DNA of 64,000 nt from Aquabacterium humicola (lineage in GTDB: Bacteria; Pseudomonadota; Gammaproteobacteria; Burkholderiales; Burkholderiaceae_C), in contig NZ_JARGNB010000001.1 of NCBI RefSeq assembly GCF_030167915.1, positions 744,001 to 808,000 of the forward strand, given 5' to 3'. Shown piece after piece: positions 1 to 64,000 of the stretch. How positions within the stretch are numbered: the first letter of the stretch is position 1; every line of letters begins with the position of its first letter. The notes below the pieces were generated by a model. It had not been told where the DNA came from and ran no database searches. It was given only the letters and a program-made list of their open reading frames with translations. A program made the translations under genes and the position numbers.

Positions 1-1106
1 ACGACGCCGCGTTCGTCGAAGCCGACGTGGTCGGCACGCGTGTAGTTGACGACGCCGTGCGACAGCACGATCTCGCGCTCGTTCTCCAGCGCGTCACGCA
101 GGGCCTGGCGGAACGCCGCCGTGCCGGGCCTGGCCGCCTTCAGCGCCACCGGCACGATGCGCTGCAGGATCTGCAGCGCATCGTGCGCATGGCCACCGAA
201 CTGCGTGCGCGTCATCGGGCCGTGCTTCTGCTCATAGGGCTGCACATAGGCCAGCGCCACCTTCTTCACCGGATGCGTATCGGGCAGCTGCTCGGCCACC
301 AGCATCGGGCCGGCGGGCAGGATCGCGCCGTCCATCCTGCGGCCGGCCACGCGCACCAGGTCGGGCGATCCGGCGCCGTGCGTCTGGTAGATCGGCCCGG
401 TGTAGCCGCGCTCGCGCAGCGCGATGTGCGGCATCGCCGCACCCGTGCCGGCGGCGACGATCAGCACGGCGTCGGGTTTCGCGGCCAGCACCTTCAGCGC
501 CTGCGCGGTGATGCCGGTGTCCGGCGGCGCGAAGCGCTCGCTGGCGACGATCTCCAGCCCCGCCTTCTGCGCCGAGCCCTTGAAGATCTGCGCCCAGGCT
601 TCGCCGTAGGCCTCGTTCCAGCCGAGGAAGGCCACGCGCCGGACCTTGTCGGCCGCCATGCGGCGGGCGAGCACGTCGGCCATCAGCGTGATGGGCTGCG
701 GCAGGTTGAAGGTCCAGTCGCCGGCCCCGCCCGGCCGCGGCACCGGGGCCAGCGCCAGCTGCACGGTCTTCGCCTCGGCCGCCAGCGGCGCCAGCGCCAG
801 CACCGCCGGCACGCCGGAGGAGCCGATCATCAGGTCGGCCTGGCTGTCGACGATGAAGCGCCGCGCGTTGCTGACCGCCTGCGTCGTGTCCGAGGCGTCG
901 TCGAGCACGACGAGGTTCAGCTTCTCGCCCGCGATGCGCTCGGGCCACAGCGCCAGCGAGCTCTTCACCGGAATGCCCAGCGAGGACAAGGGACCGGTCA
1001 GCGACAGCGAGACGCCGATGGTGATGTCGGCCCGCGCGGCCGAGGCGCCGAGCATCGCCAGCAGCACCGCGCACGCGCGGCGGCAGAGTGTTGAACGGAT
1101 GGACAT
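1..1106 (-). CDS. Leu/Ile/Val-type ABC transporter substrate-binding protein (3' end beyond window)
   Basis: A periplasmic binding protein of the Peripla_BP_6 (LivJ-like) family; 368 codons are inside the window and the C-terminus lies outside. The N-terminus (MSIRSTLCRRACAVLLAMLG, cleavage near ASAARA) is a Sec signal peptide. The mature protein opens with DITIGVSLSLTGPLSSLGI, the usual first strand and ligand loop. The ATG is chosen because AAAGGAGC sits 4 nt upstream. It begins 13 bp after the esterase gene stop and so looks like the distal gene of the same operon. In aromatic-compound clusters such proteins often bind aromatic acids rather than amino acids; that ligand is inference. No permease or ATPase partner is visible in the window. 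Confidence 0.88.
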   Translation of the reverse strand, partial: MSIRSTLCRRACAVLLAMLGASAARADITIGVSLSLTGPLSSLGIPVKSSLALWPERIAGEKLNLVVLDDASDTTQAVSNARRFIVDSQADLMIGSSGVPAVLALAPLAAEAKTVQLALAPVPRPGGAGDWTFNLPQPITLMADVLARRMAADKVRRVAFLGWNEAYGEAWAQIFKGSAQKAGLEIVASERFAPPDTGITAQALKVLAAKPDAVLIVAAGTGAAMPHIALRERGYTGPIYQTHGAGSPDLVRVAGRRMDGAILPAGPMLVAEQLPDTHPVKKVALAYVQPYEQKHGPMTRTQFGGHAHDALQILQRIVPVALKAARPGTAAFRQALRDALENEREIVLSHGVVNYTRADHVGFDERGV

Positions 1107-1119
1107 GGATGCTCCTTTC

Positions 1120-2088
1120 TCAGTGGGCGATCTGCCGCAACCACTGCGCCAGGCCGTTCATCAGCCGCCCGCCGACCGGCGACAGCGCGGTGAAGTGGAT
1201 GCACGCATGCACGCCCGAGGGCTCGTGCACGTGGGTGACTGCCACGCCGCTGGCGGCGGCCGCCTGCGCCAGCAAGAGGCCTTCGTCGCGCAACGGGTCG
1301 TGGCCCAGCGTGGCGATCCAGGTCGGCGGCAGCGCGTTCAGGCGGTCGGCGTGCAGCAGCGCGACTTCCGGGTGGCGCACCAGGGACGCGTCGGTGCCGA
1401 GGTAGGCGTCCATGAACCAGGTCATCACCGCGGCCGTCAGGAACTTGCCCTCGCCGTTCTCGACGCGTGAGGGCATCGATTCCTGGTGGTGCAGCGCCGG
1501 CGGATAGAGCAGGCCCAGACCGCGCAGCGGCACCTCGCCCGCCACCCGCATCGCTGCCACCGCGGCCAGCTGCGCGCCGGCGCTGTCGCCGGCCACCACC
1601 AGCCGGGCCGGATCGGCGCCCAGCTCGGCGGCGTGCGCGGCCACCCAGCGCAGCGCCGCTTCGGCATCGGCCGGCGCCGCGGGAAACGGGTGCTCGGGCG
1701 CAAGGCGGTAGTCGACCGCCACCACCAGCATGCCGGCGTCGTGGCACAGGCGGCGGCAGACCGCATCATGCGTCTCGAGGTCGCCGATGACCCAGCCGCC
1801 GCCGTGCAGGTAGACCAGCACCGGCAGCGGCGCGGCCGCGTCATTGGCCGGGTAGTAAAGGCGCAGCGGCAGCGTGCCACCCGGCCCCTCGGCCGCGAGG
1901 TCCCGCACCATCTTCACCGGCGGCGGCGGCAGGCCGAGCGCGCCGCTCAGATCGCGGTAGACCTGCCGGACCACGTCCACCGGCAGGCTTTCCAGCGGCG
2001 GCTGCGACGCGGCCTGGGCCAGGAAGCCGGCCAGCGGCGGGTCGATCTCGCTCGTCATCGGCAGCGGGTCGGGCAGTCGTGCAGTCAT
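1120..2088 (-). CDS. Alpha/beta hydrolase, hormone-sensitive-lipase family esterase
   Basis: A 322-residue carboxylesterase of the HSL (family IV) type. The oxyanion motif HGGGW is at residues 95-99 and the nucleophile elbow GDSAG at 167-171 (Ser169). The acidic member is probably Asp264 in GHDPLRDEG and the histidine His298. No signal peptide is seen, so it should act in the cytoplasm. Its ATG overlaps the stop of the transporter gene by 4 bp (ATGA), implying translational coupling. In this cluster it would plausibly hydrolyse an ester brought in or exposed by the neighbouring envelope proteins; the substrate is unknown. Confidence 0.93.
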   Translation of the reverse strand: MTARLPDPLPMTSEIDPPLAGFLAQAASQPPLESLPVDVVRQVYRDLSGALGLPPPPVKMVRDLAAEGPGGTLPLRLYYPANDAAAPLPVLVYLHGGGWVIGDLETHDAVCRRLCHDAGMLVVAVDYRLAPEHPFPAAPADAEAALRWVAAHAAELGADPARLVVAGDSAGAQLAAVAAMRVAGEVPLRGLGLLYPPALHHQESMPSRVENGEGKFLTAAVMTWFMDAYLGTDASLVRHPEVALLHADRLNALPPTWIATLGHDPLRDEGLLLAQAAAASGVAVTHVHEPSGVHACIHFTALSPVGGRLMNGLAQWLRQIAH

Positions 2089-4553
2089 CGGGGGGTCTCC
2101 ATCAGGGGTTGCTCGGTCGGTGTCGCCAGGCGGCTTCGCGCTTGGCCGGTGTCCTCGGCGTGCGGTCCGGCCGCCGGCCGCAGCAGCCAGCGCGCCAGCG
2201 CCGGCAGCAGCACCAGCGCGCCGACCATGTTCCAGAGGAACATGAAGGCCAGCAGCACGCCCATGTCGGCCTGGAACTTGATGGGGCTGAAGGCCCAGGT
2301 GCCAACGGCCAAAGCGAGCGTGATGCCGGTGAGCATCACCACCCGGCCCGTGAAGCGCAGCGCCTGCGCATAGGCCTCGGCCAGGCTGGCGCCGGCGCGC
2401 AGCCGCACCAGCATCACGCTGAGCACGTACAGCGCATAGTCGACGCCGATGCCGACACCCAGCGCGATCACCGGCAGCGTGGCCACCTTGACGCCCATGC
2501 CCAGGATCACCATCAGCGCTTCGCACAGGATCGAGGTCAGGACGAGCGGCAGCACCGCCACCAGCACCGCGCGCCAGGAGCGGAAGGTGAGCCAGCACAG
2601 CAGCAGCACCGCGCCGTAGACCCACAGCAGCATCTCGCGCATCGCCTTCGCGACGACGATGTTGGTGGCCGCATCGATGCCGGCCGAACCGGCGGCGAGC
2701 AGGAAGCGCGACTGCGCGGCCGCGCCGGGCGTGCGCTCGTGCTCGGCGATGAAGGCCTCCACCTCGCCGACCACGCGCGACAGCGTCTCGGCCTTGTGGT
2801 CCTGCAGGTAGACCAGCAGCGACAGGAAGGAGCAGCCCTGGTTGAAGAGCTCGCGCGGGGCCCGCGTCTGCACGCCGCCGAGCGCCGCGTCGTTGGGCAC
2901 CAGCTCGTACCACTTCGGCTGGCCTTCGTTGTAGCCCACCGAGGCCCATTTCGACAGCGCCGCCATCGACTGCGTGGCTTCGACGCCCGGCAGCTGCTGC
3001 AGGCGCCACGCCAGCGCGTCGACCCGCGACAGCACGGCGTAGCGCGTGCACTGGTCCTCGGGCGTCGCGACCATCACCGTCAGGATGTCGGCGCTGGCCG
3101 CGTAGTGCGCGGCGATGTAAGCGTTGTCGCGGTTGTAGCGGGAGTCGGGCCGCAGCTCGGGCGCACCGGCATCGAGGTCGCCGATGCGCAGTTGCAGGCT
3201 GGCGCCGTAGCCGGCCACCGCCAGCACCACGCCGGCGGCGATGGCCGCGCGGGCCGGCCCGGTTTCGGTGAAGCGCGCGATGGCCGCCCAGAGGCCGCGC
3301 CGGGACGACTCGCGCGATTCGAGCCGCAGGCTGCGCTGCGCGGCCGCCGGGCTCACGCCCAGCCAGGACAGCAGCACCGGCAGCAGCACGAGGTTGGTGA
3401 AGATCAGCACCGCGACGCCGATGCTGGCGATCACCGCAAGGTCCTGGATCACGCGGATCGGGATCAGCGCCAGCACCGCGAAGCCCACGGCGTCGCACAG
3501 CAGCGCGGTCAGCCCGGCGACGAACAGGCGCCGGAAGGTGTAGCGCGCCGCCACCACGCGGTGCGTGCCCCGGCCCACGTCCTGCAGGATGCCGTTCATC
3601 TTCTGCGCGCCATGGCTCATGCCGATGGCGAAGACGAGGAAGGGCACCAGCACCGAGTAGGGGTCGAGCTCGTGGCCCAGCAGCTTCAGCAGCCCGAACT
3701 GCCAGACCACCGCGACCAGCGAGCAGGCCACCACCAGCAGCGTCGAGCGTGCGCAGCGGGTGTAGGCATAGAGCACGCCGCTGGTGATGGCCAGCGCCAG
3801 CGCGAAGAAGCCCACCATCTGCCGCAGGCCGTCGATCAGGTCGCCGGCCACCTTGGCGAAGCCGGTGACATGGATCTGCAGGTGCGCGGACTGGTACTTC
3901 GTGCGCAGCGCCTCGATGCGGCGCGACAGCTCGCCGTAGTCCAGCGCGGCACCGCTGCGCGGGTCCTTGTCCAGCAGCGGCACGAAGACGATGCTGGACT
4001 GGAAGTCAGCCGCGACGATCTGGCCGATCTCGCCCGAGCGCTCGACGTTGGCGCGCACCTCGGCCAGCGCCTCGGGCGAATCGTCGTAGCGGTCGCCGAT
4101 CACGGTGTTGCCGTCGAGGCCGTCCTCGGTCACCGCGATCCAGCGCGTATTGCTGGTCCACAGCGACTTCATGAACGGCCGGTCGACGCCGGGCAGCAGG
4201 AAGACCTCGTCGTTGAGCTGCCGCAGCGTCTCGAGGTAGTCCTTCGTGAAGATGTCGCCCTGGTCGACGGCCACCGCGATGCGCAGCGCATTGCCCTGCC
4301 CGCCGAGGTTGGCCCGGTTGGCCAGGTAGTTCGCGATATAGGGATGCGCGGTCGGGATCGTCTTCTCGAAGCTCGCGTTGAGCTTCAGCCCCAGCGCCTG
4401 CCAGCCCAGCAGCAGCGTCGCCAGCAGGCAGGCCAGCAGCACCAGCGGCCGGTGGTTGAAGAAGGCGCGTTCGAGCGCCGAGCCCGAGCGGGGGTCGAAG
4501 TCGGCCAGGCGGGCGACGACCGGCTGGGCATCGTCGGCGATGTCGTGTTTCAA
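2085..4553 (-). CDS. RND/MMPL-family transporter
   Basis: An 822-residue inner-membrane protein with the two-fold RND layout: one helix near residues 34-52, a large periplasmic loop, a helix bundle around 245-400, then the same pattern repeated with a C-terminal bundle of hydrophobic helices. Length and layout match the single-chain MMPL/HAE3 type rather than the tripartite AcrB type, which is about 1,040 residues. The start is a TTG with GGAG 6 nt upstream; no ATG fits better. It lies between the YCF48-like gene and the esterase. Families of this kind move hydrophobic or lipid-like molecules, so a role with the DUF1329/DUF1302 pair is likely. Direction of transport cannot be told from sequence. 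Confidence 0.9.
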   Translation of the reverse strand: MKHDIADDAQPVVARLADFDPRSGSALERAFFNHRPLVLLACLLATLLLGWQALGLKLNASFEKTIPTAHPYIANYLANRANLGGQGNALRIAVAVDQGDIFTKDYLETLRQLNDEVFLLPGVDRPFMKSLWTSNTRWIAVTEDGLDGNTVIGDRYDDSPEALAEVRANVERSGEIGQIVAADFQSSIVFVPLLDKDPRSGAALDYGELSRRIEALRTKYQSAHLQIHVTGFAKVAGDLIDGLRQMVGFFALALAITSGVLYAYTRCARSTLLVVACSLVAVVWQFGLLKLLGHELDPYSVLVPFLVFAIGMSHGAQKMNGILQDVGRGTHRVVAARYTFRRLFVAGLTALLCDAVGFAVLALIPIRVIQDLAVIASIGVAVLIFTNLVLLPVLLSWLGVSPAAAQRSLRLESRESSRRGLWAAIARFTETGPARAAIAAGVVLAVAGYGASLQLRIGDLDAGAPELRPDSRYNRDNAYIAAHYAASADILTVMVATPEDQCTRYAVLSRVDALAWRLQQLPGVEATQSMAALSKWASVGYNEGQPKWYELVPNDAALGGVQTRAPRELFNQGCSFLSLLVYLQDHKAETLSRVVGEVEAFIAEHERTPGAAAQSRFLLAAGSAGIDAATNIVVAKAMREMLLWVYGAVLLLCWLTFRSWRAVLVAVLPLVLTSILCEALMVILGMGVKVATLPVIALGVGIGVDYALYVLSVMLVRLRAGASLAEAYAQALRFTGRVVMLTGITLALAVGTWAFSPIKFQADMGVLLAFMFLWNMVGALVLLPALARWLLRPAAGPHAEDTGQARSRLATPTEQPLMETPR

Positions 4554-4590
4554 GCGGGACTCCGTGGTGGGATGCCGGCGGCGGCGTCGC

Positions 4591-5679
4591 TCAGGACGTC
4601 TTCACGCGCTGCAGGCCGCGCAGCCCGGCGACGACGACGTGGCCGTCGTCGCAGGCGGCCAGCGCGGCCGCCGGCAGCGGCCGGGCGGCGGACAGGCGTT
4701 CGAAATGGCGGCCATCGTCGCGGCTGGCCAGCAGGTCGCCGTTCTGCGCCAGCAGCAGCAGGCGGCCGTCGGCGCGCTGCACGCCGGCGCCCAGGCTCGC
4801 GGGCACGCCGGTCTCCAGCTTCTCCCAGCTGGCGCCGGCGTCGGTCGAGCGGAAGGCGTGGCCGCGCAGGCCGAAGGCGATCAGGCTGCCCGCGCGCATG
4901 GCCAGCAGGCCGAAGAAGCTGCCCTTGTAGGGCGAGGCCAGCGGCTCGAAGCTGCCGCCGCCGTCGTCGGAGCGCAGCAGCAGGCCCTGCTCGCCGGCGA
5001 CGAAGAGCTGCCGGCCCAGCCAGCGCGCGGCGTAGAGGTGCAGGCCCTTCGGGTTGGGCAGCCGCGCGGGCGGCACCGGCTGCCAGCTGGCGCCCTCGTC
5101 CCGCGTCTCGGCGGCCAGGCCGTAGGCGCCGACCGCCAGGCCGCGCGGGCCGGCCAGGTCGAGGTCGAAGAAGGCCTTGTCCGGCCCTTCGTCGACCAGG
5201 CGCTGCGCGCGCTGCCGGGCCGGCTCGTCCGCGGCGGCCGCCAGCAGGCGCCGGGCCGCGTCGATACCGTGCAATTGCAGCGTCCAGTTCGCGCCGCCAT
5301 CGCCCGTGCGCAGGATCGTGCCCAGGTGCCCGGTGGCCCAGCCCCGCCGCGCATCGGCGAAGTGCAGCGCGGTCAGGCTGACCTGCACCGGCACGCGCGC
5401 CTGGGACCAGCCGGCGCCGTCGTCGTCGCTGAGGCGCACGATGCCGCGTTCGCCCGCCGCCACCAGGCGGCGGCCGGCACGCGCCACCGCCAGCATCGCG
5501 GCACCGGCGGCACGCGGCGTGATCAGCGCGGGCGTGCGCAGCACCGCCGGCCCCTCGGCGGCGGCCGGTGCCGCGGCCGTGGTGGCGGTCGTGGCGGCGG
5601 CGGTCGTGGCGGCGGCAGGGGCCGCGTGGCCCGCTGCCGGCAGCGCCGCGAGCACCAGCAGCTGGCGGCGTGCGATCAC
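4591..5679 (-). CDS. YCF48-like BNR-repeat exported protein
   Basis: A 362-residue protein with repeated Asp-box-like motifs (SDDDGAGW, TGDGGANW, SDDGGGSF, STDAGASW) spaced along its length, as in YCF48/photosystem-II-stability-like beta propellers. The N-terminus has a short hydrophobic stretch followed by an Ala/Thr-rich segment, consistent with export. The start is a GTG that overlaps the stop of the DUF1329 gene by 4 bp (GTGA). This protein type recurs beside DUF1329, DUF1302 and MMPL transporters in proteobacteria (family-level recollection). It may be a periplasmic scaffold or assembly factor for that system; no enzymatic activity is implied. Confidence 0.85.
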   Translation of the reverse strand: MIARRQLLVLAALPAAGHAAPAAATTAAATTATTAAAPAAAEGPAVLRTPALITPRAAGAAMLAVARAGRRLVAAGERGIVRLSDDDGAGWSQARVPVQVSLTALHFADARRGWATGHLGTILRTGDGGANWTLQLHGIDAARRLLAAAADEPARQRAQRLVDEGPDKAFFDLDLAGPRGLAVGAYGLAAETRDEGASWQPVPPARLPNPKGLHLYAARWLGRQLFVAGEQGLLLRSDDGGGSFEPLASPYKGSFFGLLAMRAGSLIAFGLRGHAFRSTDAGASWEKLETGVPASLGAGVQRADGRLLLLAQNGDLLASRDDGRHFERLSAARPLPAAALAACDDGHVVVAGLRGLQRVKTS

Positions 5680-7034
5680 CGCGCGCCCTCGTTGGCCAGT
5701 TCCTCGGGGCTGAAGAAGCTGCGCGGCAGCGGCGGCAGCGGCTTGTACTGCACCGGCAGCTCGTTCGAGGCCATGTTCAGGTAGTAGGCGCCGGTCTGCA
5801 GGTCGTAGCCGCCCCACAGCATGTTGCCCACCACCGCCGGGATGTCCGGCGCCAGCAGCGTCAGCGTGAAGTTGGTGCGCCAGAGCTCGCCCTTGGCATC
5901 CCAGCCGTCGAGCAGCACGATCTGCCAGCTGTCCTCGTCGATGTAGTACTTGCGCTTGGGCACCACGTGGCGCTTGCCGGCGGCAAGCGTCGCCTCCACT
6001 TCCCACACCCGGTGCAGCTCCCAGCGCACCAGCGCCGGGTTCAGCGTGTTCGGTGTGACGAGGTCGACCACCTTCGCGGCGGCGGCGCGGTTGTTGTTGT
6101 AGGGGATGTAGAGCTCGCGCTTGCCCACCAGCTTCAGGTCGTGCTTGTCGAGCGGGCCGAAGAGCATGAAGGCCTCGTCGAACAGGCCGATGCCGGAGGT
6201 CACCGAGTCCGGCGTGTCGTAGGCCACCGAAGGCGCCTTGCGCACGCGGCGCTGGCCGACCAGGTACTGCCACAGGCCACGCGGCTGCGCGCTGGTCAGG
6301 CCGTCGTGCGCCAGGATGGCCTCGCCGGCTTTCGAGCCGGGTTCGCTGACGACGAACTTGCCGAGCTGGTAGTAGCCGTCGAACTTGTCGGCGGACGCGT
6401 CGGCGTCGTAGTAGGGACGGCGGAAGGTCTGCGTGCCGCCGGAGGCCATCGCGCGCTTGCCGTCGGCGGTCATCACCCACACGCGCACCGGCGCCTGCAC
6501 CGTGGTGCCGGTCCACGCGAGGCGGTGGTTCAGGATGACCTCGTGGCCGTCCTTGGGGATCGGGAACGGGATGCCGCCGATCGCGCCCTCCACGCCATGG
6601 CCGCCGTCCACCGCTTTCGCCTTCGTGGCATTGCGCAGGGTGTTGTCGTAGACGGCCTGCGGCGCCGCGGCGCTGCGCCGCGTGGGGTAGACCTCGAGCC
6701 GGAAATCGGGGTGCTTCTTCAGCAGGGCCTTGACGCCGTCGCTCAGGCGCGCGGCATGCGCATCCAGGTTCTTCGCGGTGATCGTGAGCACCGGCTTGTC
6801 GGCGGCGAAAGGGTCCGGCCGCGGGTCGCCGGCCTTGTAGCCGGCCGGCGCCTTCGTCAGGCCGCCCTCCCACGCGGGGATGCTGCCGTCCTTGTTGCCG
6901 GCGCGTTCGGCGCCCAGCGGGGTCAGCGTGGTCTTGAGGCGGGCGGCTTCGTCGGCCGTCACCGCCGCCGCGGCGCCGGCGGCCCACAGGGCCAGGGTGG
7001 CCGCGCTGGCGGCGGCCGTGAACATGAATCGCAT
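5676..7034 (-). CDS. DUF1329 family periplasmic protein
   Basis: A 452-residue DUF1329 protein with a signal peptide (MRFMFTAAASAATLALWAAG, Ala-rich cleavage zone near residue 23). DUF1329 proteins have a LolA/LolB-like fold and are thought to carry hydrophobic ligands or lipoproteins across the periplasm; this is family knowledge, not shown here. The start has AGGAG about 8 nt upstream. It sits 33 bp after the DUF1302 gene and overlaps the BNR-repeat gene by 4 bp, so the three are one translational unit. Length is normal for the family. Confidence 0.92.
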   Translation of the reverse strand: MRFMFTAAASAATLALWAAGAAAAVTADEAARLKTTLTPLGAERAGNKDGSIPAWEGGLTKAPAGYKAGDPRPDPFAADKPVLTITAKNLDAHAARLSDGVKALLKKHPDFRLEVYPTRRSAAAPQAVYDNTLRNATKAKAVDGGHGVEGAIGGIPFPIPKDGHEVILNHRLAWTGTTVQAPVRVWVMTADGKRAMASGGTQTFRRPYYDADASADKFDGYYQLGKFVVSEPGSKAGEAILAHDGLTSAQPRGLWQYLVGQRRVRKAPSVAYDTPDSVTSGIGLFDEAFMLFGPLDKHDLKLVGKRELYIPYNNNRAAAAKVVDLVTPNTLNPALVRWELHRVWEVEATLAAGKRHVVPKRKYYIDEDSWQIVLLDGWDAKGELWRTNFTLTLLAPDIPAVVGNMLWGGYDLQTGAYYLNMASNELPVQYKPLPPLPRSFFSPEELANEGAR

Positions 7035-7067
7035 CGAAAGACTCCTAACTCGTGAACGGGGTGGCCG

Positions 7068-8822
7068 TCAGAACGTGCGCGAGACGCTGAACGAGAGGTG
7101 GGCGCGGTCGCGCAGCGACTGCGCGAAGCTCAGCTGGCGCGGCGCGCCGGTGCCGGGCGTGAAGTTGCCGGTGAAGGTCTTCTCGTCGCCGAAGTAGCCC
7201 GTGTAGGCCAGCGCGAGGTTCCACTCGTTCTGGTACCGGCCCTTCACGCCGACGCTGTAGTCGCCCGCGTCCGACGCGCCGCCGGCGAAGTTGAAGATCG
7301 CCGACGAGCGTCCGCCGAAGTTCCACCCCAGGCCGATGGGCACCGACACGTCCAGCCCCGGCAGCACCTGGAAGTACTGCGGCTCGAAGAGCATCCGGAA
7401 GGCCCAGGCGCCCTTGGTCGTGTTCGGGTCCAGGCCGCCCAGGCCGACGCTGCTGCCGCCGGGGCCGATCGCGAAGATGTCGCGGGTGATCTTCAGGCGC
7501 CGGTTGTAGGCCAGTTCGCCCACCACCGCCCCGCCCTGCCACAGCGCGTTCGGCTGCAGCACGTAGATGCCCGAGGCCTGCAGGTGACCGGTGCGGCCGA
7601 CCGCGTAGCAGGGCGTGGCGCTGCTGGTGTCGCAGGCCAGGATGGGACCCAGGCCCAGCACCGCGGGGTCGCTGGTCAGCGGCGCGTTGTCGCGCACCGA
7701 GGCCTCGACCGCCCAGTTCAGCTGCCCCACCGACGCCGTGGCGCTGGCGCCGACGGTGCGGATGTTGCTGGCATAGGCCAGGTGCACGTTGCCGTTGACG
7801 AAGTCGAACACCGGCACCGCCGGCGTCTTGTCGTGGTAGCGGGCGGCGTAGACGCCGAACTCGTAGTCGCCGCCGACGGGGCTGAAGCGCAGCTGCACGC
7901 CGCCCTGCCCGCTGTCCCTGGGCCGGAAGTCCTTGCCCTTGTCGTAGCTCAGGGCGATCGGCGAGCCGTCCGGCGCGTTGCCGAAGCCCACCGTGCCGGT
8001 GCCGACATAGTCCTGGTTCGAGAAGTAGCTGCCGACGCCGGGGATCTTGCTCGGCCGCCACCGGAGCTGGTAGTACGCCCCCATCGACAGCCCCGGCGCC
8101 AGTTGCAGCGAGCCCGACACCTGCTCCACCGGCAGCAGCACTTCCTTGAACTGCCAGCCCGGCACCGAGACGATCTTCGCGACGTCCACCGGCCCCTGGG
8201 CGTTGGCGATGCCGTTCTGGCCGAAGAACAGGCTCTCGCCCCACTGCAGCGTGTGCTTGCCCACGCGCAGCGTGCCCTTCATGCCGCCGATCTCGCCCTT
8301 GAGGTAGGCGAAGGCGTCCAGCACCTCGCTGCCGCGGCCGTGCTGGCGGCGCGTATCGGGCAGGAATTCGTCCGCGGCCTGGCCGGGGAAGTTGTTCGAC
8401 GTGGACACCACCGGCCCGAGCGGCTGCCCGCCGGCTAGCAGCGGCGTGCCGCGGTAGTCGCTGCGGCCGAGGTAGAGGCCGTCGTGCCAGGCCGTGCCGG
8501 ACAGCCGTGCGCCCCAGTGGCGCGCCGACACGTCGAATTCGCCCAGCAGGTCGAAGCGGCGCGAGATCAGGCCCTTGGCGAAGTTGTGGTCGCCGTCGTC
8601 CTCGTTGGCGATGCCGGGGTCGGCGGCGACGTCGAGCTTGGTCAGCGCCGGTGACGCGTCTTTCAGGCGGTAGCCTGTGCTGAACTTCGGCGTCAGGTCC
8701 AGGCGGACCTTCAGCTCCGGGTCGGGCGTGGGGATCTCGAAGCCGTGGGCGGCGGGGGGCGCGAGCGTGGCAGGCAGCGCGAGCGCTGCAGCCACCGCCA
8801 GCGCGTGGCGGCGGAAGGTCAT
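7068..8822 (-). CDS. DUF1302 family outer-membrane protein
   Basis: A 584-residue protein with a signal peptide (MTFRRHALAVAAALALPATL, then APPAAHGF) and a body of alternating aromatic/polar strands. It ends in a terminal Phe (SVSRTF), the usual C-terminal signature of outer-membrane beta barrels. DUF1302 proteins are predicted porin-like barrels. I prefer the ATG at 8822 over one 12 codons upstream because GGAG lies 8-9 nt before it and the signal peptide then begins directly. It pairs with DUF1329 just downstream, suggesting passage of a hydrophobic molecule between outer membrane and periplasm. Confidence 0.9.
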   Translation of the reverse strand: MTFRRHALAVAAALALPATLAPPAAHGFEIPTPDPELKVRLDLTPKFSTGYRLKDASPALTKLDVAADPGIANEDDGDHNFAKGLISRRFDLLGEFDVSARHWGARLSGTAWHDGLYLGRSDYRGTPLLAGGQPLGPVVSTSNNFPGQAADEFLPDTRRQHGRGSEVLDAFAYLKGEIGGMKGTLRVGKHTLQWGESLFFGQNGIANAQGPVDVAKIVSVPGWQFKEVLLPVEQVSGSLQLAPGLSMGAYYQLRWRPSKIPGVGSYFSNQDYVGTGTVGFGNAPDGSPIALSYDKGKDFRPRDSGQGGVQLRFSPVGGDYEFGVYAARYHDKTPAVPVFDFVNGNVHLAYASNIRTVGASATASVGQLNWAVEASVRDNAPLTSDPAVLGLGPILACDTSSATPCYAVGRTGHLQASGIYVLQPNALWQGGAVVGELAYNRRLKITRDIFAIGPGGSSVGLGGLDPNTTKGAWAFRMLFEPQYFQVLPGLDVSVPIGLGWNFGGRSSAIFNFAGGASDAGDYSVGVKGRYQNEWNLALAYTGYFGDEKTFTGNFTPGTGAPRQLSFAQSLRDRAHLSFSVSRTF

Positions 8823-8857
8823 GCTTGTCTCCGGTCGGTCTTGGTATCGATGGGTCA

Positions 8858-8875
8858 CGCGCCCTCGGGGGCGCG
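8858..8875 (-). terminator. Short GC hairpin between SDR and DUF1302 genes
   Basis: A perfect 7-bp stem (CGCGCCC / GGGCGCG) with a 4-nt loop lies in the 73-bp gap between the SDR stop and the DUF1302 start. There is no T-run, so it may be an attenuator or mRNA-processing hairpin rather than a full terminator. Confidence 0.35.
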
Positions 8876-8895
8876 GCCCTGCTGTCGCAGTCGGG

Positions 8896-9663
8896 TCAGA
8901 CGTAGGTCGAGGCCAGCCCGCCGTCGACCGGCAGGTTGATGCCGCTGACCCAGCGCGCCGCGTCCGAGCACAGGAAGGCCACCACCGGCGCCACCTCGTC
9001 GGCGTAGGCCGGGCGCTTCATGCGGTGGGCGTCCTTCTGCACGCGTTCGTCGCCCAGCATCTGCACGAAGTCGCCGAGGATCGGCGTGAACACGGGGCCG
9101 GGCGCCACGCAGTTCATGCGCACGCCGCGCTCCAGGAACCAGGTCTGCGACTGCGTGACGCTCCAGACGATCAGCGCTTCCTTGAAGTACTGGTAGCAGC
9201 TGGCCTGCGCCACCGGATGCTTCGCGAGCCAGGCGAGGCCGGCCTCGAAATGCGGCGTTTCGGCCAGCGCCTTGTGCAGGTCCAGCCGCTGCGGCCACTC
9301 GGCGCCGAGGATGGACGAGATGTTGACGATGCTGCCGCCGGCGGGCAGCCGCTCCAGCATGCGCTGGCACAGGTGGCGCAGGCCCAGGTAGTTCACCCGG
9401 GCGACCAGGTCGGCCGGCGCGGTGCCGGGCACGCCGGCGATGTTGCACAGCGCATCGACGCGCTCGGGCAGCTGCTTCACCGCGGCATCGATGGCCGCCT
9501 GCTCGGACAGGTCGGCCTTGACGAAGCCGTCCAGCGTCAGCATCGGCTCGTTGCGGTCCATGCCGATCACGCGGGCGCCGGCCAGGCGCATGAGGCGCGC
9601 GGTCTCGGCGCCGATGCCGGAGCTGGCGCCGGTGATGACGATGGTCTTGCCTTGGAAGTCCAT
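8896..9663 (-). CDS. SDR oxidoreductase, coniferyl-alcohol-dehydrogenase-like
   Basis: A 255-residue classical short-chain dehydrogenase. The NAD(P) motif TGASSGIG is at residues 11-18, the NIAG motif near 74-77, a catalytic Ser around 117 and Tyr157-x3-Lys161 (YQYFK). Length, the CYQYFKEA active site, the RPAYADEVA segment and the C-terminus NLPVDGGLASTYV match my recollection of CalA-type coniferyl alcohol dehydrogenases. The likely reaction is oxidation of a phenylpropanoid or similar aromatic alcohol to the aldehyde, which the neighbouring aldehyde dehydrogenase would finish. GGAG lies 6 nt before the ATG. Subfamily identity is moderately sure; SDR identity is certain. Confidence 0.9.
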   Translation of the reverse strand: MDFQGKTIVITGASSGIGAETARLMRLAGARVIGMDRNEPMLTLDGFVKADLSEQAAIDAAVKQLPERVDALCNIAGVPGTAPADLVARVNYLGLRHLCQRMLERLPAGGSIVNISSILGAEWPQRLDLHKALAETPHFEAGLAWLAKHPVAQASCYQYFKEALIVWSVTQSQTWFLERGVRMNCVAPGPVFTPILGDFVQMLGDERVQKDAHRMKRPAYADEVAPVVAFLCSDAARWVSGINLPVDGGLASTYV

Positions 9664-9730
9664 GAATGTCTCCAGTCGATCGAAAACGCGGGCCTTTCCA
9701 GGCAGCCGCCGCGGAACCGGCTCTGCCGGG

Positions 9731-9774
9731 CCGCTGGCGGCCGCCCCCTCGAGGGGGAAGCGCCGAAGGCGCTT
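9731..9774. repeat. REP-like double-palindrome element, intergenic copy
   Basis: Between the ALDH and SDR genes lies CCGCTGG followed by the perfect palindrome CCCCCTCGAGGGGG (9744-9757) and a second perfect hairpin, AAGCGCC-GAA-GGCGCTT (9758-9774). The same architecture (CCGCTGG, then two adjacent GC hairpins) recurs at 21662-21706 inside a coding gene. It looks like a dispersed extragenic palindromic repeat and could also slow transcription or protect mRNA between the two genes. Confidence 0.7.
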
Positions 9775-9786
9775 CGGGGGTGGCCG

Positions 9787-11250
9787 TCAGAAGGGGAAGG
9801 CGGGCGGTGCGTCCTTCACCGTCAGCCACTGCCAGGTGGTGAACTGCTCCCAGTCGCCGCGGCCGCCGTGCGAGCTGCCGTTGCCGGCGACGCCGGGGCC
9901 GCCGAAGGGGTTGACGGCATCGTCGTTCACCGTCTGGTCGTTCACGTGCACCATGCCGGCCTTCAGTTGCCGGGCCACCGCCAGCGCGCGGCCGACCGAT
10001 CGTGAGATCACCGCCGCCGCCAGGCCGCCGTGGTGGTCGTTGGCCAGCGCGACGGCCTCGTCGTCGGTGGCGAAGGTGGCGATGTTCAGCACAGGGCCGA
10101 AGACTTCCTCGTCGTGGCAGCGCATGCCCGGCTTCACGCCGGACAGCACGGTGGGCTTGTAGAAGAGGCCGTCGTAGCTGCCGCCGGCGAGCAGCCGCGC
10201 GCCCGCCTGCACGCTGTCCTGCACCACGGCATGCACGCGGTCGCGCGAGCGTGCGTCGATCAGCGGCCCCAGCGCGACGGGCTGCGTCGCGCCGTTGCCC
10301 ACCGGTAGGTGCGTGGCCTTGGCGACCAGGCGTTCGGTGAGCACGTCGGCGATCGATTCGTGCACCAGCACGCGGTTGGTCGCCATGCAGATCTGGCCCT
10401 GGTGCAGCCAGGCGCCCCAGGCGGCGTTGCTGGCGGCCAGGTCCAGGTCGGCGTCGTCCAGGATCACCAGCGCATTGCTGCCGCCCAGCTCGAGCGAGGT
10501 CTTCTTCAGGTGCCGTGCCGCCAGCTCGCCGACGCGCCGGCCCACCGCGGCCGAACCGGTGAACGACACCATCTGCACGTGGGCATCGCCGACCAGCGCC
10601 TCGCCGACCTCGGCCCCGCCGGGCAGCACGTGCAGCACGCCGGCGGGCAGGCCGGCGGCCTCGAACAGCTGCGCGATCAGGAAGCCGCCCGAGACGGGCG
10701 TGCGCGCATCGGGCTTCACCACCACCGCATTGCCCGCAGCCAGCGCCGGGGCGACGACGCGCAGCGTCAGGATCAGCGGGAAGTTGAAGGGCGAGATCAC
10801 GCCGACCACGCCGTGCGGCACGCGCCGCGCGATGCTGAGCCGGCCGGGGGTGGACGGCAGCAGCTCGCCCTGCGCCTGCATCGGCATGCCGGCGGCCAGC
10901 TGGCAGAAGGCGACGGCCTCGCGGACCTCGTGCTGGCCCTTGGGCAGGATGGCGCCCGATTCGCGGGTGACGAAGAGCGCCAGCTCGTCGAAGTGCTGCT
11001 GCAGCAGCGCCGCGGCGCGGTGGAACACCGCGGCGCGCTCGCGCGGCGCCATCGCGGCCCAGGCCGGCTGCGCCGCGGCCGCGGCGGCCGTGGCCGTGGC
11101 CACGTCGGCCGGCACCGCGACGCCGGTGCGCACCAGCGGCTCGCCGGTGGCCGGTTCGATCACGTCGGCGGACAGGCTCGCCGCGCGCCAGCCGGTGCTG
11201 AAGAGATGTTCGCGCCAGAGCGCGGGATTCAGGAAGGTCGTGCTTGTCAC
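9787..11250 (-). CDS. Aldehyde dehydrogenase, benzaldehyde-dehydrogenase-like
   Basis: A 487-residue NAD(P)-dependent ALDH. With the GTG start the catalytic Cys is residue 288 (GQICMATNR) and the general-base Glu is 254 (LELGGSN); the FTGSAAVGR cofactor loop is also present. The start TFLNPALWREHLFSTGW resembles benzaldehyde/vanillin-type dehydrogenases. I choose GTG at 11250 because GGAG lies 9 nt upstream and the protein then begins like its family; ATGs at 11286 and 11265 are possible but have poorer sites. It is the first gene of the aromatic-alcohol operon and would oxidise the SDR product to an acid. The exact substrate is inferred. Confidence 0.9.
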   Translation of the reverse strand: MTSTTFLNPALWREHLFSTGWRAASLSADVIEPATGEPLVRTGVAVPADVATATAAAAAAQPAWAAMAPRERAAVFHRAAALLQQHFDELALFVTRESGAILPKGQHEVREAVAFCQLAAGMPMQAQGELLPSTPGRLSIARRVPHGVVGVISPFNFPLILTLRVVAPALAAGNAVVVKPDARTPVSGGFLIAQLFEAAGLPAGVLHVLPGGAEVGEALVGDAHVQMVSFTGSAAVGRRVGELAARHLKKTSLELGGSNALVILDDADLDLAASNAAWGAWLHQGQICMATNRVLVHESIADVLTERLVAKATHLPVGNGATQPVALGPLIDARSRDRVHAVVQDSVQAGARLLAGGSYDGLFYKPTVLSGVKPGMRCHDEEVFGPVLNIATFATDDEAVALANDHHGGLAAAVISRSVGRALAVARQLKAGMVHVNDQTVNDDAVNPFGGPGVAGNGSSHGGRGDWEQFTTWQWLTVKDAPPAFPF

Positions 11251-11419
11251 GTCGCGGGTCTCCATCGGATGAATGGCGGGCGCCATCGACCTTCACCATC
11301 GCAACGCGCATGCCGCGGGCCGTGCCGGCGGCCGGTTGCGGCGCTGCAGCACGGCGCTACGGACGGTTCCGCCCCGAGGGCGGCACGGGGTCCGGATCAG
11401 GACATTCCCGGATGCCGAC

Positions 11420-11457
11420 GTTGCACCGCAACATGAAGCCACTGAAGCTTTTTCAGT
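11420..11457. promoter_or_regulatory. Two inverted repeats in the divergent ALDH / sigma-54-regulator intergenic region
   Basis: The gap between the divergent ALDH and regulator genes holds GTTGC-ACC-GCAAC (11420-11432) and ACTGAA-GCTTT-TTCAGT (11441-11457), both perfect. Such sites are the expected enhancer-like binding sites of a DmpR/XylR-type activator, which binds 100-200 bp upstream of sigma-54 promoters. I found no convincing -24/-12 element; the best minus-strand match (TGGCTTCATGTTGC, 11428-11441) has its GG and GC one base too close. Confidence 0.4.
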
Positions 11458-11516
11458 TGCGGAAATCAGAAAATCCTGGGCAAACTCGCGGCGAGCATTT
11501 CATGAATTGAACAAAT

Positions 11517-13334
11517 ATGGCCAAACCGCAACGCATCTCGCTGGCCGAGGTGGCCCGCCGGACCGGCGCCATGCTGCGGCGTGGTGACAGCGCGCACTTC
11601 GATCCCGCGGCCGGCCTGCCGCCGACGCTGTCGGACCTGACCGAGTCGCTGTTCTTCTCGCCCGGCGACGGCCGCATCTGGCTCAACGACCAGCGCATGC
11701 TGCTGTGGCACAGCTCGGCGATGGGCCACCTGCGCCGCGAGCTGGTCGATGCGCTGGGCCTGGAACGTGCGCGCGGGCTGCTGACGCGTGCCGGCTACGT
11801 CAGCGGCGCGCGCGATGCCACGCTGGTGCGCGAGCGCTGGCCGCAGGGTGACGCGGCCGCGGTCTTCATGGCCGGCACGCGGCTGCATGCGCTGGAAGGC
11901 ATGGTGAAGGTCACGCCGCTGGCCTTCGACTTCGACATCGACCGCGGCTTCTACGAGGGCGAGTTCCTGTGGGAGCACTCCAGCGAGGATGACGAGCACA
12001 TCGCGGCCTATGGCATCGGCACCGACGCGGCCTGCTGGAGCCAGGTGGGTTATGCCTGCGGCTACGTGACCACGCTGTTCGGCCAGCTGGTGATCTTCCG
12101 CGAGGTCGAATGCCGCGCGATGGGCGCGTCCAGTTGCCGCGTGATCGGCCGCCACGCGGCGGCGTGGGGCGACGTCAGCGAGGACATGCGCTACCTGCAG
12201 GCGCGCGACTTCCGCAGCCTGGCCGAGGACCTGGCCGCCGAACCCGCGCCGGCGCCGGCGCGGATGGTGGCGGCGGCGGCCGCGAGTGCACAGCCGGCCG
12301 ATGCCCCGGCCGACCGGCACGAGATCGTCGGCGCCTCGTCGGCCTTCAACGCCGCCTGCCACCAGCTCGACCGCGTCGCGCGCACCCAGGCCACGGTGCT
12401 GTTCACCGGCGAGTCCGGCGTCGGCAAGGAAGCCTTCGCGCGGCGCCTGCACCGCATCAGCCGCCGCGCCGAGCGGCCCTTCGTCGCGGTGAACTGCGCC
12501 GCCATCCCCGACACGCTGATCGAGGCCGAGCTCTTCGGCGTCGAGCGCGGCGCCTTCACCGGCGCCAGCAACTCGCGACCCGGCCGTTTCGAGCGCGCCG
12601 ACGGCGGCACGCTCTTCCTCGACGAGATCGCCACGTTGAGCCCTGTCAGCCAGGGCAAGCTGCTGCGCGCGCTGCAGGAAGGCGAGATCGAGCGCATCGG
12701 CGGCACCCGCACGCTGACCGTCGATGTACGCGTGGTCGCCGCCACCAACGTCGACCTGCAGGCCGAGGTGCACGCCGGTCGCTTCCGCGAGGACCTGTTC
12801 TTCCGGCTCAACGTCTACCCGATGCACCTGCCGCCGCTGCGCGAGCGGCGCGACGACATCCCGCTGCTGATGAACCACTTCCTGCGCCGCGAGTCGGCCC
12901 GCCACGGCCGCTCGCCCAGCGGCTTCACGCCGCGCGCGGTGCGCGCGCTGCTGCACTACGCCTTCCCGGGCAACATCCGCGAGCTGCAGAACCTGATCGA
13001 ACGCGGCGTGATCTCCGCCGACGACGGCGCGCCGATCGACGTGCGCCACCTGTTCCGCCGCGAGCAGCTGTCGGACGAGACGCTGCTGGCCATCGGCGCC
13101 GGCGGCGCGCTGATGCCCAGCCCCGACACCGCCGGCGTGAGCAACCTGCTGCAGCACCTGCAGCAGGCGCTGGGCGCCGAGACGCTGGAGCTCACGGCCC
13201 TGGAAGACCGGCTGCTGCGCGAGGCGGTGGAAGCCGCCGGCGGCAACCTGTCCGCCGCCGCACGGCGCCTCGGGCTGACGCGCGCGCAGCTGGCCTATCG
13301 GCTGGAGAACCGGGCGCCGCCGGCGCAACGCTGA
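11517..13334 (+). CDS. Sigma-54-dependent activator with XylR_N and V4R sensor domains
   Basis: A 605-residue DmpR/XylR/PoxR-type regulator. Residues about 27-130 are XylR_N (activator of aromatic catabolism). Residues about 140-210 are V4R, with cysteines at 181, 199 and 207. The AAA+ domain from about 268 has Walker A GESGVGKE (298-305), the sigma-54 contact loop GAFTGA (345-350) and Walker B GTLFLDE (364-370). The C-terminus ([19 protein letters not shown]) is a Fis-type helix-turn-helix. Such proteins bind an aromatic effector directly and activate sigma-54 promoters. It is divergent from the aldehyde/alcohol dehydrogenase operon, the likely target. No clear ribosome site precedes the ATG. 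Confidence 0.95.
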
Positions 13335-13358
13335 GGGCCGGCCTGCACCGGCGCGCGA

Positions 13359-14495
13359 TCAATAGCGCAGCCGGCCGTCGCTGCCGATGATGGCCAGCTC
13401 GACGTAGGCCGAGCCGCGGTGCGATTGCGGCGTGTAGTGCAGCGCGAACTTGCCGAAGGTGATCTCGCCGGCCGATTCGAATGCGGCGACGAGGCGGTCG
13501 GTGTCCAGCGCGCGGCCGGCCCGGCGCAGGCCCTCCAGCAGCACGCGCGCGTGCATGTAGCCTTCGAACATCGAGGCCGACGGCGGCGTGCCGACGGCCT
13601 GCGCCTCGTGCAGCGCCAGGAACTCGTTGACCGCCGGGTTCGACCGGTTCGCCAGCGACGGCATGATCTGCGCCAGCACGATGCCGCGTGCGGCCGCGCC
13701 CAACTCGCGCACGAGCTGGTCGGCCGAAGCGACCGAGAAGCCGTAGACGGTCGGCCGCACGGCGGTGGCCTGCAAGGCCTTGACCAGTCCGGTGAAGGTG
13801 CCGCCGGCCGTGCACATCACCACCGCCTGCGGCGCGGCGACCGCCACGGCCCGCGCCGCGGCATCGAGCTCGGGTTGCTTCGGGTCCACGCGCACTTCGG
13901 CCGCCAGGCGCAGCCCTGCCGCGTCGGCCGCCTTCTTCACCTCGACGAGCAGCGCCTGGCCGAAGGCATCGTCCTGCGCGAACAGCGCCACCGCGGTGGT
14001 GCCCAGCTCGCGCAGCTGCCGCACGATGCGCGCCGCCTCGTCGGCGTAACCCGCGCGGACGTGGAACAGCATGCGCTCGTGCCCCTGGCGCAGGCTGGTG
14101 GCCCCGGTGACCGGGCCGAACACGATGACGCCGGCGGCGCGGGCCAGCGGCAGGATGGCCGCGGTGTGCGCGGTGCCGGTGCAGTTGTGGATCAGGAAGA
14201 CCTGCTCCTGCTCGATCAGCCGCCGCGTGTTCTGCACCGCGCGCTGCACGTCGAAGCCATCGTCCAGCGTCGTGTAGCGGATGCGGCGATCGTGCACGCC
14301 GCCGCGTGCATTCGCGGCCTCGAAGCACAGCCGGGAGCCGGCCGCATAGGCCGCCGTCTGCGTGCCGAGCGGGCCGCTCAGCACCAGCGAGGCGCCCAGG
14401 TGAAGCGTGTCGCCGGTGACGCCGGCGGACCGTGTGCGTGCAGTGGCCAACAGCAGCGGCAGGGCCGCGAGCACGGCGCGTCGGGTGGTGGGCAT
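13359..14495 (-). CDS. ABC transporter substrate-binding protein, Peripla_BP_6 family
   Basis: A 378-residue Leu/Ile/Val-type binding protein with an exported N-terminus (MPTTRRAVLAALPLLLATAR). Typical elements are LHLGASLVLSGPLG at the start, the AQDDAFGQALL hinge region and VELAIIGSDGRLRY at the end. GGGAG lies 7 nt before the ATG. It converges with the sigma-54 regulator, their stops 24 bp apart, and has no transport partners next to it. It is a different sequence from the binding protein at 1-1106, so the region carries two such proteins. Stand-alone copies near aromatic regulators are often aromatic-acid scavengers or sensors; this is inference. Confidence 0.92.
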   Translation of the reverse strand: MPTTRRAVLAALPLLLATARTRSAGVTGDTLHLGASLVLSGPLGTQTAAYAAGSRLCFEAANARGGVHDRRIRYTTLDDGFDVQRAVQNTRRLIEQEQVFLIHNCTGTAHTAAILPLARAAGVIVFGPVTGATSLRQGHERMLFHVRAGYADEAARIVRQLRELGTTAVALFAQDDAFGQALLVEVKKAADAAGLRLAAEVRVDPKQPELDAAARAVAVAAPQAVVMCTAGGTFTGLVKALQATAVRPTVYGFSVASADQLVRELGAAARGIVLAQIMPSLANRSNPAVNEFLALHEAQAVGTPPSASMFEGYMHARVLLEGLRRAGRALDTDRLVAAFESAGEITFGKFALHYTPQSHRGSAYVELAIIGSDGRLRY

Positions 14496-14654
14496 GGTCT
14501 TCTCCCGTTCGACGAACGCCGCGGCAGCCCCTGGGAAGCCAGTGGCGGGGGCGAACGATTTGACTCAGTCGATGAACTTGTTCAATGACCGTTGCACCCT
14601 GCCTACGCACTGCAAGCTGCACGCGATCACGCGTTCATATTGTTATTCTGATTA

Positions 14655-14682
14655 ACGATATCGACGGGAGAGGTCGTGACAA
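14655..14682 (-). promoter_or_regulatory. Candidate sigma-70 promoter for the binding-protein gene
   Basis: On the minus strand TTGTCA (14682-14677) and TATCGT (14660-14655) are separated by 16 bp in an unusually AT-rich patch, about 160 bp before the ATG at 14495. The rest of the 268-bp gap shows nothing further. Confidence 0.35.
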
Positions 14683-14763
14683 ACCCGGAGGCGACCGGGC
14701 AGCGCCGTGAACTCGTTCGCGTCGCTGACGCTCGATGCTTCGGGCCGTGCGCTGACGTCGGCC

Positions 14764-16194
14764 TCAGCCGCCTGGCGCGCGCAACACGGCGGCCTGCGCT
14801 TGCGCTGCCGCACTGACCGCATCCTCCACGGCCCGCTCGCACTGCTGCACCGCCTGGTCCTGCGCCTGTACCAGCGCGGCCAGTTGCGCCAGCAGTTCCG
14901 CCTGCGCCGCGGGGCCGGCGTCGCCTTCCGCATCGCTTTCGGCCACCAGCGTCGCCGCGGCGCTCGCCGCACGGCCGGCGCCGTGGTGGGCCGCGGCCAG
15001 CGCGGGCAGCGCTGCGGCCAGGGCGGCTGTCGCGGCCGCGTGGTCGTCGGCCGCCTGGGCCAGCGCCGCCTCCAGCGCCTTTGGCAGTGCCGCCCCGTGC
15101 GCCAGCGCGCGATGGCGCGTCGCGCCTAGCGCCTGAAGGGCGTGGCCCACCGCCTGCAGCGCGGGCTCGGCATCGCAACCCAGCGCCAGCACGGCGGCGC
15201 AGCGCATCGGCAAGCCTTTGGCCCAGGGCTCGGCCTGCTTCGCGGCCTGCCGGGCGGCCTGCGCCGCCGGTGCCAGCGCGCGGCCGGCCAGCAGCGCCGC
15301 CTGCAGCGCCCGCTGCAGTTGCTGCGCTTCGGCCTGCTGCGCCTGCGCCGCCTCGCTGGCCGCCTGGGCCTGCATGTGAAGGGCGCGGGCCTCTTCTTCG
15401 GCCGCCTGCGCGACTGCCGCGGCGGTCGGCCCGACATCGGGCGAGGCGGCGGCCGGCCCGGGCAGCGCACCCAACAGCCCCTGCCAGCCGGCGTGCTCGG
15501 CCTCGGCGCGATGCTGCAGCACGGCCTGCTCGTTGCGCTGGTGGCACAGCCGGGCCAGCTCGGCCTGGCTGGCGGCACAACGTTCGGTGGCCAGCTGGCT
15601 GGCTGTCTCCAGGGTCTCGGCCAGCCGGCGGGTCTCGGGCTGCGCCAGGCGCACGGCCTCTGCCGCCGTGTGGCCGCGCGGCGAGGCCGCCGCCGCCGCG
15701 GTGGCGCCGGCGCTGCGTTCCAGCTCGGCCAGCGCGACGGCGGCCTGCTGGCTGGCCTGCGCGGCGAGCTTCGCGTCGCGCGCCAGTGCCGACCCGAAGT
15801 CGTCGGCCTGCAGCAGCATGAACGCGCCCTGCACGGTGCGGTTCAGCGCTTCGGCCGCCTGCGCCGCGGCATGGCTGCTGCGGGCGGCCTCGGCCGCGGC
15901 GTGCGTCGCATCGGTGGCGGCGCTGTCCGCGCCCTGGGCCAGCCACTGCTGCAGTTCCAGCCGGCACGCGAAGGCCTGCGCCGTGACACCCAGCGCCCCG
16001 AGCCGGGCGGCGAGCGCGGCCAGCGCAGCGCGGTGGCCGGCCTGCGCTTCGATCATCGGATCGAGCCCGGCCAGCACGGCGGTCGCGCGGCGCCTCTGCG
16101 CGCCCCAGCCGGCCGCGTTCTCGGCGGCGCCGTGGCGCAGGGCCACCACGGTGGCCGAGGGGGTCGGGTCGGTCGCTTCGGCGGTGTGATTCAT
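14764..16194 (-). CDS. Hypothetical Ala/Gln-rich coiled-coil protein
   Basis: I do not recognise this 476-residue protein. It is dominated by Ala, Gln, Glu and Leu with repeated AAxA/QAA heptad-like runs, so it is probably a long helical or coiled-coil protein. It has no signal peptide, no membrane helix and no catalytic motif. The ATG at 16194 (MNHTAEATDP) lacks a ribosome site; an in-frame ATG 15 codons upstream is the alternative. It is divergent from the PEP-CTERM gene across 244 bp. Coding is supported by the coherent amphipathic pattern, but a long opposite-strand frame overlaps it, so I keep moderate confidence. Confidence 0.6.
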   Translation of the reverse strand: MNHTAEATDPTPSATVVALRHGAAENAAGWGAQRRRATAVLAGLDPMIEAQAGHRAALAALAARLGALGVTAQAFACRLELQQWLAQGADSAATDATHAAAEAARSSHAAAQAAEALNRTVQGAFMLLQADDFGSALARDAKLAAQASQQAAVALAELERSAGATAAAAASPRGHTAAEAVRLAQPETRRLAETLETASQLATERCAASQAELARLCHQRNEQAVLQHRAEAEHAGWQGLLGALPGPAAASPDVGPTAAAVAQAAEEEARALHMQAQAASEAAQAQQAEAQQLQRALQAALLAGRALAPAAQAARQAAKQAEPWAKGLPMRCAAVLALGCDAEPALQAVGHALQALGATRHRALAHGAALPKALEAALAQAADDHAAATAALAAALPALAAAHHGAGRAASAAATLVAESDAEGDAGPAAQAELLAQLAALVQAQDQAVQQCERAVEDAVSAAAQAQAAVLRAPGG

Positions 16195-16438
16195 GGCCGC
16201 ATTAGAGACAGCGTGCGCGCCGATGGGCTTGCTGCGCATCAAGCTGCGTCGTCTGGCGGTGCCGATGCCGTGGTGCCGGGCCCGCCCAGGCAGCTGCGCC
16301 CGGGGTGCCCACCGCGCATCCGCCCGCGGTGGACAAGGCGCGGCGCAGACCCTAGGGAAAGCCGCAGTGGGAGTCATCGCGTCGTCGCTATTAAATTCGT
16401 GCTTCGCACTAATCAATATAGCCATTCCGGAGACCTGC

Positions 16439-17200
16439 ATGCGCCAACGCCTACGATTCGTTCTCGGTGCCACCCTGCTGGCCGCTTCCCAACTGGCCAG
16501 CGCCGGCATCGCGCGGGTCGGCATCTCCGACCTGTCGCTGTCGGTCAGCGGCGGCGAGTGGTGGTACTGGCTGCCGCACGACCAGGCCTGGCTGGCGCCC
16601 ACGGCGGCGACCTCGGCCGCGCTGGAGAACCCGTCGATGGCCGACGGTGCGACCGGCTGGCACGGCGCCGCCTACGATGCCACCGTCGTCGACGCGAGCT
16701 CGTTCGCGAAGGCCGGCATCGGCGCGGCCACCGGCGGCGGCAACCTGCTCGACGGCGTGTCCGCGAGCGCCCAGGTGTCGGCGGATGCCGGCCACTCGGG
16801 CTGGGCGTTCGCCCAGGTCTTCGACGGCTACATCATGGTCGGCGGCAACGCGACGATCACGCTGTCGACCACGCTGACCGAGCTCTTCGCGGAGGGCGAC
16901 GTCGCGCAGGCCAATGCCACCATCGAGCTGTGCAGCACCGACTTCACGACCGACGTCTGCGCGCCGCTCAACTACGCCGAGGCCTTCGTCGATGCGACGA
17001 GCGGCCCCTACGGCGGGCCGGCGACCTTGTCGGCCAGCTGGACCAATCCGGGCGCGACCGGCTGGGCGCGCCTGCGCATCGGCCTGAGCGCCTCGGCCGA
17101 GAGCGATCAGCCGAACGCGGTGCCCGAGCCCGCCAGCCTCGCGATGCTGATGACCGGCCTGGCGATGCTCAGCCTGAGCCGGCGCGGGCGCGGCCGCTGA
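16439..17200 (+). CDS. PEP-CTERM sorting-domain protein
   Basis: A 253-residue exported protein. The N-terminus (MRQRLRFVLGATLLAASQLA) is a signal peptide. The last 26 residues are a PEP-CTERM signal: VPEP, a hydrophobic stretch (ASLAMLMTGLAMLSL) and a basic end (SRRGRGR), as processed by exosortase. The central 180 residues are Gly/Ala/Ser/Thr-rich beta-type sequence with two cysteines and no known domain I can name. GGAG lies 6-7 nt before the ATG. No exosortase gene is in the window. PEP-CTERM proteins are typical of biofilm-forming Gram-negatives, including many Burkholderiales. Confidence 0.85.
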   Translation: MRQRLRFVLGATLLAASQLASAGIARVGISDLSLSVSGGEWWYWLPHDQAWLAPTAATSAALENPSMADGATGWHGAAYDATVVDASSFAKAGIGAATGGGNLLDGVSASAQVSADAGHSGWAFAQVFDGYIMVGGNATITLSTTLTELFAEGDVAQANATIELCSTDFTTDVCAPLNYAEAFVDATSGPYGGPATLSASWTNPGATGWARLRIGLSASAESDQPNAVPEPASLAMLMTGLAMLSLSRRGRGR

Positions 17201-17216
17201 GCCCGTCCGGCACGCG

Positions 17217-18170
17217 ATGCACGCATCCCCGCCGGCGCCGCCCGGCCGCCGCGGCCGGCGTGCGCTGATCGCCGGCACGGCGGGGCTGCTGTGCGCGGCC
17301 GCGGTGCCGGCGCGCGCGCGCAGCGGCGCGGCCTCCGCACCCGAACCGGCACGCGACTTCGGCGCAGCGCCCGTGCTGGCCGCCGACGACGTGCGCGCCT
17401 TCCCTGCGGCACCGCCCGGCTTCGACACCGCGCAGGCGGGTGTGCCCGCCGGGCGGATCGAACGTTTCGAACACGACTCACCCGTCACCGGCACGCGCCG
17501 CGCGGCCAGCGTCTACCTGCCCCCCGGCCATTCATCCGGCCGCAAGGTCCCGGTGCTGTACCTGCTGCACGGCATCGGCGGCAACCACGACGAGTGGCGC
17601 GGCTACGTGCGGGCCCACCACATCCTCGACAACCTGATCGCCGCCGGGCGGGCGCGGCCGATGATCGTCGTGATGCCCAACGGCCGCGCGCAGGCCGATG
17701 ACCGCGTGCCGCCCGTCGAACGCCTGTTCACGCCCGAGCACGTCGCCGCGTTCGCGCGCTTCGAACCGGAGCTGCTGCAATCGCTGATCCCGGCGATCGA
17801 GGCCACCTATGCCGCGGACGGCGACCGCCGCCGGCGCGCGATCGCCGGGCTGTCGATGGGCGGCGGCCAGGCGCTGAACATCGGCCTCGCGCACCTCGAC
17901 CGCTTCGCCTGGGTCGGCGCCTTCTCACCGGCGCCCAATACGCGGCCGGCGGCGCAGCTGCTGCCGGATGCCGAGGCGGCGCGGCGCCAGCTGGCGCTGC
18001 TGTACCTGTCCTGCGGGCGCCAGGACGGCCTGATCCGCGTGCCGCAGGCGCTGCGCCGCGAGCTGCAGCAGCGCGGCGTCCCACACGTGTGGAACGTCGA
18101 CGAGTACGGGCACGTGCGCGAGAGCTGGGCCGACAACCTCTATCACTTCGCGCAACGCCTGTTCCGCTGA
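17217..18170 (+). CDS. Secreted CE1-type esterase (feruloyl/acetyl-xylan-esterase-like)
   Basis: A 317-residue alpha/beta hydrolase of the esterase-D/CE1 group. The N-terminus GRRGRRALIAGTAGLLCAAA looks like a twin-arginine signal. The catalytic triad is visible as Ser213 in GLSMGG (211-216), Asp270 in CGRQDGL and His299 in YGHVRES; the LLHGIGG oxyanion segment is at 117-122. CE1 enzymes remove feruloyl or acetyl groups from hemicellulose, which fits the hydrolase cluster that converges on it. It starts 16 bp after the PEP-CTERM gene and may be cotranscribed. Exact substrate is inferred. Confidence 0.88.
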   Translation: MHASPPAPPGRRGRRALIAGTAGLLCAAAVPARARSGAASAPEPARDFGAAPVLAADDVRAFPAAPPGFDTAQAGVPAGRIERFEHDSPVTGTRRAASVYLPPGHSSGRKVPVLYLLHGIGGNHDEWRGYVRAHHILDNLIAAGRARPMIVVMPNGRAQADDRVPPVERLFTPEHVAAFARFEPELLQSLIPAIEATYAADGDRRRRAIAGLSMGGGQALNIGLAHLDRFAWVGAFSPAPNTRPAAQLLPDAEAARRQLALLYLSCGRQDGLIRVPQALRRELQQRGVPHVWNVDEYGHVRESWADNLYHFAQRLFR

Positions 18171-18231
18171 AGCCTTCCGGCCGGCAGCGGCCGCGTGACG
18201 CGCACCACGCGGCCGGCCCACCACCCGCTTC

Positions 18232-18256
18232 GCGGCCAGGCGCCGGACCTGGCCGC
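18232..18256. terminator. Hairpin between convergent CE1 esterase and GH2 genes
   Basis: A perfect 9-bp stem (GCGGCCAGG / CCTGGCCGC) with a 7-nt loop lies in the 136-bp convergent gap. It is placed to end transcription from both sides, although neither side carries a strong T-run. Confidence 0.55.
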
Positions 18257-18306
18257 TCATCTCAGGCGTCATGCACCGACGGCCCCTTCGCAGGCACCGG
18301 CGCGAT

Positions 18307-20895
18307 TCAGTTCGCGGGCTTGGCCCACACCCGCACTTCGCTGATCGTGGCCGGCCGGTCCGGCGTGACGGCCGGAAAGCGGATGCGCAGGAAGCTGGCG
18401 GTGGCCGCCTTGTCGAAGAGCCCGATCTCGTGGCTCTTGCGTCCGCCCTTGGCCTCGGCGACCGGGCGCCACTCGGTGCCGTCCCGGCTCACCTCCACAA
18501 CGAGGTCGGGGCCGCGGTCGTCCGGCATCACCAGCGACAGCCAGTGCAGCGCGTACACGTTCTCCAGGTGAACGAGCCAGAACGCAGACCCGTCTTTCGC
18601 CGACGCGCGCCACCCGGTGTGGTCCTGGTTGTCGTTGGCCAGCGGCGCTTCGTGACCGGCCTCGGCGCCGCTGTTGGCCGTCGGCCGGCTGGTGGCGACG
18701 TTGATCGGGTCGCCCTCGAGCGCGTTGCGGTTGATGCGCGGCCAGGCGATCACCGGCTGGTCGGGCGCCAGCGGCGAGCGGCCCGGGACGAAGCGGTCCG
18801 GCCCCGTCGTATCGATCGTGATGCGCGCCGGCTTCAGGCCGGGCGACGAGGCCTCGATCACCGTGCGGCCCGCGAAGTACGACCGGAACGCGATCGCGGC
18901 CTGGCCGTCGCGGATGGCGACCATCGACGGCTTGCTGAAGACGATGCGCCGGCCGGTGGGGAACTTGCCCGGGCCGCTGACGATGCTCAGCGTCACGTCG
19001 GGCGAGTTGCTCAGCGCCCTGCCCGCGGCGTCCTGCACGGTGACGACGAGCTGCGCATCGTCTTGCCCCTGCGTGCCGCGGATCAGCGTCTGGCTCGCGG
19101 CCAGGTGCAGCTGCGCCGGCTGGCCCTCGACCGGCCATACCGGTGGCGCCACGCCGCGGTAGTGCGCGCGGTACCAGTGGTACTGCCGTTTCGGCAGGCG
19201 GAAGTAGTCGACGAAGCCCATCGAGCCGAACTCCACCGAGGCGATCGAGCCATGGTCGAAGGCGCACCACAGCGCTTCGCCCGAGCGCCACGGATAGCGC
19301 CACGAGTAAGGCCGCGGGTTCGCCTGCTGGTCGGGCGTGTCGGGCATCAGCCCGAAGCCGGGCTCGTAGTCGCCGGGCCGGTCGACCATCGTCGAGCCGT
19401 ACTCCGAGACGACCGACGGCACGCCCGGGTTCAGGAACAGCGTGGCGCCGTCGCCGTTGTAGCCGGCGATGTCGCCCAGCTTGTCGATCTCGCCGCGCTG
19501 CGCGCCGCCGATGGCCACCGGCCGCGTCGGGTCCAGCGTCTTCATGAACGCGACCTGGCGCTTCAGGAAATCGCGCATCGGCGCCATCGCTTCACCGACG
19601 GTGAAGAACGGCTCGTTGCTGGCGCTCCAGACCACGATGGACGGGTGGTTGCGGTGGATGCGGATCATCTCCGCCGCCTGCTGCAGCACGCTGGCCTCGA
19701 ATCCGGGCCGGTCCGCCGGATCGGGCGGGTAGGCGCTGGACAGCCAGGTGCCGTCGGCGCCGAAGCCGCCGATGCCCCAGAACGGCGCCTCCGACCAGAA
19801 CAGCAGGCCGAGCTCGTCGGTCGCCTTCGAGAACGCCGGCGAATGCGGGTAGTGCGAGCCGCGGATGAAGTTGAAGCCGGCGTCCTTGACCATCTGCACG
19901 TCGCGCCGCGCCGCGCCATCGGTCACGCCGTCGCCCCAGCCGGCCTGGTCCTGGTGCACGTTGGCGCCGATCATGTACAGGGGCTTGCCGTTGAGGAAGA
20001 AGCCCTTGTCGGCGGTGAACCGGATCGTGCGGATGCCGAAGGGCGTCTCGAAGCGGTCGACGGGCCGTCCGCCCACGTAGAGCCGGCTCACGAGCTTGTA
20101 GAGGATGGGCCGCTCGGGCGACCACAGCTGCGGCCTGGCCAGCTCGGACAGCGTCTGGTCGATGGCGACGGTGCCGGCGGCCGGCACAGTCTGTTCGCTG
20201 CGCGCGCCGGCCACGCGCCGGCCGTCCGCATCGAGCACGTCGGAGACCAGCGTCGCCCGGACCTCGGCGGGGCGGTGATTGCGCACTTCCGTCTGCACGC
20301 GCACGGTGGCCCGCTGATCGGACACCTGCGGCGTGGTCACGAAGGTGCCGTACCAGGCCACGTGCACGGGATCGGTCATCACCAGCCGCACGTTGCGGTA
20401 GATGCCGCCGGAGAACACATGCTCGCCGGCACGCGGCGCCACACGCGCATTCCACAGGTTATTGACGTGCACGGCCACCAGGTTGCGGCCGGGCTTCGCA
20501 TGGGGCGTGATGTCGATGCTGAAGCCGGTGTAGCCGCCGACGTGGCGGCCGGCCTGCTGGCCGTTGACGTAGACCACCGCGTCCTGGAACACGCCGTCGA
20601 ACTCGAGCGTGATGCGCCTGGCCAGGGCAGCGGCCGGCAAGTCCAGCTGCCTGCGGTACCAGCCATGGCCGACGTAGAAGCCGGTGCCCAGGAAGTACGG
20701 CTCGGAGAACGAGTGCGGCAGGTCCGCGCGCTTCCAGCCGCTGGTGTCGTGGTCCACCGCCTGCGCGCCCACTGGATTGCCGAGCGTGAAGGTCCAGTCG
20801 CGGTTGATGAGCTCGCTGCTGCGCGGGGCCGCCAGGGCGGCATTCGCGAGCAGGCCGATGCACAGGGCACTCAGGAAGCCGAGCAGTCTTGTCAC
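18307..20895 (-). CDS. Glycoside hydrolase family 2, beta-galactosidase-like
   Basis: An 862-residue GH2 enzyme with a signal peptide (ending LANAALAA), so periplasmic. The sugar-binding jelly roll is about 30-175, the Ig-like domain about 180-290 and the TIM barrel from about 295. The acid/base is Glu428 (WSASNEPFF) and the nucleophile Glu498 (VVSEYGS). The C-terminal ~130 residues (DHTGWRASA ... ISEVRVW) look like an F5/8-type discoidin/CBM32 module. The start is a GTG. It is the last gene of the GH51-to-GH2 unit, 52 bp after the acetylesterase. A galactosidase is likely, but GH2 also holds mannosidases, glucuronidases and arabinosidases. Confidence 0.92.
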   Translation of the reverse strand: MTRLLGFLSALCIGLLANAALAAPRSSELINRDWTFTLGNPVGAQAVDHDTSGWKRADLPHSFSEPYFLGTGFYVGHGWYRRQLDLPAAALARRITLEFDGVFQDAVVYVNGQQAGRHVGGYTGFSIDITPHAKPGRNLVAVHVNNLWNARVAPRAGEHVFSGGIYRNVRLVMTDPVHVAWYGTFVTTPQVSDQRATVRVQTEVRNHRPAEVRATLVSDVLDADGRRVAGARSEQTVPAAGTVAIDQTLSELARPQLWSPERPILYKLVSRLYVGGRPVDRFETPFGIRTIRFTADKGFFLNGKPLYMIGANVHQDQAGWGDGVTDGAARRDVQMVKDAGFNFIRGSHYPHSPAFSKATDELGLLFWSEAPFWGIGGFGADGTWLSSAYPPDPADRPGFEASVLQQAAEMIRIHRNHPSIVVWSASNEPFFTVGEAMAPMRDFLKRQVAFMKTLDPTRPVAIGGAQRGEIDKLGDIAGYNGDGATLFLNPGVPSVVSEYGSTMVDRPGDYEPGFGLMPDTPDQQANPRPYSWRYPWRSGEALWCAFDHGSIASVEFGSMGFVDYFRLPKRQYHWYRAHYRGVAPPVWPVEGQPAQLHLAASQTLIRGTQGQDDAQLVVTVQDAAGRALSNSPDVTLSIVSGPGKFPTGRRIVFSKPSMVAIRDGQAAIAFRSYFAGRTVIEASSPGLKPARITIDTTGPDRFVPGRSPLAPDQPVIAWPRINRNALEGDPINVATSRPTANSGAEAGHEAPLANDNQDHTGWRASAKDGSAFWLVHLENVYALHWLSLVMPDDRGPDLVVEVSRDGTEWRPVAEAKGGRKSHEIGLFDKAATASFLRIRFPAVTPDRPATISEVRVWAKPAN

Positions 20896-20932
20896 GGGAT
20901 CTTTGGTGGTTCAAGGTGTCGAGGCGCCTGCG

Positions 20933-20949
20933 GAAGCCTTCACGGCTTC
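20933..20949 (-). terminator. Small hairpin at the acetylesterase stop codon
   Basis: GAAGCC-TTCAC-GGCTTC forms a perfect 6-bp stem overlapping the esterase stop and preceding the GH2 start. It may tune expression of the final gene. Confidence 0.3.
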
Positions 20950-22981
20950 AGCGCGCGTAACGCCGCCCGGCCGATTCCAGCGGCCAGTCGTCGGTGCGCA
21001 GTGGGGGCAGCGGCAGGCCGTCACCGCCGACGACATTGGCCTCGCTCGGGTTGTTCACCCAGGCGTAGCGCGCCGCCACCGGCGCGGGCACGGCGGGGCT
21101 GCTGAGCACGATGCGGTCGCCGTCGAGGCGGGCTTGCGCCGGCTGCCAGCGCCGGTCGGCGCCGGCCAGGTAGAAGCCGCTCACAGGTTCGCCCGCGCGC
21201 GCGGTGCGCAGGCCGCCGGCGGTGTCGCCGAAGCGCAGCCGCAGCGCGCTGCCGCTCACTTCGTGGCCCAGCAGGCGCGGGCCGCCGGCCGGCGCGGCGC
21301 GCAGGCCGAGCTCGTGCAGCGCCAGCGCGGCCAGCCGGTGGCCCACGGTGCGCTTGTCGCGCGGGTGGATGTCGACCTCGTCGCCGACGTCGATGGCGGT
21401 GGCCATGCCGGTGTGCGGCAGCGCCAGCGCCGCGGCCTGCGACTCGCGCAATTCGGGCCAGCCGCCGGCACCGGGCACGTTGTCGGCCAGCCGCAGAAAG
21501 GCGGCGAGCTGCACGAAGAAGAACGGCAGCTTCGCATCGCCGAACTGGCCGCGCCAGTCCTGGATCAGGCGCTTGAAGCCATCGGCGTAGGCGGCCGCGC
21601 GGCCGGCATTGGCCTCGCCCTGATACCACAGCACGCCACGCACGGATAGGCCCCCATGCTCCCGCTGGTCGCTGCCCCCCGAGGGGGCGTCCGCCGCTTG
21701 GGGCGGCCCGGCGCGGCGTGGCCCGTGCAGCGGCGCGATCAGGCCGTTGTGGGCCAGCGCCGGCGCGTCGTTGGCACTCGGCTGCGCAGGAGCCGCGATC
21801 TGCTCGACGCGCGCGCGCCAGGCGCCGGTCAGCGGGACGGCGCCGGCCGCGGTGTCCAGGCGCATCGACGCCGCATCGCCATGGAAGCCGCCGCCGCCGC
21901 CCGTGTCGGTAACCCGCACGGCGATCCAGTTGGCACCCGCGCGCAACAGGCCGGCGGGCAGCGCATAGCGGCGCGGCTGCTCCCAGCCGCACTGGCCGCC
22001 GACCCGCTGGCCGTTGACCCAGGTCTCGTCGCAGTCGTCCACCTTCGCCAGGTGCAGCTCGGCCGCTCCGGCCGCCTGCGCGGGCGTCAGTTCCACCCGC
22101 TTGCGCATCCAGACCACGCCGTCGAGGTTGGGCAGGCCCTGGCCTTCCCACTCGTGCAGCGCCTGCAGCGTCGGCCAGCTGGTGTCGATGTCGGCGGCGG
22201 CCGACCAGCCGCCCGGATCGATGCCCTCCAGCGGCAGGCCCGGTTGCCATGCGCCCACGCGGCCGCGCAGGTGCTCGCGCAGCGCCGCACCGAACGCGGC
22301 GTTGTCGGCCGGCAGCGCACGCACCGCGGGTGCCAGGTCGGGGTCCTGCAGCGCGGCGTCGCGGCGCACCCAGGTCTCCAGCATCGAGCCGCCCCAGGCG
22401 GTGTTGATCAGGCCGATCGGCACGCCCTGCACTGCCTGCATCTGGCGCGCGAAGTGGTAGCCGATGGCACTGAACTGGCCCACCTTGCCGGGCTCGGCCA
22501 CGACCCAGGGCGCAGGCGCGATCTCCGCCTCGGGCCGCACGCTGGCGCGGTGCGGCACGCGCAGGTGCCGCAGCTGCGGGTTCTGCGGCGTGGTGTTCTC
22601 CAGCGCACCGGTGTCGGTCTCGGCGAGCACCCACTCCATGTTGGACTGCCCGCCGAGCAGCCAGACGTCGCCGATCAGCACATCGCGCAGCTCGACGGTC
22701 TGGTCGCCAATGACACGCAAGCGGTGCGGCCCGCCGGCCGGCAGCGGTGCGAGCTGAACGCGCCAGCGGCCATCGGCGCCGACGCGGACGCGGGCCTGGC
22801 GGCCGCCCAGCGCCACCGTCAGCGTCTGGCCGGGCGTGGCCGTGCCCCACAGGCGCAGCGGGCGGTCGCGCTGCAGCACCATGTGCTCGCCGAACACGGG
22901 GGACAGGCGCACTTCGGCTGGCGCCTTGGCGGGCAACACGGCCAGCAGGGCCAGCAACAGGGGCAGGGCGGACTTCTTCAT
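20948..22981 (-). CDS. Sialate O-acetylesterase-family carbohydrate acetylesterase
   Basis: A 677-residue secreted SGNH-type esterase of the sialate-O-acetylesterase family. The signal peptide is MKKSALPLLLALLAVLPAKA. The nucleophile is Ser113 in LLGGQSNMEW, and RGVLWYQGEANA is the family hallmark. A jelly-roll domain (about 285-400) interrupts the SGNH fold, as is usual. In plant-polysaccharide loci these enzymes deacetylate hemicellulose, including xyloglucan galactose. An ATG at 23041 overlaps the GH31 stop (ATGA), but I prefer 22981, where the signal peptide begins. Oddly, residues about 420-444 are encoded by a palindromic repeat inserted between conserved blocks. Confidence 0.9.
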   Translation of the reverse strand: MKKSALPLLLALLAVLPAKAPAEVRLSPVFGEHMVLQRDRPLRLWGTATPGQTLTVALGGRQARVRVGADGRWRVQLAPLPAGGPHRLRVIGDQTVELRDVLIGDVWLLGGQSNMEWVLAETDTGALENTTPQNPQLRHLRVPHRASVRPEAEIAPAPWVVAEPGKVGQFSAIGYHFARQMQAVQGVPIGLINTAWGGSMLETWVRRDAALQDPDLAPAVRALPADNAAFGAALREHLRGRVGAWQPGLPLEGIDPGGWSAAADIDTSWPTLQALHEWEGQGLPNLDGVVWMRKRVELTPAQAAGAAELHLAKVDDCDETWVNGQRVGGQCGWEQPRRYALPAGLLRAGANWIAVRVTDTGGGGGFHGDAASMRLDTAAGAVPLTGAWRARVEQIAAPAQPSANDAPALAHNGLIAPLHGPRRAGPPQAADAPSGGSDQREHGGLSVRGVLWYQGEANAGRAAAYADGFKRLIQDWRGQFGDAKLPFFFVQLAAFLRLADNVPGAGGWPELRESQAAALALPHTGMATAIDVGDEVDIHPRDKRTVGHRLAALALHELGLRAAPAGGPRLLGHEVSGSALRLRFGDTAGGLRTARAGEPVSGFYLAGADRRWQPAQARLDGDRIVLSSPAVPAPVAARYAWVNNPSEANVVGGDGLPLPPLRTDDWPLESAGRRYAR
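21662..21706. repeat. REP-like double-palindrome element inside the acetylesterase gene
   Basis: CCGCTGG is followed by GCCCCC-CGA-GGGGGC (21674-21688) and CCGCC-GCTTGG-GGCGG (21691-21706), the same layout as the intergenic element at 9731-9774. It is read in frame as a Pro/Gly/Ala-rich insert between NGLIAPLHG and VRGVLWYQGE, segments that are normally nearly adjacent in this family. Confidence 0.65.
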
Positions 22982-23037
22982 CGGGGTCGGGTTTCTCGCT
23001 TCTTCGTGGCCGGGCGTGTTGCCGCGAGGCGCTTGCT

Positions 23038-26016
23038 TCATCGCTCGTCCGGGCCGAAGCGCAGCGTCAGCGCGCGGCCCTCAACCCGCACGGTCCGGGC
23101 CTGTTCGGCCTGCCCGGGCGCGGCCATCAACCGCACGCGCAGCGCGCGCCGGGCCACCATGCCGCGGTAGCGCCCCTGGCGCGCACCGATGTGCAGCGTC
23201 TGGCGCGCGTCGTCCCAGCGCAGCGCGGTGGTGGCGCGCTCGCCGCGTTCGTAGGCATAGGTTTCGCCGTCGTCTTCATAGATTGTGAAGTCAGCGTCCG
23301 CACCGGGGTAGACGCGGATCTCCCAGGGCGCGTCGGGATGCTGGCCGGTGTGCTCAACCACCGGGCCGAGCGGCACGATCGCGCCGGCGCGCACGAACAG
23401 CGGGAACTCGTCCAGCGCGTAGTCGCGCTCAGTGCTGCGGCCGCCGGCGTGGCATTCGCCGGTCCAGAAGTCGAACCAGTCGCAGCCGGCGGGCAGCAGC
23501 GTGGCCTGGCGGCGGTCGAGCCGGCGCTGCGCATCCGCCAGCTCGCGCAGCAGGCTCGGGGTGCGCCAGGCCAGGCGCATCACGCGGCCGCCGCCGTCCT
23601 GGAAGAAGTCCACCCGCAGCTCCAGCGTCTGGCCCTCGCGCAGCGTCAGGCGGTGGCCGCCGAAGCGGGCGCCGCCGACGGCCCACTCGTCGACGACGAG
23701 CCGGCCGTCCAGCCACACCCGAAAGCCGTCATCACCCTCGACGCCGATCTCGTGCTCGCCGCTCTCGGCGGCGGTGATCGTGCCGGTCCAGCGCGCCGAG
23801 AAGCGATTCAGGCTGGCGAGGCCGGGCGGCAGGCTGCCCAGCGGCGGGTCGGACCAGTGGTGGGCGATCACCGTGTCGACGGTGCGGCTGGCGGGCTTCT
23901 CGAAGTTCATGCCCTCGAAATACGCCAGCGCGAGGCCGCGCTGGCCGTCGGGCGTGCGCAGCTGCGTCGCCGGCACCGTGGGCGGCGGCGGGTGCACCGG
24001 GTGGAACATCGGCCGCGTGATCGGCTGCACCAGGAACGCCGGGCCGAACATGTAAGTGTCGTCCACCCGGCGCAACGGCAGCTGGTCGGGAAAGTCCATC
24101 GCCAGCCCGCGCATCATCGTGTAGCCCTGCTGCGTGCTGCGCCAGGCCAGGCTGTAGAGGTAGGGCAGCAGCCGGTAGCGCAGCTGCGCGGCGCGCAGCA
24201 GCGAGCCGTACAGCGCCGGGTCCAGCGTCTTGAACAGATAGGGTTCGCGGTCGATCGAGGTACCGTGGATGCGGTAGACCGGGTTGAAGATGCCGAACTG
24301 GTTCCAGCGGGCGTAGAGCTCGCGGTACGCCGGGTTGCGCTGCCCATCCGGGAAGTTGACGAAGAAGCCGCCGGTGTCCTGCGTCCAGTACGGCAGGCCG
24401 GCCATCGACACGTTCAGGCCGCCGGCGATCTGCGCGCGCAGCGTGGCCCAGGACGCCGTGGTATCGCCGGACCACGGCATCGCGGCATAACGCTGCTGGC
24501 CGGCCCAGGCCGAGCGGGTGAGCGTGAACACGCGCCGGCCGCCGAGGTCCGCGGCGGCCCGCTGGCCTTCGTAGACGCCGCGCGTCGTCACCAGGCTGTA
24601 GACGTTGAGGTAGCGGGTGGAATCGCCGAGCGCGGTGCGGCCCAGCCGCTTGATGTCGGCCTCGACCTCGCGCGGGTCGTGCGCGGCGCCGCCCACTTCC
24701 ACCTCGGTGCCGTCCATCCACAGCGCATCGACGCCGACGTCGAGCAGGCCCTGCTTGAGGTGCTTGAAGTAGATGCGGCGGCCCTCGGCGCTGAAAGCGT
24801 CGTAGATGCGCGCGCGCCTGGAGATCCAGTGCAGCGGCTCGAAGCGCAGCCCGTGCGCATCGAGCTCGCGCGCCAACGCGGTGTCGTTGCCCACCGAGGG
24901 CCAGATCGAGGCCATCAGCTTGACCTTGAGCGGGCCGTGCAGTTCGCGCGTCATCGCGGCGGGGTCGGGAAAGCGCTCGGCGTCCCAGACCATGCCGCTC
25001 CACCGGCCGTCCCATTCGCGGCCGTTCGGGCCGTCCTTCTCGCCGCCCCAGTACTGCCAGTCCTGCACGATGTAGTCCAGCGGGAAGCGGTCGGCGCGGA
25101 AGCGCCGCACCACGTCCAGCAGCTGCTGCTGGGTCTGGTAGCGCTCCTTGCTCATGAACAGGCCGAAGGCCGCCTTCGGGAACATCGGCGCCGCGCCGCT
25201 GAGCTGGCGACAACCCGCGATCACCGCGTCCATGTCACTTCCGGCCACCAGGTAGTAGTCGGCGCCGGCCGGCGCGCTCTCGACCTCGAAGCGCATGCCG
25301 TCGGGCCGGTCGCTGAAGCGCATCTTCGAGTACACGTCCCACAGCAGGCCCCAGCGGCGGGTGGAGACCAGGAACGGCACCACGATGCCGATGTTGGTCT
25401 GCACCATCAGCACGTCGCGGCCGCGGTAGTCCATGTGCGGCTCGTCGTACTGGCCCAGGCCGTACAGCGATTCGTCGGGCGTCAGCGTGAAGGTCTGCGT
25501 CAGCGCGTAGCTCGGGCCGCCGGCGATCTCGACGCGCTGCAGCTCGGTCGGCGCCTGGGCGCGCTCGCGGGTCAGCAGGCGGCCGCCGGCGCCGAAGAAG
25601 GCCAGCGCGCCGCTGCGCTTGTCCACCGTCACGCGCACGCCGGGTCCGGCGATGTCCAGCGTGTCGGCGCTGTCGCTCACCTCGAAGGCGACGGGCTTCG
25701 GCCGCGCCACCACCACCAGGCTGGGCTGGGTGGTGTGGGCCACGCCCAGGTGGGCGGCCACGCGCACCAGGCCGGCGCCGTAGAACAGCACGCTCTTGGT
25801 CAGGTCGCCGGTGCGGAACTGCACCCCCTCGGCCACGCGCCGCCAGGCGAAACCGTCCGGCGCGGCGTCCATGCGCAGGGCCTGCAGCTGCCCGGCGCCA
25901 TCCAGCGCGGAGGGCAGCGCCGTGGCCGCGCCGGCCGGCAAGCCGAGCGCGCCGGCCGAGGCCCCTGCCAGCGCGCCAAGGAAGTCGCGGCGCTTCAATT
26001 CGATCGGGTTCATCAT
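23038..26016 (-). CDS. GH31 alpha-xylosidase with PA14-like module
   Basis: A 992-residue GH31 enzyme exported by a twin-arginine signal (ELKRRDFLGALAGASAG). The nucleophile is Asp435 (ALWMDGTE) and the acid/base Asp518 (WSGDTTASW). A PA14-like module (FSARWTGTITAAESGEHE ... DGFRVWLDGR) lies near residues 730-815, after the barrel. PA14-bearing GH31s include the xyloglucan alpha-xylosidases of Cellvibrio type, which remove non-reducing xylose from xyloglucan oligosaccharides. The ATG shares one base with the GH27 stop (TGATG), so translation is coupled. Alpha-glucosidase is the alternative, but the neighbours favour alpha-xylosidase. Confidence 0.92.
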   Translation of the reverse strand: MMNPIELKRRDFLGALAGASAGALGLPAGAATALPSALDGAGQLQALRMDAAPDGFAWRRVAEGVQFRTGDLTKSVLFYGAGLVRVAAHLGVAHTTQPSLVVVARPKPVAFEVSDSADTLDIAGPGVRVTVDKRSGALAFFGAGGRLLTRERAQAPTELQRVEIAGGPSYALTQTFTLTPDESLYGLGQYDEPHMDYRGRDVLMVQTNIGIVVPFLVSTRRWGLLWDVYSKMRFSDRPDGMRFEVESAPAGADYYLVAGSDMDAVIAGCRQLSGAAPMFPKAAFGLFMSKERYQTQQQLLDVVRRFRADRFPLDYIVQDWQYWGGEKDGPNGREWDGRWSGMVWDAERFPDPAAMTRELHGPLKVKLMASIWPSVGNDTALARELDAHGLRFEPLHWISRRARIYDAFSAEGRRIYFKHLKQGLLDVGVDALWMDGTEVEVGGAAHDPREVEADIKRLGRTALGDSTRYLNVYSLVTTRGVYEGQRAAADLGGRRVFTLTRSAWAGQQRYAAMPWSGDTTASWATLRAQIAGGLNVSMAGLPYWTQDTGGFFVNFPDGQRNPAYRELYARWNQFGIFNPVYRIHGTSIDREPYLFKTLDPALYGSLLRAAQLRYRLLPYLYSLAWRSTQQGYTMMRGLAMDFPDQLPLRRVDDTYMFGPAFLVQPITRPMFHPVHPPPPTVPATQLRTPDGQRGLALAYFEGMNFEKPASRTVDTVIAHHWSDPPLGSLPPGLASLNRFSARWTGTITAAESGEHEIGVEGDDGFRVWLDGRLVVDEWAVGGARFGGHRLTLREGQTLELRVDFFQDGGGRVMRLAWRTPSLLRELADAQRRLDRRQATLLPAGCDWFDFWTGECHAGGRSTERDYALDEFPLFVRAGAIVPLGPVVEHTGQHPDAPWEIRVYPGADADFTIYEDDGETYAYERGERATTALRWDDARQTLHIGARQGRYRGMVARRALRVRLMAAPGQAEQARTVRVEGRALTLRFGPDER

Positions 26017-27446
26017 CAGGTCGGGTCGTTCTTCAACGGCATCGGACCGCAGCGCACCAGGCGCGCCCCATGCGGCGGCACGATGAGCTGGCGGGTGCCG
26101 GGACTCAAGTCGGCACGCGCCCAGCAGTCGCGGCGCGCGTCGGGCAGCCACGCAGGCAGCGGCGCGCTCCAAGGCGTGTCACCGGTGTTCATCCACGCGG
26201 CCCAGTGGCCCTGCGGGCCGCTGCAGAGGAAGCGATGGCCCTGGTGCGTGCTGTGCCATTCGCGCGTGCCGGGCACGCGCAGCAGCGCCAGCACCTCGGG
26301 GTTGCTCACCAAGCGCAGCGTCCAGTCGTCGAGCCGGCGCAGGTCGTTGCCCAGGATGAGCGGGCTGCGCGCGCAGGTCCACGCGGTGAGCATCAGCACC
26401 TGCTCGTCGCGGGTGAAGCGGGTGTCGCGCTCGCCACGAGTGGGCGCATCGCCGTCGTGGTTTCGCAGGCCGATCCTGCCCACCGGCAGCATGTCGGCAT
26501 CAGGCCAGGCGCCGGGGCGTGCGTGCGGCGCCCACTTCACCAGGTTCGCCAGGTTGTCGCGCAGCTGCGGCCAGGTGTCCCAGAAGTCGTTGCACACGCG
26601 CCACTGGTTGGCGTGGGCCTGCAGATGCGCCGCCTGCTCCAGCAGCGCCGGGCCGGGCGACAGGCTCAGCACCATCGGCCGGCCGGTGGCATCGATGGCC
26701 CGTCGGATCAGCGCCACCTCTTTAGCGTGATAGGACGGTGCGGCGATGTCGTCGACCTTGACGAAGTCGACGCCCCATTCGGCGAGCTGCGCGAACCAGG
26801 CGCGGTACCAGTCGAACGCACCCGGGTGCTCCGGGTTGACGCCGCACATGTCGGTGTTCCAGGCGCAGGTGGAGCCGGGGTTGGCCACCTCGTGGCAGCG
26901 GTACGCGCTGCCGGCGATGGGCAGTTCCAGCCCCACCGCCTGCCGCGGAATGCCGCGCATCAGGTGCACGCCGAAGCGCAGGCCCAGGCGATGCACCTGC
27001 GCGGCCAGCGGTGCGAAGCCGCGGCCGCCGGCGGCGCTGGGAAACCGGTTGGGCGCCGGCTGCGGGCGGCCATGCGCGTCGAGCACCAGCGGCGCGAAGG
27101 GCCGGTACCACGACGACGTGGCGCCCGCCTCGTACCACTGGATGTCGACGGTGGCGATGTCGTAGCCGGAGGGCAGCAAGCGCTCGGCGAGGATGCGCGC
27201 GTTGTCCAGGTACTCGGCTTCGGTGACGCTGGCGCCGAAGGCATCCCAGCTGTTCCAGCCCATCGGCGGCGTCGGCGCCCAGGCATGGAAAGGCAGCCCC
27301 GGCTCGGCTGCGGCCGGGGCCGACACTCCGATGGCCGCCGCCGCGGGCAGGCCGGCCACCGCGGCGAGCCCGCCGCCGACCACGGCGCGCACGAAGCCGC
27401 GACGGCCGGGTTCGTCAGGCGGGCTGGCAGCGCAGGCGGTGTGCAT
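26016..27446 (-). CDS. GH27 family hydrolase, divergent alpha-galactosidase-like
   Basis: A 476-residue GH27-type (beta/alpha)8 enzyme with a twin-arginine signal (GRRGFVRAVVGGGLAAVAG). The opening TPPMGWNSWDAFG is the family signature. The nucleophile is Asp232 (DFVKVDDI) and the acid/base probably Asp287 (WRVCNDFWDTW). The usual WNDPDML block is WPDADML and the nucleophile context differs from classical YLKYDNC. Specificity may therefore be alpha-galactosidase or beta-L-arabinopyranosidase, both known in GH27. It starts 29 bp after the GH97 gene and shares one base with GH31. Confidence 0.88.
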   Translation of the reverse strand: MHTACAASPPDEPGRRGFVRAVVGGGLAAVAGLPAAAAIGVSAPAAAEPGLPFHAWAPTPPMGWNSWDAFGASVTEAEYLDNARILAERLLPSGYDIATVDIQWYEAGATSSWYRPFAPLVLDAHGRPQPAPNRFPSAAGGRGFAPLAAQVHRLGLRFGVHLMRGIPRQAVGLELPIAGSAYRCHEVANPGSTCAWNTDMCGVNPEHPGAFDWYRAWFAQLAEWGVDFVKVDDIAAPSYHAKEVALIRRAIDATGRPMVLSLSPGPALLEQAAHLQAHANQWRVCNDFWDTWPQLRDNLANLVKWAPHARPGAWPDADMLPVGRIGLRNHDGDAPTRGERDTRFTRDEQVLMLTAWTCARSPLILGNDLRRLDDWTLRLVSNPEVLALLRVPGTREWHSTHQGHRFLCSGPQGHWAAWMNTGDTPWSAPLPAWLPDARRDCWARADLSPGTRQLIVPPHGARLVRCGPMPLKNDPT

Positions 27447-27475
27447 CGGCGATTCGGCGCAAGGCCTGTCCCGGA

Positions 27476-29422
27476 TCACGGGGCGGGCCGGGCGGCCGTT
27501 CCCGGCAGCGGCTCCAGCACCACGGCGGCGCCGCCGGTGGGTGCCAGGCGCAGCGTCAGCACGTCGCCGCGCTTCACGGTTCGCACGCTGCGCCGCAGCT
27601 CGCGCGCGACCTCGCCGTCTTCCCATGCGGTGGCCCGGTACGGCCCCGGGGGCAGGAAGTCCAGCGGCACGCGCTGCGTGCACGCCTCGTCGGAAGTCGT
27701 CGCGCCGACGTACCAGGCCTCGCCCGCGCGCCGCGCCAGCACGATGTCGCGCCCCGGCTCGCCCTGCAGGAAGCGCGTCTCGTCCCAGGCCGTCGGCACG
27801 CGGCGGATGAAGTCGAAGCCCGGTTCGCCGCGGTAGGCGGCGGGATCGTCGGAGACCATCTGCAGCGGGCTGTCGTAGACCACGAACATCGCCAGCGCCT
27901 GGCCGCGCGTGGTCTGCGTCTGCGGCATCACCGCGCGCACCTCGAAGGCCTGCGGCGCGACGTTGCGGAAGCCGCCGGGCGTGTAGTCCATCGGCCCGAC
28001 CAGCATGCGCGTGTACGGCAGCATCAGGTTGTGCTGCGGCGTGATGCGCCTGTCCATCTTGTTCCACTCGGCGCCGAGCACGCCTTCCTGCGTGATGTAG
28101 TTCGGGAACGTGCGCTGCAGACCGGCGGGCACATAGGCGCCGTGCATGTCCAGCAGCAGCCGGCGCTTCGCGGTGGCCTCGGCCACGCGCTGGTAGAAGG
28201 AGACCATCTCCTGGTCGTCGCGGTTCATGAAGTCGACCTTGATGCCCCGGATGCCCCAGCGCGCGTAGGTATCGAGCACCTCGTCCAGACGCGGCGCCAG
28301 GTGTTCCCAGTGCACCCACAGCAGCAGGCCCACGCCCTTGTCGGCCGCGTAGCGCACCAGCGCCGGCATGTCGATGCCGTCGGCGGCGCGGGTGATGTCG
28401 GTGGTCGGCAGCGGGTCGCAGCAGGGCCCAGCACCGAAGGACCAGCCCGCGTCGATCAGGTGATAGGAGAAGCCGGACTCGGCCGCGAAGTCGATGAAGC
28501 GCTTGTACGCGGCCACGTCGGGCTTCACGCCTTCGAGCGGGCCCGACCACCAGTCCCACGAGGTCTTGCCGGGCTTGACCCAGCCGAAGTCGCCGTAGTC
28601 GCCCGGCTTCGGCGGCGGGTTCAGGTTGCCGACGAGGTGCGACTCGATCAGCGCGCCGGCGCGGTCGGCCATCATCACGGCGCGCCAGGCCGTCTGCAGG
28701 CCGCGCGACGAGACGACGGCCGGGCCCGGGCGCTGCGGCACGGCCGACAGCTGCACCCGCAGCGCGGCCCCGTCGCGCCGGAACGACGCGCCGGTGTAGC
28801 CCTCCAGGTGCGCCTGGGTGATCGCGTAATGGGTGCGACCCGACGGCGTCGCGCAGACCACCGGCACGTCGTAGGCCGTGTCGGGCTTGAGCTGCGAGAC
28901 GCGCAGGCGCTCGAACGGCCGCTCGTGCGCGCCGTCGACCGGCGTGACGAGGCAGCTCGGGTCGCCCGCCGGCACGAAGGCCGTGCGTTCGCCGCGCAGC
29001 TTCACCGGTGCCACGTCTTCCAGGCGATAGCGGAACGCGATGCCGTCGTCATACGCGCGGACGTCGATCAACAGGCGCCGCCCGCCCCCGGTCTCGCGGA
29101 ACGCGAGCGTCGCGCCGCGGTAGTGGTCGCGTGCGCTGGAGGCCTTCGTCGCGACGAGCGGGACCCTGCGGTCGACGGTGGTGTCCTCGCGCGACTCCAG
29201 CGCCAACGTGCCCCAGGCCGGCGCACCGTCCAGCTCCAGGCCCAGCGGCGAGGCGGCGATCACGGGTTCGCCGCGCCGCGTCGCGGAGAAGCTGCTGCCG
29301 TCGTCGGCGATGCGCAGCGTGGTGCGGCCGTCGGGCGACAAGATCACCTGGTCCGCGGCGTGCGCCGTGGCCAGGGTCAGCGCCCACCAGGCGCAGGTCG
29401 TGAAGAACGTGTGGCGAAACAT
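27476..29422 (-). CDS. GH97 glycoside hydrolase, retaining alpha-galactosidase type
   Basis: A 648-residue GH97 enzyme with a signal peptide (MFRHTFFTTCAWWALTLATA). It has the N-terminal beta-sandwich (LSPDGRTTLRIADDGSSFS), the barrel, and the C-terminal domain ending near VVLEPLPG. At the catalytic position it carries Asp397 in GIKVDFMN, as in the retaining GH97 alpha-galactosidases, rather than the glutamate of inverting SusB-type alpha-glucosidases. AGGA lies 6 nt before the ATG. It is 11 bp after the GH127 gene. It would remove alpha-galactose in the periplasm. Confidence 0.92.
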   Translation of the reverse strand: MFRHTFFTTCAWWALTLATAHAADQVILSPDGRTTLRIADDGSSFSATRRGEPVIAASPLGLELDGAPAWGTLALESREDTTVDRRVPLVATKASSARDHYRGATLAFRETGGGRRLLIDVRAYDDGIAFRYRLEDVAPVKLRGERTAFVPAGDPSCLVTPVDGAHERPFERLRVSQLKPDTAYDVPVVCATPSGRTHYAITQAHLEGYTGASFRRDGAALRVQLSAVPQRPGPAVVSSRGLQTAWRAVMMADRAGALIESHLVGNLNPPPKPGDYGDFGWVKPGKTSWDWWSGPLEGVKPDVAAYKRFIDFAAESGFSYHLIDAGWSFGAGPCCDPLPTTDITRAADGIDMPALVRYAADKGVGLLLWVHWEHLAPRLDEVLDTYARWGIRGIKVDFMNRDDQEMVSFYQRVAEATAKRRLLLDMHGAYVPAGLQRTFPNYITQEGVLGAEWNKMDRRITPQHNLMLPYTRMLVGPMDYTPGGFRNVAPQAFEVRAVMPQTQTTRGQALAMFVVYDSPLQMVSDDPAAYRGEPGFDFIRRVPTAWDETRFLQGEPGRDIVLARRAGEAWYVGATTSDEACTQRVPLDFLPPGPYRATAWEDGEVARELRRSVRTVKRGDVLTLRLAPTGGAAVVLEPLPGTAARPAP

Positions 29423-29433
29423 GCAGGTCCTGC

Positions 29434-31317
29434 TCAGGCGACTTGCCAGTAGAGGCTGTAGCGCTCATGCGCGATGTGGTGGAAGGGCGCCAGCTCGATC
29501 TCGCGGCCCGGCGGGCCGGTGCGGAAGCGCAGCGGCGCCGCGGCGGGCCGCAGCAAGTCCTGCAACGGGCGGCCGCCCAGCGCGAGCCGCGGCAAGGCCG
29601 TGTCGGACTTCAGCACCGCGCCGTAGAGGTACTCGCTGTCGATGATGTCGTTGCCGGGCCGCAGGCCTTCGCGGCCCAGGCGCGCGGCCAGCACCAGCGG
29701 CCCCAGCGTCACGGCGGCGATGTCGCTGGCGCCGGGCAGCGGCTGCAGCGCGAGCCGCATCGGCAGCGCGACCTCGATCACGTCGCCCGGCCGCCATTGA
29801 CGGTCGAGCTCGACGTAGCGGCCGGGCTCGGTGCTCGTCATCAGCGGACGGCCGTTCAGCTGGACGGTCAGCCGTGCGCACCACGCGGGATGGCGCAGGC
29901 GCAGCGCGAAGCGCGTGGGCGCACGCGCATCGATCTGCAGCCGCGTGCCGGCCTGCTCCGGAAAGTTCGTCGTCTGGCGCAGGCGCACGCCCTTCGCGGC
30001 CCAGTCGAGCGTGGAGGCGACGAACAGGTTGACGTAGAGCGCGTCGCCATCGTCGGCGTCGTGGAAGTAGATCGAATCGCCGAGCTTGGCGAAGCTCTCC
30101 ATGCCGGTGCCGGTGCAGCACCAGAACGAGCGCTCAGGCGTGCCGTACAGCTTGGGATAGCCGGGGCGCGTGGCCTGGAAGTAGGTGACGAGGCCGGTGT
30201 CAGGGTCCTGCGAGGCCAGGATGCCGTTGAACAGCGCGCGCTCGCAGTAGTCGGCATGCGCCGCGGAGGGCGCGGCGGCGAAGAGCGCCCGCGTCAGGCG
30301 CAGCATGTTGTAGGTGCAGCAGGTCTCCATCGTCTTCGCCGAGCCGATGTGCCGGCGCGCCTCGGCAGGCGGGAAGAAGTGCTCGCCGTCACCGTGGCCG
30401 CCGGTGGCGAACGAGCGCTCGTGCACGACCCGGCCCCAGAAGTAATGCGCGGCCCTCGCGTAGCGCTGCTCGCCGGTGGCTTCGGCCAGGCGCTGGAAGC
30501 CGATCACCTTGGGGATCTGCGTATTGGCGTGCAGCCCGTCCAGCGGATCGCGGCCGTCGGCCAGCGGCTCGAGCAGCATGCGGTGATCGAAGCGCCGTGC
30601 CAGGCTGAGGTAGCGCGCGTCGCCGGTGAGGGCCTGCAGGTCGGCCAGCACCTCGCCCATGCCGCCGAACTCGATGCCCAGCATCTGCTGGAAGCGGTCG
30701 TCGTCGATGCCTTGGGTCGCGTCCACCATCCAGTCGGCCAGCCGCCGCAGCACGGGCAAGGCGCGCGCATGGGCGGCATGCACATGGGCGTCGAGCAGGC
30801 CTGCCATGATCTTGTGCATCGTGTACCACGGCACGCCGGTCACCGGCCGGCCGGCGATCGCGTTGCGCAGCTGCGTGTCGCCGTCGGGAAATGCGCAGAC
30901 CAGGCCGCTGCCCGCGGCCTGCTGGCAGGCGTGCAGCTCGTCCACGACGTGGCCCACGCGCCGGTGGAACACCGCCCGGGCCGTGGCGGCCCCCATCATC
31001 GAGCAGGCGCTCAGGTAGTGGCCCAGCGTGTGGCCCGGGCACAGGTCCCTGGATTCCCAACCGCCATAACGCGCGGCCCGGGGCTCGAGCCCGGCGTTGC
31101 GGCGAAAGCCGTGCAGCAGGCGGTCGGCGTTGAGCGACAGCAGGTAGCGGGCGCCGAGCGCCTGCGCGCGGCGGAACGGGCCGGCGAGCAGCCGCACGTC
31201 GGCCAGCGCGAAGGGCCGCGCCGCGCGGCCCGCTGCGACAGGCGTTGCCCGGGCCGACAGCGCCGGCGCCAGCCCGGCGCCGGCCAGCAGGACCTGGCGC
31301 CTGCGCATGCCCGTCAT
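29434..31317 (-). CDS. GH127 (DUF1680) beta-L-arabinofuranosidase
   Basis: A 627-residue GH127 enzyme with an exported N-terminus (MRRRQVLLAGAGLAPALSAR). The zinc-thiolate active site of the family is visible: Glu331 and Cys333 in METCC, and Cys400-Cys401 in FWCCTGTG, matching the Glu/Cys/Cys-Cys set of HypBA1. These enzymes release beta-L-arabinofuranose, for example from hydroxyproline-linked chains of extensin. The ATG overlaps the upstream GH27 stop by 4 bp. Its presence suggests targets beyond xyloglucan. Confidence 0.92.
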   Translation of the reverse strand: MTGMRRRQVLLAGAGLAPALSARATPVAAGRAARPFALADVRLLAGPFRRAQALGARYLLSLNADRLLHGFRRNAGLEPRAARYGGWESRDLCPGHTLGHYLSACSMMGAATARAVFHRRVGHVVDELHACQQAAGSGLVCAFPDGDTQLRNAIAGRPVTGVPWYTMHKIMAGLLDAHVHAAHARALPVLRRLADWMVDATQGIDDDRFQQMLGIEFGGMGEVLADLQALTGDARYLSLARRFDHRMLLEPLADGRDPLDGLHANTQIPKVIGFQRLAEATGEQRYARAAHYFWGRVVHERSFATGGHGDGEHFFPPAEARRHIGSAKTMETCCTYNMLRLTRALFAAAPSAAHADYCERALFNGILASQDPDTGLVTYFQATRPGYPKLYGTPERSFWCCTGTGMESFAKLGDSIYFHDADDGDALYVNLFVASTLDWAAKGVRLRQTTNFPEQAGTRLQIDARAPTRFALRLRHPAWCARLTVQLNGRPLMTSTEPGRYVELDRQWRPGDVIEVALPMRLALQPLPGASDIAAVTLGPLVLAARLGREGLRPGNDIIDSEYLYGAVLKSDTALPRLALGGRPLQDLLRPAAAPLRFRTGPPGREIELAPFHHIAHERYSLYWQVA

Positions 31318-32555
31318 GGCCGCGGCGTGATGCGCGCCATGATGACGCCGTGCGGGGCCACCGTGCCACCGAAGCGGCCGCGCACGTTCTTCGAGACCTT
31401 CTTGCTCCACAGGTCCAGGACGTCGGCCTTCAGCGCGGCGGGCAGGTTGAGCTGGTCCCAGCTCACCGTCATCTCGGCCGGCGCCTTGCCGCGGTTGAAC
31501 AGCACCACCGCCTGCTCGCCGCCCAACAGCTGCCGGGCCCAGATCTCGATATCGCCCTGCTTCCAGATGCGGCGCGCCTGCTGGCCCAGCGGGTCCTGGT
31601 CGACGGTGATGACGTCGGCGTTGGTCAGGATGCGCCGCGTCTCCGCGTCCATTTTCGACAGGTCGTTGCCGGCGATCAGCGGCGCCGCCAGCATGGCCCA
31701 CAGCGAGAAGTGCGACTCGTACTCGGTGCTCGTCATGCCGCCGTTGCCGACCTCCAGCATGTCGGGGTCGTTCCACGCGTTGGGGCCGGAATGGCGCCAG
31801 CGCTCGGCCTGCAGGTCGAGGATGTTGGTCATGCCGATCGACCAGTCCTTCTTGCCTTCCCACGCGTCGAAGATGTCGCCGGTGGTGCGCCACAGGTGGC
31901 CGACCTGCTGTGCCCAGCGCTCGGGCTGGTTGACGCCCCATTCGCAGATCGACAGCACGATGTCGCGGCCCGATTCGCGCAGCGCCTTCGCCATGATCGT
32001 GTACGCGGCCTCGGCGTTGCGGGTGCCGGTGTGGCACCAGTCGTACTTCAGGTAGTCGACGCCCCACTTCGCGTACTGCCGCGCGTCCTGGAACTCGTGG
32101 CCGGCGCTGCCCGGGCGGCCGCCGCAGGTCAGCGCGCCGGCATCGGAATAAAGGCCGAACTTCAGCCCCTTCGAATGCACGTAGTCCGCCAGCGCCTTGA
32201 TGCCGCCGGGAAAGCGCTCGGGATCGGCCACGATGTTGCCGTCGGCATCGCGGCTCTTCTGCCAGCAGTCGTCGATGACGATGTAGCGGTAGCCGGCGTC
32301 CTTCATGCCGGAGGCGGCCATCGCATCGGCCTGCTGGCGCACCAGCGCTTCGTTGATGTTGCAGCCGAACTTGTTCCACGAGTTCCAGCCCATCGGCGGC
32401 GTGGGTGCGAGCAGCGGCTTCGGGGTGTCGAGCTTCAGTGTCTCGTGCCCGAAGGCCGGCGCCGCGAAGGCGGCGAGCAGGACCACGGGCGCGACGAGCA
32501 AGGTGCGGGACAAGCTGACGGTACTGATGCGGCGGCGTAGGGCAGATGCGAGCAT
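31314..32555 (-). CDS. GH27 alpha-galactosidase
   Basis: A 413-residue GH27 alpha-galactosidase with an N-terminal signal (RTLLVAPVVLLAAFAAPAFG). Signatures are PTPPMGWNSWNKFGC, nucleophile Asp172 in YLKYDWC, acid/base Asp227 in WRTTGDIFDAW, and NAWNDPDMLEVGN. This copy keeps all canonical residues, unlike the GH27 at 26016-27446. The ATG at 32555 is preferred over one 19 codons upstream, which would add a proline-rich tail before the signal. It is followed by GH127 with an ATGA overlap. Confidence 0.93.
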   Translation of the reverse strand: MLASALRRRISTVSLSRTLLVAPVVLLAAFAAPAFGHETLKLDTPKPLLAPTPPMGWNSWNKFGCNINEALVRQQADAMAASGMKDAGYRYIVIDDCWQKSRDADGNIVADPERFPGGIKALADYVHSKGLKFGLYSDAGALTCGGRPGSAGHEFQDARQYAKWGVDYLKYDWCHTGTRNAEAAYTIMAKALRESGRDIVLSICEWGVNQPERWAQQVGHLWRTTGDIFDAWEGKKDWSIGMTNILDLQAERWRHSGPNAWNDPDMLEVGNGGMTSTEYESHFSLWAMLAAPLIAGNDLSKMDAETRRILTNADVITVDQDPLGQQARRIWKQGDIEIWARQLLGGEQAVVLFNRGKAPAEMTVSWDQLNLPAALKADVLDLWSKKVSKNVRGRFGGTVAPHGVIMARITPRP

Positions 32556-32630
32556 GGGAAGCGATGGACTGGGTGGGGGGCGCCCGATGGCGCGCAGAGG
32601 CGGACTCGCCACGCTGGCGCCCTCGGGCCT

Positions 32631-34193
32631 TCAGGCGCGCGCGATGCGCAACGCGCTCACATGGCGGCTCGGCAGGCGTTCCGGCACGTCGACCTCCAGC
32701 GCCTGGCCGCTCTGGCGAAACGGCAGCGGCCCGGCCCCGAGCAGCTCGACGCGGCGCACCGGACGCGGGTCATGGGCGCTGCCCTGGCGCAGCGACGCGA
32801 TCTTCACCGTCCCCCGGGGCTCGCCCAGGGTGAGCGCGTACAGCACGTCGCCCCGGGTGGTGAAGCGGATGTCCTGCGGCGTGTAGGCCGTGTTCTCCTG
32901 GAAGGCGCCGCTGGTGGCCTCGGTCGGACCTTCGCCGTGGATCTTCCACGGCCGCGTGCCGTGAATCGCCTCGGCGTTGACCTTCATCCACGCGGCCATC
33001 TCCGTCATCAAGTGGTCCGATTCGGGCGTCAAGGTCCCGTCGGCCCGCTGGACCACGTTGAGCAGCATGTTGCCGTTCTTGCTGACGATGTCGCACAGCA
33101 TCGTCAGCACCTGGGCCGGCGTCTTGTAGTGGTCGTGCTCGGAGTGGAACCAGTCGCCGTTGGACGTGTCGGTCTGCCACGGCAGCGGGTTGATGCCGTC
33201 GAGCACGCCGCGTTCGACGTCCTGCGCGCCGACCTCGCGGATGAAATCCCCGGACCCCAGCGCCTTGTGGTTGTAGACCGCCTGCATCTGGCCGTGCCGG
33301 CGCACCGAGGTGTTGTACAGGTGGGCCACCACCGCCCGCCCGACCGCACCGAACGGGATGCCGCCGTCGGAGTACAGCAGGTCCGGCTGGTGGCTGTCGA
33401 TCAGGTCGACGATGCGGCGGTACCAGATCTCGTGGAACTTCGGGTTCGTGGTGTACCAGTCGCCGCCGCGGTTCAGGAACGGGGTGTCGTGCGGCGCGTG
33501 GTACAGGTCGGCGTTCTCCGGCTTCGCACCGTCGTAGTCCACGCCCAGCTTGGGCCAGAACTGGTCGCACTGGTGGCTGGTCCACCACCAGTTGTGGCTG
33601 GCGCCCAGGTGCTCCGAGACGCCGAAGCGAAGCCCGCGCCTGCGCGCGGCGCGCGCCCAGTCGCCCACCACGTCGCGCATCGGTCCGACCTGCGTGGCAT
33701 TCCAGCGGTGGTGCCTGGACGCCCACAGGTCGAAGTTGTCGTGGTGCACGCCCATCGAGACGAAGTACTTGGCGCCGGCCGCGACGTAGCGGTCCATCAG
33801 CGCCTCGGGCTCGAAGCGCTCGGCCTTCCACCGCTTGATGATGTCCTTGTAGCCGACCTCCGACGGGTGGCCGTAGGTCTTCAGGTGGTGCTCGTAGTGC
33901 GGGTGGCCGGGCACGTACATGAAGCGGGCGTACCAGTCGCCGCGGCTGGGCACGGCCTGCGGCCCCCAGTGCGACCAGATGCCCAGCTTGGCATCGCGGT
34001 ACCACGCCGGGATGGCCGGCTGGCGCAGCGAATCGACAGCGGGGGTGAAGGGCCCGGATGCCAGCGGCGGCGGCGCATACGGCGCGGGTGCGCCGGGCGC
34101 GCAGCCTTGCGCCTGCGCGACGCGCGCGGCGCCCAGGCCGGCGGCCGCCAGCAACGGCGTGCTCAGGAAAGTGCGTTTGCTCAGGCCGGACAT
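32631..34193 (-). CDS. GH29 alpha-L-fucosidase
   Basis: A 520-residue GH29 enzyme with a signal of Tat-like form (SKRTFLSTPLLAAAGLGAA). It has AGAKYFVSMGVHHDNFDLW, the family HxDNF-type block, and the nucleophile Asp276 in DLLYSDGG. A C-terminal beta-sandwich follows. GH29 removes alpha-L-fucose, the terminal residue of fucogalactoxyloglucan and of some arabinogalactans. It starts 11 bp after the GH5 gene. With GH95 at 39270-41750 the locus has two unrelated fucosidases. Confidence 0.92.
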   Translation of the reverse strand: MSGLSKRTFLSTPLLAAAGLGAARVAQAQGCAPGAPAPYAPPPLASGPFTPAVDSLRQPAIPAWYRDAKLGIWSHWGPQAVPSRGDWYARFMYVPGHPHYEHHLKTYGHPSEVGYKDIIKRWKAERFEPEALMDRYVAAGAKYFVSMGVHHDNFDLWASRHHRWNATQVGPMRDVVGDWARAARRRGLRFGVSEHLGASHNWWWTSHQCDQFWPKLGVDYDGAKPENADLYHAPHDTPFLNRGGDWYTTNPKFHEIWYRRIVDLIDSHQPDLLYSDGGIPFGAVGRAVVAHLYNTSVRRHGQMQAVYNHKALGSGDFIREVGAQDVERGVLDGINPLPWQTDTSNGDWFHSEHDHYKTPAQVLTMLCDIVSKNGNMLLNVVQRADGTLTPESDHLMTEMAAWMKVNAEAIHGTRPWKIHGEGPTEATSGAFQENTAYTPQDIRFTTRGDVLYALTLGEPRGTVKIASLRQGSAHDPRPVRRVELLGAGPLPFRQSGQALEVDVPERLPSRHVSALRIARA

Positions 34194-34204
34194 GGTGTTC
34201 CCGC

Positions 34205-35845
34205 TCACTTGGCGCTGTCGACGAGCACCTTGAGCAGGTCCGGCAGCTTGTGCGCGCCGGTGACGCGGTCGATCATCTCGCCGGTGTCCCACCACATCGG
34301 CACCAGGCCGCGCTGCGACATCGAGCGCGTGACGTACTCGGCCCAGGCCTTGCGGTACGGCGCCATGCCCGGGTAGTTCGGCTTCAGGTAGGCGCCGTAT
34401 TCGCCGACGATCACCGGCACGCCCTGGTCGACGAAGCGGGCCTTCATCTTGTCGAACTGCGCATCGACCCAAGGCTCGTCGGCCCAGGTTTCGGTGGGGT
34501 TGGTGGCGGTGGCGCCCCATTGCCACATCGTGCCGTCACCGTTGATCGTGAAGTTGTACGGGTCGTAGTAGTGCACCTCGAAGAACAGCCGGTTGGCGAT
34601 CGTGTCCGTGGGCAGCACCGCGCGGTCGAACGAGGTGTCGATGTTCGTGAAGTAGCCCTGCACGACGAGGTGGCGCTTGGCGTTGTTGCCGCCGGTGGCA
34701 CGCACGGCGTTCACGAAGACCTGGTGGTAGCCGTTCTGCACGTCCGTCCACTCCTGCTGCGGCGGCACGCCCCAGGGCGCGTTCTGCTTGCCGACCTCGT
34801 TGAGGCTGGCGAACAGCAGGTAGTCGTCATGGTGCTTGAAGTGCTCGGCGATCTGCGTCCACAGCTTGGCGAAGCGGGCGTTGTTCGCCGGCTGCTGGTC
34901 GTAGGTGACGTTGTCGAGCCAGCCGCCCTCGTGGTGCAGGTTGATCATCACGTACAGGCCGGCGTTGCGCGCGTACTTCACCACCTCGGCCACGCGCGCC
35001 ATCCACTGCGGGTGGATGTTGTCGTTGGCATCGACGTGCGTGGTCCAGGTGACCGGGATGCGCACGCTCTTGAAGCCGGCGGCCTTCACGCCGTTCAGCA
35101 GCGCCTGGTTGATCGGCGGGTTGCCCCAGGAGGTTTCGTTCGGCGTCGCGTCCAGCGAGTTGCCGACGTTCCAGCCCGGCGACATCAGCTTGGACAGCTG
35201 CAGGCTCGTGAGGTCGCGCATCACGCCGGCGACGGCGACGTTGAAGGTCAGCGCGGTCTTTGCGCCGCAGCTGTTGGTGTAGACGACGTTGGCCTTGCAG
35301 GCGGCCGCGGGCTTGATCGTCTGCAGGCGTGCCGAGCCGGTGGTGCCGCAGCCGCTCCATGACCACGACCCGCCCGACGCGGGTTGCGGGCCGAGCACGG
35401 CGCTCGATCCGATGGGCAGCACCGGCGCATCGGTCTGCGCCCAGACGCCGCCGACCTGGGCCAGCGGCGTGACCGCGGTGGGCAGGCAGGCCGAGCCGCG
35501 CGTGGCCGTGGCCGCACCGGAGTTGTAGCTGCCGGCGTTGGTGACGAAGCGCACCCAGTACCAGTACGGCGTGCCGGTGGCCGCGCTGGGATCGGTGAAG
35601 CTGGTGGCCGACGCCGGCAGCACGGCGATGCGGCTGCGGCCGACCGGATTCGCATCGGTGTCGCGGTAGACCTCGAGCGACTTGATGGTGCCGCTGGCCG
35701 TCCAGCCAAGCTGGATGTTGTCGGCCAGGCCGTTGGCGATCAGGCACACGCTGGCGCCGCCGCCGCTGCCGCAGCTTTGCGCCTGCGCCGCGGGTGCGGC
35801 GAGGAAGGCGGCGCCGAGCATCAGGCCCGCAAGCAAGGTTCTCAT
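34205..35845 (-). CDS. GH5 endoglucanase/xyloglucanase with N-terminal accessory region
   Basis: A 546-residue secreted enzyme: signal peptide MRTLLAGLMLGAAFLAAPAA, then about 215 residues including a fibronectin-III-like stretch (GTPYWYWVRFVTNAGSY), then a GH5 catalytic domain from about residue 220 (MSPGWNVGNSLDATP). The acid/base is Glu350 (FASLNEVG) and the nucleophile Glu482 (VIVGEYGAY). The GWNVGNSLDA start is typical of GH5_4, which contains xyloglucanases. GAAAGG lies 6-7 nt before the ATG. It is the second gene of the GH51 unit. It would cut the glucan backbone together with GH74. Confidence 0.92.
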   Translation of the reverse strand: MRTLLAGLMLGAAFLAAPAAQAQSCGSGGGASVCLIANGLADNIQLGWTASGTIKSLEVYRDTDANPVGRSRIAVLPASATSFTDPSAATGTPYWYWVRFVTNAGSYNSGAATATRGSACLPTAVTPLAQVGGVWAQTDAPVLPIGSSAVLGPQPASGGSWSWSGCGTTGSARLQTIKPAAACKANVVYTNSCGAKTALTFNVAVAGVMRDLTSLQLSKLMSPGWNVGNSLDATPNETSWGNPPINQALLNGVKAAGFKSVRIPVTWTTHVDANDNIHPQWMARVAEVVKYARNAGLYVMINLHHEGGWLDNVTYDQQPANNARFAKLWTQIAEHFKHHDDYLLFASLNEVGKQNAPWGVPPQQEWTDVQNGYHQVFVNAVRATGGNNAKRHLVVQGYFTNIDTSFDRAVLPTDTIANRLFFEVHYYDPYNFTINGDGTMWQWGATATNPTETWADEPWVDAQFDKMKARFVDQGVPVIVGEYGAYLKPNYPGMAPYRKAWAEYVTRSMSQRGLVPMWWDTGEMIDRVTGAHKLPDLLKVLVDSAK

Positions 35846-35919
35846 GGTCGACCTTTCGTGGTGGAAGGCGCCCGGTCCCGGTTGTCTCCGCCGGATGCGG
35901 GCGTGGTGGCGAGGGGATG

Positions 35920-37461
35920 TCAGCGCGCGGACGGCACGCTGACGACGACGATGGATTTCGGCGGCAGGTCCAGCGCCAGGCCCTGGGCGCCGGCGCGGGC
36001 GTTGTAGGGCGCGGGCACCACGGCCTGCGGATGGGCGACGGTGTTGTGCGCGTCGATGGCCGCGGCGGTCAGCACCCGCCCCTGCGCGCTGCCCTTCAGG
36101 TTGGTGGCCACGCGGGCCGCGCGTTGCGGGTCGAGGTTCACCAGCGCCAGCAGCGTGCTGCCGTCCGCGGCGCGGGCGACGCTGGCCTCCACCGCGGGCA
36201 GTTCGACGTCGCCGGTGCGGAAGGTCGGCGCCTGCAGGGTGGCCTGCAGCGGCGTCGCGCCCTTGAACGGCCGGTACAGGTCGAACGCGTGGTAGGTCGG
36301 CGTCAGCACCGAACGCGGCCCCTCGGTGAGCACCAGCGCCTGCAGCACGTTGACCATCTGCGCGATGTTGGCCATCTTCACCCGATCGGTGTGGCGGTGG
36401 AAGACGTGGAACGACAGCGCGGCCACCATCGCGTCGCGCAGCGAGTTCTGCTGCCACAGCGCGCTCGCGCCCGCGGGCGTGTCGTACCAGGTGCCCCACT
36501 CGTCGACGTAGAGCGCCACGCGCTTCTTGTCGTCGCGCTTGTCCATCACGCGGGAGACGGCGGCGATGCGCCCTTCGATGCCGAGCGCCGACTTCAGCGT
36601 CTTCGCCCACTGCTGCGCATCGAATCCGGTCGCGTCGCCCTTCTTCGACCAGTCGCCGGGCATCGTGTAGTAATGCAGGGTCAGCGCGTCCAGGTGCGGG
36701 CCGGAGCGGTCCATCAGCACGTCGATCAGCTGGTCGTTGCCCTGCCCGTCGCCGGAGGCCACGCGCACGACGTCGCGCAGGAAGGTGGCGTACTGGTTGT
36801 GCAGGTCGGCCTGGTACTCGCCGCGCATGTTGCCGCCGCAGCCCCAGCTCTCGTTGCCGACGCCGACGTACTTCACCTTCCACGGCTTGTCGCGGCCGTT
36901 GCGGCGACGCTCCTCGGCCAGCGCGGTCCTGCCGCCTTCGGTCATGTACTCGAGCCAGTGGCTCATCGCGCGCGGCGGCATCGAGCCCATGTTGGCGGCG
37001 ATGTAGACCTCCGAGCCGATCTGCTCGGCCAGGTCCATGAACTCGTGCGTGCCGACGCGGTTGTCCTCGGTGCCGCCCCACCAGCGGTTCAGGCGCACAG
37101 GGCGCTTCGTGGGGTCGCCGATGCCGTCGCGCCAGTCGTAGTCGTCGGCGAAGCAGCCGCCGGGCCAGCGCATCACCGGCACGCCGACCTGGCGCAGCGC
37201 GGCAACGACGTCGTTGCGCCAGCCGCGGGTATTGGGAATCGGCGATTCAGGCCCCACCCACAGGCCTTCGTAGACGCCGCGGCCGGCATGCTCGACGAAG
37301 TGGCCGTAGATCGTGGGTTCGATGCGCGGGCCGGCCGGCTCGGCGCCGACGGTCAGGCGCGCGGGCACGGGCTCGGCGGCGCTCACCCCGGACAACATCG
37401 TCATGGCGATGACGGCCGCAACCGCAACGTTCTTGCCTGCCTCGAGGCACCGGTGGGACAT
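35920..37461 (-). CDS. GH51 alpha-L-arabinofuranosidase
   Basis: A 513-residue GH51 enzyme with a signal peptide (VAVAAVIAMTMLSGVSAAEP). It has IYGHFVEHAGRGVYEGLWVG, the acid/base Glu204 in VGVGNESWG and the nucleophile Glu321 in LYVDEWGTW. It releases alpha-L-arabinofuranose from arabinoxyloglucan, arabinan or arabinoxylan. I start at 37461, where AAGGAA lies 6 nt upstream, not at an upstream in-frame codon. It is the first gene of the GH51-to-GH2 unit; a 171-bp gap upstream holds a likely promoter/operator. Confidence 0.93.
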   Translation of the reverse strand: MSHRCLEAGKNVAVAAVIAMTMLSGVSAAEPVPARLTVGAEPAGPRIEPTIYGHFVEHAGRGVYEGLWVGPESPIPNTRGWRNDVVAALRQVGVPVMRWPGGCFADDYDWRDGIGDPTKRPVRLNRWWGGTEDNRVGTHEFMDLAEQIGSEVYIAANMGSMPPRAMSHWLEYMTEGGRTALAEERRRNGRDKPWKVKYVGVGNESWGCGGNMRGEYQADLHNQYATFLRDVVRVASGDGQGNDQLIDVLMDRSGPHLDALTLHYYTMPGDWSKKGDATGFDAQQWAKTLKSALGIEGRIAAVSRVMDKRDDKKRVALYVDEWGTWYDTPAGASALWQQNSLRDAMVAALSFHVFHRHTDRVKMANIAQMVNVLQALVLTEGPRSVLTPTYHAFDLYRPFKGATPLQATLQAPTFRTGDVELPAVEASVARAADGSTLLALVNLDPQRAARVATNLKGSAQGRVLTAAAIDAHNTVAHPQAVVPAPYNARAGAQGLALDLPPKSIVVVSVPSAR

Positions 37462-37578
37462 CGATCGTTCCTTGAACTCGGAGTGGGTGGCTGGACGCAA
37501 CGCCTGCAGCGGGACGTTCGCTCGGCGCAGGAACCACGCGCGCCTCCGTGGCGCGCTTGTCGAATGTTAGTTCGGTCG

Positions 37579-37597
37579 CCGAAGCAATGAACTTCGG
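37579..37597. promoter_or_regulatory. Inverted repeat upstream of the GH51 unit
   Basis: CCGAAG-CAATGAA-CTTCGG, a perfect 6-bp inverted repeat with 7-bp spacing, lies in the only sizeable gap between the two hydrolase units, about 118 bp before the GH51 ATG. It is a candidate operator. I cannot match it to a known regulator. Confidence 0.35.
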
Positions 37598-37632
37598 GCA
37601 AACACCAGATCACGCAGCGAATCGCCGCCGCG

Positions 37633-39273
37633 TCAGGCGCCGAGGCCGCGGTAGGCGAAGCGTGTCAGGCGCACGTCGCCCTGCCCCGCCGCGATCAACG
37701 CGATGCGCAGGCTGAGGAAGCCGCCGAAGACGTTCTGGTGGAAGCCGGACACCTCCATCTGCCACGGGTGCCGGACCCACGGGCCGTCGCCGGCCGCGTG
37801 GTGGAAGGTGACGATGTGCTCGCGGTTGCTCACCTTCAGGCGGTGGCGCCGGCCGCTCGCCGCCTGCCGCATCCAGGCCTGCTCCTGGCCGTACTGCCAG
37901 GTGCGCAGCTGCCCTTCGCCGATGCCGATGCCGACGAAGCCGCGGGCGTCGTAGAAGAGCGCCAGGCCGCCCACCGCCTGGCCGCTCACTTCGAAGTCCA
38001 GCTCGGCCTCGTAGCTGCGCTCGCCCACCAGGCAGGTCAGCGGCGAGCAGTCGGCCGGGCCGCTGCCCTTGCCGCGCAGCGTCAGACCGTCGGCACCGGG
38101 GCGGGCACGCGCGAGCTCGTCCGCCGCGGCATCGAAGAAGCTCCACTGCAGGCCGAGGCGGCTGCCGCGGAAGTCGTCCGACAGCGCCAGGCCCGCGGGC
38201 CCCGCCTGGCCGCCGCGCGGCTTGCGCAGGGGCCGGTCGAGCGTGCCGCCCCTGGCCCGCAGCCAGCCGTCGGCCGTCCACTCGACGGGCTCCAGCAGCG
38301 TCTGCCGGCCCAGCGTGCGAAAGCCGTTCTCGTAGCCGTGGTAGACCATCCACCAGTCGCCGGCCGGGCCTTCGACGACGCTGGCATGGCCACGCGACCA
38401 CCAGGGCTCGCCGGCACTTCGCGTGCGCACGATCGGGTTGAACGGGCAGTCCTGCCACGGCCCGTGGACCGATCGCGCACGCGCGACGGTGACCATGTGG
38501 CTGGTCGGCGGCCCGCTGGTGCCGCCGACCGCAGAGATCATGTAGAACCAGTCGCCCCGGCGCAGCAGCTTCGGCCCCTCGGGCGCGAACATCTCGACCT
38601 CCCAGTCGGGCGGGTACTGCCACGGGGTGTGCGCGTGCTCGAGCGCGCCGACGGTGGACAGGCCGTCGTCGGCGAGGCCGACGCGGCGGAAGCCGTTGAC
38701 GAACAGGTGGCGCCTGCCGTCCTCGCCGACGACGTGGCCGGGGTCGATGCAGCCGTCCAGGCCGAGGTCGATCGGCTCGCTCCAGGGGCCGCGGATGTTG
38801 TCCGCATGCACGACGAAGGTCGCCGTGCGGTTCGGCTGCAACACCGGGATGTAGAGGAAGTAGCGGCCGCCGTGCTTGACCAGGTCCATCGCCCAGACGG
38901 TGCCGATGGGCTTGTTCAGCGCGGCGGTGATCGGCGTCCAGTTCACCAGGTCGCGCGAGTGCCAGATCACGGCGCCCGGCGTCGACTGGAACGACGAGAA
39001 CGTCATGTAGTAGTCGGCGCCGTCCTTCAGGATCGTCGGGTCCGGGTGGTCGCCGGGCACGATCGGATTGACGAAGCGGCCGTCGCCGAGGTCCGCGCGG
39101 CGCTGGCCTTCGATGCCGCGGCCGAAGCGCGGCGCCGCGGCGCACGCCGCCGCGGCCGGCGCGGCGGCCGTTGCCGGCCCCCCGGCCGTGCCGGCCGTGC
39201 CGGCCGCGCCGGCAAGTGCGGCCTTCATCGCGCGGCGCCGCGCGCTGGACGGCAGCGTCGTGCGATCGCTCAT
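37633..39273 (-). CDS. GH43 arabinosidase/xylosidase with C-terminal beta-sandwich
   Basis: A 546-residue GH43 enzyme with an Ala-rich exported N-terminus (ARRRAMKAALAGAAGTAGTA). The five-bladed propeller begins FVNPIVPGDHPDPTIL with the general-base Asp78. A C-terminal domain from about 350 (LSDDFRGSRLGLQWSFFDA) is the beta-sandwich seen in GH43_12-like proteins. It is the last gene of the receptor unit and overlaps GH95 by 4 bp. The activity is probably alpha-L-arabinofuranosidase or beta-xylosidase; sequence reading alone does not decide. Confidence 0.9.
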   Translation of the reverse strand: MSDRTTLPSSARRRAMKAALAGAAGTAGTAGGPATAAAPAAAACAAAPRFGRGIEGQRRADLGDGRFVNPIVPGDHPDPTILKDGADYYMTFSSFQSTPGAVIWHSRDLVNWTPITAALNKPIGTVWAMDLVKHGGRYFLYIPVLQPNRTATFVVHADNIRGPWSEPIDLGLDGCIDPGHVVGEDGRRHLFVNGFRRVGLADDGLSTVGALEHAHTPWQYPPDWEVEMFAPEGPKLLRRGDWFYMISAVGGTSGPPTSHMVTVARARSVHGPWQDCPFNPIVRTRSAGEPWWSRGHASVVEGPAGDWWMVYHGYENGFRTLGRQTLLEPVEWTADGWLRARGGTLDRPLRKPRGGQAGPAGLALSDDFRGSRLGLQWSFFDAAADELARARPGADGLTLRGKGSGPADCSPLTCLVGERSYEAELDFEVSGQAVGGLALFYDARGFVGIGIGEGQLRTWQYGQEQAWMRQAASGRRHRLKVSNREHIVTFHHAAGDGPWVRHPWQMEVSGFHQNVFGGFLSLRIALIAAGQGDVRLTRFAYRGLGA

Positions 39274-41750
39274 GCCGCAGCCTTGAAGTCATCCGCGGTC
39301 AAGCGGCCCTGGCCGCGTGCATCCAGCGTCATGCCGAGCCGCTGGCCGCGGTAGCGCAGCGCCACCGCCGCCCGCGCCGGGCCGCGCAGTTGCAGCCGGT
39401 GAAGCTGCCCGCCGCGCCAGTCGACATCGAGCTCGAGCCCGCCGTGCGCCCGCACGCCGTGCAGCCGGCCCTGCGGCCAGGCGCGTGGCAGCGCGGGCAG
39501 CAGGTGCACCTCGCCGCCCCAGGATTGCACGATCATCTCCAGGATGCCCGCCGCGCCGCCGAAGTTGCCGTCGATCTGGAACGGCGGGTGCGCGTCGAAC
39601 ATGTTCGGGTAGGTGCGCCGCGGCCCCAGCAGGCCCTGCAGGATCTTGTAGGCGCGCTCGCCGTCGCCCAGCCGCGCCCACAGCGCCAGCCGCCACGCGG
39701 TCGCCCAGCCGGTGCTCTCGTCGCCGCGCGCGTTCAACGTGACGCGCGCCGCCTGCGCCAGCGCGGGCGTGTCGCGCACGTTGACCTGGCCGCTGGGGTA
39801 GACCGCGTACAGGTGCGAGACATGGCGGTGCTGCTGATCGGCCGCGATCGCGTCCCAGTCGTCCAGCCATTCCTGCAGCTGGCCCTGCGCGCCGATGCGG
39901 TCGGCCGGCAGGCGCGCGCGCGCCTGGCGCAGGGCCTCGGCGAACGGAGGGTCGGCGTCGCCCAGCGTGGACTGCGCCTCGAGCGTCGCGTCGAACAGGT
40001 CGCGCAGGATCTGGCTGTCCATCGCCGGGCCGGCGCACAGCGCGACCTGGGGGTGATGCTCGTTCTCGGGCGAGATCGACGGCGACGTGACGAGGCCGCG
40101 GCCCTTCGGGTCCTCGATCAGCGTGTCGAGGAAGAACAGCGAGGCGCCCTTCAGCAGCGGCGCCAGCCGGCGCAGCAGCGCGGGGTCGGGCTGGTAGCGG
40201 CAGGCCTCCCAGAGTGTCGTGCACAGCCACGCGCCGCCGGTGGGCCACATGCCCCACAGCGGGCCGTCGATTGGCGCGGTGGCGCGCCACAGGTCGGTGT
40301 TGTGGTGCGCGACCCAGCCGCGCGCGCCGTAGCTGTCGCGCGCGGTGCGCGCGCCGGTGACCGCGAGGTCCTCGACCATCTTCAGCAGCGGCTCGACGCA
40401 CTCGAAGAGGTTCGCCGGCCCGGCGGGCCAGTAGTTCATCTCGGTGTTGATGTTGATCGTGTACTTGCCTTCCCAGGGCGGGTGCAGCACCTCGTTCCAC
40501 ACCCCCTGCAGGTTGGCCGGCTGGCTGCCCGGCCGCGAGCAGGACAGCAGAAGATAACGCGCATACTGCACGTACAGCGCCGCCAGCGCCGCATCGGCCG
40601 CGCGCGGCACCCCGGTGATGCGGGCGTGCGTGGGCTTCGCGTCGGCCTCGTGGCCGCCGAGGTCGATGTGCAGGCGGCGGAACAGCGCGCGGTGGCTGCG
40701 CACGTGGTCGATGCGCAGCTTGTCGTACGGCTTGAGCGCCGCCGCGGCGGTGCGCCGGCGCACGGCGGCCACGGGGTCGCCGCTCACATCCCGGTAGTTG
40801 ACGTAGCTGGTCTCGCCCGCGATCACCAGCATCAGCCGACGCGCGCCGCGCACGCGCAGCCGATCGCCGGCGGCCTCGATGCGCCCGTCGCCGACCGCCT
40901 GCACGCGCAGCGCGTAGCGCAGCTGGCCGGGGATGCCGAAGGCCGCGACGTTGCGGCCCTCGACCAGCAGCGCGTCGCGGCCGTCGGCGCGGATCGCCAG
41001 CGTCGGCGGGCGCTTCCCGGCCTCGAGCGACTCGCGGTGATGCCACGGCGCGCCGACGTAGACGACGCCGTGTGCATCGTGCCTGGTGTCGCCGAAGCCG
41101 CCGTAGGGCTGGTAGTCGGCGTGGCGGTAGCCGAGGTCGAGGTCGATCGTGCCCTCGCCCTCGATCTCCAGGCGCATCACCGCCACCTGGTCGGGCACGC
41201 TGCAGAAGACTTCGCGCCGATGGCGCCCACCGCCGTCGATGAAGGTCGTGACGGCGACGGCGCTGTCGAGGTCGAGGCTGCGGCGCAGTCGGGCCGCGCC
41301 GGTGACGCCGGGAAAGTCCAGCAGCAGGTCGCCGGCGCTGCTGAAGGGCATCTGCTTCAGGGGCTTGCCCATCAGCGCCGCCGACACCAGCTCGTTGGCC
41401 TCGCTCCACTTGGCCTGCGCGATCAGCTGGCGCACCCGGGGCAGCGCCTCGCGGAAGGCGGGGTTGTCCTGCACATAGGGGCCGCCGCCGTAGAGCGTGT
41501 CGATGTTGAGCTGCAGCCGCTCCTGCGCGGGGCGGCCGAAGACCATCGCGCCGAGGCGCGCGTTGCCCACCGGCAGCGCCTCGATCCAGGGGCCGGCGGG
41601 CTGGTCGTACCAGAGGCTCAGCGCGTCGTCGCCGAGGCGCGCGGCGCCGCTGGCCGCCAGGGCCGGCAGCGCCGACAGCAGCGTGCTGCCGAGCGCCGCC
41701 GTGGCCACGAAGCCGCGGCGGGTCGTCTCGAAGGGGTTCATCGTGGTCAT
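39270..41750 (-). CDS. GH95 alpha-L-fucosidase
   Basis: An 826-residue GH95 enzyme with a twin-arginine signal (ETTRRGFVATAALGSTLLSA). Family blocks include LWYDQPAGPWIEALPVGNARLGAMV at the start, NTEMNYWPA, SPENEHHP, HVSHLYAVYP and the IDGNFGG segment near residue 725 that carries the catalytic base/activating Asp. GH95 enzymes cleave alpha-1,2-linked L-fucose, the exact linkage in fucosylated xyloglucan, and a GH95 is part of the Cellvibrio xyloglucan locus. The ATG is 9 nt after the GH74 stop. Alpha-L-galactosidase activity is also known in the family. Confidence 0.93.
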   Translation of the reverse strand: MTTMNPFETTRRGFVATAALGSTLLSALPALAASGAARLGDDALSLWYDQPAGPWIEALPVGNARLGAMVFGRPAQERLQLNIDTLYGGGPYVQDNPAFREALPRVRQLIAQAKWSEANELVSAALMGKPLKQMPFSSAGDLLLDFPGVTGAARLRRSLDLDSAVAVTTFIDGGGRHRREVFCSVPDQVAVMRLEIEGEGTIDLDLGYRHADYQPYGGFGDTRHDAHGVVYVGAPWHHRESLEAGKRPPTLAIRADGRDALLVEGRNVAAFGIPGQLRYALRVQAVGDGRIEAAGDRLRVRGARRLMLVIAGETSYVNYRDVSGDPVAAVRRRTAAAALKPYDKLRIDHVRSHRALFRRLHIDLGGHEADAKPTHARITGVPRAADAALAALYVQYARYLLLSCSRPGSQPANLQGVWNEVLHPPWEGKYTININTEMNYWPAGPANLFECVEPLLKMVEDLAVTGARTARDSYGARGWVAHHNTDLWRATAPIDGPLWGMWPTGGAWLCTTLWEACRYQPDPALLRRLAPLLKGASLFFLDTLIEDPKGRGLVTSPSISPENEHHPQVALCAGPAMDSQILRDLFDATLEAQSTLGDADPPFAEALRQARARLPADRIGAQGQLQEWLDDWDAIAADQQHRHVSHLYAVYPSGQVNVRDTPALAQAARVTLNARGDESTGWATAWRLALWARLGDGERAYKILQGLLGPRRTYPNMFDAHPPFQIDGNFGGAAGILEMIVQSWGGEVHLLPALPRAWPQGRLHGVRAHGGLELDVDWRGGQLHRLQLRGPARAAVALRYRGQRLGMTLDARGQGRLTADDFKAAA

Positions 41751-41758
41751 GTCGTCGT

Positions 41759-44338
41759 TCAGCGATCGCCGACCATCACGCCGCGGCAGCCGGTGCCGAG
41801 GTAGACGCGGCCGAACTGGCGGGCATCGCCGGTGATCCAGTTGACGGCGCCGAACTGGTGGGTGGCGTCGGAGATCCGGACCCAGCTCGCCGCCTTGTCG
41901 TCGGAGCGCCAGAGGCCGTAGAGGCCGTTCACGCTGCCGGCCAGGAAGAGCGCCGGGTAGGCCTGGCCCGGCGCCGGCGCGCCGTAGCCGACGGCGACGG
42001 CCAGGTCGACGCCGGCCACCTTGACCGGCGCCGCGCCGGGGCCGTCGAAGTGCCTGAGCCCGGTGGGCGTGGCCAGCCAGAGGTCGCGCCGCTTCCCGCC
42101 GGGCACCGACAGCAGCCGGTGCTGCGCGGCCCACGGCGGCAGCTTGTCGAGCCCGCTGGCGGTCGCGCTGAAGGTCTTGCCGCCATCGGTGCTCTCGAGC
42201 AGCCGGCCTTCGGCGACGTCGTAGGTGTAGAAGGCGCCGTCGACGGCGCGATCGGCCACCGGGCGCGGGAAGTCGGCACTGAAGCCGGCGCCCGCCAGCG
42301 GGTAGCCGCCGGACGCGTGCCAGCTGCGACCGCCGTCGGCCGAATGGAACGCCCGCGCGCCGGCAGGCACCCACACCATCGAGGTCGCCTTCGCCGAGAT
42401 CGCGATGAGGCCGTTGTCGTCCTGGGCCGTCCCCGCCGGCCGCGCGGCCATCGCCGCCCAGGTGATGCCGTTGTCGCGCGACAGGTAGGCGCCGCCCTGG
42501 TTCCAGCTGCGGTAGCTGGCGTAGACGACGACGTCCGGCTCGAGCTCGGCGACGTCGACGCTCAGGCCGCTGACGTGCGAGGGGAAGTGGCCGCTGTTGT
42601 CGCTGAAGTCGTTGCTGCCGTAGCGGATGCCGCCGACGTCGCCCATCGTCGCCAGCACCTGCGCGCCCTTGCGCGGCGACACCAGGCTGGTGATGCAGGT
42701 TTCCTCCAGTCCGTCGACGCCGGGCAGCCAGTCGAGCGCGGTGGCCTTCAGGTTCGTGGTCTCCCAGATGCCGCCGCCGGTGTTGAACATCGCGTGGCCG
42801 TCGTCGAAGGGATCGATCGCGACATCGGTCATCCAGTGGCCGAGCCGGCCGTTCGCCAGCGTGCCGCCTTCGCTGGCGGTGATCCAGGCGTGGCGCGGCG
42901 CCGTGCGCGTGCTGCGCGCCGCCAGCGCGGTCCAGGTCAGGCCGCCATCGGTGGAGCGGTAGACGTCGTCGCCGATGGCCCAGCGATCGAGCGTGGCGAC
43001 GACGACGAGCTGCGGATGGCTCGCGCTCACCGCGATGCCGCCGTAGCCGAACGCGATGCCCGCGGGGTTGGGAACGGACGGCGTGATATTGCGCCAGGTG
43101 AGCGTGCGCGTATCGAGCTTCCAGACCGCGCCGTCGGTGACGCCGTTGGGCCCCAGCCCGTTGCCGTAGCTGAGGTAGAGCTGGCCGTCGCCGGCGAGCG
43201 TGCCCTGCAGCGGCATCAGGCCGCCGGGCCCGCCGGGCACCGCGCTCCAGGTGGTGCCGGCATCGGTGGAGCGGTACAGGCTCGGACCGCTGGTCGTCGC
43301 GACGCCGGCGTAGCCCACCGGCGTCGGCGCGCCCGCGCGGCCGCTCGAACGGTCGAAGACGACGAAGGTGGTGGCCCGGGGCGCGAAGCCGGGCACCGGC
43401 GCCCAGCTGGCGCCGCCGTCGCTCGATCGGTAGAGCCCGTCCTGGAAGGTGCCCAGCAACAGCACCGAGCCGAGGTGGGGGTCGACCACCAGGCGTTCAC
43501 CGGTGCCGCGGCCATCGCTGTTGCCGCCCATCTTGAGGGTCAGCGGCGTGCGCTGCCAGGTGCGGCCGCGGTCCGACGAGCGGAAGATGGTCGCCGCGCG
43601 GCCCCAGTCGGGCAGGTACATGCCGGTGGCGATGACCACCTTGTTGCCATCGTTGGGGTCCAGCGCGACCGAGGCGATGCCCTGCGAGTCGGCGTCGTCG
43701 CGGCCGAAGTGATCGTTCAGCGGCACCCAGGTCGTCGAGCCGGGATCGCGGCGGTACAGGCCGCCGACGTCGGTGCGGGCATAGGCCAGGCCCTGCACCG
43801 CGGGGTGGAACTCGATGCCGCTGACATAGCCGCCGCCGCCCCAGCGGGCGTTGGTCCAGCGCATCGGCCGCGTGCCGGTGTCGGCGGCGACGACGACGCT
43901 GAGCTCGCGGCTGTCGCTCTGGCTGCCGTCGCTGGCGGTGACGGTGAGCTCATAGGCGTTCGCGGCGGCGGGCGCGGTCTTGAAGCGCAGCGCGCCGCTG
44001 GTGGCATCGATCGTGAACAGCGCCGCGTCGCGGCCCGAGATCGCGTAGGTGACGGACTGGCCGTCGGCATCGGCGGCGCGGGCGGTGTAGACGGTGCCGG
44101 TGGCGCCGACCCACGCCGAGGCCATCGTGCCGGAGCTCAGCACCGGGGCGGCGTTGTTGGGCGCCGGCGGCGGTGGCGTCGGTGCCGAAGGCGCCGGGGG
44201 CGGCGCGGGCGGCGCGCCGGTGGTGCCCCCGCCCCCGCCGCCCCCGCAGCCCGCGAGCGCCATCAGCGTGGCCAGCGCGGCCAGCGTCGCGCCGCGGCGC
44301 ATCGCCGTGGCGCGCCGTCGATCGGTGGGGCCGCTCAT
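41759..44338 (-). CDS. GH74 endo-xyloglucanase lipoprotein with cadherin-like domain
   Basis: An 859-residue GH74 enzyme. The N-terminus ends in a lipobox (LMALAGC) followed by a Gly run and a Pro-rich linker, so the enzyme is probably membrane-anchored, likely at the cell surface. Residues about 70-140 resemble a cadherin-like repeat (AADADGQSVTYAISG ... ATSGALRF). Two seven-bladed propellers with many Asp-box motifs (SSDRGRTW, STDAGTTW, SRDNGITW) follow; the catalytic Asp is in ARTDVGGLYR near residue 193. It cuts the xyloglucan backbone and defines the substrate of the locus. The ATG overlaps the transporter stop by 4 bp; an ATG at 44302 is an alternative. Confidence 0.93.
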   Translation of the reverse strand: MSGPTDRRRATAMRRGATLAALATLMALAGCGGGGGGGTTGAPPAPPPAPSAPTPPPPAPNNAAPVLSSGTMASAWVGATGTVYTARAADADGQSVTYAISGRDAALFTIDATSGALRFKTAPAAANAYELTVTASDGSQSDSRELSVVVAADTGTRPMRWTNARWGGGGYVSGIEFHPAVQGLAYARTDVGGLYRRDPGSTTWVPLNDHFGRDDADSQGIASVALDPNDGNKVVIATGMYLPDWGRAATIFRSSDRGRTWQRTPLTLKMGGNSDGRGTGERLVVDPHLGSVLLLGTFQDGLYRSSDGGASWAPVPGFAPRATTFVVFDRSSGRAGAPTPVGYAGVATTSGPSLYRSTDAGTTWSAVPGGPGGLMPLQGTLAGDGQLYLSYGNGLGPNGVTDGAVWKLDTRTLTWRNITPSVPNPAGIAFGYGGIAVSASHPQLVVVATLDRWAIGDDVYRSTDGGLTWTALAARSTRTAPRHAWITASEGGTLANGRLGHWMTDVAIDPFDDGHAMFNTGGGIWETTNLKATALDWLPGVDGLEETCITSLVSPRKGAQVLATMGDVGGIRYGSNDFSDNSGHFPSHVSGLSVDVAELEPDVVVYASYRSWNQGGAYLSRDNGITWAAMAARPAGTAQDDNGLIAISAKATSMVWVPAGARAFHSADGGRSWHASGGYPLAGAGFSADFPRPVADRAVDGAFYTYDVAEGRLLESTDGGKTFSATASGLDKLPPWAAQHRLLSVPGGKRRDLWLATPTGLRHFDGPGAAPVKVAGVDLAVAVGYGAPAPGQAYPALFLAGSVNGLYGLWRSDDKAASWVRISDATHQFGAVNWITGDARQFGRVYLGTGCRGVMVGDR

Positions 44339-45756
44339 ACCGTGCCGCGCCGCGCTTCGAGCTGCAGGCGGATCTCGTGCACACGCGCCTCGTCGAGCTT
44401 GAAGCGCGAGACGAGGAACAGCGCGATCAACAGGCCGATCACCGGCACGCCGGACATCAGCAGCCGCATCACCAGGATGACGTTCTCGTCCTGCGGCCCC
44501 TGGATCTGCGAATCGAAGCCGGTGAACTGCAGGATCCAGCCCGAGGCGCCGCTGCCGAGCGCCATGCCGGCGCGCGAGATCCACGACTGGCAGGCGGAGA
44601 ACGAGCCCTCGCGGCGCTGTTCCGTCTGCAGCTCGTCGTGGTCGACCACGTCGGCGAGCATCGAACCGTAGATGGTCCAGAAGCCGGCCCCGGTGAAGGC
44701 CACGAAGCCCGAGGCGAAGAGCTGCAGGAACGGCAGCTCGGGGTTGTAGAACCACCAGTCGCCGATGAAGGCGGCAATGGCGCCGCTCAGCACCGCCATC
44801 ATGCCGGCGCGCTTGCCCAGGCGCTTGGCGATGGCGCCGAAGAAGAAGATGCCGGCGAAGCCGAACGCCATGCCCGACAGGCCCATCGCCGAGTTCCAGC
44901 GTCCGCCCAGCGCCAGGTCGCCCTTGCAGACGTAGTAGACGGTGAGGTAGAAGCCCAGCGTGCCGACCATAGCGGTGGCCATGCCGTAAGCCATCATCGC
45001 GGACAGCAGGGTGCGGAAGGGCCTGTTGCGCAACGTGCGGTACAGCGTGTCGCGGAACGGCACTTTCGCGGTCTGGGTGATGACGACCTTCTCGTAGTAG
45101 CGCTCGCGCACCAGCAGGAACATCGCCAGCGACACCGCCACCATGATCGCGCCGAGGATCGACGTGTAGACCTGCGCGCCCTGCAGCACGTCGGGCTTGC
45201 CGTCGGGGCCGTTGAAGATCGACAGCGTCGCGAACTGCACGGCCACGAACAGCCCCAGCTCCGGCAGCTTCTGGATCGCGTTCTTGACCTGGAACACCAC
45301 GGTGCGCTCGTGGTAGTCGGGCGTCATTTCCGCGCCCAGGCTGACCCAGGGCATGTTGAAGCAGCTCATCACCGGCGCGTAGATCAGCAGCGACACCAGC
45401 ATGAAGGTGAAGTACTGCATCTCGGTCCAGCCGCGGCCGACCGCGAACAGCAGCGGCAGCCCCACGCCGGCCAGCACGCCGCCCACCAGCATGAACGGGC
45501 GCCGCCGGCCCCAGCGCGTGCGGGCGTTGTCGGACAGCCAGCCGAACATGGCGTCGGACGCGGCGTCCATCAGCGTCTTGAGCATCATCGCCGTCGAGAT
45601 CAGCCCGGGCGCCACGCCGAGGAAGATGTTGAAGACCGAATAGGCGAACGACGAGTAGAGCCAGTGCCCCCACATGTCGAGGAAGGAGCCCAGGCCGTAG
45701 CCGACCTTCTGGCTCACGGGGACCTTGTCGGTGCGGGCGGTGGCGGGCATCAGCAT
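44335..45756 (-). CDS. GPH-family sugar:cation symporter
   Basis: A 473-residue major-facilitator protein of the glycoside-pentoside-hexuronide group with about 12 hydrophobic helices. The start KVGYGLGSFLDMWGH and the DAASDAMFGWLSDNARTRWGRRRPFML loop are typical of the family. It would take small oligosaccharides or monosaccharides such as isoprimeverose, xylose or galactose from periplasm to cytosol. I prefer the ATG at 45756; the frame also opens at a TTG inside the LacI gene. It lies 10 bp after the LacI-like gene and overlaps GH74 by 4 bp. Confidence 0.92.
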   Translation of the reverse strand: MLMPATARTDKVPVSQKVGYGLGSFLDMWGHWLYSSFAYSVFNIFLGVAPGLISTAMMLKTLMDAASDAMFGWLSDNARTRWGRRRPFMLVGGVLAGVGLPLLFAVGRGWTEMQYFTFMLVSLLIYAPVMSCFNMPWVSLGAEMTPDYHERTVVFQVKNAIQKLPELGLFVAVQFATLSIFNGPDGKPDVLQGAQVYTSILGAIMVAVSLAMFLLVRERYYEKVVITQTAKVPFRDTLYRTLRNRPFRTLLSAMMAYGMATAMVGTLGFYLTVYYVCKGDLALGGRWNSAMGLSGMAFGFAGIFFFGAIAKRLGKRAGMMAVLSGAIAAFIGDWWFYNPELPFLQLFASGFVAFTGAGFWTIYGSMLADVVDHDELQTEQRREGSFSACQSWISRAGMALGSGASGWILQFTGFDSQIQGPQDENVILVMRLLMSGVPVIGLLIALFLVSRFKLDEARVHEIRLQLEARRGTV

Positions 45757-45766
45757 CTTGGCGGTC

Positions 45767-46702
45767 TCAGGCAATCGTCAGGGAATGGGCGCGCGGCGCG
45801 GCGAGCGTGGCGCCGGGAACGAGCTCGGTGGGCAGGACGATGTTCTTCGGGCGGCGCGACGTCGCGGCGCGCGACCGGGCATCGATGCACTCGACCAGCA
45901 CCTCGACGGCGCGGCGTCCCAGGTCGCGCAGCGGCTGGCGCACCGTGGCCAGGCGGGCCGCGCGCGCGAGCAGGCTGTCGTCGAAACCGATCACCGACAC
46001 ATCGGCCGGCATCCGCAGGCCGCGGGCCAGCAAGGCATCGATGCAGCCCAGCGCGGCGGCATCGCTGACGGCGAAGATCACCTCGGGCCACTCGTCGCCG
46101 CAGTGCCGCCGCAGCCAGGCCTCCAGCGCGCGGCGGCAGTCCTCGGCGCCGAAGCCGGCGCGCAGCACGTGGTCCGGCGGCGGCAGGAAGCCCGCGGCCG
46201 CGTGCGCGCGCCGGTAGCCTTGCACACGCCGCTCGGCCCCGAGCGCCCCCTCGGGGCCGGCCACGTGCAGGATGCGCCGATGGCCGCGCTGGATCAGGCG
46301 GCTGACCATCTCGAAGGCGCCGGCCTCATCGTCGGACTCGAGGTTGACCACGCCGGGAATCGCGTGGTTCGCATGCACCGAGACCACCGGCGTGCGCTCG
46401 GGCAGCCAGTCGGCGGCGTCGGGCGGCAGCAGCGGCGCCAGCATCACCAGCCCGTCGATGCGGCCGTCGCAGAAGGCGGGAATGCGCTCGCGCGCGTCGT
46501 CCCAGCTGCCGAGCGGGAACACGGTGGTGGCCTGCCCGGCCGCCGCGGCGCCGCGGACGATGCCGTTGAAGACTTCCAGGAAGTACGGGTTCGGTTCGTT
46601 GCCGACCAGCGTGGCGGCCACGCCGAGCGTGTTCATGCGCCGATGCGCCGGCGCGGCGGCGTGGGACTTGCGGGGCTTCAGGACCGTGGCCACGTCTTTC
46701 AC
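45767..46702 (-). CDS. LacI-family sugar-sensor protein lacking the DNA-binding domain
   Basis: A 311-residue protein whose body is a complete LacI/PBP1-type sugar-binding domain (TLGVAATLVGNEPNPYFLEVFNG ... ADVSVIGFDDSLLARAARLATVRQPL). The N-terminus reads MKDVATVLKPRKSHAAAPAHRR and jumps straight from the first residues of a LacI helix-turn-helix (KDVA) to the hinge. About 40 residues of the HTH are missing. The GTG start lies 3 bp after the GH1 stop, so the missing part cannot be upstream. As it stands it should not bind DNA as LacI does. It may be a decayed regulator or a repurposed sugar sensor. Confidence 0.85.
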   Translation of the reverse strand: MKDVATVLKPRKSHAAAPAHRRMNTLGVAATLVGNEPNPYFLEVFNGIVRGAAAAGQATTVFPLGSWDDARERIPAFCDGRIDGLVMLAPLLPPDAADWLPERTPVVSVHANHAIPGVVNLESDDEAGAFEMVSRLIQRGHRRILHVAGPEGALGAERRVQGYRRAHAAAGFLPPPDHVLRAGFGAEDCRRALEAWLRRHCGDEWPEVIFAVSDAAALGCIDALLARGLRMPADVSVIGFDDSLLARAARLATVRQPLRDLGRRAVEVLVECIDARSRAATSRRPKNIVLPTELVPGATLAAPRAHSLTIA

Positions 46703-46705
46703 GGC

Positions 46706-48064
46706 CTAGACGATGCGGCGCGTGTGGATCACGTCGGCGTAGTAGCGCGCGGACAGCTTGGGCGTGCGCACCTGCGTCTCGAAGTCGCAGTGCACGATGC
46801 CGAAGCGGCGCTCGTAGCCGTCCTCCCACTCGAAGTTGTCGATGAAGGACCACAGGAAGTAGCCGTCCACCGGCACGCCGTCGGCGATCGCGCGGTGCAT
46901 CTCGCGCAGGTGGCCGCGCAGGTAGTCGCGGCGGTGCAGGTCGATCACTTCGCCGTCGATCACCGGTTCGTGGTTGTAGCCGCAGCCGTTCTCGGTGATG
47001 TAGATCGAGCGGTGGCCGTAGAGCGCATGGCACATGCGCGGCGCCCAGTACATCGCCTGCGGCACGAGGTTCAGCCACGGGCTGTCGGCACGCGGGTAGT
47101 GCGCCGGCAGGGCCAGCGCCTCGTAACGCGCGCCGTCGCGGCCGGCGCGCACGTAGGTGGCGGTGTAGACGTTCAGGCCGAGGAAGTCGGTGGGCAGGCT
47201 GATCAGGTCGAAGTCGCCGGTTGCCACCCTCGGCGCGGCGTCGCCGACACGCTCGAGGTAGGCCATCGAGTAGCCGCCGCGGTGGATCGCGCCGAGGATG
47301 TGCGCGTTCTTGTCCTCGAACCAGGCCTCGGCGGCGGCGATGTCGGCGGGGGTCTCGGTGACCGGCACGCTGACGTCGCAGTTGTCGGTCAGGCCCACGC
47401 GCGCCTGCGGCCCGCCGAACTCGCGCACCGCGCGCACCGCATGGCCGTGCGCGAGCAGCGCGTGGTGGATGGTCTGGTTGACGACCGCGTCGCTCTCGCG
47501 CCGGCCCGGCGCCTTGTTGCCCACGCCGTAGGCCAGCCACGTGAAGCAGCGGATCTCGTTCAGCGTGATCCAGTGCCGCACGTCGCCGGAGAAAGCCTTG
47601 ACGACGGTGTCCGCATAACGCGCGAAAGCCTCGACCGTGGCCCGCGCGGTCCAGCCGCCGCGGTCTTCCAGCGCCTGCGGCAGGTCCCAGTGGAACAGCG
47701 TGACCCACGGCGTGATGCCATGGCGCGCCATGCTGGCGAAGACGCGGCGGTAGAAGTCGAGGCCGGCCTGGTTCACCGCGCCGTCGCCATCGGGGAAGAT
47801 GCGCGGCCAGGCGATCGACAGCCGGTAGTGCCGGATGCCGAGCGAGGCCATCAGCGCGAAGTCCTCGTCGAAGCGGTGGTAGTGGTCGCAGGCGACGTCG
47901 AGCGTGTCGCCGCCGGCCACCTTGCCCGGCTGGCGGGCGAAGGTGTCCCAGATCGAAGGGCCCTTGCCGTCCTCGAAGGCGGCGCCCTCGATCTGCGCGG
48001 CCGCGGCGGCGGCGCCGAAGACGAAGGTGGACGGAAACGGCGAGGCGTAGGTCAGCGGATTCAT
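46706..48064 (-). CDS. GH1 beta-glucosidase/beta-galactosidase
   Basis: A 452-residue GH1 enzyme with no signal peptide, so cytosolic. The opening FVFGAAAAAAQIEGA is the family start. The acid/base is Glu170 in TLNEIRCF and the nucleophile Glu358 in YITENGCGYNHE. The acid/base motif is NEI instead of the near-universal NEP, an uncommon change next to the catalytic residue. The DGYFLWSFIDNFEW C-terminal signature is intact. The ATG shares one base with the SGNH gene stop (TGATG). It would cleave small beta-linked glucosides delivered by the symporter. Confidence 0.92.
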   Translation of the reverse strand: MNPLTYASPFPSTFVFGAAAAAAQIEGAAFEDGKGPSIWDTFARQPGKVAGGDTLDVACDHYHRFDEDFALMASLGIRHYRLSIAWPRIFPDGDGAVNQAGLDFYRRVFASMARHGITPWVTLFHWDLPQALEDRGGWTARATVEAFARYADTVVKAFSGDVRHWITLNEIRCFTWLAYGVGNKAPGRRESDAVVNQTIHHALLAHGHAVRAVREFGGPQARVGLTDNCDVSVPVTETPADIAAAEAWFEDKNAHILGAIHRGGYSMAYLERVGDAAPRVATGDFDLISLPTDFLGLNVYTATYVRAGRDGARYEALALPAHYPRADSPWLNLVPQAMYWAPRMCHALYGHRSIYITENGCGYNHEPVIDGEVIDLHRRDYLRGHLREMHRAIADGVPVDGYFLWSFIDNFEWEDGYERRFGIVHCDFETQVRTPKLSARYYADVIHTRRIV

Positions 48065-49407
48065 CAGGGTCGGTTCAGCAGCGGGGTCAGCACCGGGTCC
48101 ATGGCGGCCTGCCACAGGGCATATCCCTTCGGCGACAGGTGCAGCAGGTCGGGCATCACGTCCTTGGAGAGTGTCCCGTCGGGTTGCGTCAGCACCTGGC
48201 CGATGTCCAGGAAGTGCACGTCGCGGCCGTCGGCCAGGCCGCGGATGTGCTCGTTGATGCGCTCGTTGAGGCGGCGCAGGGGGCCGGTGGGCTGTTCCTC
48301 GCGCGGGAACACCGCCAGCAGCAGCACCTGGGCCGCGGGCAGGCGGCGCCGGATCTCCTCGACCAGTCGGCGGATGCCGGCGGCGGTGGTCTCGGGGTTT
48401 TCGGCGCGGTGGCCGGTGTTGTTGGTGCCGATCATCAGCACCACCGCCCGCGGCGCCAGGCCGTCGAGCGCTCCGTGCTGCAGGCGCCACAGCACGTTCT
48501 CGGTGCGGTCGCCGCCGAAGCCGAGGTTCAGCGCGTTGTGACGCGCGAAGTGGCGGGCCCAGACCTCGCGGCCTTCGTTCTCCCAGCCCTGCGTGATCGA
48601 GTCGCCGATGAAGACGAGCTGCGGCGCCTGGCCGGCGGCGATCGCGTCGCGCGCCTCGCGCTTCTTCTGCTCGTGGCGCGGCAGCCACCAGTCGAGCGAC
48701 CAGGATTCGGCCAGCATCGCCGGCGTGGTGGATTCGGTGCGGTAGTCCGCGCAGGTCATCGTCGCGGTCGCGGCGGCGCGGGACAGGCGGACATTGGCGA
48801 CGCTGACGCGGCCGGTGCCACCGCCTTCGAGCGCAAAGGGCAGGCTCACGCGCGAGAAGTCGCCCCCGTCACGCTGGAAGCACGCCAGCGGCAGCGACAC
48901 GCGCTGCCAGCCCTTGCCGGCGATCGCGCGCGCCGGCTCCAGCAGCGAGACGCTGCGCTCGCAGCCCTCGCCACAGGCCACCTTCACGCGCAGGCCGCCG
49001 GCGGCCAGGTCGTCGACATGCAGGTCCATCGTCAGCATGCCGCCGGCGTAGGGGCGCAGGTCCAGCGGCGTGCGGCTCTCCACGCGCAGCGTCGACATCC
49101 AGACGTCCTTCCACTCCAGCGACAGCGCCGTGCGCCGGTCGGCCGGACCGAGTGCCGCGCCGCCCACGTAGGCGCCGTTGCTGCCGGCGGGCACCGTGGC
49201 GCTGGCACCGGCCAGCTCCGGGCGCGTCTCCCAGTGCCCGACCGCGCTGCCGGCGAGCTCGACACGGTGCTCCCAGTGGCCGACGACGGTGCGCCAGGCG
49301 TTCGCCGGGGCGGGCAGCAGGACGAGGTCATCGGCCTGCGCGCCGGCGGTGCCGGCCCAGGCGACGAGGGCGGCGGTCAGCAGCGTGTTCGTGCGGATCG
49401 TGGCCAT
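48064..49407 (-). CDS. SGNH/GDSL esterase fused to an ExoP-like carbohydrate-binding domain
   Basis: A 447-residue secreted protein with signal peptide MATIRTNTLLTAALVAWAGT. Residues about 80-215 look like the galactose-binding-like ExoP domain found at the C-terminus of GH3 glucosidases (LRPYAGGMLTMDLHVDDL ... GKGWQRVSLPLACF). From about 260 comes an SGNH esterase: GDSITQGW with Ser270, GTNNTGH, and DLLHLSPKGY with the Asp/His pair. A near-duplicate of about 13 residues (GHWEHRVELAG / GHWETRPELAG) sits at residues about 43-68. It is probably an acetyl- or acyl-esterase acting on hemicellulose. The ATG lies 3 bp after the GH35 stop. Confidence 0.87.
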   Translation of the reverse strand: MATIRTNTLLTAALVAWAGTAGAQADDLVLLPAPANAWRTVVGHWEHRVELAGSAVGHWETRPELAGASATVPAGSNGAYVGGAALGPADRRTALSLEWKDVWMSTLRVESRTPLDLRPYAGGMLTMDLHVDDLAAGGLRVKVACGEGCERSVSLLEPARAIAGKGWQRVSLPLACFQRDGGDFSRVSLPFALEGGGTGRVSVANVRLSRAAATATMTCADYRTESTTPAMLAESWSLDWWLPRHEQKKREARDAIAAGQAPQLVFIGDSITQGWENEGREVWARHFARHNALNLGFGGDRTENVLWRLQHGALDGLAPRAVVLMIGTNNTGHRAENPETTAAGIRRLVEEIRRRLPAAQVLLLAVFPREEQPTGPLRRLNERINEHIRGLADGRDVHFLDIGQVLTQPDGTLSKDVMPDLLHLSPKGYALWQAAMDPVLTPLLNRP

Positions 49408-49410
49408 GGC

Positions 49411-51057
49411 TCAGTAGCGTCCCATCGTCACCTTCAGGACCACCGGGTTCCCGGTGAAGTTCAGGCCCCAGTCGACCTGGTCGCCGTTCCAGCGCCGCTC
49501 CATCTGCCAGCGGCCGCGCTCGTCGAAGCGGCCCTGCTCGGCGCTGACGAGCTGCGCCCGGCCGCTGCCCTCGGCATCGTCGAGCCGCACGCGCGCGAAC
49601 TGGCCGACGAGCACGAACTCGTCGTCGGCGATCTGCGCGATGGCGACGCCGCCGTTGAGCTGCTTCGCATGCGGCGGCAGCTCCTTCGCGTTGCCAGGCC
49701 ACTCGCGCTCGCCGAACATCCACTGGTCGAACGTCACGTGGGCCTTCCAGCCCTTCATCGCGATGGTCTGGTCGGCCAGGTCGTCGCCCTTGGCGGCGCC
49801 GTGGGTTCGGCCCTCGAAGGCCCAGCGCGCCCACAGGCGCTGCATCGGCGCGAAGGCGGCGTAGATGCGCGCGAAGGGCTCGACCATCGCCTTGTCGCTG
49901 TTCTTCGCGCCGAGCGGGAAGTTGGCGTAGTCGAAGTAGTCGATGCCAAAGGGCGCGACGCCGATCGCGCCGCGGCCGAGGATCTGGTAGACATAACGCG
50001 CGTAAGGCGCGGCATTGCCGAGCTCGGGCACGAACAGCGCGTTGTCCGGCCGCTGGAACCGGTCCAGGTGCGCGCCGACCTTGGCCGACTCGACGTGGTA
50101 GATGTCGGGGCCGACGACGTCGATGCTGGGCGCAGCGGCCTTGTAGATGTCGATCACGTCGTAGGTCGGCCCGCCGCTGGCGAAGTTCGATTTCCACGGT
50201 GCGATCGGCTCCAGCGGATCGCGCAGCGCGTTGTTGACGTACATCGGCAGGTCGTACACCGCCCGGCCCGCGCGGGCGATCTGCTCGATGTAGCTGGCGA
50301 TCGCCCAGGCATGGAAGTACTCGTCGGCATAGTCGCCATAGACCGCCTTCCAGTTGCCCGAGGCCGCTGCCGGCACCGGCGGCTTCTTGCGCGCCAGCAC
50401 GGCCGCCGGCACGTCGCGCTCGAAGGCGGCCTGGGCCTTCGGGCCGAAGTCGCGCGCGAGCCCGAAGGTGCCGACCTCGTTCTGCACCTGCACCATGATC
50501 ACGGTGCGCTGCTGCTCGTCGATCTTCTTCAGGTGCGTCATCAGCGCGACGAAGGCCTTTCTGTCGGCTTCCAGCGTCTGCTCGCCGAAGGGCGACAGGC
50601 AGTAGCTGTTCCTGCCCTGCGGATCGAGCATGCGCGGGAAGCGCCGGTTGTCCAGCTTCACCCAGGCCGGGGTGTACTGCGGGCTCGTGTTCTTCCAGGT
50701 GCCGAACCACAGCAGCACCACGCGCACCTTGTTCTGCCGCGCCTGGCGCACCAGGGCATCGACGAAGCTGAAGTCGAAGCGGCCCTCGACCGGCTCGACC
50801 TGCTCCCACGCGATCGGCACCTCGACGGTGTTGGCGTGGATGTCCTTCACCGCGGGCCACACCTTCTCCAGCGCCTGCGGGTAGTTGCTGGAGTTGTGGA
50901 CCTGCGCGCCCAGCATCAGGAAGGGCGCGCCGTCGACGAAGAGCGCATGGCGGCCGTTGCGCTCGACGAGGCGGGGCGCCTCTGCCGCCCACGACGCGGC
51001 GGCGAAGACGAGCGAACAGGCGGCGGCGCTCCAGCGAGGAATCTTGAACATCGGCAT
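49411..51057 (-). CDS. GH35 beta-galactosidase
   Basis: A 548-residue GH35 enzyme with a signal peptide ([20 protein letters not shown]). The barrel begins [20 protein letters not shown]; the acid/base is Glu194 ([11 protein letters not shown]) and the nucleophile Glu345 (LFVPELGN). The C-terminal ~150 residues match the DUF5597-type beta domain of short bacterial GH35s. An enzyme of this type (Bgl35A) removes galactose from xyloglucan side chains in Cellvibrio. It follows the TonB receptor across a 110-bp gap with a hairpin. ATGs at 51057 and 51051 are both possible. Confidence 0.92.
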
Positions 51058-51078
51058 GGCATCGGAAGGTCGGATCCG

Positions 51079-51110
51079 GCCCGCGCCACGGGGGTACGTG
51101 CGGCGCGGGC
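51079..51110 (-). terminator. Hairpin between TonB receptor and GH35
   Basis: GCCCGCGCC (51079-51087) and GGCGCGGGC (51102-51110) form a perfect 9-bp stem with a 14-nt loop just downstream of the receptor gene. There is no T-run. It may partly terminate or stabilise the receptor mRNA and so set its level above that of the downstream enzymes. Confidence 0.45.
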
Positions 51111-51167
51111 GGGAACGGGCGGCGGCGGTGGTGGCGGCGGGCAAGGCCGCCCCACGCGCGGCACGCG

Positions 51168-54100
51168 TCAGAACGTGTAGCGTGCGGTCAGCGTGTAGCG
51201 CGGCCCCGAGTAGAACAGCCCGCGGGTCTTGTCGCCGATGTGCTGCTGCATCACCTGGCGCTGCTTGGCGTCGTTGAGGTTCTGCGCTTCCAGGCCCAGC
51301 GTCAGCTTCTCCTCCAGCAGCTTGTAGAAGATGCCGGCGTCGAGCTGGCCGTAGTCGTCGGCCCAGGTCGGCAGGGCCCAGGCGATGCCGCGCTGGCCGA
51401 CATCGGGGCTGTCGGGATTGTTGTTGGTGCCGTCGGTGCCGTTGGTGCCGTTGACGTTCACGCCCTGCAGGTACTTCGAGCGCCAGGTGTAGGCCAGGCG
51501 CGCCGACAGCGGCCCCTGGTCGTACATGAAGGTCAGCGTGTAGGCCTTGCGCGACAGGCCCTGCAGCGGCAGGTCGCCGAAGGTGCGGCCGTCGGTGTCG
51601 CAGCCGTTGAGGTTCAGGTTCAGGTTCGCCGCACCGGTGCTGTTGCCCGAGCACCAGGCCTGCAGCACCGGCTTGTACAGCTTGGTCTTGCTGTCCACGT
51701 AGGTGAAGTTGGCCTGCATGCCGAGGCCGGACAGCCAGCCCGGCAGCTTGTCGAAGTAGGTCTGGAACGCCAGCTCGAATCCGCGTGCATGGCCCTTGCC
51801 GCCGTTGATCGGGCTGGTGACGACGAAGTCCTGCGGGCGGCCGTTGACGTCCGGCAGCGAGAACAGCGCCGTCTGGTTGATGATGACGTCCTTCAGGTCC
51901 TTGTTGAAGGCGGCGAAGGTCAGCGATCCGGTGCGGCTGAAGTACCACTCGGCCGTGGCATCGACCTGCGTCGAGCGGATCGGCTTGAGCAAGGGGTTGC
52001 CCTTGGCCTCGCCGGTGTGCGAGACCGAGGTCACCTCGGTGCCCGAGCGCTTCACGTCCTGGGTGAGCGTGGTGTAGGCCTGCAGCTGGCTGAAGTCCGG
52101 CCGCGAGATGGCCTTGGCTGCGGCGAAGCGGAACTGCAGCTCCTCGCTCGCCTTCATGCGCAGGTTCAGGCTCGGCAGCGTGTCGGTGTAGCTGTTCTTG
52201 AAGTCCTGCGGCTGCACGAAGCGCGGGATCACCGGCACGGACACGCCGGTATCGGTCGGGTTCGGGTTCGAGCCCGAGAAGGTGGTGTAGCCGCGCGCCG
52301 AGGCCTTGGTGTGCACGATGCGCAGGCCGAGGTTGCCGTCCACCGGGAACTTCCAGTCGTCGAAACCGAAGCGCAGCTGCGCGTAGGCGGCCTGCGTGCG
52401 CTCCTGCTGCACGTTGGTGCCGGCGCTGTCGACGTCGTCCTTGATGGACTCGGGCGTGAACGTGAACGGCCAGCCGTTGCACACGCTCTTGTCGGCCACG
52501 CTCGGCTCGTTCAGGCAGTGCTGGCGGCCGTACTCGTGCAATTGGGCGTAGCTGCCGGGGAAGCCTTGCGCCAGCGCGACGTCGGGAAACACCACCGCCG
52601 GCGGCGCCGGCACCTTGCCGTTGAAGAAGTTCGGGAAGGTGTGCAGGTGCGTGCCGCCCGGGAAGGCGCTGAGGTAGGCCGGACCGCCGGCGGTCCACGG
52701 CTGGGTGATCGCCTGCCAGTGGTAGCCGCTGGGGTTCTGGCTGGTCTTGGCCTCGCGCTCGGTCAGCCGCAGGCCGACGCGCAGGTCATGCAGCACGGGG
52801 TCGTCGAACTTCAGCAGCGCGTCGCCCTTCCAGGCCTTCTCCTCCGCCTTGCTGCGGTCCATGTGCTCCATCGTGAAACCCCAGTAGTAGTTGGCGGGGT
52901 TCGCGAGGTAGGCGCGGTCGCTGGCGTCGAAGCTGAGGCTCGGGATCGTGCCGGTCAGGTCCAGGCTCTGCTTGGGCATGCCCACGCCGGTGGCCACGGT
53001 GGAATCGAAGCTCGAGGTGTTGGCGCGGATGTACTGCAGGTCCGAGCTCAAGCTCAGCCGCTCGCTGGCCTTCCACTTCAGCCGCCAGGCGAGCTCCTCG
53101 GTCTTGGAGTTGCGCCAGGACGTGCGCGTATCGTCGTTGAAGTTGATCAGCGAGCCGTCGCTGTTCGTGATCACGCCGGACAGCAGGGCGCCCTGCCCGT
53201 CGAACTGGCCGCCGGTGACGCGGATGCGGTACGGATCGGACTGCGCGAAGATCGCCCGCTCGTCCCACTGCATGCGGTACTTCGACTGGAAGTAGGTCAG
53301 CGACGTGTCGATGTCGTTGGTCTTCCATTGCAGCGCGCCATAGAGGCCTTCGCGCTTGCGGTCGAATTCCAGCGTGCGCCACTGCGCACCCTTCGGCACC
53401 CACAGCGTGGTGGCCGGATCCTGGCCCGCCACGGCGTCGTTGCGCGGGTAGTAGGGCTCGACCTGGAAGAAGTCCGAGCGCGTCGCGCTCTCGGAGCTGG
53501 CCACGTGCAGCAGCGCGCCGAAGCGGCCTGCCGCGGTGTCCCAGCGGTTGCTGAAGAGGGCCGAATACGACGGCGAGTGCTGCTTGTTGAGCCGGGTGTA
53601 GGTGTCCTGCAGCGACAGCGAGGCCTTCATGCCGGGGTAGTCCAGCGGCAGCGCGGTGCGCAGGTTGACGAGGCCGCCGATCGCGCCCTCGATCTGCTCG
53701 GCGGACGGGTTCTTGTAGACGTCGACACCCGCCATCAGCTCCGGCGGCACGTCCTCGAAGTTCAGCGCACGGCCGCCATTGGCGGAGAACGAGTCGCGGC
53801 CGTTCAGCTCGGAGCGCACCCAGGGCAGGCCGCGGATCGAGACGCCCGACCCCTCGACGGAGAAGTGCTCCGGGTCGTTCTTCGCCATCGTGCGGTCGAT
53901 CGTGACGCCGACCACGCGCTGCAGCACTTCGGTCACCGAGCGGTCCGGCAGCTTGCCGATGTCGTCGGCGACGATCGAGTCGACGACCTCGTCGGCGTCC
54001 TTCTTGATCTTCTGCGCCGACTGCAGCGCCGCGCGCTGGCCGGTGACGACGACGGTGTCCGGCTTCTTCTCGTCGTCCTTGCGCGCCGCCATCTGGGCCA

Positions 54101-54173
54101 GGGCCCCGCCTGCGCAGATCAGGGCCACCTGGGCCACGGCCAGCGACAGCGCGGTCCGCTTGAATTGGTTCAT
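51168..54173 (-). CDS. TonB-dependent outer-membrane receptor (carbohydrate type)
   Basis: A 1,001-residue receptor with signal peptide [19 protein letters not shown], a TonB-box-like segment ([15 protein letters not shown]), a plug domain (about 55-175: [36 protein letters not shown]) and a 22-strand barrel ending [10 protein letters not shown]. Length and start are those of the Caulobacter/Xanthomonas-type receptors for plant oligosaccharides. Two ATGs lie 6 bp apart. AGGAG is only 2 nt from the first (54179) but 8 nt from the second (54173), so I choose the second. It is the first gene of the unit running to GH43 and should import xyloglucan oligosaccharides. Confidence 0.95.
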
Positions 54174-54300
54174 GTTCATGTCTCCTACGAGTGGTACCTC
54201 GCCCCGACCCCCGGGGCCCCCAATGGATGGCGACACTGCCGCCGGCGAGCGAAGCGTTCGTTGCGCTCCTGCCCGCGCGGCGGTCAGTCCTTCATCCGCC

Positions 54301-55620
54301 TCATCCCTCGCACAACCTGTTGAACAGGTTTTCCAGCAGTTCCTGGCGACCGGAGACGGGCGCCGGGTCGGCGTTCGCCTGCAGTGCCCGGTCGGCCAGC
54401 TGTTCAAGCGTCACCCGACCATCGAGAATGGCTTGGGCTTCCGTCGAGGCCCAACCCGCATAACGAGCGTCCAGGGCCTGCGCGAGGCGGCCGTCCTGGA
54501 TCAGTTTCTCGGCCACCAGCAGCGCACGCGCGCAGAGGTCGATCGCACCGACGTGGCCGTGGAACAGGTCCTCGGCATCGAGCGACTGCCGGCGCACCTT
54601 GGCGTCGAAGTTCAAGCCGCCGGAGCCCAGTCCACCGGCCTGCAGGATGTGGTAGAGCGCCAGCGCCGTCTCGGGCAGGTTGTTGGGGAACTGGTCGGTG
54701 TCCCAGCCGAGCTGCGCATCGCCGCGGTTCATGTCGATGCTGCCGAGGATGCCCAGCGCCGAGGCCATCGCGATCTCGTGCTCGAAGCTGTGGCCCGACA
54801 GCGTCGCGTGGTTGGCCTCGATGTTGACCTTGATCTCCTTCTCGAGGCCGTGGCGCACGAGCAGGCCGTAGACCGTGGCGACGTCGAAGTCGTACTGGTG
54901 CTTCGACGGCTCGCGCGGCTTGGGCTCGATCAGGATCGCGCCGTCGAAGCCGATCTTGTGCTTGTGCTCGACCACCATGCTCAGGAAGCGGCCCATCTGG
55001 TCCAGCTCCTGCCCGATGCGCGTGTTCAGCAGGGTCTCGTAGCCCTCGCGGCCTCCCCACAGCACGTAGTTCTGGCCACCCAGGCGATGGGTCGCCTCCA
55101 GCGCGTCGCGCACCTGGATCGCCGCCTGCGCGAATACCGCAGGGTCCGGGTTCGTCGCCGCGCCGGCCATGAACCGGCGGTGGCTGAACAGGTTCGCCGT
55201 GCCCCACAGCAGCTTCACGCCGCTGCGCTGCTGGTGCGCGGCCAGCAGGTCGACCATGCGCAGGAAGTTCTCGCGGCTCTCGCGCGGCGTGGCGCCTTCG
55301 GGCGCGACGTCGCGGTCGTGGAAGGTGTAGTACGGCACGCCGAGCTTGCTGAAGAGCTCGAAGGCCGCCTCGGCCTTCACCGCTGCCAGTTCCATCGGCG
55401 AGCCGCCCTGGAACCATGGACGCTCGAAGGTCTGGCCGCCGAAGGGGTCGAGGCCGGTCCAGCAGAAGGAATGCCAGTAGCACACCGCGAAGCGCAGGTG
55501 CTCCTCCATGCGCTTGCCGAGGACGATGCGGTCCTTGTCGTAATGGCGGTAGGACAGCGGATCGTCGCTGTCGCGGCCGCGGAATCGCACCGGGGCGATG
55601 GCTTGGAAATAGCTCGTCAT
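54301..55620 (-). CDS. xylA: Xylose isomerase
   Basis: A 439-residue class II xylose isomerase converting D-xylose to D-xylulose in the cytosol. The catalytic histidine lies in YTFHDRD (His101, with Asp104) and the metal ligands in [30 protein letters not shown] and [14 protein letters not shown]. Length is normal. The ATG overlaps the xylB stop by 4 bp. It is the last gene of xylR-xylB-xylA and handles the xylose released by GH31. A 127-bp gap separates it from the receptor gene. Confidence 0.98.
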
Positions 55621-57089
55621 GTGATGGGATTGATTTGCCGGTAAATGCGGCGGAACGATTGAAGCCTTTCCTGAAGCGCGACATGGCGAACCGGATCGGG
55701 ACGATGGCTGGCCGCGACGTCAGGCCGCGTGCAGGATTCGAGGCCGCCGCTGCCGCAGGCGATGCGCGCCAGCCGAGCGGCCCCCAGCGCCGCGCCGGCT
55801 TCCGCGCCGGCATGGACGATGATGTCGACGCCGAGCGCGTCGGCGATCAACTGCGCCCACAGCGGGCTGCGGGCGCCGCCGCCGACGAGCGACAGCCGCT
55901 CGACCCGCGTGCCGGTGCTGCGCAGCGCGTCGAGGCCGTCGGCCAGGCCGAAGGCGACGCCTTCGAGCACGGCATAACCGCAGGCAGCGCGGCCGGTGTC
56001 ATGACGCAGGCCGTGCAGCGTGCCGGTGGCGAACGGGTTGTTGTGCGGCGTGCGCTCGCCGGCCAGGTAGGGCAGGAACAGCGGCGCCGCGTCGCGCTCG
56101 GCCGGCGTCAGCGCCGCCACCTCGTGCAGCAGCTGCGCCTCGTCGGCCGCACCGGCGAGCAGCGTGAACCAGCGCAGGCAGCTGGCCGCCGACAGCATCA
56201 CGCTCATCTGGTGCCACAGGCCCGGCACCGCGTGGCAGAAGGCGTGCACCGCGGACGCTGCATTCGGGCGGAAGCGGTCGTCGACCACGAACAGCACGCC
56301 CGAGGTGCCGAGCGAGATGAAACCGTCGCCCGGCGCCACCGCGCCGACGCCGACGGCGCTGGCGGCGTTGTCGCCGGCACCGCCGGCGACGATCACTTCG
56401 GGCGCCAGGCCCCAGGCGCGCGCGAGCTCGGGCCGCAGCGTGCCCGACGGCTCGGTGCCCTCGACCAGGCGCGGCATCTGCGCGCGCTGCAGGCCGCAGG
56501 CGGCGAGCAGCGCGTCGGACCAGTCGCGGCGGGCGACGTCCAGCCACAGCGTTCCGGCGGCATCGGAGGGCTCGCTGACCTTCTCGCCGGTCAGCCGCAG
56601 GCGCAGGTAGTCCTTGGGCAGCAGCACGCTGCGCGTCGCGGCGAAGACGGCGGGCTCGTGGCGCCGCACCCACAGCAGCTTCGGCGCGGTAAAGCCGGGC
56701 ATAGCCAGGTTGCCGGCCACCCGGTGCAGCGACGGCGCGGCGCGGGTCAGCTCCGCGCACTCGGCATGGCTGCGGCCGTCGTTCCACAGGATCGCGGGAC
56801 GCAGCACCTCGTCGTCGGCCCCCAGCAGCACGGCGCCATGCATCTGGCCCGACAGGCCGATGCCACGCACGCGGGCGAAGGCGGCTGCATGCGCGGCACG
56901 CAACGCGGCGACGGCCGCCTCGGTGGCCTGCCACCAGGCCGCGGGGTCCTGCTCCGACCACAGCGGCTGCGGCCGCGACAGCGCCAGCGGCGCGCCGGCG
57001 CTGCCGACGATGCCGCCCTGCTCGTCCATCAGCAGCAGCTTGACCTCGGACGTGCCGAGGTCGATGCCGAGGAACGTGTCGGCCGTCAC
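55617..57089 (-). CDS. xylB: Xylulokinase
   Basis: A 490-residue FGGY-family kinase phosphorylating D-xylulose. The first phosphate loop is [17 protein letters not shown] near residues 6-22; [24 protein letters not shown] and the C-terminal [20 protein letters not shown] are the xylulokinase blocks. The start is a GTG overlapping the xylR stop (GTGA), with a strong AGGAGG 4 nt upstream. The C-terminus carries about 50 residues of less conserved tail. It works between the isomerase and the pentose phosphate pathway. Confidence 0.96.
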
Positions 57090-58321
57090 GCCGCCTCCTG
57101 CTTCGCGGCCTCGCGCGCGGCCGCGTAGGCCGGCGCGATCAGCGGCCGCGTGAGCCGGTAGCGCGCCAGCGCCGCGGCGCCGACGGCCACGGCGTCGACG
57201 CCGAAGCGCGAGGTGCGCACCGGCGGCGGCGACAGGCTGGCGGCTTCGGCATAGTCGTTCAGCGTGCGCAGCGCCGGCTGCAGGAAGGCCTCGCCCAGCT
57301 CGATCGCCGCGCCCCCGAGCACGATGCATCCGGGGTCGTAGGCCGAGGCCAGGTTCTGCAGCAGCACGCCGAGGTAGCTGCCGGCCTTCTTCACCGCGCG
57401 CCCGGTTTCGGCATCGCCGGCGGCCAGACGCCGCTGCACCTCGGCCAGCAGGTCGTCGTCGGTGGCGTTGGGCAGCATCGCCCTCGCGCCGATCAAGGCC
57501 TCGGCGCAGCCGCGGCGGCCGCACGAGCACTCGGGCCCGCCGACCTGCAGCACGATGTGGCCGACCTCGCCGGCGAAGCCGCGGCGGCCCACCAGCAGCC
57601 GGTCGCCGACGATCACGCCGGCGCCGACGCCCTGGCTGACGCTGACGAACAGCAGCGGATCGACCGCCTCGCCCGGGTTGAACTCCATCTCGCCGATGGC
57701 CGCGACGTCGGCCTCGTTCTGCAGGAACAGCGGCACGCCGGCGAGCGCGGAGCCGGCGAGCTTCTCGCCCAGCAACTCGCCCACCGGCACGTCGCGCCAC
57801 TGCAGGTTGGGCGCGAAGTGCAGGAAGCCGGTCGCCTCGTCGACACCGCCGGGCAGGCCCACGCCGATGCCGATGACGCGCTGGGTCTGCGCATCGAGCT
57901 GCTTGCAGGCCCGGAGCATGGCCCCCGCCAGCACGGCGATGCACGACTTGGCGCCGCGCGCCGACCCGTATCCCGAGCGCGCCTGCGCCAGCACCTCGCC
58001 CGTCAGCGCGGTGACGACGACACGCACGCCCTCGATGCCGACTTCCGCACCGACCAGCACGAGCCGCGAGGGGTCGACATACAGCGGTGTCGGCCGGCGG
58101 CCGAGCTCGCCGGTGGCCACCACCTCGCGCTCAATCAGCCAGCCTTCGTCGATCAGCTCGCGCACCAGCATGCTGACCGTCGACTTGGTCAGCTGCACCT
58201 CGACCGCCAGGTCGGCCCGCGAGCGACCGGGGTTCGCGCACAGGTGGCGCACCAGCGCCATCCGGTTGATGCCCTTGAGCAACTGCTGGTGGCCCGCGGC
58301 TTCCGAAAGATCAACGAGCAA
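57086..58321 (-). CDS. xylR: ROK-family xylose repressor
   Basis: A 411-residue ROK regulator. Residues about 15-75 are a winged helix (NRMALVRHLCANPGRSRADLAVEVQLTKSTVSMLVRELI). A sugar-kinase-like ROK domain follows, with the zinc motif CSCGRRGCAEAL and the GVGLPGGVD block. The start is a TTG with AGGAG 8 nt upstream; no ATG or GTG gives a full N-terminus. It leads the xylRBA operon, and a XylR-like operator overlaps its own promoter, implying xylose-relieved autorepression. Function is inferred from family and operon. Confidence 0.93.
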   Translation of the reverse strand: MLVDLSEAAGHQQLLKGINRMALVRHLCANPGRSRADLAVEVQLTKSTVSMLVRELIDEGWLIEREVVATGELGRRPTPLYVDPSRLVLVGAEVGIEGVRVVVTALTGEVLAQARSGYGSARGAKSCIAVLAGAMLRACKQLDAQTQRVIGIGVGLPGGVDEATGFLHFAPNLQWRDVPVGELLGEKLAGSALAGVPLFLQNEADVAAIGEMEFNPGEAVDPLLFVSVSQGVGAGVIVGDRLLVGRRGFAGEVGHIVLQVGGPECSCGRRGCAEALIGARAMLPNATDDDLLAEVQRRLAAGDAETGRAVKKAGSYLGVLLQNLASAYDPGCIVLGGAAIELGEAFLQPALRTLNDYAEAASLSPPPVRTSRFGVDAVAVGAAALARYRLTRPLIAPAYAAAREAAKQEAA

Positions 58322-58361
58322 GAGACACGCTCCTGATCATCATGGTTCTTGTCATGAACGA

Positions 58362-58385
58362 ATCATAGTTCGCTCGACAAACTAA
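58362..58385 (-). promoter_or_regulatory. XylR-type operator overlapping the xylR promoter
   Basis: On the minus strand the site reads TTAGTTTGTCGAGCGAACTA, an inverted repeat TAGTT-N9-AACTA (58366-58384) whose left half equals the TTAGTTTG half-site known for xylose repressors of the ROK family. A -10 box TATGAT (58367-58362) overlaps its right arm, so a bound repressor would block RNA polymerase. It lies about 45 bp before the TTG start. The same gap serves the divergent halogenase gene, for which I see no clear promoter. Confidence 0.6.
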
Positions 58386-58553
58386 TAAAGACCGGGGAAA
58401 CACCTACCGACAGTGCGGGCCGGGTGCTTCAATGTGGCGGCCACGGCAGCGCGGTCGACGGGGTCCACCCGGTTTCGACGCGCCCGCCGCGTGCGGCGGA
58501 ACGCCCCGCGCCCGATCCGCCCGCCCGCCCCGTTTCTGCCCTGGATCTGATCG

Positions 58554-60107
58554 ATGTCGTCCGCAATGCAAGCACAACCCCTTCGCAAGATCGTGATCGT
58601 CGGCGGCGGCACCGCCGGCTGGATGGCCGCGGCGCCGCTGGCCCGGCTGTTTCGCCACGGCGGCGGCGGCCACCGCTGCGAGGTGGTGGTGGTCGAGTCG
58701 CCGGAGATCGGAACCATCGGCGTCGGCGAGGCCACGCTGCCGCCGATCCGCGCCTACAACGACACCCTCGGCCTGGACGGCGCGGACTTCATCCGCCGCA
58801 CCAAGGCCACGTTCAAGCTCGGCATCGAGTTCAAGGACTGGGGCCGCATCGGCCACCGCTTCTTCCACGGCTTCGGCGACTTCGGCCCGCCGATCGCCAA
58901 CCGCCCGGCCTGGAGCTACTGGCTGCGCCTGCAGGGCTCAGGCGGCATGCCCTCGTACGAGGAGTGGTCCACCGCCACCGTGATGGCCCGCCGCAACCGC
59001 TTCCAGCTGCCGCGGGGCGACCAGGCGTCGGCGGCCAATGCCTACTCCTTCGCCTTCCACTTCGATGCCGGCCTCTACGCCGCCTACCTGCGCGAATACG
59101 CGATCGCGCACGGCGCCCAGCGCATCGAGGGCACCATCGTGGACGCCGAGCGGCGGCCCGAGGACGGCTTCGTCGCAGCGGTGCGCCTGCGCGACGGCCG
59201 CCGCATCGACGGCGACCTGTTCGTCGACTGCTCGGGCTTCCGCGGCCTGCTGATCGACGGGGTCATGAAGAGTCCGTTCGAGGACTGGAGCCACTGGCTG
59301 CCGGTCGACAGCGCCCAGGCGGTGCCCTGCGCGCGCGTCGAACCGCTGACCCCCTGCACCGTCTCGGCCGCGAAGCCGGCCGGCTGGACCTGGCGCATCC
59401 CGCTGCAGCACCGCACCGGCAACGGCCACGTCTATTGCAGCGCCTACACCTCGGACGAAGAGGCCTCGCGCGTGCTGCTGCAGGGCCTGGACGGGCCCGC
59501 GCTGGACACGCCGCGCCAGCTGCGCTTCACCACCGGCCGGCGGCGCGAGGCGTGGGTCAAGAACGTCGTGGCCATCGGCCTGTCCTCGGGCTTCCTGGAG
59601 CCGCTGGAGTCGACCAGCATCCAGCTGATCATGGACGGCGTCGGCCGCCTCGTCGAGCTGCTGCCGCACCGGGACTGCGCGCCCGCGCTGGCGGCGGAAT
59701 TCAACCGGCGCATGGCACGCCAGTACGAGTCGATCCGCGACTTCATCATCCTGCACTACAAGCTGACGCAGCGCGACGACAGCGACTTCTGGCGCCATTG
59801 CGCGGCGATGGCCATCCCCGAGACGCTGCAGCACCAGATCGAGCTGTTCCGCAGCAGCGGCCGCGTGGCCATCCATGACCCGGACAGCTTCCTCGATGCG
59901 TCCTGGGCCTCGATCTACCTCGGCAACGGCCTGCGGCCCCAGGCCCACGAGCCGGCCGCGGACCTGCTCGAGGAGCCCGTGCTGCGCGAACACTTCCGGC
60001 GCGTGCGCGCGGCCATCGACGGCACGGTGAATGCGATGCCCGCGCACGGCGACTTCGTCGCCCGCGTGCTGGACGCGATGGCGCGCGAGGAGGCGGCGGC
60101 CGCCTGA
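58554..60107 (+). CDS. Tryptophan-halogenase-family flavoprotein
   Basis: A 517-residue FAD-dependent protein of the tryptophan 7-halogenase (PrnA-like) family. The FAD motif VIVGGGTAGW is at residues 14-23. The catalytic-type Lys88 is in ATFKLGIEFKDW. The halogenase signature WxWxIP is intact as W278-T-W-R-I-P283. GLSSGFLEPLESTSIQL is also family-typical. Members occur beside TonB receptors in plant-polysaccharide loci of Caulobacter and Xanthomonas types, with unknown substrate. It is divergent from xylR. Whether it halogenates, and what, cannot be told; a reduced-flavin partner gene is not in the window. Confidence 0.9.
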   Translation: MSSAMQAQPLRKIVIVGGGTAGWMAAAPLARLFRHGGGGHRCEVVVVESPEIGTIGVGEATLPPIRAYNDTLGLDGADFIRRTKATFKLGIEFKDWGRIGHRFFHGFGDFGPPIANRPAWSYWLRLQGSGGMPSYEEWSTATVMARRNRFQLPRGDQASAANAYSFAFHFDAGLYAAYLREYAIAHGAQRIEGTIVDAERRPEDGFVAAVRLRDGRRIDGDLFVDCSGFRGLLIDGVMKSPFEDWSHWLPVDSAQAVPCARVEPLTPCTVSAAKPAGWTWRIPLQHRTGNGHVYCSAYTSDEEASRVLLQGLDGPALDTPRQLRFTTGRRREAWVKNVVAIGLSSGFLEPLESTSIQLIMDGVGRLVELLPHRDCAPALAAEFNRRMARQYESIRDFIILHYKLTQRDDSDFWRHCAAMAIPETLQHQIELFRSSGRVAIHDPDSFLDASWASIYLGNGLRPQAHEPAADLLEEPVLREHFRRVRAAIDGTVNAMPAHGDFVARVLDAMAREEAAAA

Positions 60108-60135
60108 CGGCCTACTCGCCCGCTTACGCGCCCAC

Positions 60136-60831
60136 CTACTCGCCCACCCAGCGCAGCGTGGACGCCCGCAGGTGCGTGCGCATCGCCGCCTGCGCGGCGA
60201 TCGGGTCGCGCGCCTCGATGGCGTGCAGCACCGCCTCGTGTTCGGCCAGCGCCGCCTTCCAGGTGCGCGTGCTCTCGAAGCGCGAGCTGAGCTTGGCCGA
60301 GATCGGGCTGTGCCGTTCGTCGAACAGCTCGGCGACCAGCCGCACCAGCACCGCGTTGCCGCTCATCTCGGCCAGCGTCAGGTGGAACTCGCGATCCAGG
60401 TCGACGCGCGCGCGGCGGCGCTCGATGTCCGAGGCCATGCTCCTGACGATGTCGCGCAGGCGTGCCGACTGCTCGTCGGTGATGCGGGCGCAGGCGAGCA
60501 CGACGACCTCGCCTTCGATCACGGAACGCGCCTCCATCAGCTGGCTCGGGCTTTCGCCGAGCGACGACGTCCGGCCCGGCGCGGGGCTCGGCCGCGCGGC
60601 CGACACGTAGACCCCCGAGCCGCCGCGCACCTCGACGCGGCCTTCGACGTCGAGCGCGATCAGCGCCTCGCGCAGCGACGGCCGGGACACCCCCAGCTGC
60701 AGCGCGAGGTCGCGCTCGGGCGGCAGCCGCATGCCGGCCTCGAAGCCGCCCCGGTCGATCAGCTCGCGGATCTGGTCCGCGATCTGCTGGTAGAGCCGGC
60801 GCGACTCGACCGGCTTGAGCTGCAAGGCCAT
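60136..60831 (-). CDS. GntR-family regulator, FadR/FCD type
   Basis: A 231-residue regulator. The N-terminal winged helix is about 10-75 (LYQQIADQIRELIDRGGFEAGMRLPPERDLALQLGVSRPSLREAL) and the C-terminal FCD ligand domain about 90-225. FCD domains often bind sugar acids or other carboxylates through a metal. The ATG at 60831 is chosen; an in-frame GTG lies 4 codons upstream. It converges with the halogenase gene and is divergent from the ABC operon, whose promoter region carries a matching palindrome, so it probably represses that operon. Confidence 0.92.
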   Translation of the reverse strand: MALQLKPVESRRLYQQIADQIRELIDRGGFEAGMRLPPERDLALQLGVSRPSLREALIALDVEGRVEVRGGSGVYVSAARPSPAPGRTSSLGESPSQLMEARSVIEGEVVVLACARITDEQSARLRDIVRSMASDIERRRARVDLDREFHLTLAEMSGNAVLVRLVAELFDERHSPISAKLSSRFESTRTWKAALAEHEAVLHAIEARDPIAAQAAMRTHLRASTLRWVGE

Positions 60832-60914
60832 GGGCACGAGCACGAAGTGAGCGACGCCACATTATCGGCACGCGTGCGCCGCCGCGCCGGGCCGCTCTCC
60901 GCCGACCCCCTAAT

Positions 60915-60925
60915 TGGTATGACCA
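60915..60925. promoter_or_regulatory. Candidate GntR/FCD operator
   Basis: TGGT-ATG-ACCA is a perfect short palindrome of the TNGTNNNACNA form typical of FadR-subfamily GntR proteins. It lies in the 185-bp gap between the regulator and the ABC operon, with a related half-site (TTGGTCATG) about 20 bp further on. The rest of the gap shows nothing further. Confidence 0.5.
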
Positions 60926-61016
60926 CTATTGATTTGTTGGTCATGTGGCTTTACCGTCTTCTTCATCAGAGGTCTGGCCAGCGTCCACGACCTCGCCACC
61001 GGCAGAGGGACCACCG

Positions 61017-61700
61017 ATGCGGTACGAGCTCGACTTCGCCGCGCCCTGGGCGCACTGGCCGGACCTGCTGGCCGGGGCCGGCACGACCCTGGGCCTGTCC
61101 GTCGTCTCCACGGTGCTCGGCTTCGGCCTGGGCGTGTTGTGCGCGCTCGCGCGCACCGGCCCGTCCGTCGTCGCGGCGCGTTTCGCCGGTGGCTACGTCG
61201 AGGCGATCCGCAACACGCCGCTGCTGGTGCAGATCTTCATCGTCTACTTCGGGCTCGCGACGCTGGGCCTGAAGCTCGGCGCCTTCACCGCGGCGATCGC
61301 GGCGCTCGTCGTCAACGTCGGTGCCTACACCGCGGAGATCGTGCGGGCCGGCATCGAGTCGGTCCCGCGCAGCCAGCTCGAAGCCGCCGAGTGCCTGGCA
61401 CTGCGCCGCTGGCAGGTGCTGCGGCACGTGGTGCTGCCGCCGGCCATCGAGCGCATGTGGCCCGCGCTGACCAGCCAGTACGTGCTGCTGATGCTGGCCT
61501 CGTCGATCACCTCGCAGATCTCGGCCGAGGAGCTCACCGCGGTGGCGAACCGCGTGCAGTCGGACACCTTCCGCTCGGTCGAGACCTACCTGATCGTCGC
61601 CGGCGCGTACCTGGCGCTGTCGCTGCTGATGCGGCTGCTGTTCTGGGCGGTGGGAGCGTGCGCCTTCCCGCGCCGGCGCCGGCTGGGAACACCGCTGTGA
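61017..61700 (+). CDS. Polar-amino-acid-type ABC transporter permease 1
   Basis: A 227-residue HisM/GltJ-type inner-membrane permease with about five helices. The EAA-like loop AGIESVPRSQLEAAECLALRRWQ is near residues 113-135, and GLGVLCALARTGP and AIRNTPLLVQIFIVYFG are family hallmarks. The ATG has GAGGGA 7 nt upstream; an in-frame start 24 codons earlier would add a non-conserved tail. It is the first gene of a four-gene transporter operon and overlaps the second permease by 4 bp. Confidence 0.93.
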   Translation: MRYELDFAAPWAHWPDLLAGAGTTLGLSVVSTVLGFGLGVLCALARTGPSVVAARFAGGYVEAIRNTPLLVQIFIVYFGLATLGLKLGAFTAAIAALVVNVGAYTAEIVRAGIESVPRSQLEAAECLALRRWQVLRHVVLPPAIERMWPALTSQYVLLMLASSITSQISAEELTAVANRVQSDTFRSVETYLIVAGAYLALSLLMRLLFWAVGACAFPRRRRLGTPL

Positions 61701-62330
61701 CGGGCCTGACGAACGATCAGCTGCTGTTCCTGCTGCGCGGCTTCGGCTGGACCGCGGCGCTGTCGCTGCTGGCCTTCGCCGGCGGCGGGCTGCTGGGCTT
61801 CGTGCTCGCGCTGGCCCGCGTGTACGCGCCGCGGCCGCTGCGGCTGCTGGCCGTGCTGTGGATCAAGCTGATCCAGGGCACACCGCTGCTGATCCTGCTG
61901 TTCCTCGCGTACTTCGGCCTGCCGGCGCTGGGGCTGGCCGTCGAGCCGCTGGTGGCGGCCGCCTTCGGCCTGTCGCTCTATGTCTCGGCCTACCTGGGCG
62001 AGATCTGGCGCGGCAGCCTGGAAGCGGTGCCGCGCACGCAGGAAGAGGCGGCCCTGTGCCTGGCGCTGACCTGGCGCCAGCGGCTCGCGCACGTGATCCT
62101 GCCGCAGGCCATGAAGATCGCCACGCCGCCGACGGTCGGCTTCATGGTGCAGATCGTCAAGAACACCTCGCTGGCGTCGGCGATCGGCTTCGTCGAGGTG
62201 GTGCGCGCGGGGCAGATGATCAACAACGCGAGCTTCCGCCCCTTCGTCGTCTTCACGCTGATCGCCGCGCTGTACTTCACGCTGTGTTATCCGCTGTCGG
62301 CCTGGAGCCGGCGGCTCGAGAGGCGCTTCG

Positions 62331-62347
<17 letters not shown>
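61697..62347 (+). CDS. Polar-amino-acid-type ABC transporter permease 2
   Basis: A 216-residue permease homologous to its neighbour, with KLIQGTPLLILLFLAYFGLP and the EAA-like loop RGSLEAVPRTQEEAALCLALTW. The start is a GTG overlapping the stop of permease 1 (GTGA), and the gene overlaps the ATPase gene by 17 bp. It pairs with permease 1 to form the membrane channel. A frame open across both genes could mislead a gene caller into a fusion; homology shows the two are separate. Confidence 0.92.
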
Positions 62348-63059
<712 letters not shown>

Positions 63060-63099
63060 ACGACGGCTGCCCGACCCCACCTCAGCCAAGGAGACTTCG

Positions 63100-63861
63100 A
63101 TGATCCGCCGATCCACCGTGCTCAAGGGTTCGCTCGTGCTCGCCACCATCGTCGCGATGGGCAGCGCGCAGGCCGACCTGCTCGACGACGTCAAGGCCGC
63201 GAAGAAGATCCGCATCGCCATCGACCTCGGCGTGCCGCCCTACGGCATGACCGACGGGCAGATGAACCCCACCGGCTCCGACGTCGAGACCGCGCGCCTG
63301 CTGGCGCGGGACCTCGGCGTCGAGCTCGAGATCGTGCAGACCACCGGCGCCAACCGCATCCCGTTCCTGCAGACGGGCAAGGCCGACCTGGTGATCTCGT
63401 CGCTCTCGGTCACGCCCGAGCGCGAGAAGGTCATCGACTTCTCGGTACCGTACGCCCAGATCCAGTCGGTCGTCGCCGGCCCGAAGACGGTCGCGCTCAA
63501 GGGCTTCGATGACCTGGCCGGCAAGCGCATGGCCACCACCCGCGGCACCACGAACGACAAGCTGGCGACCGAAGGCGCGAAAGGCGCGCAGATCGTGCGC
63601 TTCGACGACGACGCGACGCTGATCACCGCCGTCGCCAGCGGCCAGGTGGAGATCGCCGCCACCTCGCCGGCGCTGATCAAGGCCATCCGCGACAGCGCGC
63701 CGCAGCGGGACATCGAGGTCAAGTTCGTGATGAAGAGCTTCCCGCTCGGCATCGGGCTGCGCAAGGGCGAGGCGCGCCTGCAGCGCTGGGTCAACGACTG
63801 GATCCAGGCCAACACCGCCAACGGCCAGCTGGCGGCGATCCATCGCCGCTTCCACGGTTGA
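63100..63861 (+). CDS. ABC transporter substrate-binding protein, SBP_bac_3 family
   Basis: A 253-residue periplasmic binding protein with signal peptide MIRRSTVLKGSLVLATIVAM. It opens KKIRIAIDLGVPPYGMTDGQMNP and carries the DLVISSLSVTPEREKVIDFSVPY block typical of the polar-amino-acid family. AAGGAG lies 6 nt before the ATG. It completes the importer. Given the FCD regulator and the dehydrogenase that follows, the ligand may be a sugar acid or similar carboxylate rather than an amino acid; this is inference. Confidence 0.94.
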   Translation: MIRRSTVLKGSLVLATIVAMGSAQADLLDDVKAAKKIRIAIDLGVPPYGMTDGQMNPTGSDVETARLLARDLGVELEIVQTTGANRIPFLQTGKADLVISSLSVTPEREKVIDFSVPYAQIQSVVAGPKTVALKGFDDLAGKRMATTRGTTNDKLATEGAKGAQIVRFDDDATLITAVASGQVEIAATSPALIKAIRDSAPQRDIEVKFVMKSFPLGIGLRKGEARLQRWVNDWIQANTANGQLAAIHRRFHG

Positions 63862-63871
63862 GGGCCGCGCG

Positions 63872-64000
63872 GTGCTGGCGATCGTCTGCGATCAGCCCGG
63901 CCGGCTGCGGGCCGAGGAACGCCCGCTGCCGGTGCCCGCGGCGGGCGACGTGCTGCTGCGCGTGCGGCGCGTCGGCGTGTGCGGCACCGACCTGCACATC
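63872..64000 (+). CDS. Zinc-binding alcohol dehydrogenase (3' end beyond window)
   Basis: The first 43 codons of a GroES-like zinc alcohol dehydrogenase: MLAIVCDQPGRLRAEERPLP, then VLLRVRRVGVCGTDLHI with the first zinc-ligand Cys and the following Asp/His. The start is a GTG 10 bp after the binding-protein stop, so it belongs to the ABC operon. The opening resembles galactonate/sugar-acid 5-dehydrogenase-like proteins, but too little is present to fix the substrate. Confidence 0.8.
   Translation, partial: MLAIVCDQPGRLRAEERPLPVPAAGDVLLRVRRVGVCGTDLHI

What the first reader, a model, noticed from the sequence alone, without database searches (positions are those of the whole stretch)
18307..58321. 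Greatly expanded xyloglucan utilisation locus in a probable Burkholderiales
The sequence shows TonB receptor, GH74, GH31 with PA14-like module, GH35 and GH95 together, the set known from the Cellvibrio xyloglucan locus, plus GH5, GH29, GH51, GH43, GH2, GH1, two GH27s, GH97, GH127, two esterases, a GPH symporter and xylRBA. Fifteen or more carbohydrate-active enzymes in about 40 kb on one strand is unusual for this group and implies complete breakdown of decorated xyloglucan. Assignment of the substrate is established for the core families and inferred for the rest.
Basis: partly seen in the sequence, partly recalled or inferred. Interest (0 to 1): 0.75.

Follow-up and report, generated by a model that had tools for sequence, protein, structure and literature searches.

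The report
Composite xyloglucan-degrading locus with arabinose enzymes
A bacterium carries a 40-kilobase run of 22 genes that looks built to take apart the plant-wall sugar polymer xyloglucan; it is of a known kind, but it merges two gene blocks that lie apart in a sister species and adds enzymes for sugar caps not known on xyloglucan.

Summary
Window 18307-58321 has 22 genes on the minus strand: 14 glycoside hydrolases, 2 esterases, one TonB receptor, a GPH symporter, xylA, xylB, a ROK regulator and a LacI-type ORF. The xyloglucan reading is well supported by homology; activity and induction are untested. Corrections: the closest characterised relative is the Xanthomonas locus (GH74, GH31, GH35, GH95, CE20, xylA, xylB, MFS), not Cellvibrio, whose GH31/35/95 set has no linked endo-xyloglucanase. 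"GH127" is nearer GH146, one GH27 is of the beta-L-arabinopyranosidase type, one esterase is CE20-like. New here: in sister genome G020 the same genes (except GH74) form two separate loci; the window is one merged array. G020 keeps a scar of a deleted GH74, and the window's LacI has lost its DNA-binding domain by a 159-bp in-frame deletion. A ROK/XylR-like operator marks this and neighbouring loci: 6 of 7 genome matches lie in 105 kb. Relatives of the odd GH27/GH97 genes also sit by GH74 in a second genus. Their targets are not known xyloglucan decorations: co-digestion of arabinogalactan, or an unrecognised cap.

The parts
57086..58321 (-). ROK-family regulator with winged HTH, probable XylR
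   Evidence: Pfam ROK 1.5e-46 and HTH_24; ortholog 91% in G020
58366..58384 (.). operator-like palindrome TAGTTTG-N5-CGAACTA upstream of ROK, shared with G020
   Evidence: 14/14 to the motif; one of 7 sites in the genome at up to 2 mismatches; it helped to define the motif
55617..57089 (-). XylB xylulokinase
   Evidence: TIGR01312 above cut-off
54301..55620 (-). XylA xylose isomerase
   Evidence: TIGR02630 above cut-off
51168..54173 (-). TonB-dependent receptor, probable oligosaccharide importer
   Evidence: TIGR01782 above cut-off; 63% to G020 against 78-96% for the other 20 genes compared
49411..51165 (-). GH35 beta-galactosidase with DUF5597 (start probably near 51057)
   Evidence: 3u7v 8.6e-181, Bgl35A 2.3e-160; DUF5597
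48064..49407 (-). GDSL esterase with galactose-binding-like domain
   Evidence: Pfam Lipase_GDSL_2 3.8e-36, Exop_C 1.1e-26
46706..48067 (-). GH1 beta-glucosidase; no signal peptide seen by eye
   Evidence: TIGR03356 above cut-off
45767..46702 (-). LacI-type effector domain without HTH: 159-bp in-frame deletion relative to the 361-aa G020 ortholog
   Evidence: Pfam LacI HTH in the G020 ortholog at residues 14-62 (2.3e-12), none in the window ORF; dN/dS 0.24
44335..45717 (-). GPH/MFS_2 sugar symporter (Pfam scan used 44335-45774)
   Evidence: Pfam MFS_2 2e-64; TIGR00792 173 bits, below its cut-off of 231
41759..44338 (-). GH74 endo-xyloglucanase with cadherin-like domain and a lipobox-like N-terminus (LAGC, by eye)
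   Evidence: 18 distinct PDB sequences, best 6p2m 1e-157
39270..41744 (-). GH95 alpha-L-fucosidase
   Evidence: Pfam 8.6e-161
37633..39273 (-). GH43
   Evidence: Pfam 2.7e-82; best 6ms3 8e-46; BoGH43A 4.1e-43 ranks fifth
37568..37586 (.). operator-like site upstream of GH51, same place in G020
   Evidence: 12/14, 2 mismatches; it helped to define the motif
35920..37461 (-). GH51 alpha-L-arabinofuranosidase
   Evidence: Pfam Alpha-L-AF_C 1.3e-42
34205..35845 (-). GH5 endo-xyloglucanase, nearest 3zmr, with about 200 N-terminal residues outside the catalytic domain
   Evidence: 6.6e-64; Pfam Cellulase 3.4e-56
32631..34202 (-). GH29 alpha-L-fucosidase
   Evidence: Pfam 5.2e-81
31314..32555 (-). 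GH27b, alpha-galactosidase type (Asp at the specificity position)
   Evidence: 6f4c 3e-119; IDDCW motif
29434..31314 (-). GH127/GH146-type beta-L-arabinofuranosidase, nearest the 5opj group
27476..29422 (-). GH97, nearest alpha-galactosidases 3a24 and 5e1q
26016..27449 (-). GH27a, Group VI beta-L-arabinopyranosidase type (Ile at the specificity position)
   Evidence: 4nx0 6.8e-121 and alignment; paper rule
23038..26013 (-). GH31 alpha-xylosidase with PA14
   Evidence: 7kmp 2.5e-142, 5jou, 2xvg; PA14
20948..22981 (-). CE20-like acetylesterase: GQSNM, DIH and an inserted GH2_N-like domain
18307..20895 (-). GH2 with F5/8 type C domain
20943..32492 (-). block B (CE20-GH31-GH27a-GH97-GH146-GH27b): inside the array here, a separate locus in G020 C5:39178-50672

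Best explanation
This is a proteobacterial xyloglucan utilisation locus that works like the Xanthomonas one, enlarged and merged with a second block. Inferred route: surface GH74 and GH5 cut the polymer; the TonB receptor imports the oligosaccharides; exported exo-enzymes (Tat- or Sec-like N-termini, by eye) deacetylate (CE20-like) and remove fucose (GH95, GH29), galactose (GH35, GH2), arabinofuranose (GH51, GH43) and xylose (GH31). The GPH symporter, GH1, XylA and XylB finish the job. GH27a, GH27b, GH97 and the GH146-type enzyme would remove alpha-D-Gal, beta-L-Arap and beta-L-Araf caps, so that GH51/GH43 can reach the arabinofuranose beneath. A ROK/XylR-like regulator acting on TAGTTYG-N5-CRAACTA probably controls this and the neighbouring xyloglucan loci. 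Shown: gene content, orthology, collinearity, the GH74 scar, the LacI deletion, the operator-like sites. Inferred: all activities, transport, regulation and substrate.
For: Family and nearest-structure matches. Same core set and co-induction by xyloglucan oligosaccharides in X. citri. The 21 genes other than GH74 have G020 counterparts at 63-96% identity, dN/dS 0.13-0.61. Operator-like sites: 6 of 7 G000 matches lie in C1:781568-886311; 5 of 9 G020 matches lie on C5, at the same promoters and at the block B promoter; 1 of 2 in G012 lies upstream of its ROK gene; 1 of 9 in G049 lies just upstream of the possible starts of a GH74 gene. In genus g30, GH27a directly follows a GH74 in 3 of the 3 contigs where the upstream side is held; G117 C33 joins GH74, GH5, GH29, GH31, GH97, GH27a, a GH42, CE20 and GH27b in one cluster.
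Against: No activity, expression or growth data. No xyloglucan side chain that I know or found needs GH27a, GH27b or GH97. Operator counts show no excess over the reversed control pattern: 7 against 6 in G000 and fewer or equal in the 8 other genomes (9/19, 2/12, 3/10, 4/4, 0/11, 1/15, 9/21, 5/12), so the case rests on position, and three sites shaped the motif. Xanthomonas has two TonB receptors at its locus, this array one. Six more distant Group VI GH27 paralogs (45-48%) have no GH74 in the stretches held, so this enzyme type is not tied to xyloglucan in general. Of 17 named GH74 loci from elsewhere, 2 have a GH27a- or GH97-like neighbour at E<=1e-15 in the flank held, 15 do not.
Confidence: 0.72

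Rival explanations
1. Two-substrate array: locus A digests xyloglucan, while block B mainly serves arabinogalactan protein or pectic arabinogalactan whose arabinofuranoses carry alpha-D-Gal or beta-L-Arap caps; the merger brings them under one control.
For: These caps are described on AGPs; characterised Group VI GH27 enzymes act on arabinogalactan; in G020 block B is a separate locus.
Against: No type II galactan backbone enzyme was recognised among the Pfam matches of the array, though GH43 subfamilies were not resolved; block B holds GH31 and CE20-like genes, both part of the Xanthomonas xyloglucan set; block B relatives sit beside GH74 in g30 genomes; the block B promoter of G020 carries an operator-like site like that of locus A.
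Confidence: 0.35
2. General plant-wall scavenging island: a chance pile-up of CAZyme genes around shared regulators at a hot spot, with no single substrate.
For: A second XyGUL-like cluster (GH9, TonB, GH74, GH31, two GH2) and a third (GH51, GH29, GH3, GH5, TonB) lie within about 90 kb of the array in G000; the place next to ROK2 holds different operons in G000 and G020.
Against: The neighbouring clusters carry GH74 or GH5 endo-enzymes and operator-like sites as well; the order of locus A is kept in G020.
Confidence: 0.2
3. On history: block B is ancestral inside locus A and was moved out in the G020 lineage, rather than being a recent arrival in the window.
For: G117 has block B genes with GH5, GH29 and GH74 in one cluster; G020 is derived for GH74, since it keeps a scar.
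Against: ROK2 and LacI2, which flank block B in G020, stand without it in G000 C1:875594-877961; G012 has a locus A variant without block B in the 85 kb held.
Confidence: 0.4

Closest known systems
Xanthomonas citri XyGUL, XAC1768-XAC1777 (PMC8245568, passages read)
   Same: GH74, GH31, GH35, GH95, CE20-type esterase, xylA, xylB and MFS transporter together with TonB receptor
   Different: One TonB receptor instead of two; adds GH5, GH29, GH51, GH43, GH2, GH1, two GH27, GH97, GH146-type, a GDSL esterase and ROK/LacI genes
Cellvibrio japonicus XyGUL (PMC4285296, passages read)
   Same: GH31, GH35 and GH95 (that it has a TonB receptor is recalled)
   Different: PMC8245568 states that no endo-xyloglucanase or esterase gene is linked there; PMC4285296 itself calls the locus less complete than that of B. 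ovatus
Bacteroides ovatus XyGUL (PMC4967831 seen in search listing only; described in passages of PMC4285296 and PMC8245568)
   Same: GH5 nearest 3zmr (recalled as BoGH5A), GH31 near BoGH31A, GH43 matching BoGH43A fifth best
   Different: No SusD-type protein among the Pfam matches of this array; adds GH74, GH35, GH95 and the rest (its own gene list partly recalled)
GH27 Group VI beta-L-arabinopyranosidases GsAbp and CpArap27 (PMC4598101, passages read)
   Same: Ile at the specificity position; closest solved structure
   Different: Those are described on arabinogalactan; this one lies in a xyloglucan array

Membership tests
Xanthomonas-type XyGUL | GH74, GH31, GH35 and GH95 clustered | tested here: met
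Xanthomonas-type XyGUL | CE20 esterase with inserted ancillary domain | tested here: met
   SASA match in pieces with GH2_N-like domain between, GQSNM and DIH; no direct comparison with XacXaeA was run
Xanthomonas-type XyGUL | two TonB-dependent transporters in the locus | tested here: not met
   one in the array; others lie outside at C1:831702-834818 and 886395-889157. Filed as working like it, not as a strict member
Xanthomonas-type XyGUL | adjacent xylA, xylB and MFS transporter | tested here: met
Xyloglucan utilisation locus (by function) | induction by xyloglucan and activity of endo-enzyme and alpha-xylosidase on it | not testable with these tools
   homology only
Bacteroidota PUL | SusC/SusD pair (defining feature recalled) | tested here: not met
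   no SusD-type Pfam match among the proteins scanned
GH27 Group VI beta-L-arabinopyranosidase | Ile at the GsAbp Ile67 position and closest homology to GsAbp | tested here: met
   VDIQW aligned to GsAbp; rule from PMC4598101
GH27 Group VI beta-L-arabinopyranosidase | activity on beta-L-Arap and not alpha-D-Gal | not testable with these tools
   -
GH146 | closest to BT0349-type and not GH127 enzymes | tested here: inconclusive
   5opj/6yqh 3.4e-130, 8k7y/8k7x about 1e-60, the other six distinct sequences 6.9e-21 to 2.7e-15; that 5opj/6yqh is BT0349 is recalled
LacI family regulator (window ORF) | N-terminal HTH | tested here: not met
   Pfam LacI HTH in the G020 ortholog, none in the window ORF; 159-bp in-frame deletion

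The most novel reading that the evidence does not exclude
Some plant xyloglucans, or glycans covalently bound to them, carry arabinofuranosyl side chains capped with beta-L-arabinopyranose or alpha-D-galactose. I know of no such structure on xyloglucan. Bacteria of several lineages keep the matching uncapping enzymes in the same array as, or next to, their GH74 xyloglucanases: the window genus, genus g30, an Acidobacterium (L019: GH27 with Glu at the specificity position beside GH74) and, with GH97 instead, a Caulobacter (L021: GH97-GH74-GH29). Against it: 15 of the 17 named GH74 loci show no such neighbour in the flank held.
Probability: 0.15. Interest if true: 0.8.

Novelty: new variant of a known kind. 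Interest (0 to 1): 0.5.

Why it matters
The pair G000/G020, at about 90% protein identity for most of these genes, shows how a polysaccharide locus is rebuilt: a six-gene block in two positions, an endo-enzyme gene lost down to its two ends, a receptor replaced or fast-evolving, and a repressor-type protein cut down to its sugar-binding part. The GH27/GH97-GH74 linkage makes a chemical prediction that can be tested: arabinose or galactose caps on xyloglucan or on material attached to it.

Tried and rejected
Rejected: Cellvibrio as closest model. D and E side chains of moss and fern xyloglucan as the target of GH27a: the passages read do not state the anomer; from memory it is alpha-L-Arap, which a beta-galactosidase would fit better. 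GH74 gained in the window: G020 keeps both ends of the gene, so loss in G020 is the better reading. First operator guess GATAG-N5-CTATC: one exact and one 1-mismatch site in G020, none in the G000 and G012 stretches, dropped for TAGTTYG-N5-CRAACTA. Dead LacI remnant: the frame is open and dN/dS is like that of its neighbours, but two species cannot date the deletion against the substitutions, so a dying gene is not excluded.

Papers on Burkholderiales with GH74 and xyloglucan: one search lists 4, none on this by title and abstract start; only this library was searched (one search shows 12 of 264). The named scan with GH74 gave 17 loci, none with a Burkholderiales name in its title; one, the Proteobacteria MAG L014, has GH43, GH5, CE20 and GH35 relatives by its GH74.

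Weak points: gene starts were chosen by eye. The GH5 query was cut at its C-terminus. The family and order samples are 90 genomes each, drawn from larger groups. Of the 14 GH27a rows, three (G117 C1, G124 C60, G124 C189) were not looked at in context; the G124 C148 copy carries one in-frame TGA there. L109 holds a short 65% piece without the motif and was not counted among the paralogs; it lies by a LacI-type and a GH5 relative. Rows below 300 or 150 bases, and rows overlapping better ones, were dropped from the collinearity tables. An earlier count said about 13 codons for the GH74 scar; the alignment shows nine.


Full report
The observation. I called genes by codon-position composition and scanned the ORFs of 18307-58321 with Pfam, NCBIfam for ten of them, and solved structures for nine. 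All 22 genes lie on the minus strand. In transcription order: ROK, XylB, XylA, TonB receptor, GH35, GDSL esterase, GH1, LacI-type, GPH symporter, GH74, GH95, GH43, GH51, GH5, GH29, GH27b, GH146-type, GH97, GH27a, GH31, CE20-like, GH2. With starts chosen by eye, gaps run from -4 to 75 bp except 127 bp before the TonB receptor gene and 171 bp before GH51; GH35 probably starts later than the stretch I used, leaving about 110 bp before it. A divergent tryptophan halogenase gene follows at 58554.

What the enzymes resemble. GH74 matches 18 distinct PDB sequences, 12 of them with xyloglucan in the molecule name; the best is 6p2m at 1e-157; its N-terminus has a lipobox-like LAGC. GH5 is nearest 3zmr. 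GH31 is nearest alpha-xylosidases 7kmp, 5jou and 2xvg. GH35 is nearest 3u7v and Bgl35A. GH43 matches beta-xylosidases slightly better than BoGH43A, so its role is open. The SASA esterase has the inserted domain, GQSNM and DxH described for CE20. GH27a aligns without large gaps over most of its length to the beta-L-arabinopyranosidase GsAbp and has Ile at the position of GsAbp Ile67, which the cited paper ties to arabinopyranosidase specificity; GH27b has Asp there, as in alpha-galactosidases. GH97 is nearest alpha-galactosidases. The GH127-type protein is far nearer 5opj than the structures named GH127.

Comparison with a sister species. Genome G020 of the same genus holds counterparts of the 21 genes other than GH74. 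G000 C1:760-878 kb and G020 C5:118.9-52 kb are collinear in inverted sense, apart from stretches found only in G000, the longest at 804-812.6 and 851.6-875.6 kb. One block breaks this order: CE20-GH31-GH27a-GH97-GH146-GH27b lies in the window between GH29 and GH2 (20943-32492), but in G020 at C5:39178-50672 beside LacI, ROK2 and LacI2 genes. ROK2 and LacI2 remain in G000 at C1:875594-877961 without the block. In the window the block has no promoter region of its own like that upstream of GH27b in G020. I cannot say which arrangement is older: G012 has a locus A variant without the block in the 85 kb held, while G117 of another genus has block B genes together with GH5, GH29 and GH74.

Two deletions. 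Between the symporter and GH95 genes, G020 keeps about the first nine codons of GH74 and its last nine codons with the stop, so GH74 was once there. In the window the LacI-type gene lacks 159 bp in frame; the G020 ortholog reads 361 aa, with the Pfam LacI HTH at residues 14-62, which the window ORF does not match. The remaining effector domain is 91% identical, dN/dS 0.24, within the range of its neighbours (0.13-0.36, TonB receptor apart). An intact LacI paralog lies at C1:875597-876664. The TonB receptor is the outlier: 63% identity, dN/dS 0.61 and dS 0.52 against 0.16-0.39, so replacement or rapid change.

Regulation. A palindrome TAGTTTG-N5-CGAACTA lies upstream of the ROK gene in both species. 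Scanning with it gave six G000 sites at 12 of 14 or better in 261 kb, against 0.5 rows at 12 and none higher from four first-order Markov sequences; each palindromic site gives two rows. Genome-wide at up to two mismatches G000 has 7 sites, 6 of them in 105 kb: upstream of ROK, of GH51, two upstream of the possible starts of the GH74 gene of the second xyloglucan cluster, one upstream of an aldose 1-epimerase gene and one upstream of a GH5 gene. G020 has 9 sites, 5 on C5, one of them at the block B promoter; G012 has 2, one upstream of its ROK; G049 has 9, one just upstream of the possible starts of a GH74 gene; G117 has 5, none in the 60 kb of its cluster that I scanned. G002, G004, G009 and G013, where no such locus was found, have 3, 4, 0 and 1, each with two mismatches. 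The reversed control pattern gives as many or more matches in 8 of these 9 genomes, so numbers alone show nothing; the argument is position, the places of the control matches were not shown, and the sites upstream of ROK, GH51 and the G020 GH27b shaped the motif. Its likeness to Bacillus XylR operators is from memory.

Spread. At E<=1e-50 GH74 is found in 2 of 21 genus genomes and 3 of 90 sampled from the family, self included; the G020 match is the ortholog of the second G000 GH74, not of the window's. GH31 at E<=1e-100: 2 of 90, self included (G020 was not in that sample). The TonB receptor: 4 of 21, self included. GH27a at E<=1e-60: 1 of 90 in the order, the window itself, and 8 of 20 in genus g30. 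Close GH27a orthologs (82-90%) were seen in five other genomes (G020, G049, G116, G117, G124), all with further block B genes around; in g30, GH74 stands directly before GH27a in 3 of 3 contigs where that side is held (G049, G117, G124; the G116 contig starts there). Six paralogs at 45-48%, with the same Ile, have no GH74, GH5, GH31 or GH95 relative at E<=1e-12 in the stretches held, 20 kb in five cases and 6 kb in one. So it is this ortholog group, not the type, that goes with xyloglucan. Among 17 named GH74 loci from other groups, L019 has a GH27a-like and L021 a GH97-like neighbour; the other 15, several of them short, have neither at E<=1e-15.

Meaning. The core is a xyloglucan system as in Xanthomonas (passages of PMC8245568). 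Caps of alpha-D-Gal and beta-L-Arap on O-3 of arabinofuranose are described for gum arabic AGP (passages of PMC8939339) and beta-L-Arap on wheat AGP (passages of PMC5897480), and the table there lists only alpha-L-Araf for xyloglucan; a beta-L-Araf cap on tomato-type xyloglucan (the T side chain) is from memory. A single idea joins block B: its four odd enzymes uncap arabinofuranose so that GH51 and GH43 can act. Whether the arabinofuranose is on xyloglucan or on arabinogalactan cannot be told from sequence.

Noticed in passing
window 45767-46702: LacI-type ORF that has lost its DNA-binding domain by a 159-bp in-frame deletion while the sugar-binding part stays conserved.
   Followed up: partly
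L051 about 15700-15830 (G020 C5:105700-105830): Scar of a deleted GH74 gene: about its first nine and its last nine codons remain between symporter and GH95 genes.
   Followed up: yes
window 51168-54173: TonB receptor is 63% identical to its positional counterpart in G020 while the other 20 genes compared are 78-96%.
   Followed up: partly
L029 1953-18991 (G000 C1:828-845 kb): Second xyloglucan-type cluster outside the window: GH9, tryptophan halogenase, TonB receptor, GH74, GH31, two GH2, with two operator-like sites.
   Followed up: partly
L070 6568-20000 and L081 96-4157 (G000 C1:871-889 kb): IlvD/EDD dehydratase, SMP-30 lactonase and aldose 1-epimerase genes, suggesting an oxidative sugar route, then GH51, GH29, GH3, GH5 and TonB receptor; two operator-like sites.
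   Followed up: partly
L053 and L054 (G049), L098-L099 (G117): Stretches like the N-terminal domain of the window's GH5 lie directly before several GH74 matches; arrays of GH74, GH5 and repeated GH29 in genus g30.
   Followed up: no
L014 1193-13353 (Proteobacteria MAG): GH74 with GH43, GH5, CE20 and GH35 relatives (35-45%) in one 12-kb stretch.
   Followed up: no
L101 6232-11337 (G116 C13): Two GH27b-like genes that match only in separate overlapping pieces, possibly frameshifted.
   Followed up: no
window 5676-13334: DUF1329 and DUF1302 proteins, SDR, aldehyde dehydrogenase and a divergent sigma-54 activator with XylR_N and V4R domains.
   Followed up: no
window 58554-60107: Tryptophan-halogenase-like gene divergent from the ROK gene; relatives also lie by TonB receptors in the second cluster and in G020, G015 and G117.
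   Followed up: no
window 16193-17200: ORF with a C-terminal PEP-CTERM motif.
   Followed up: no
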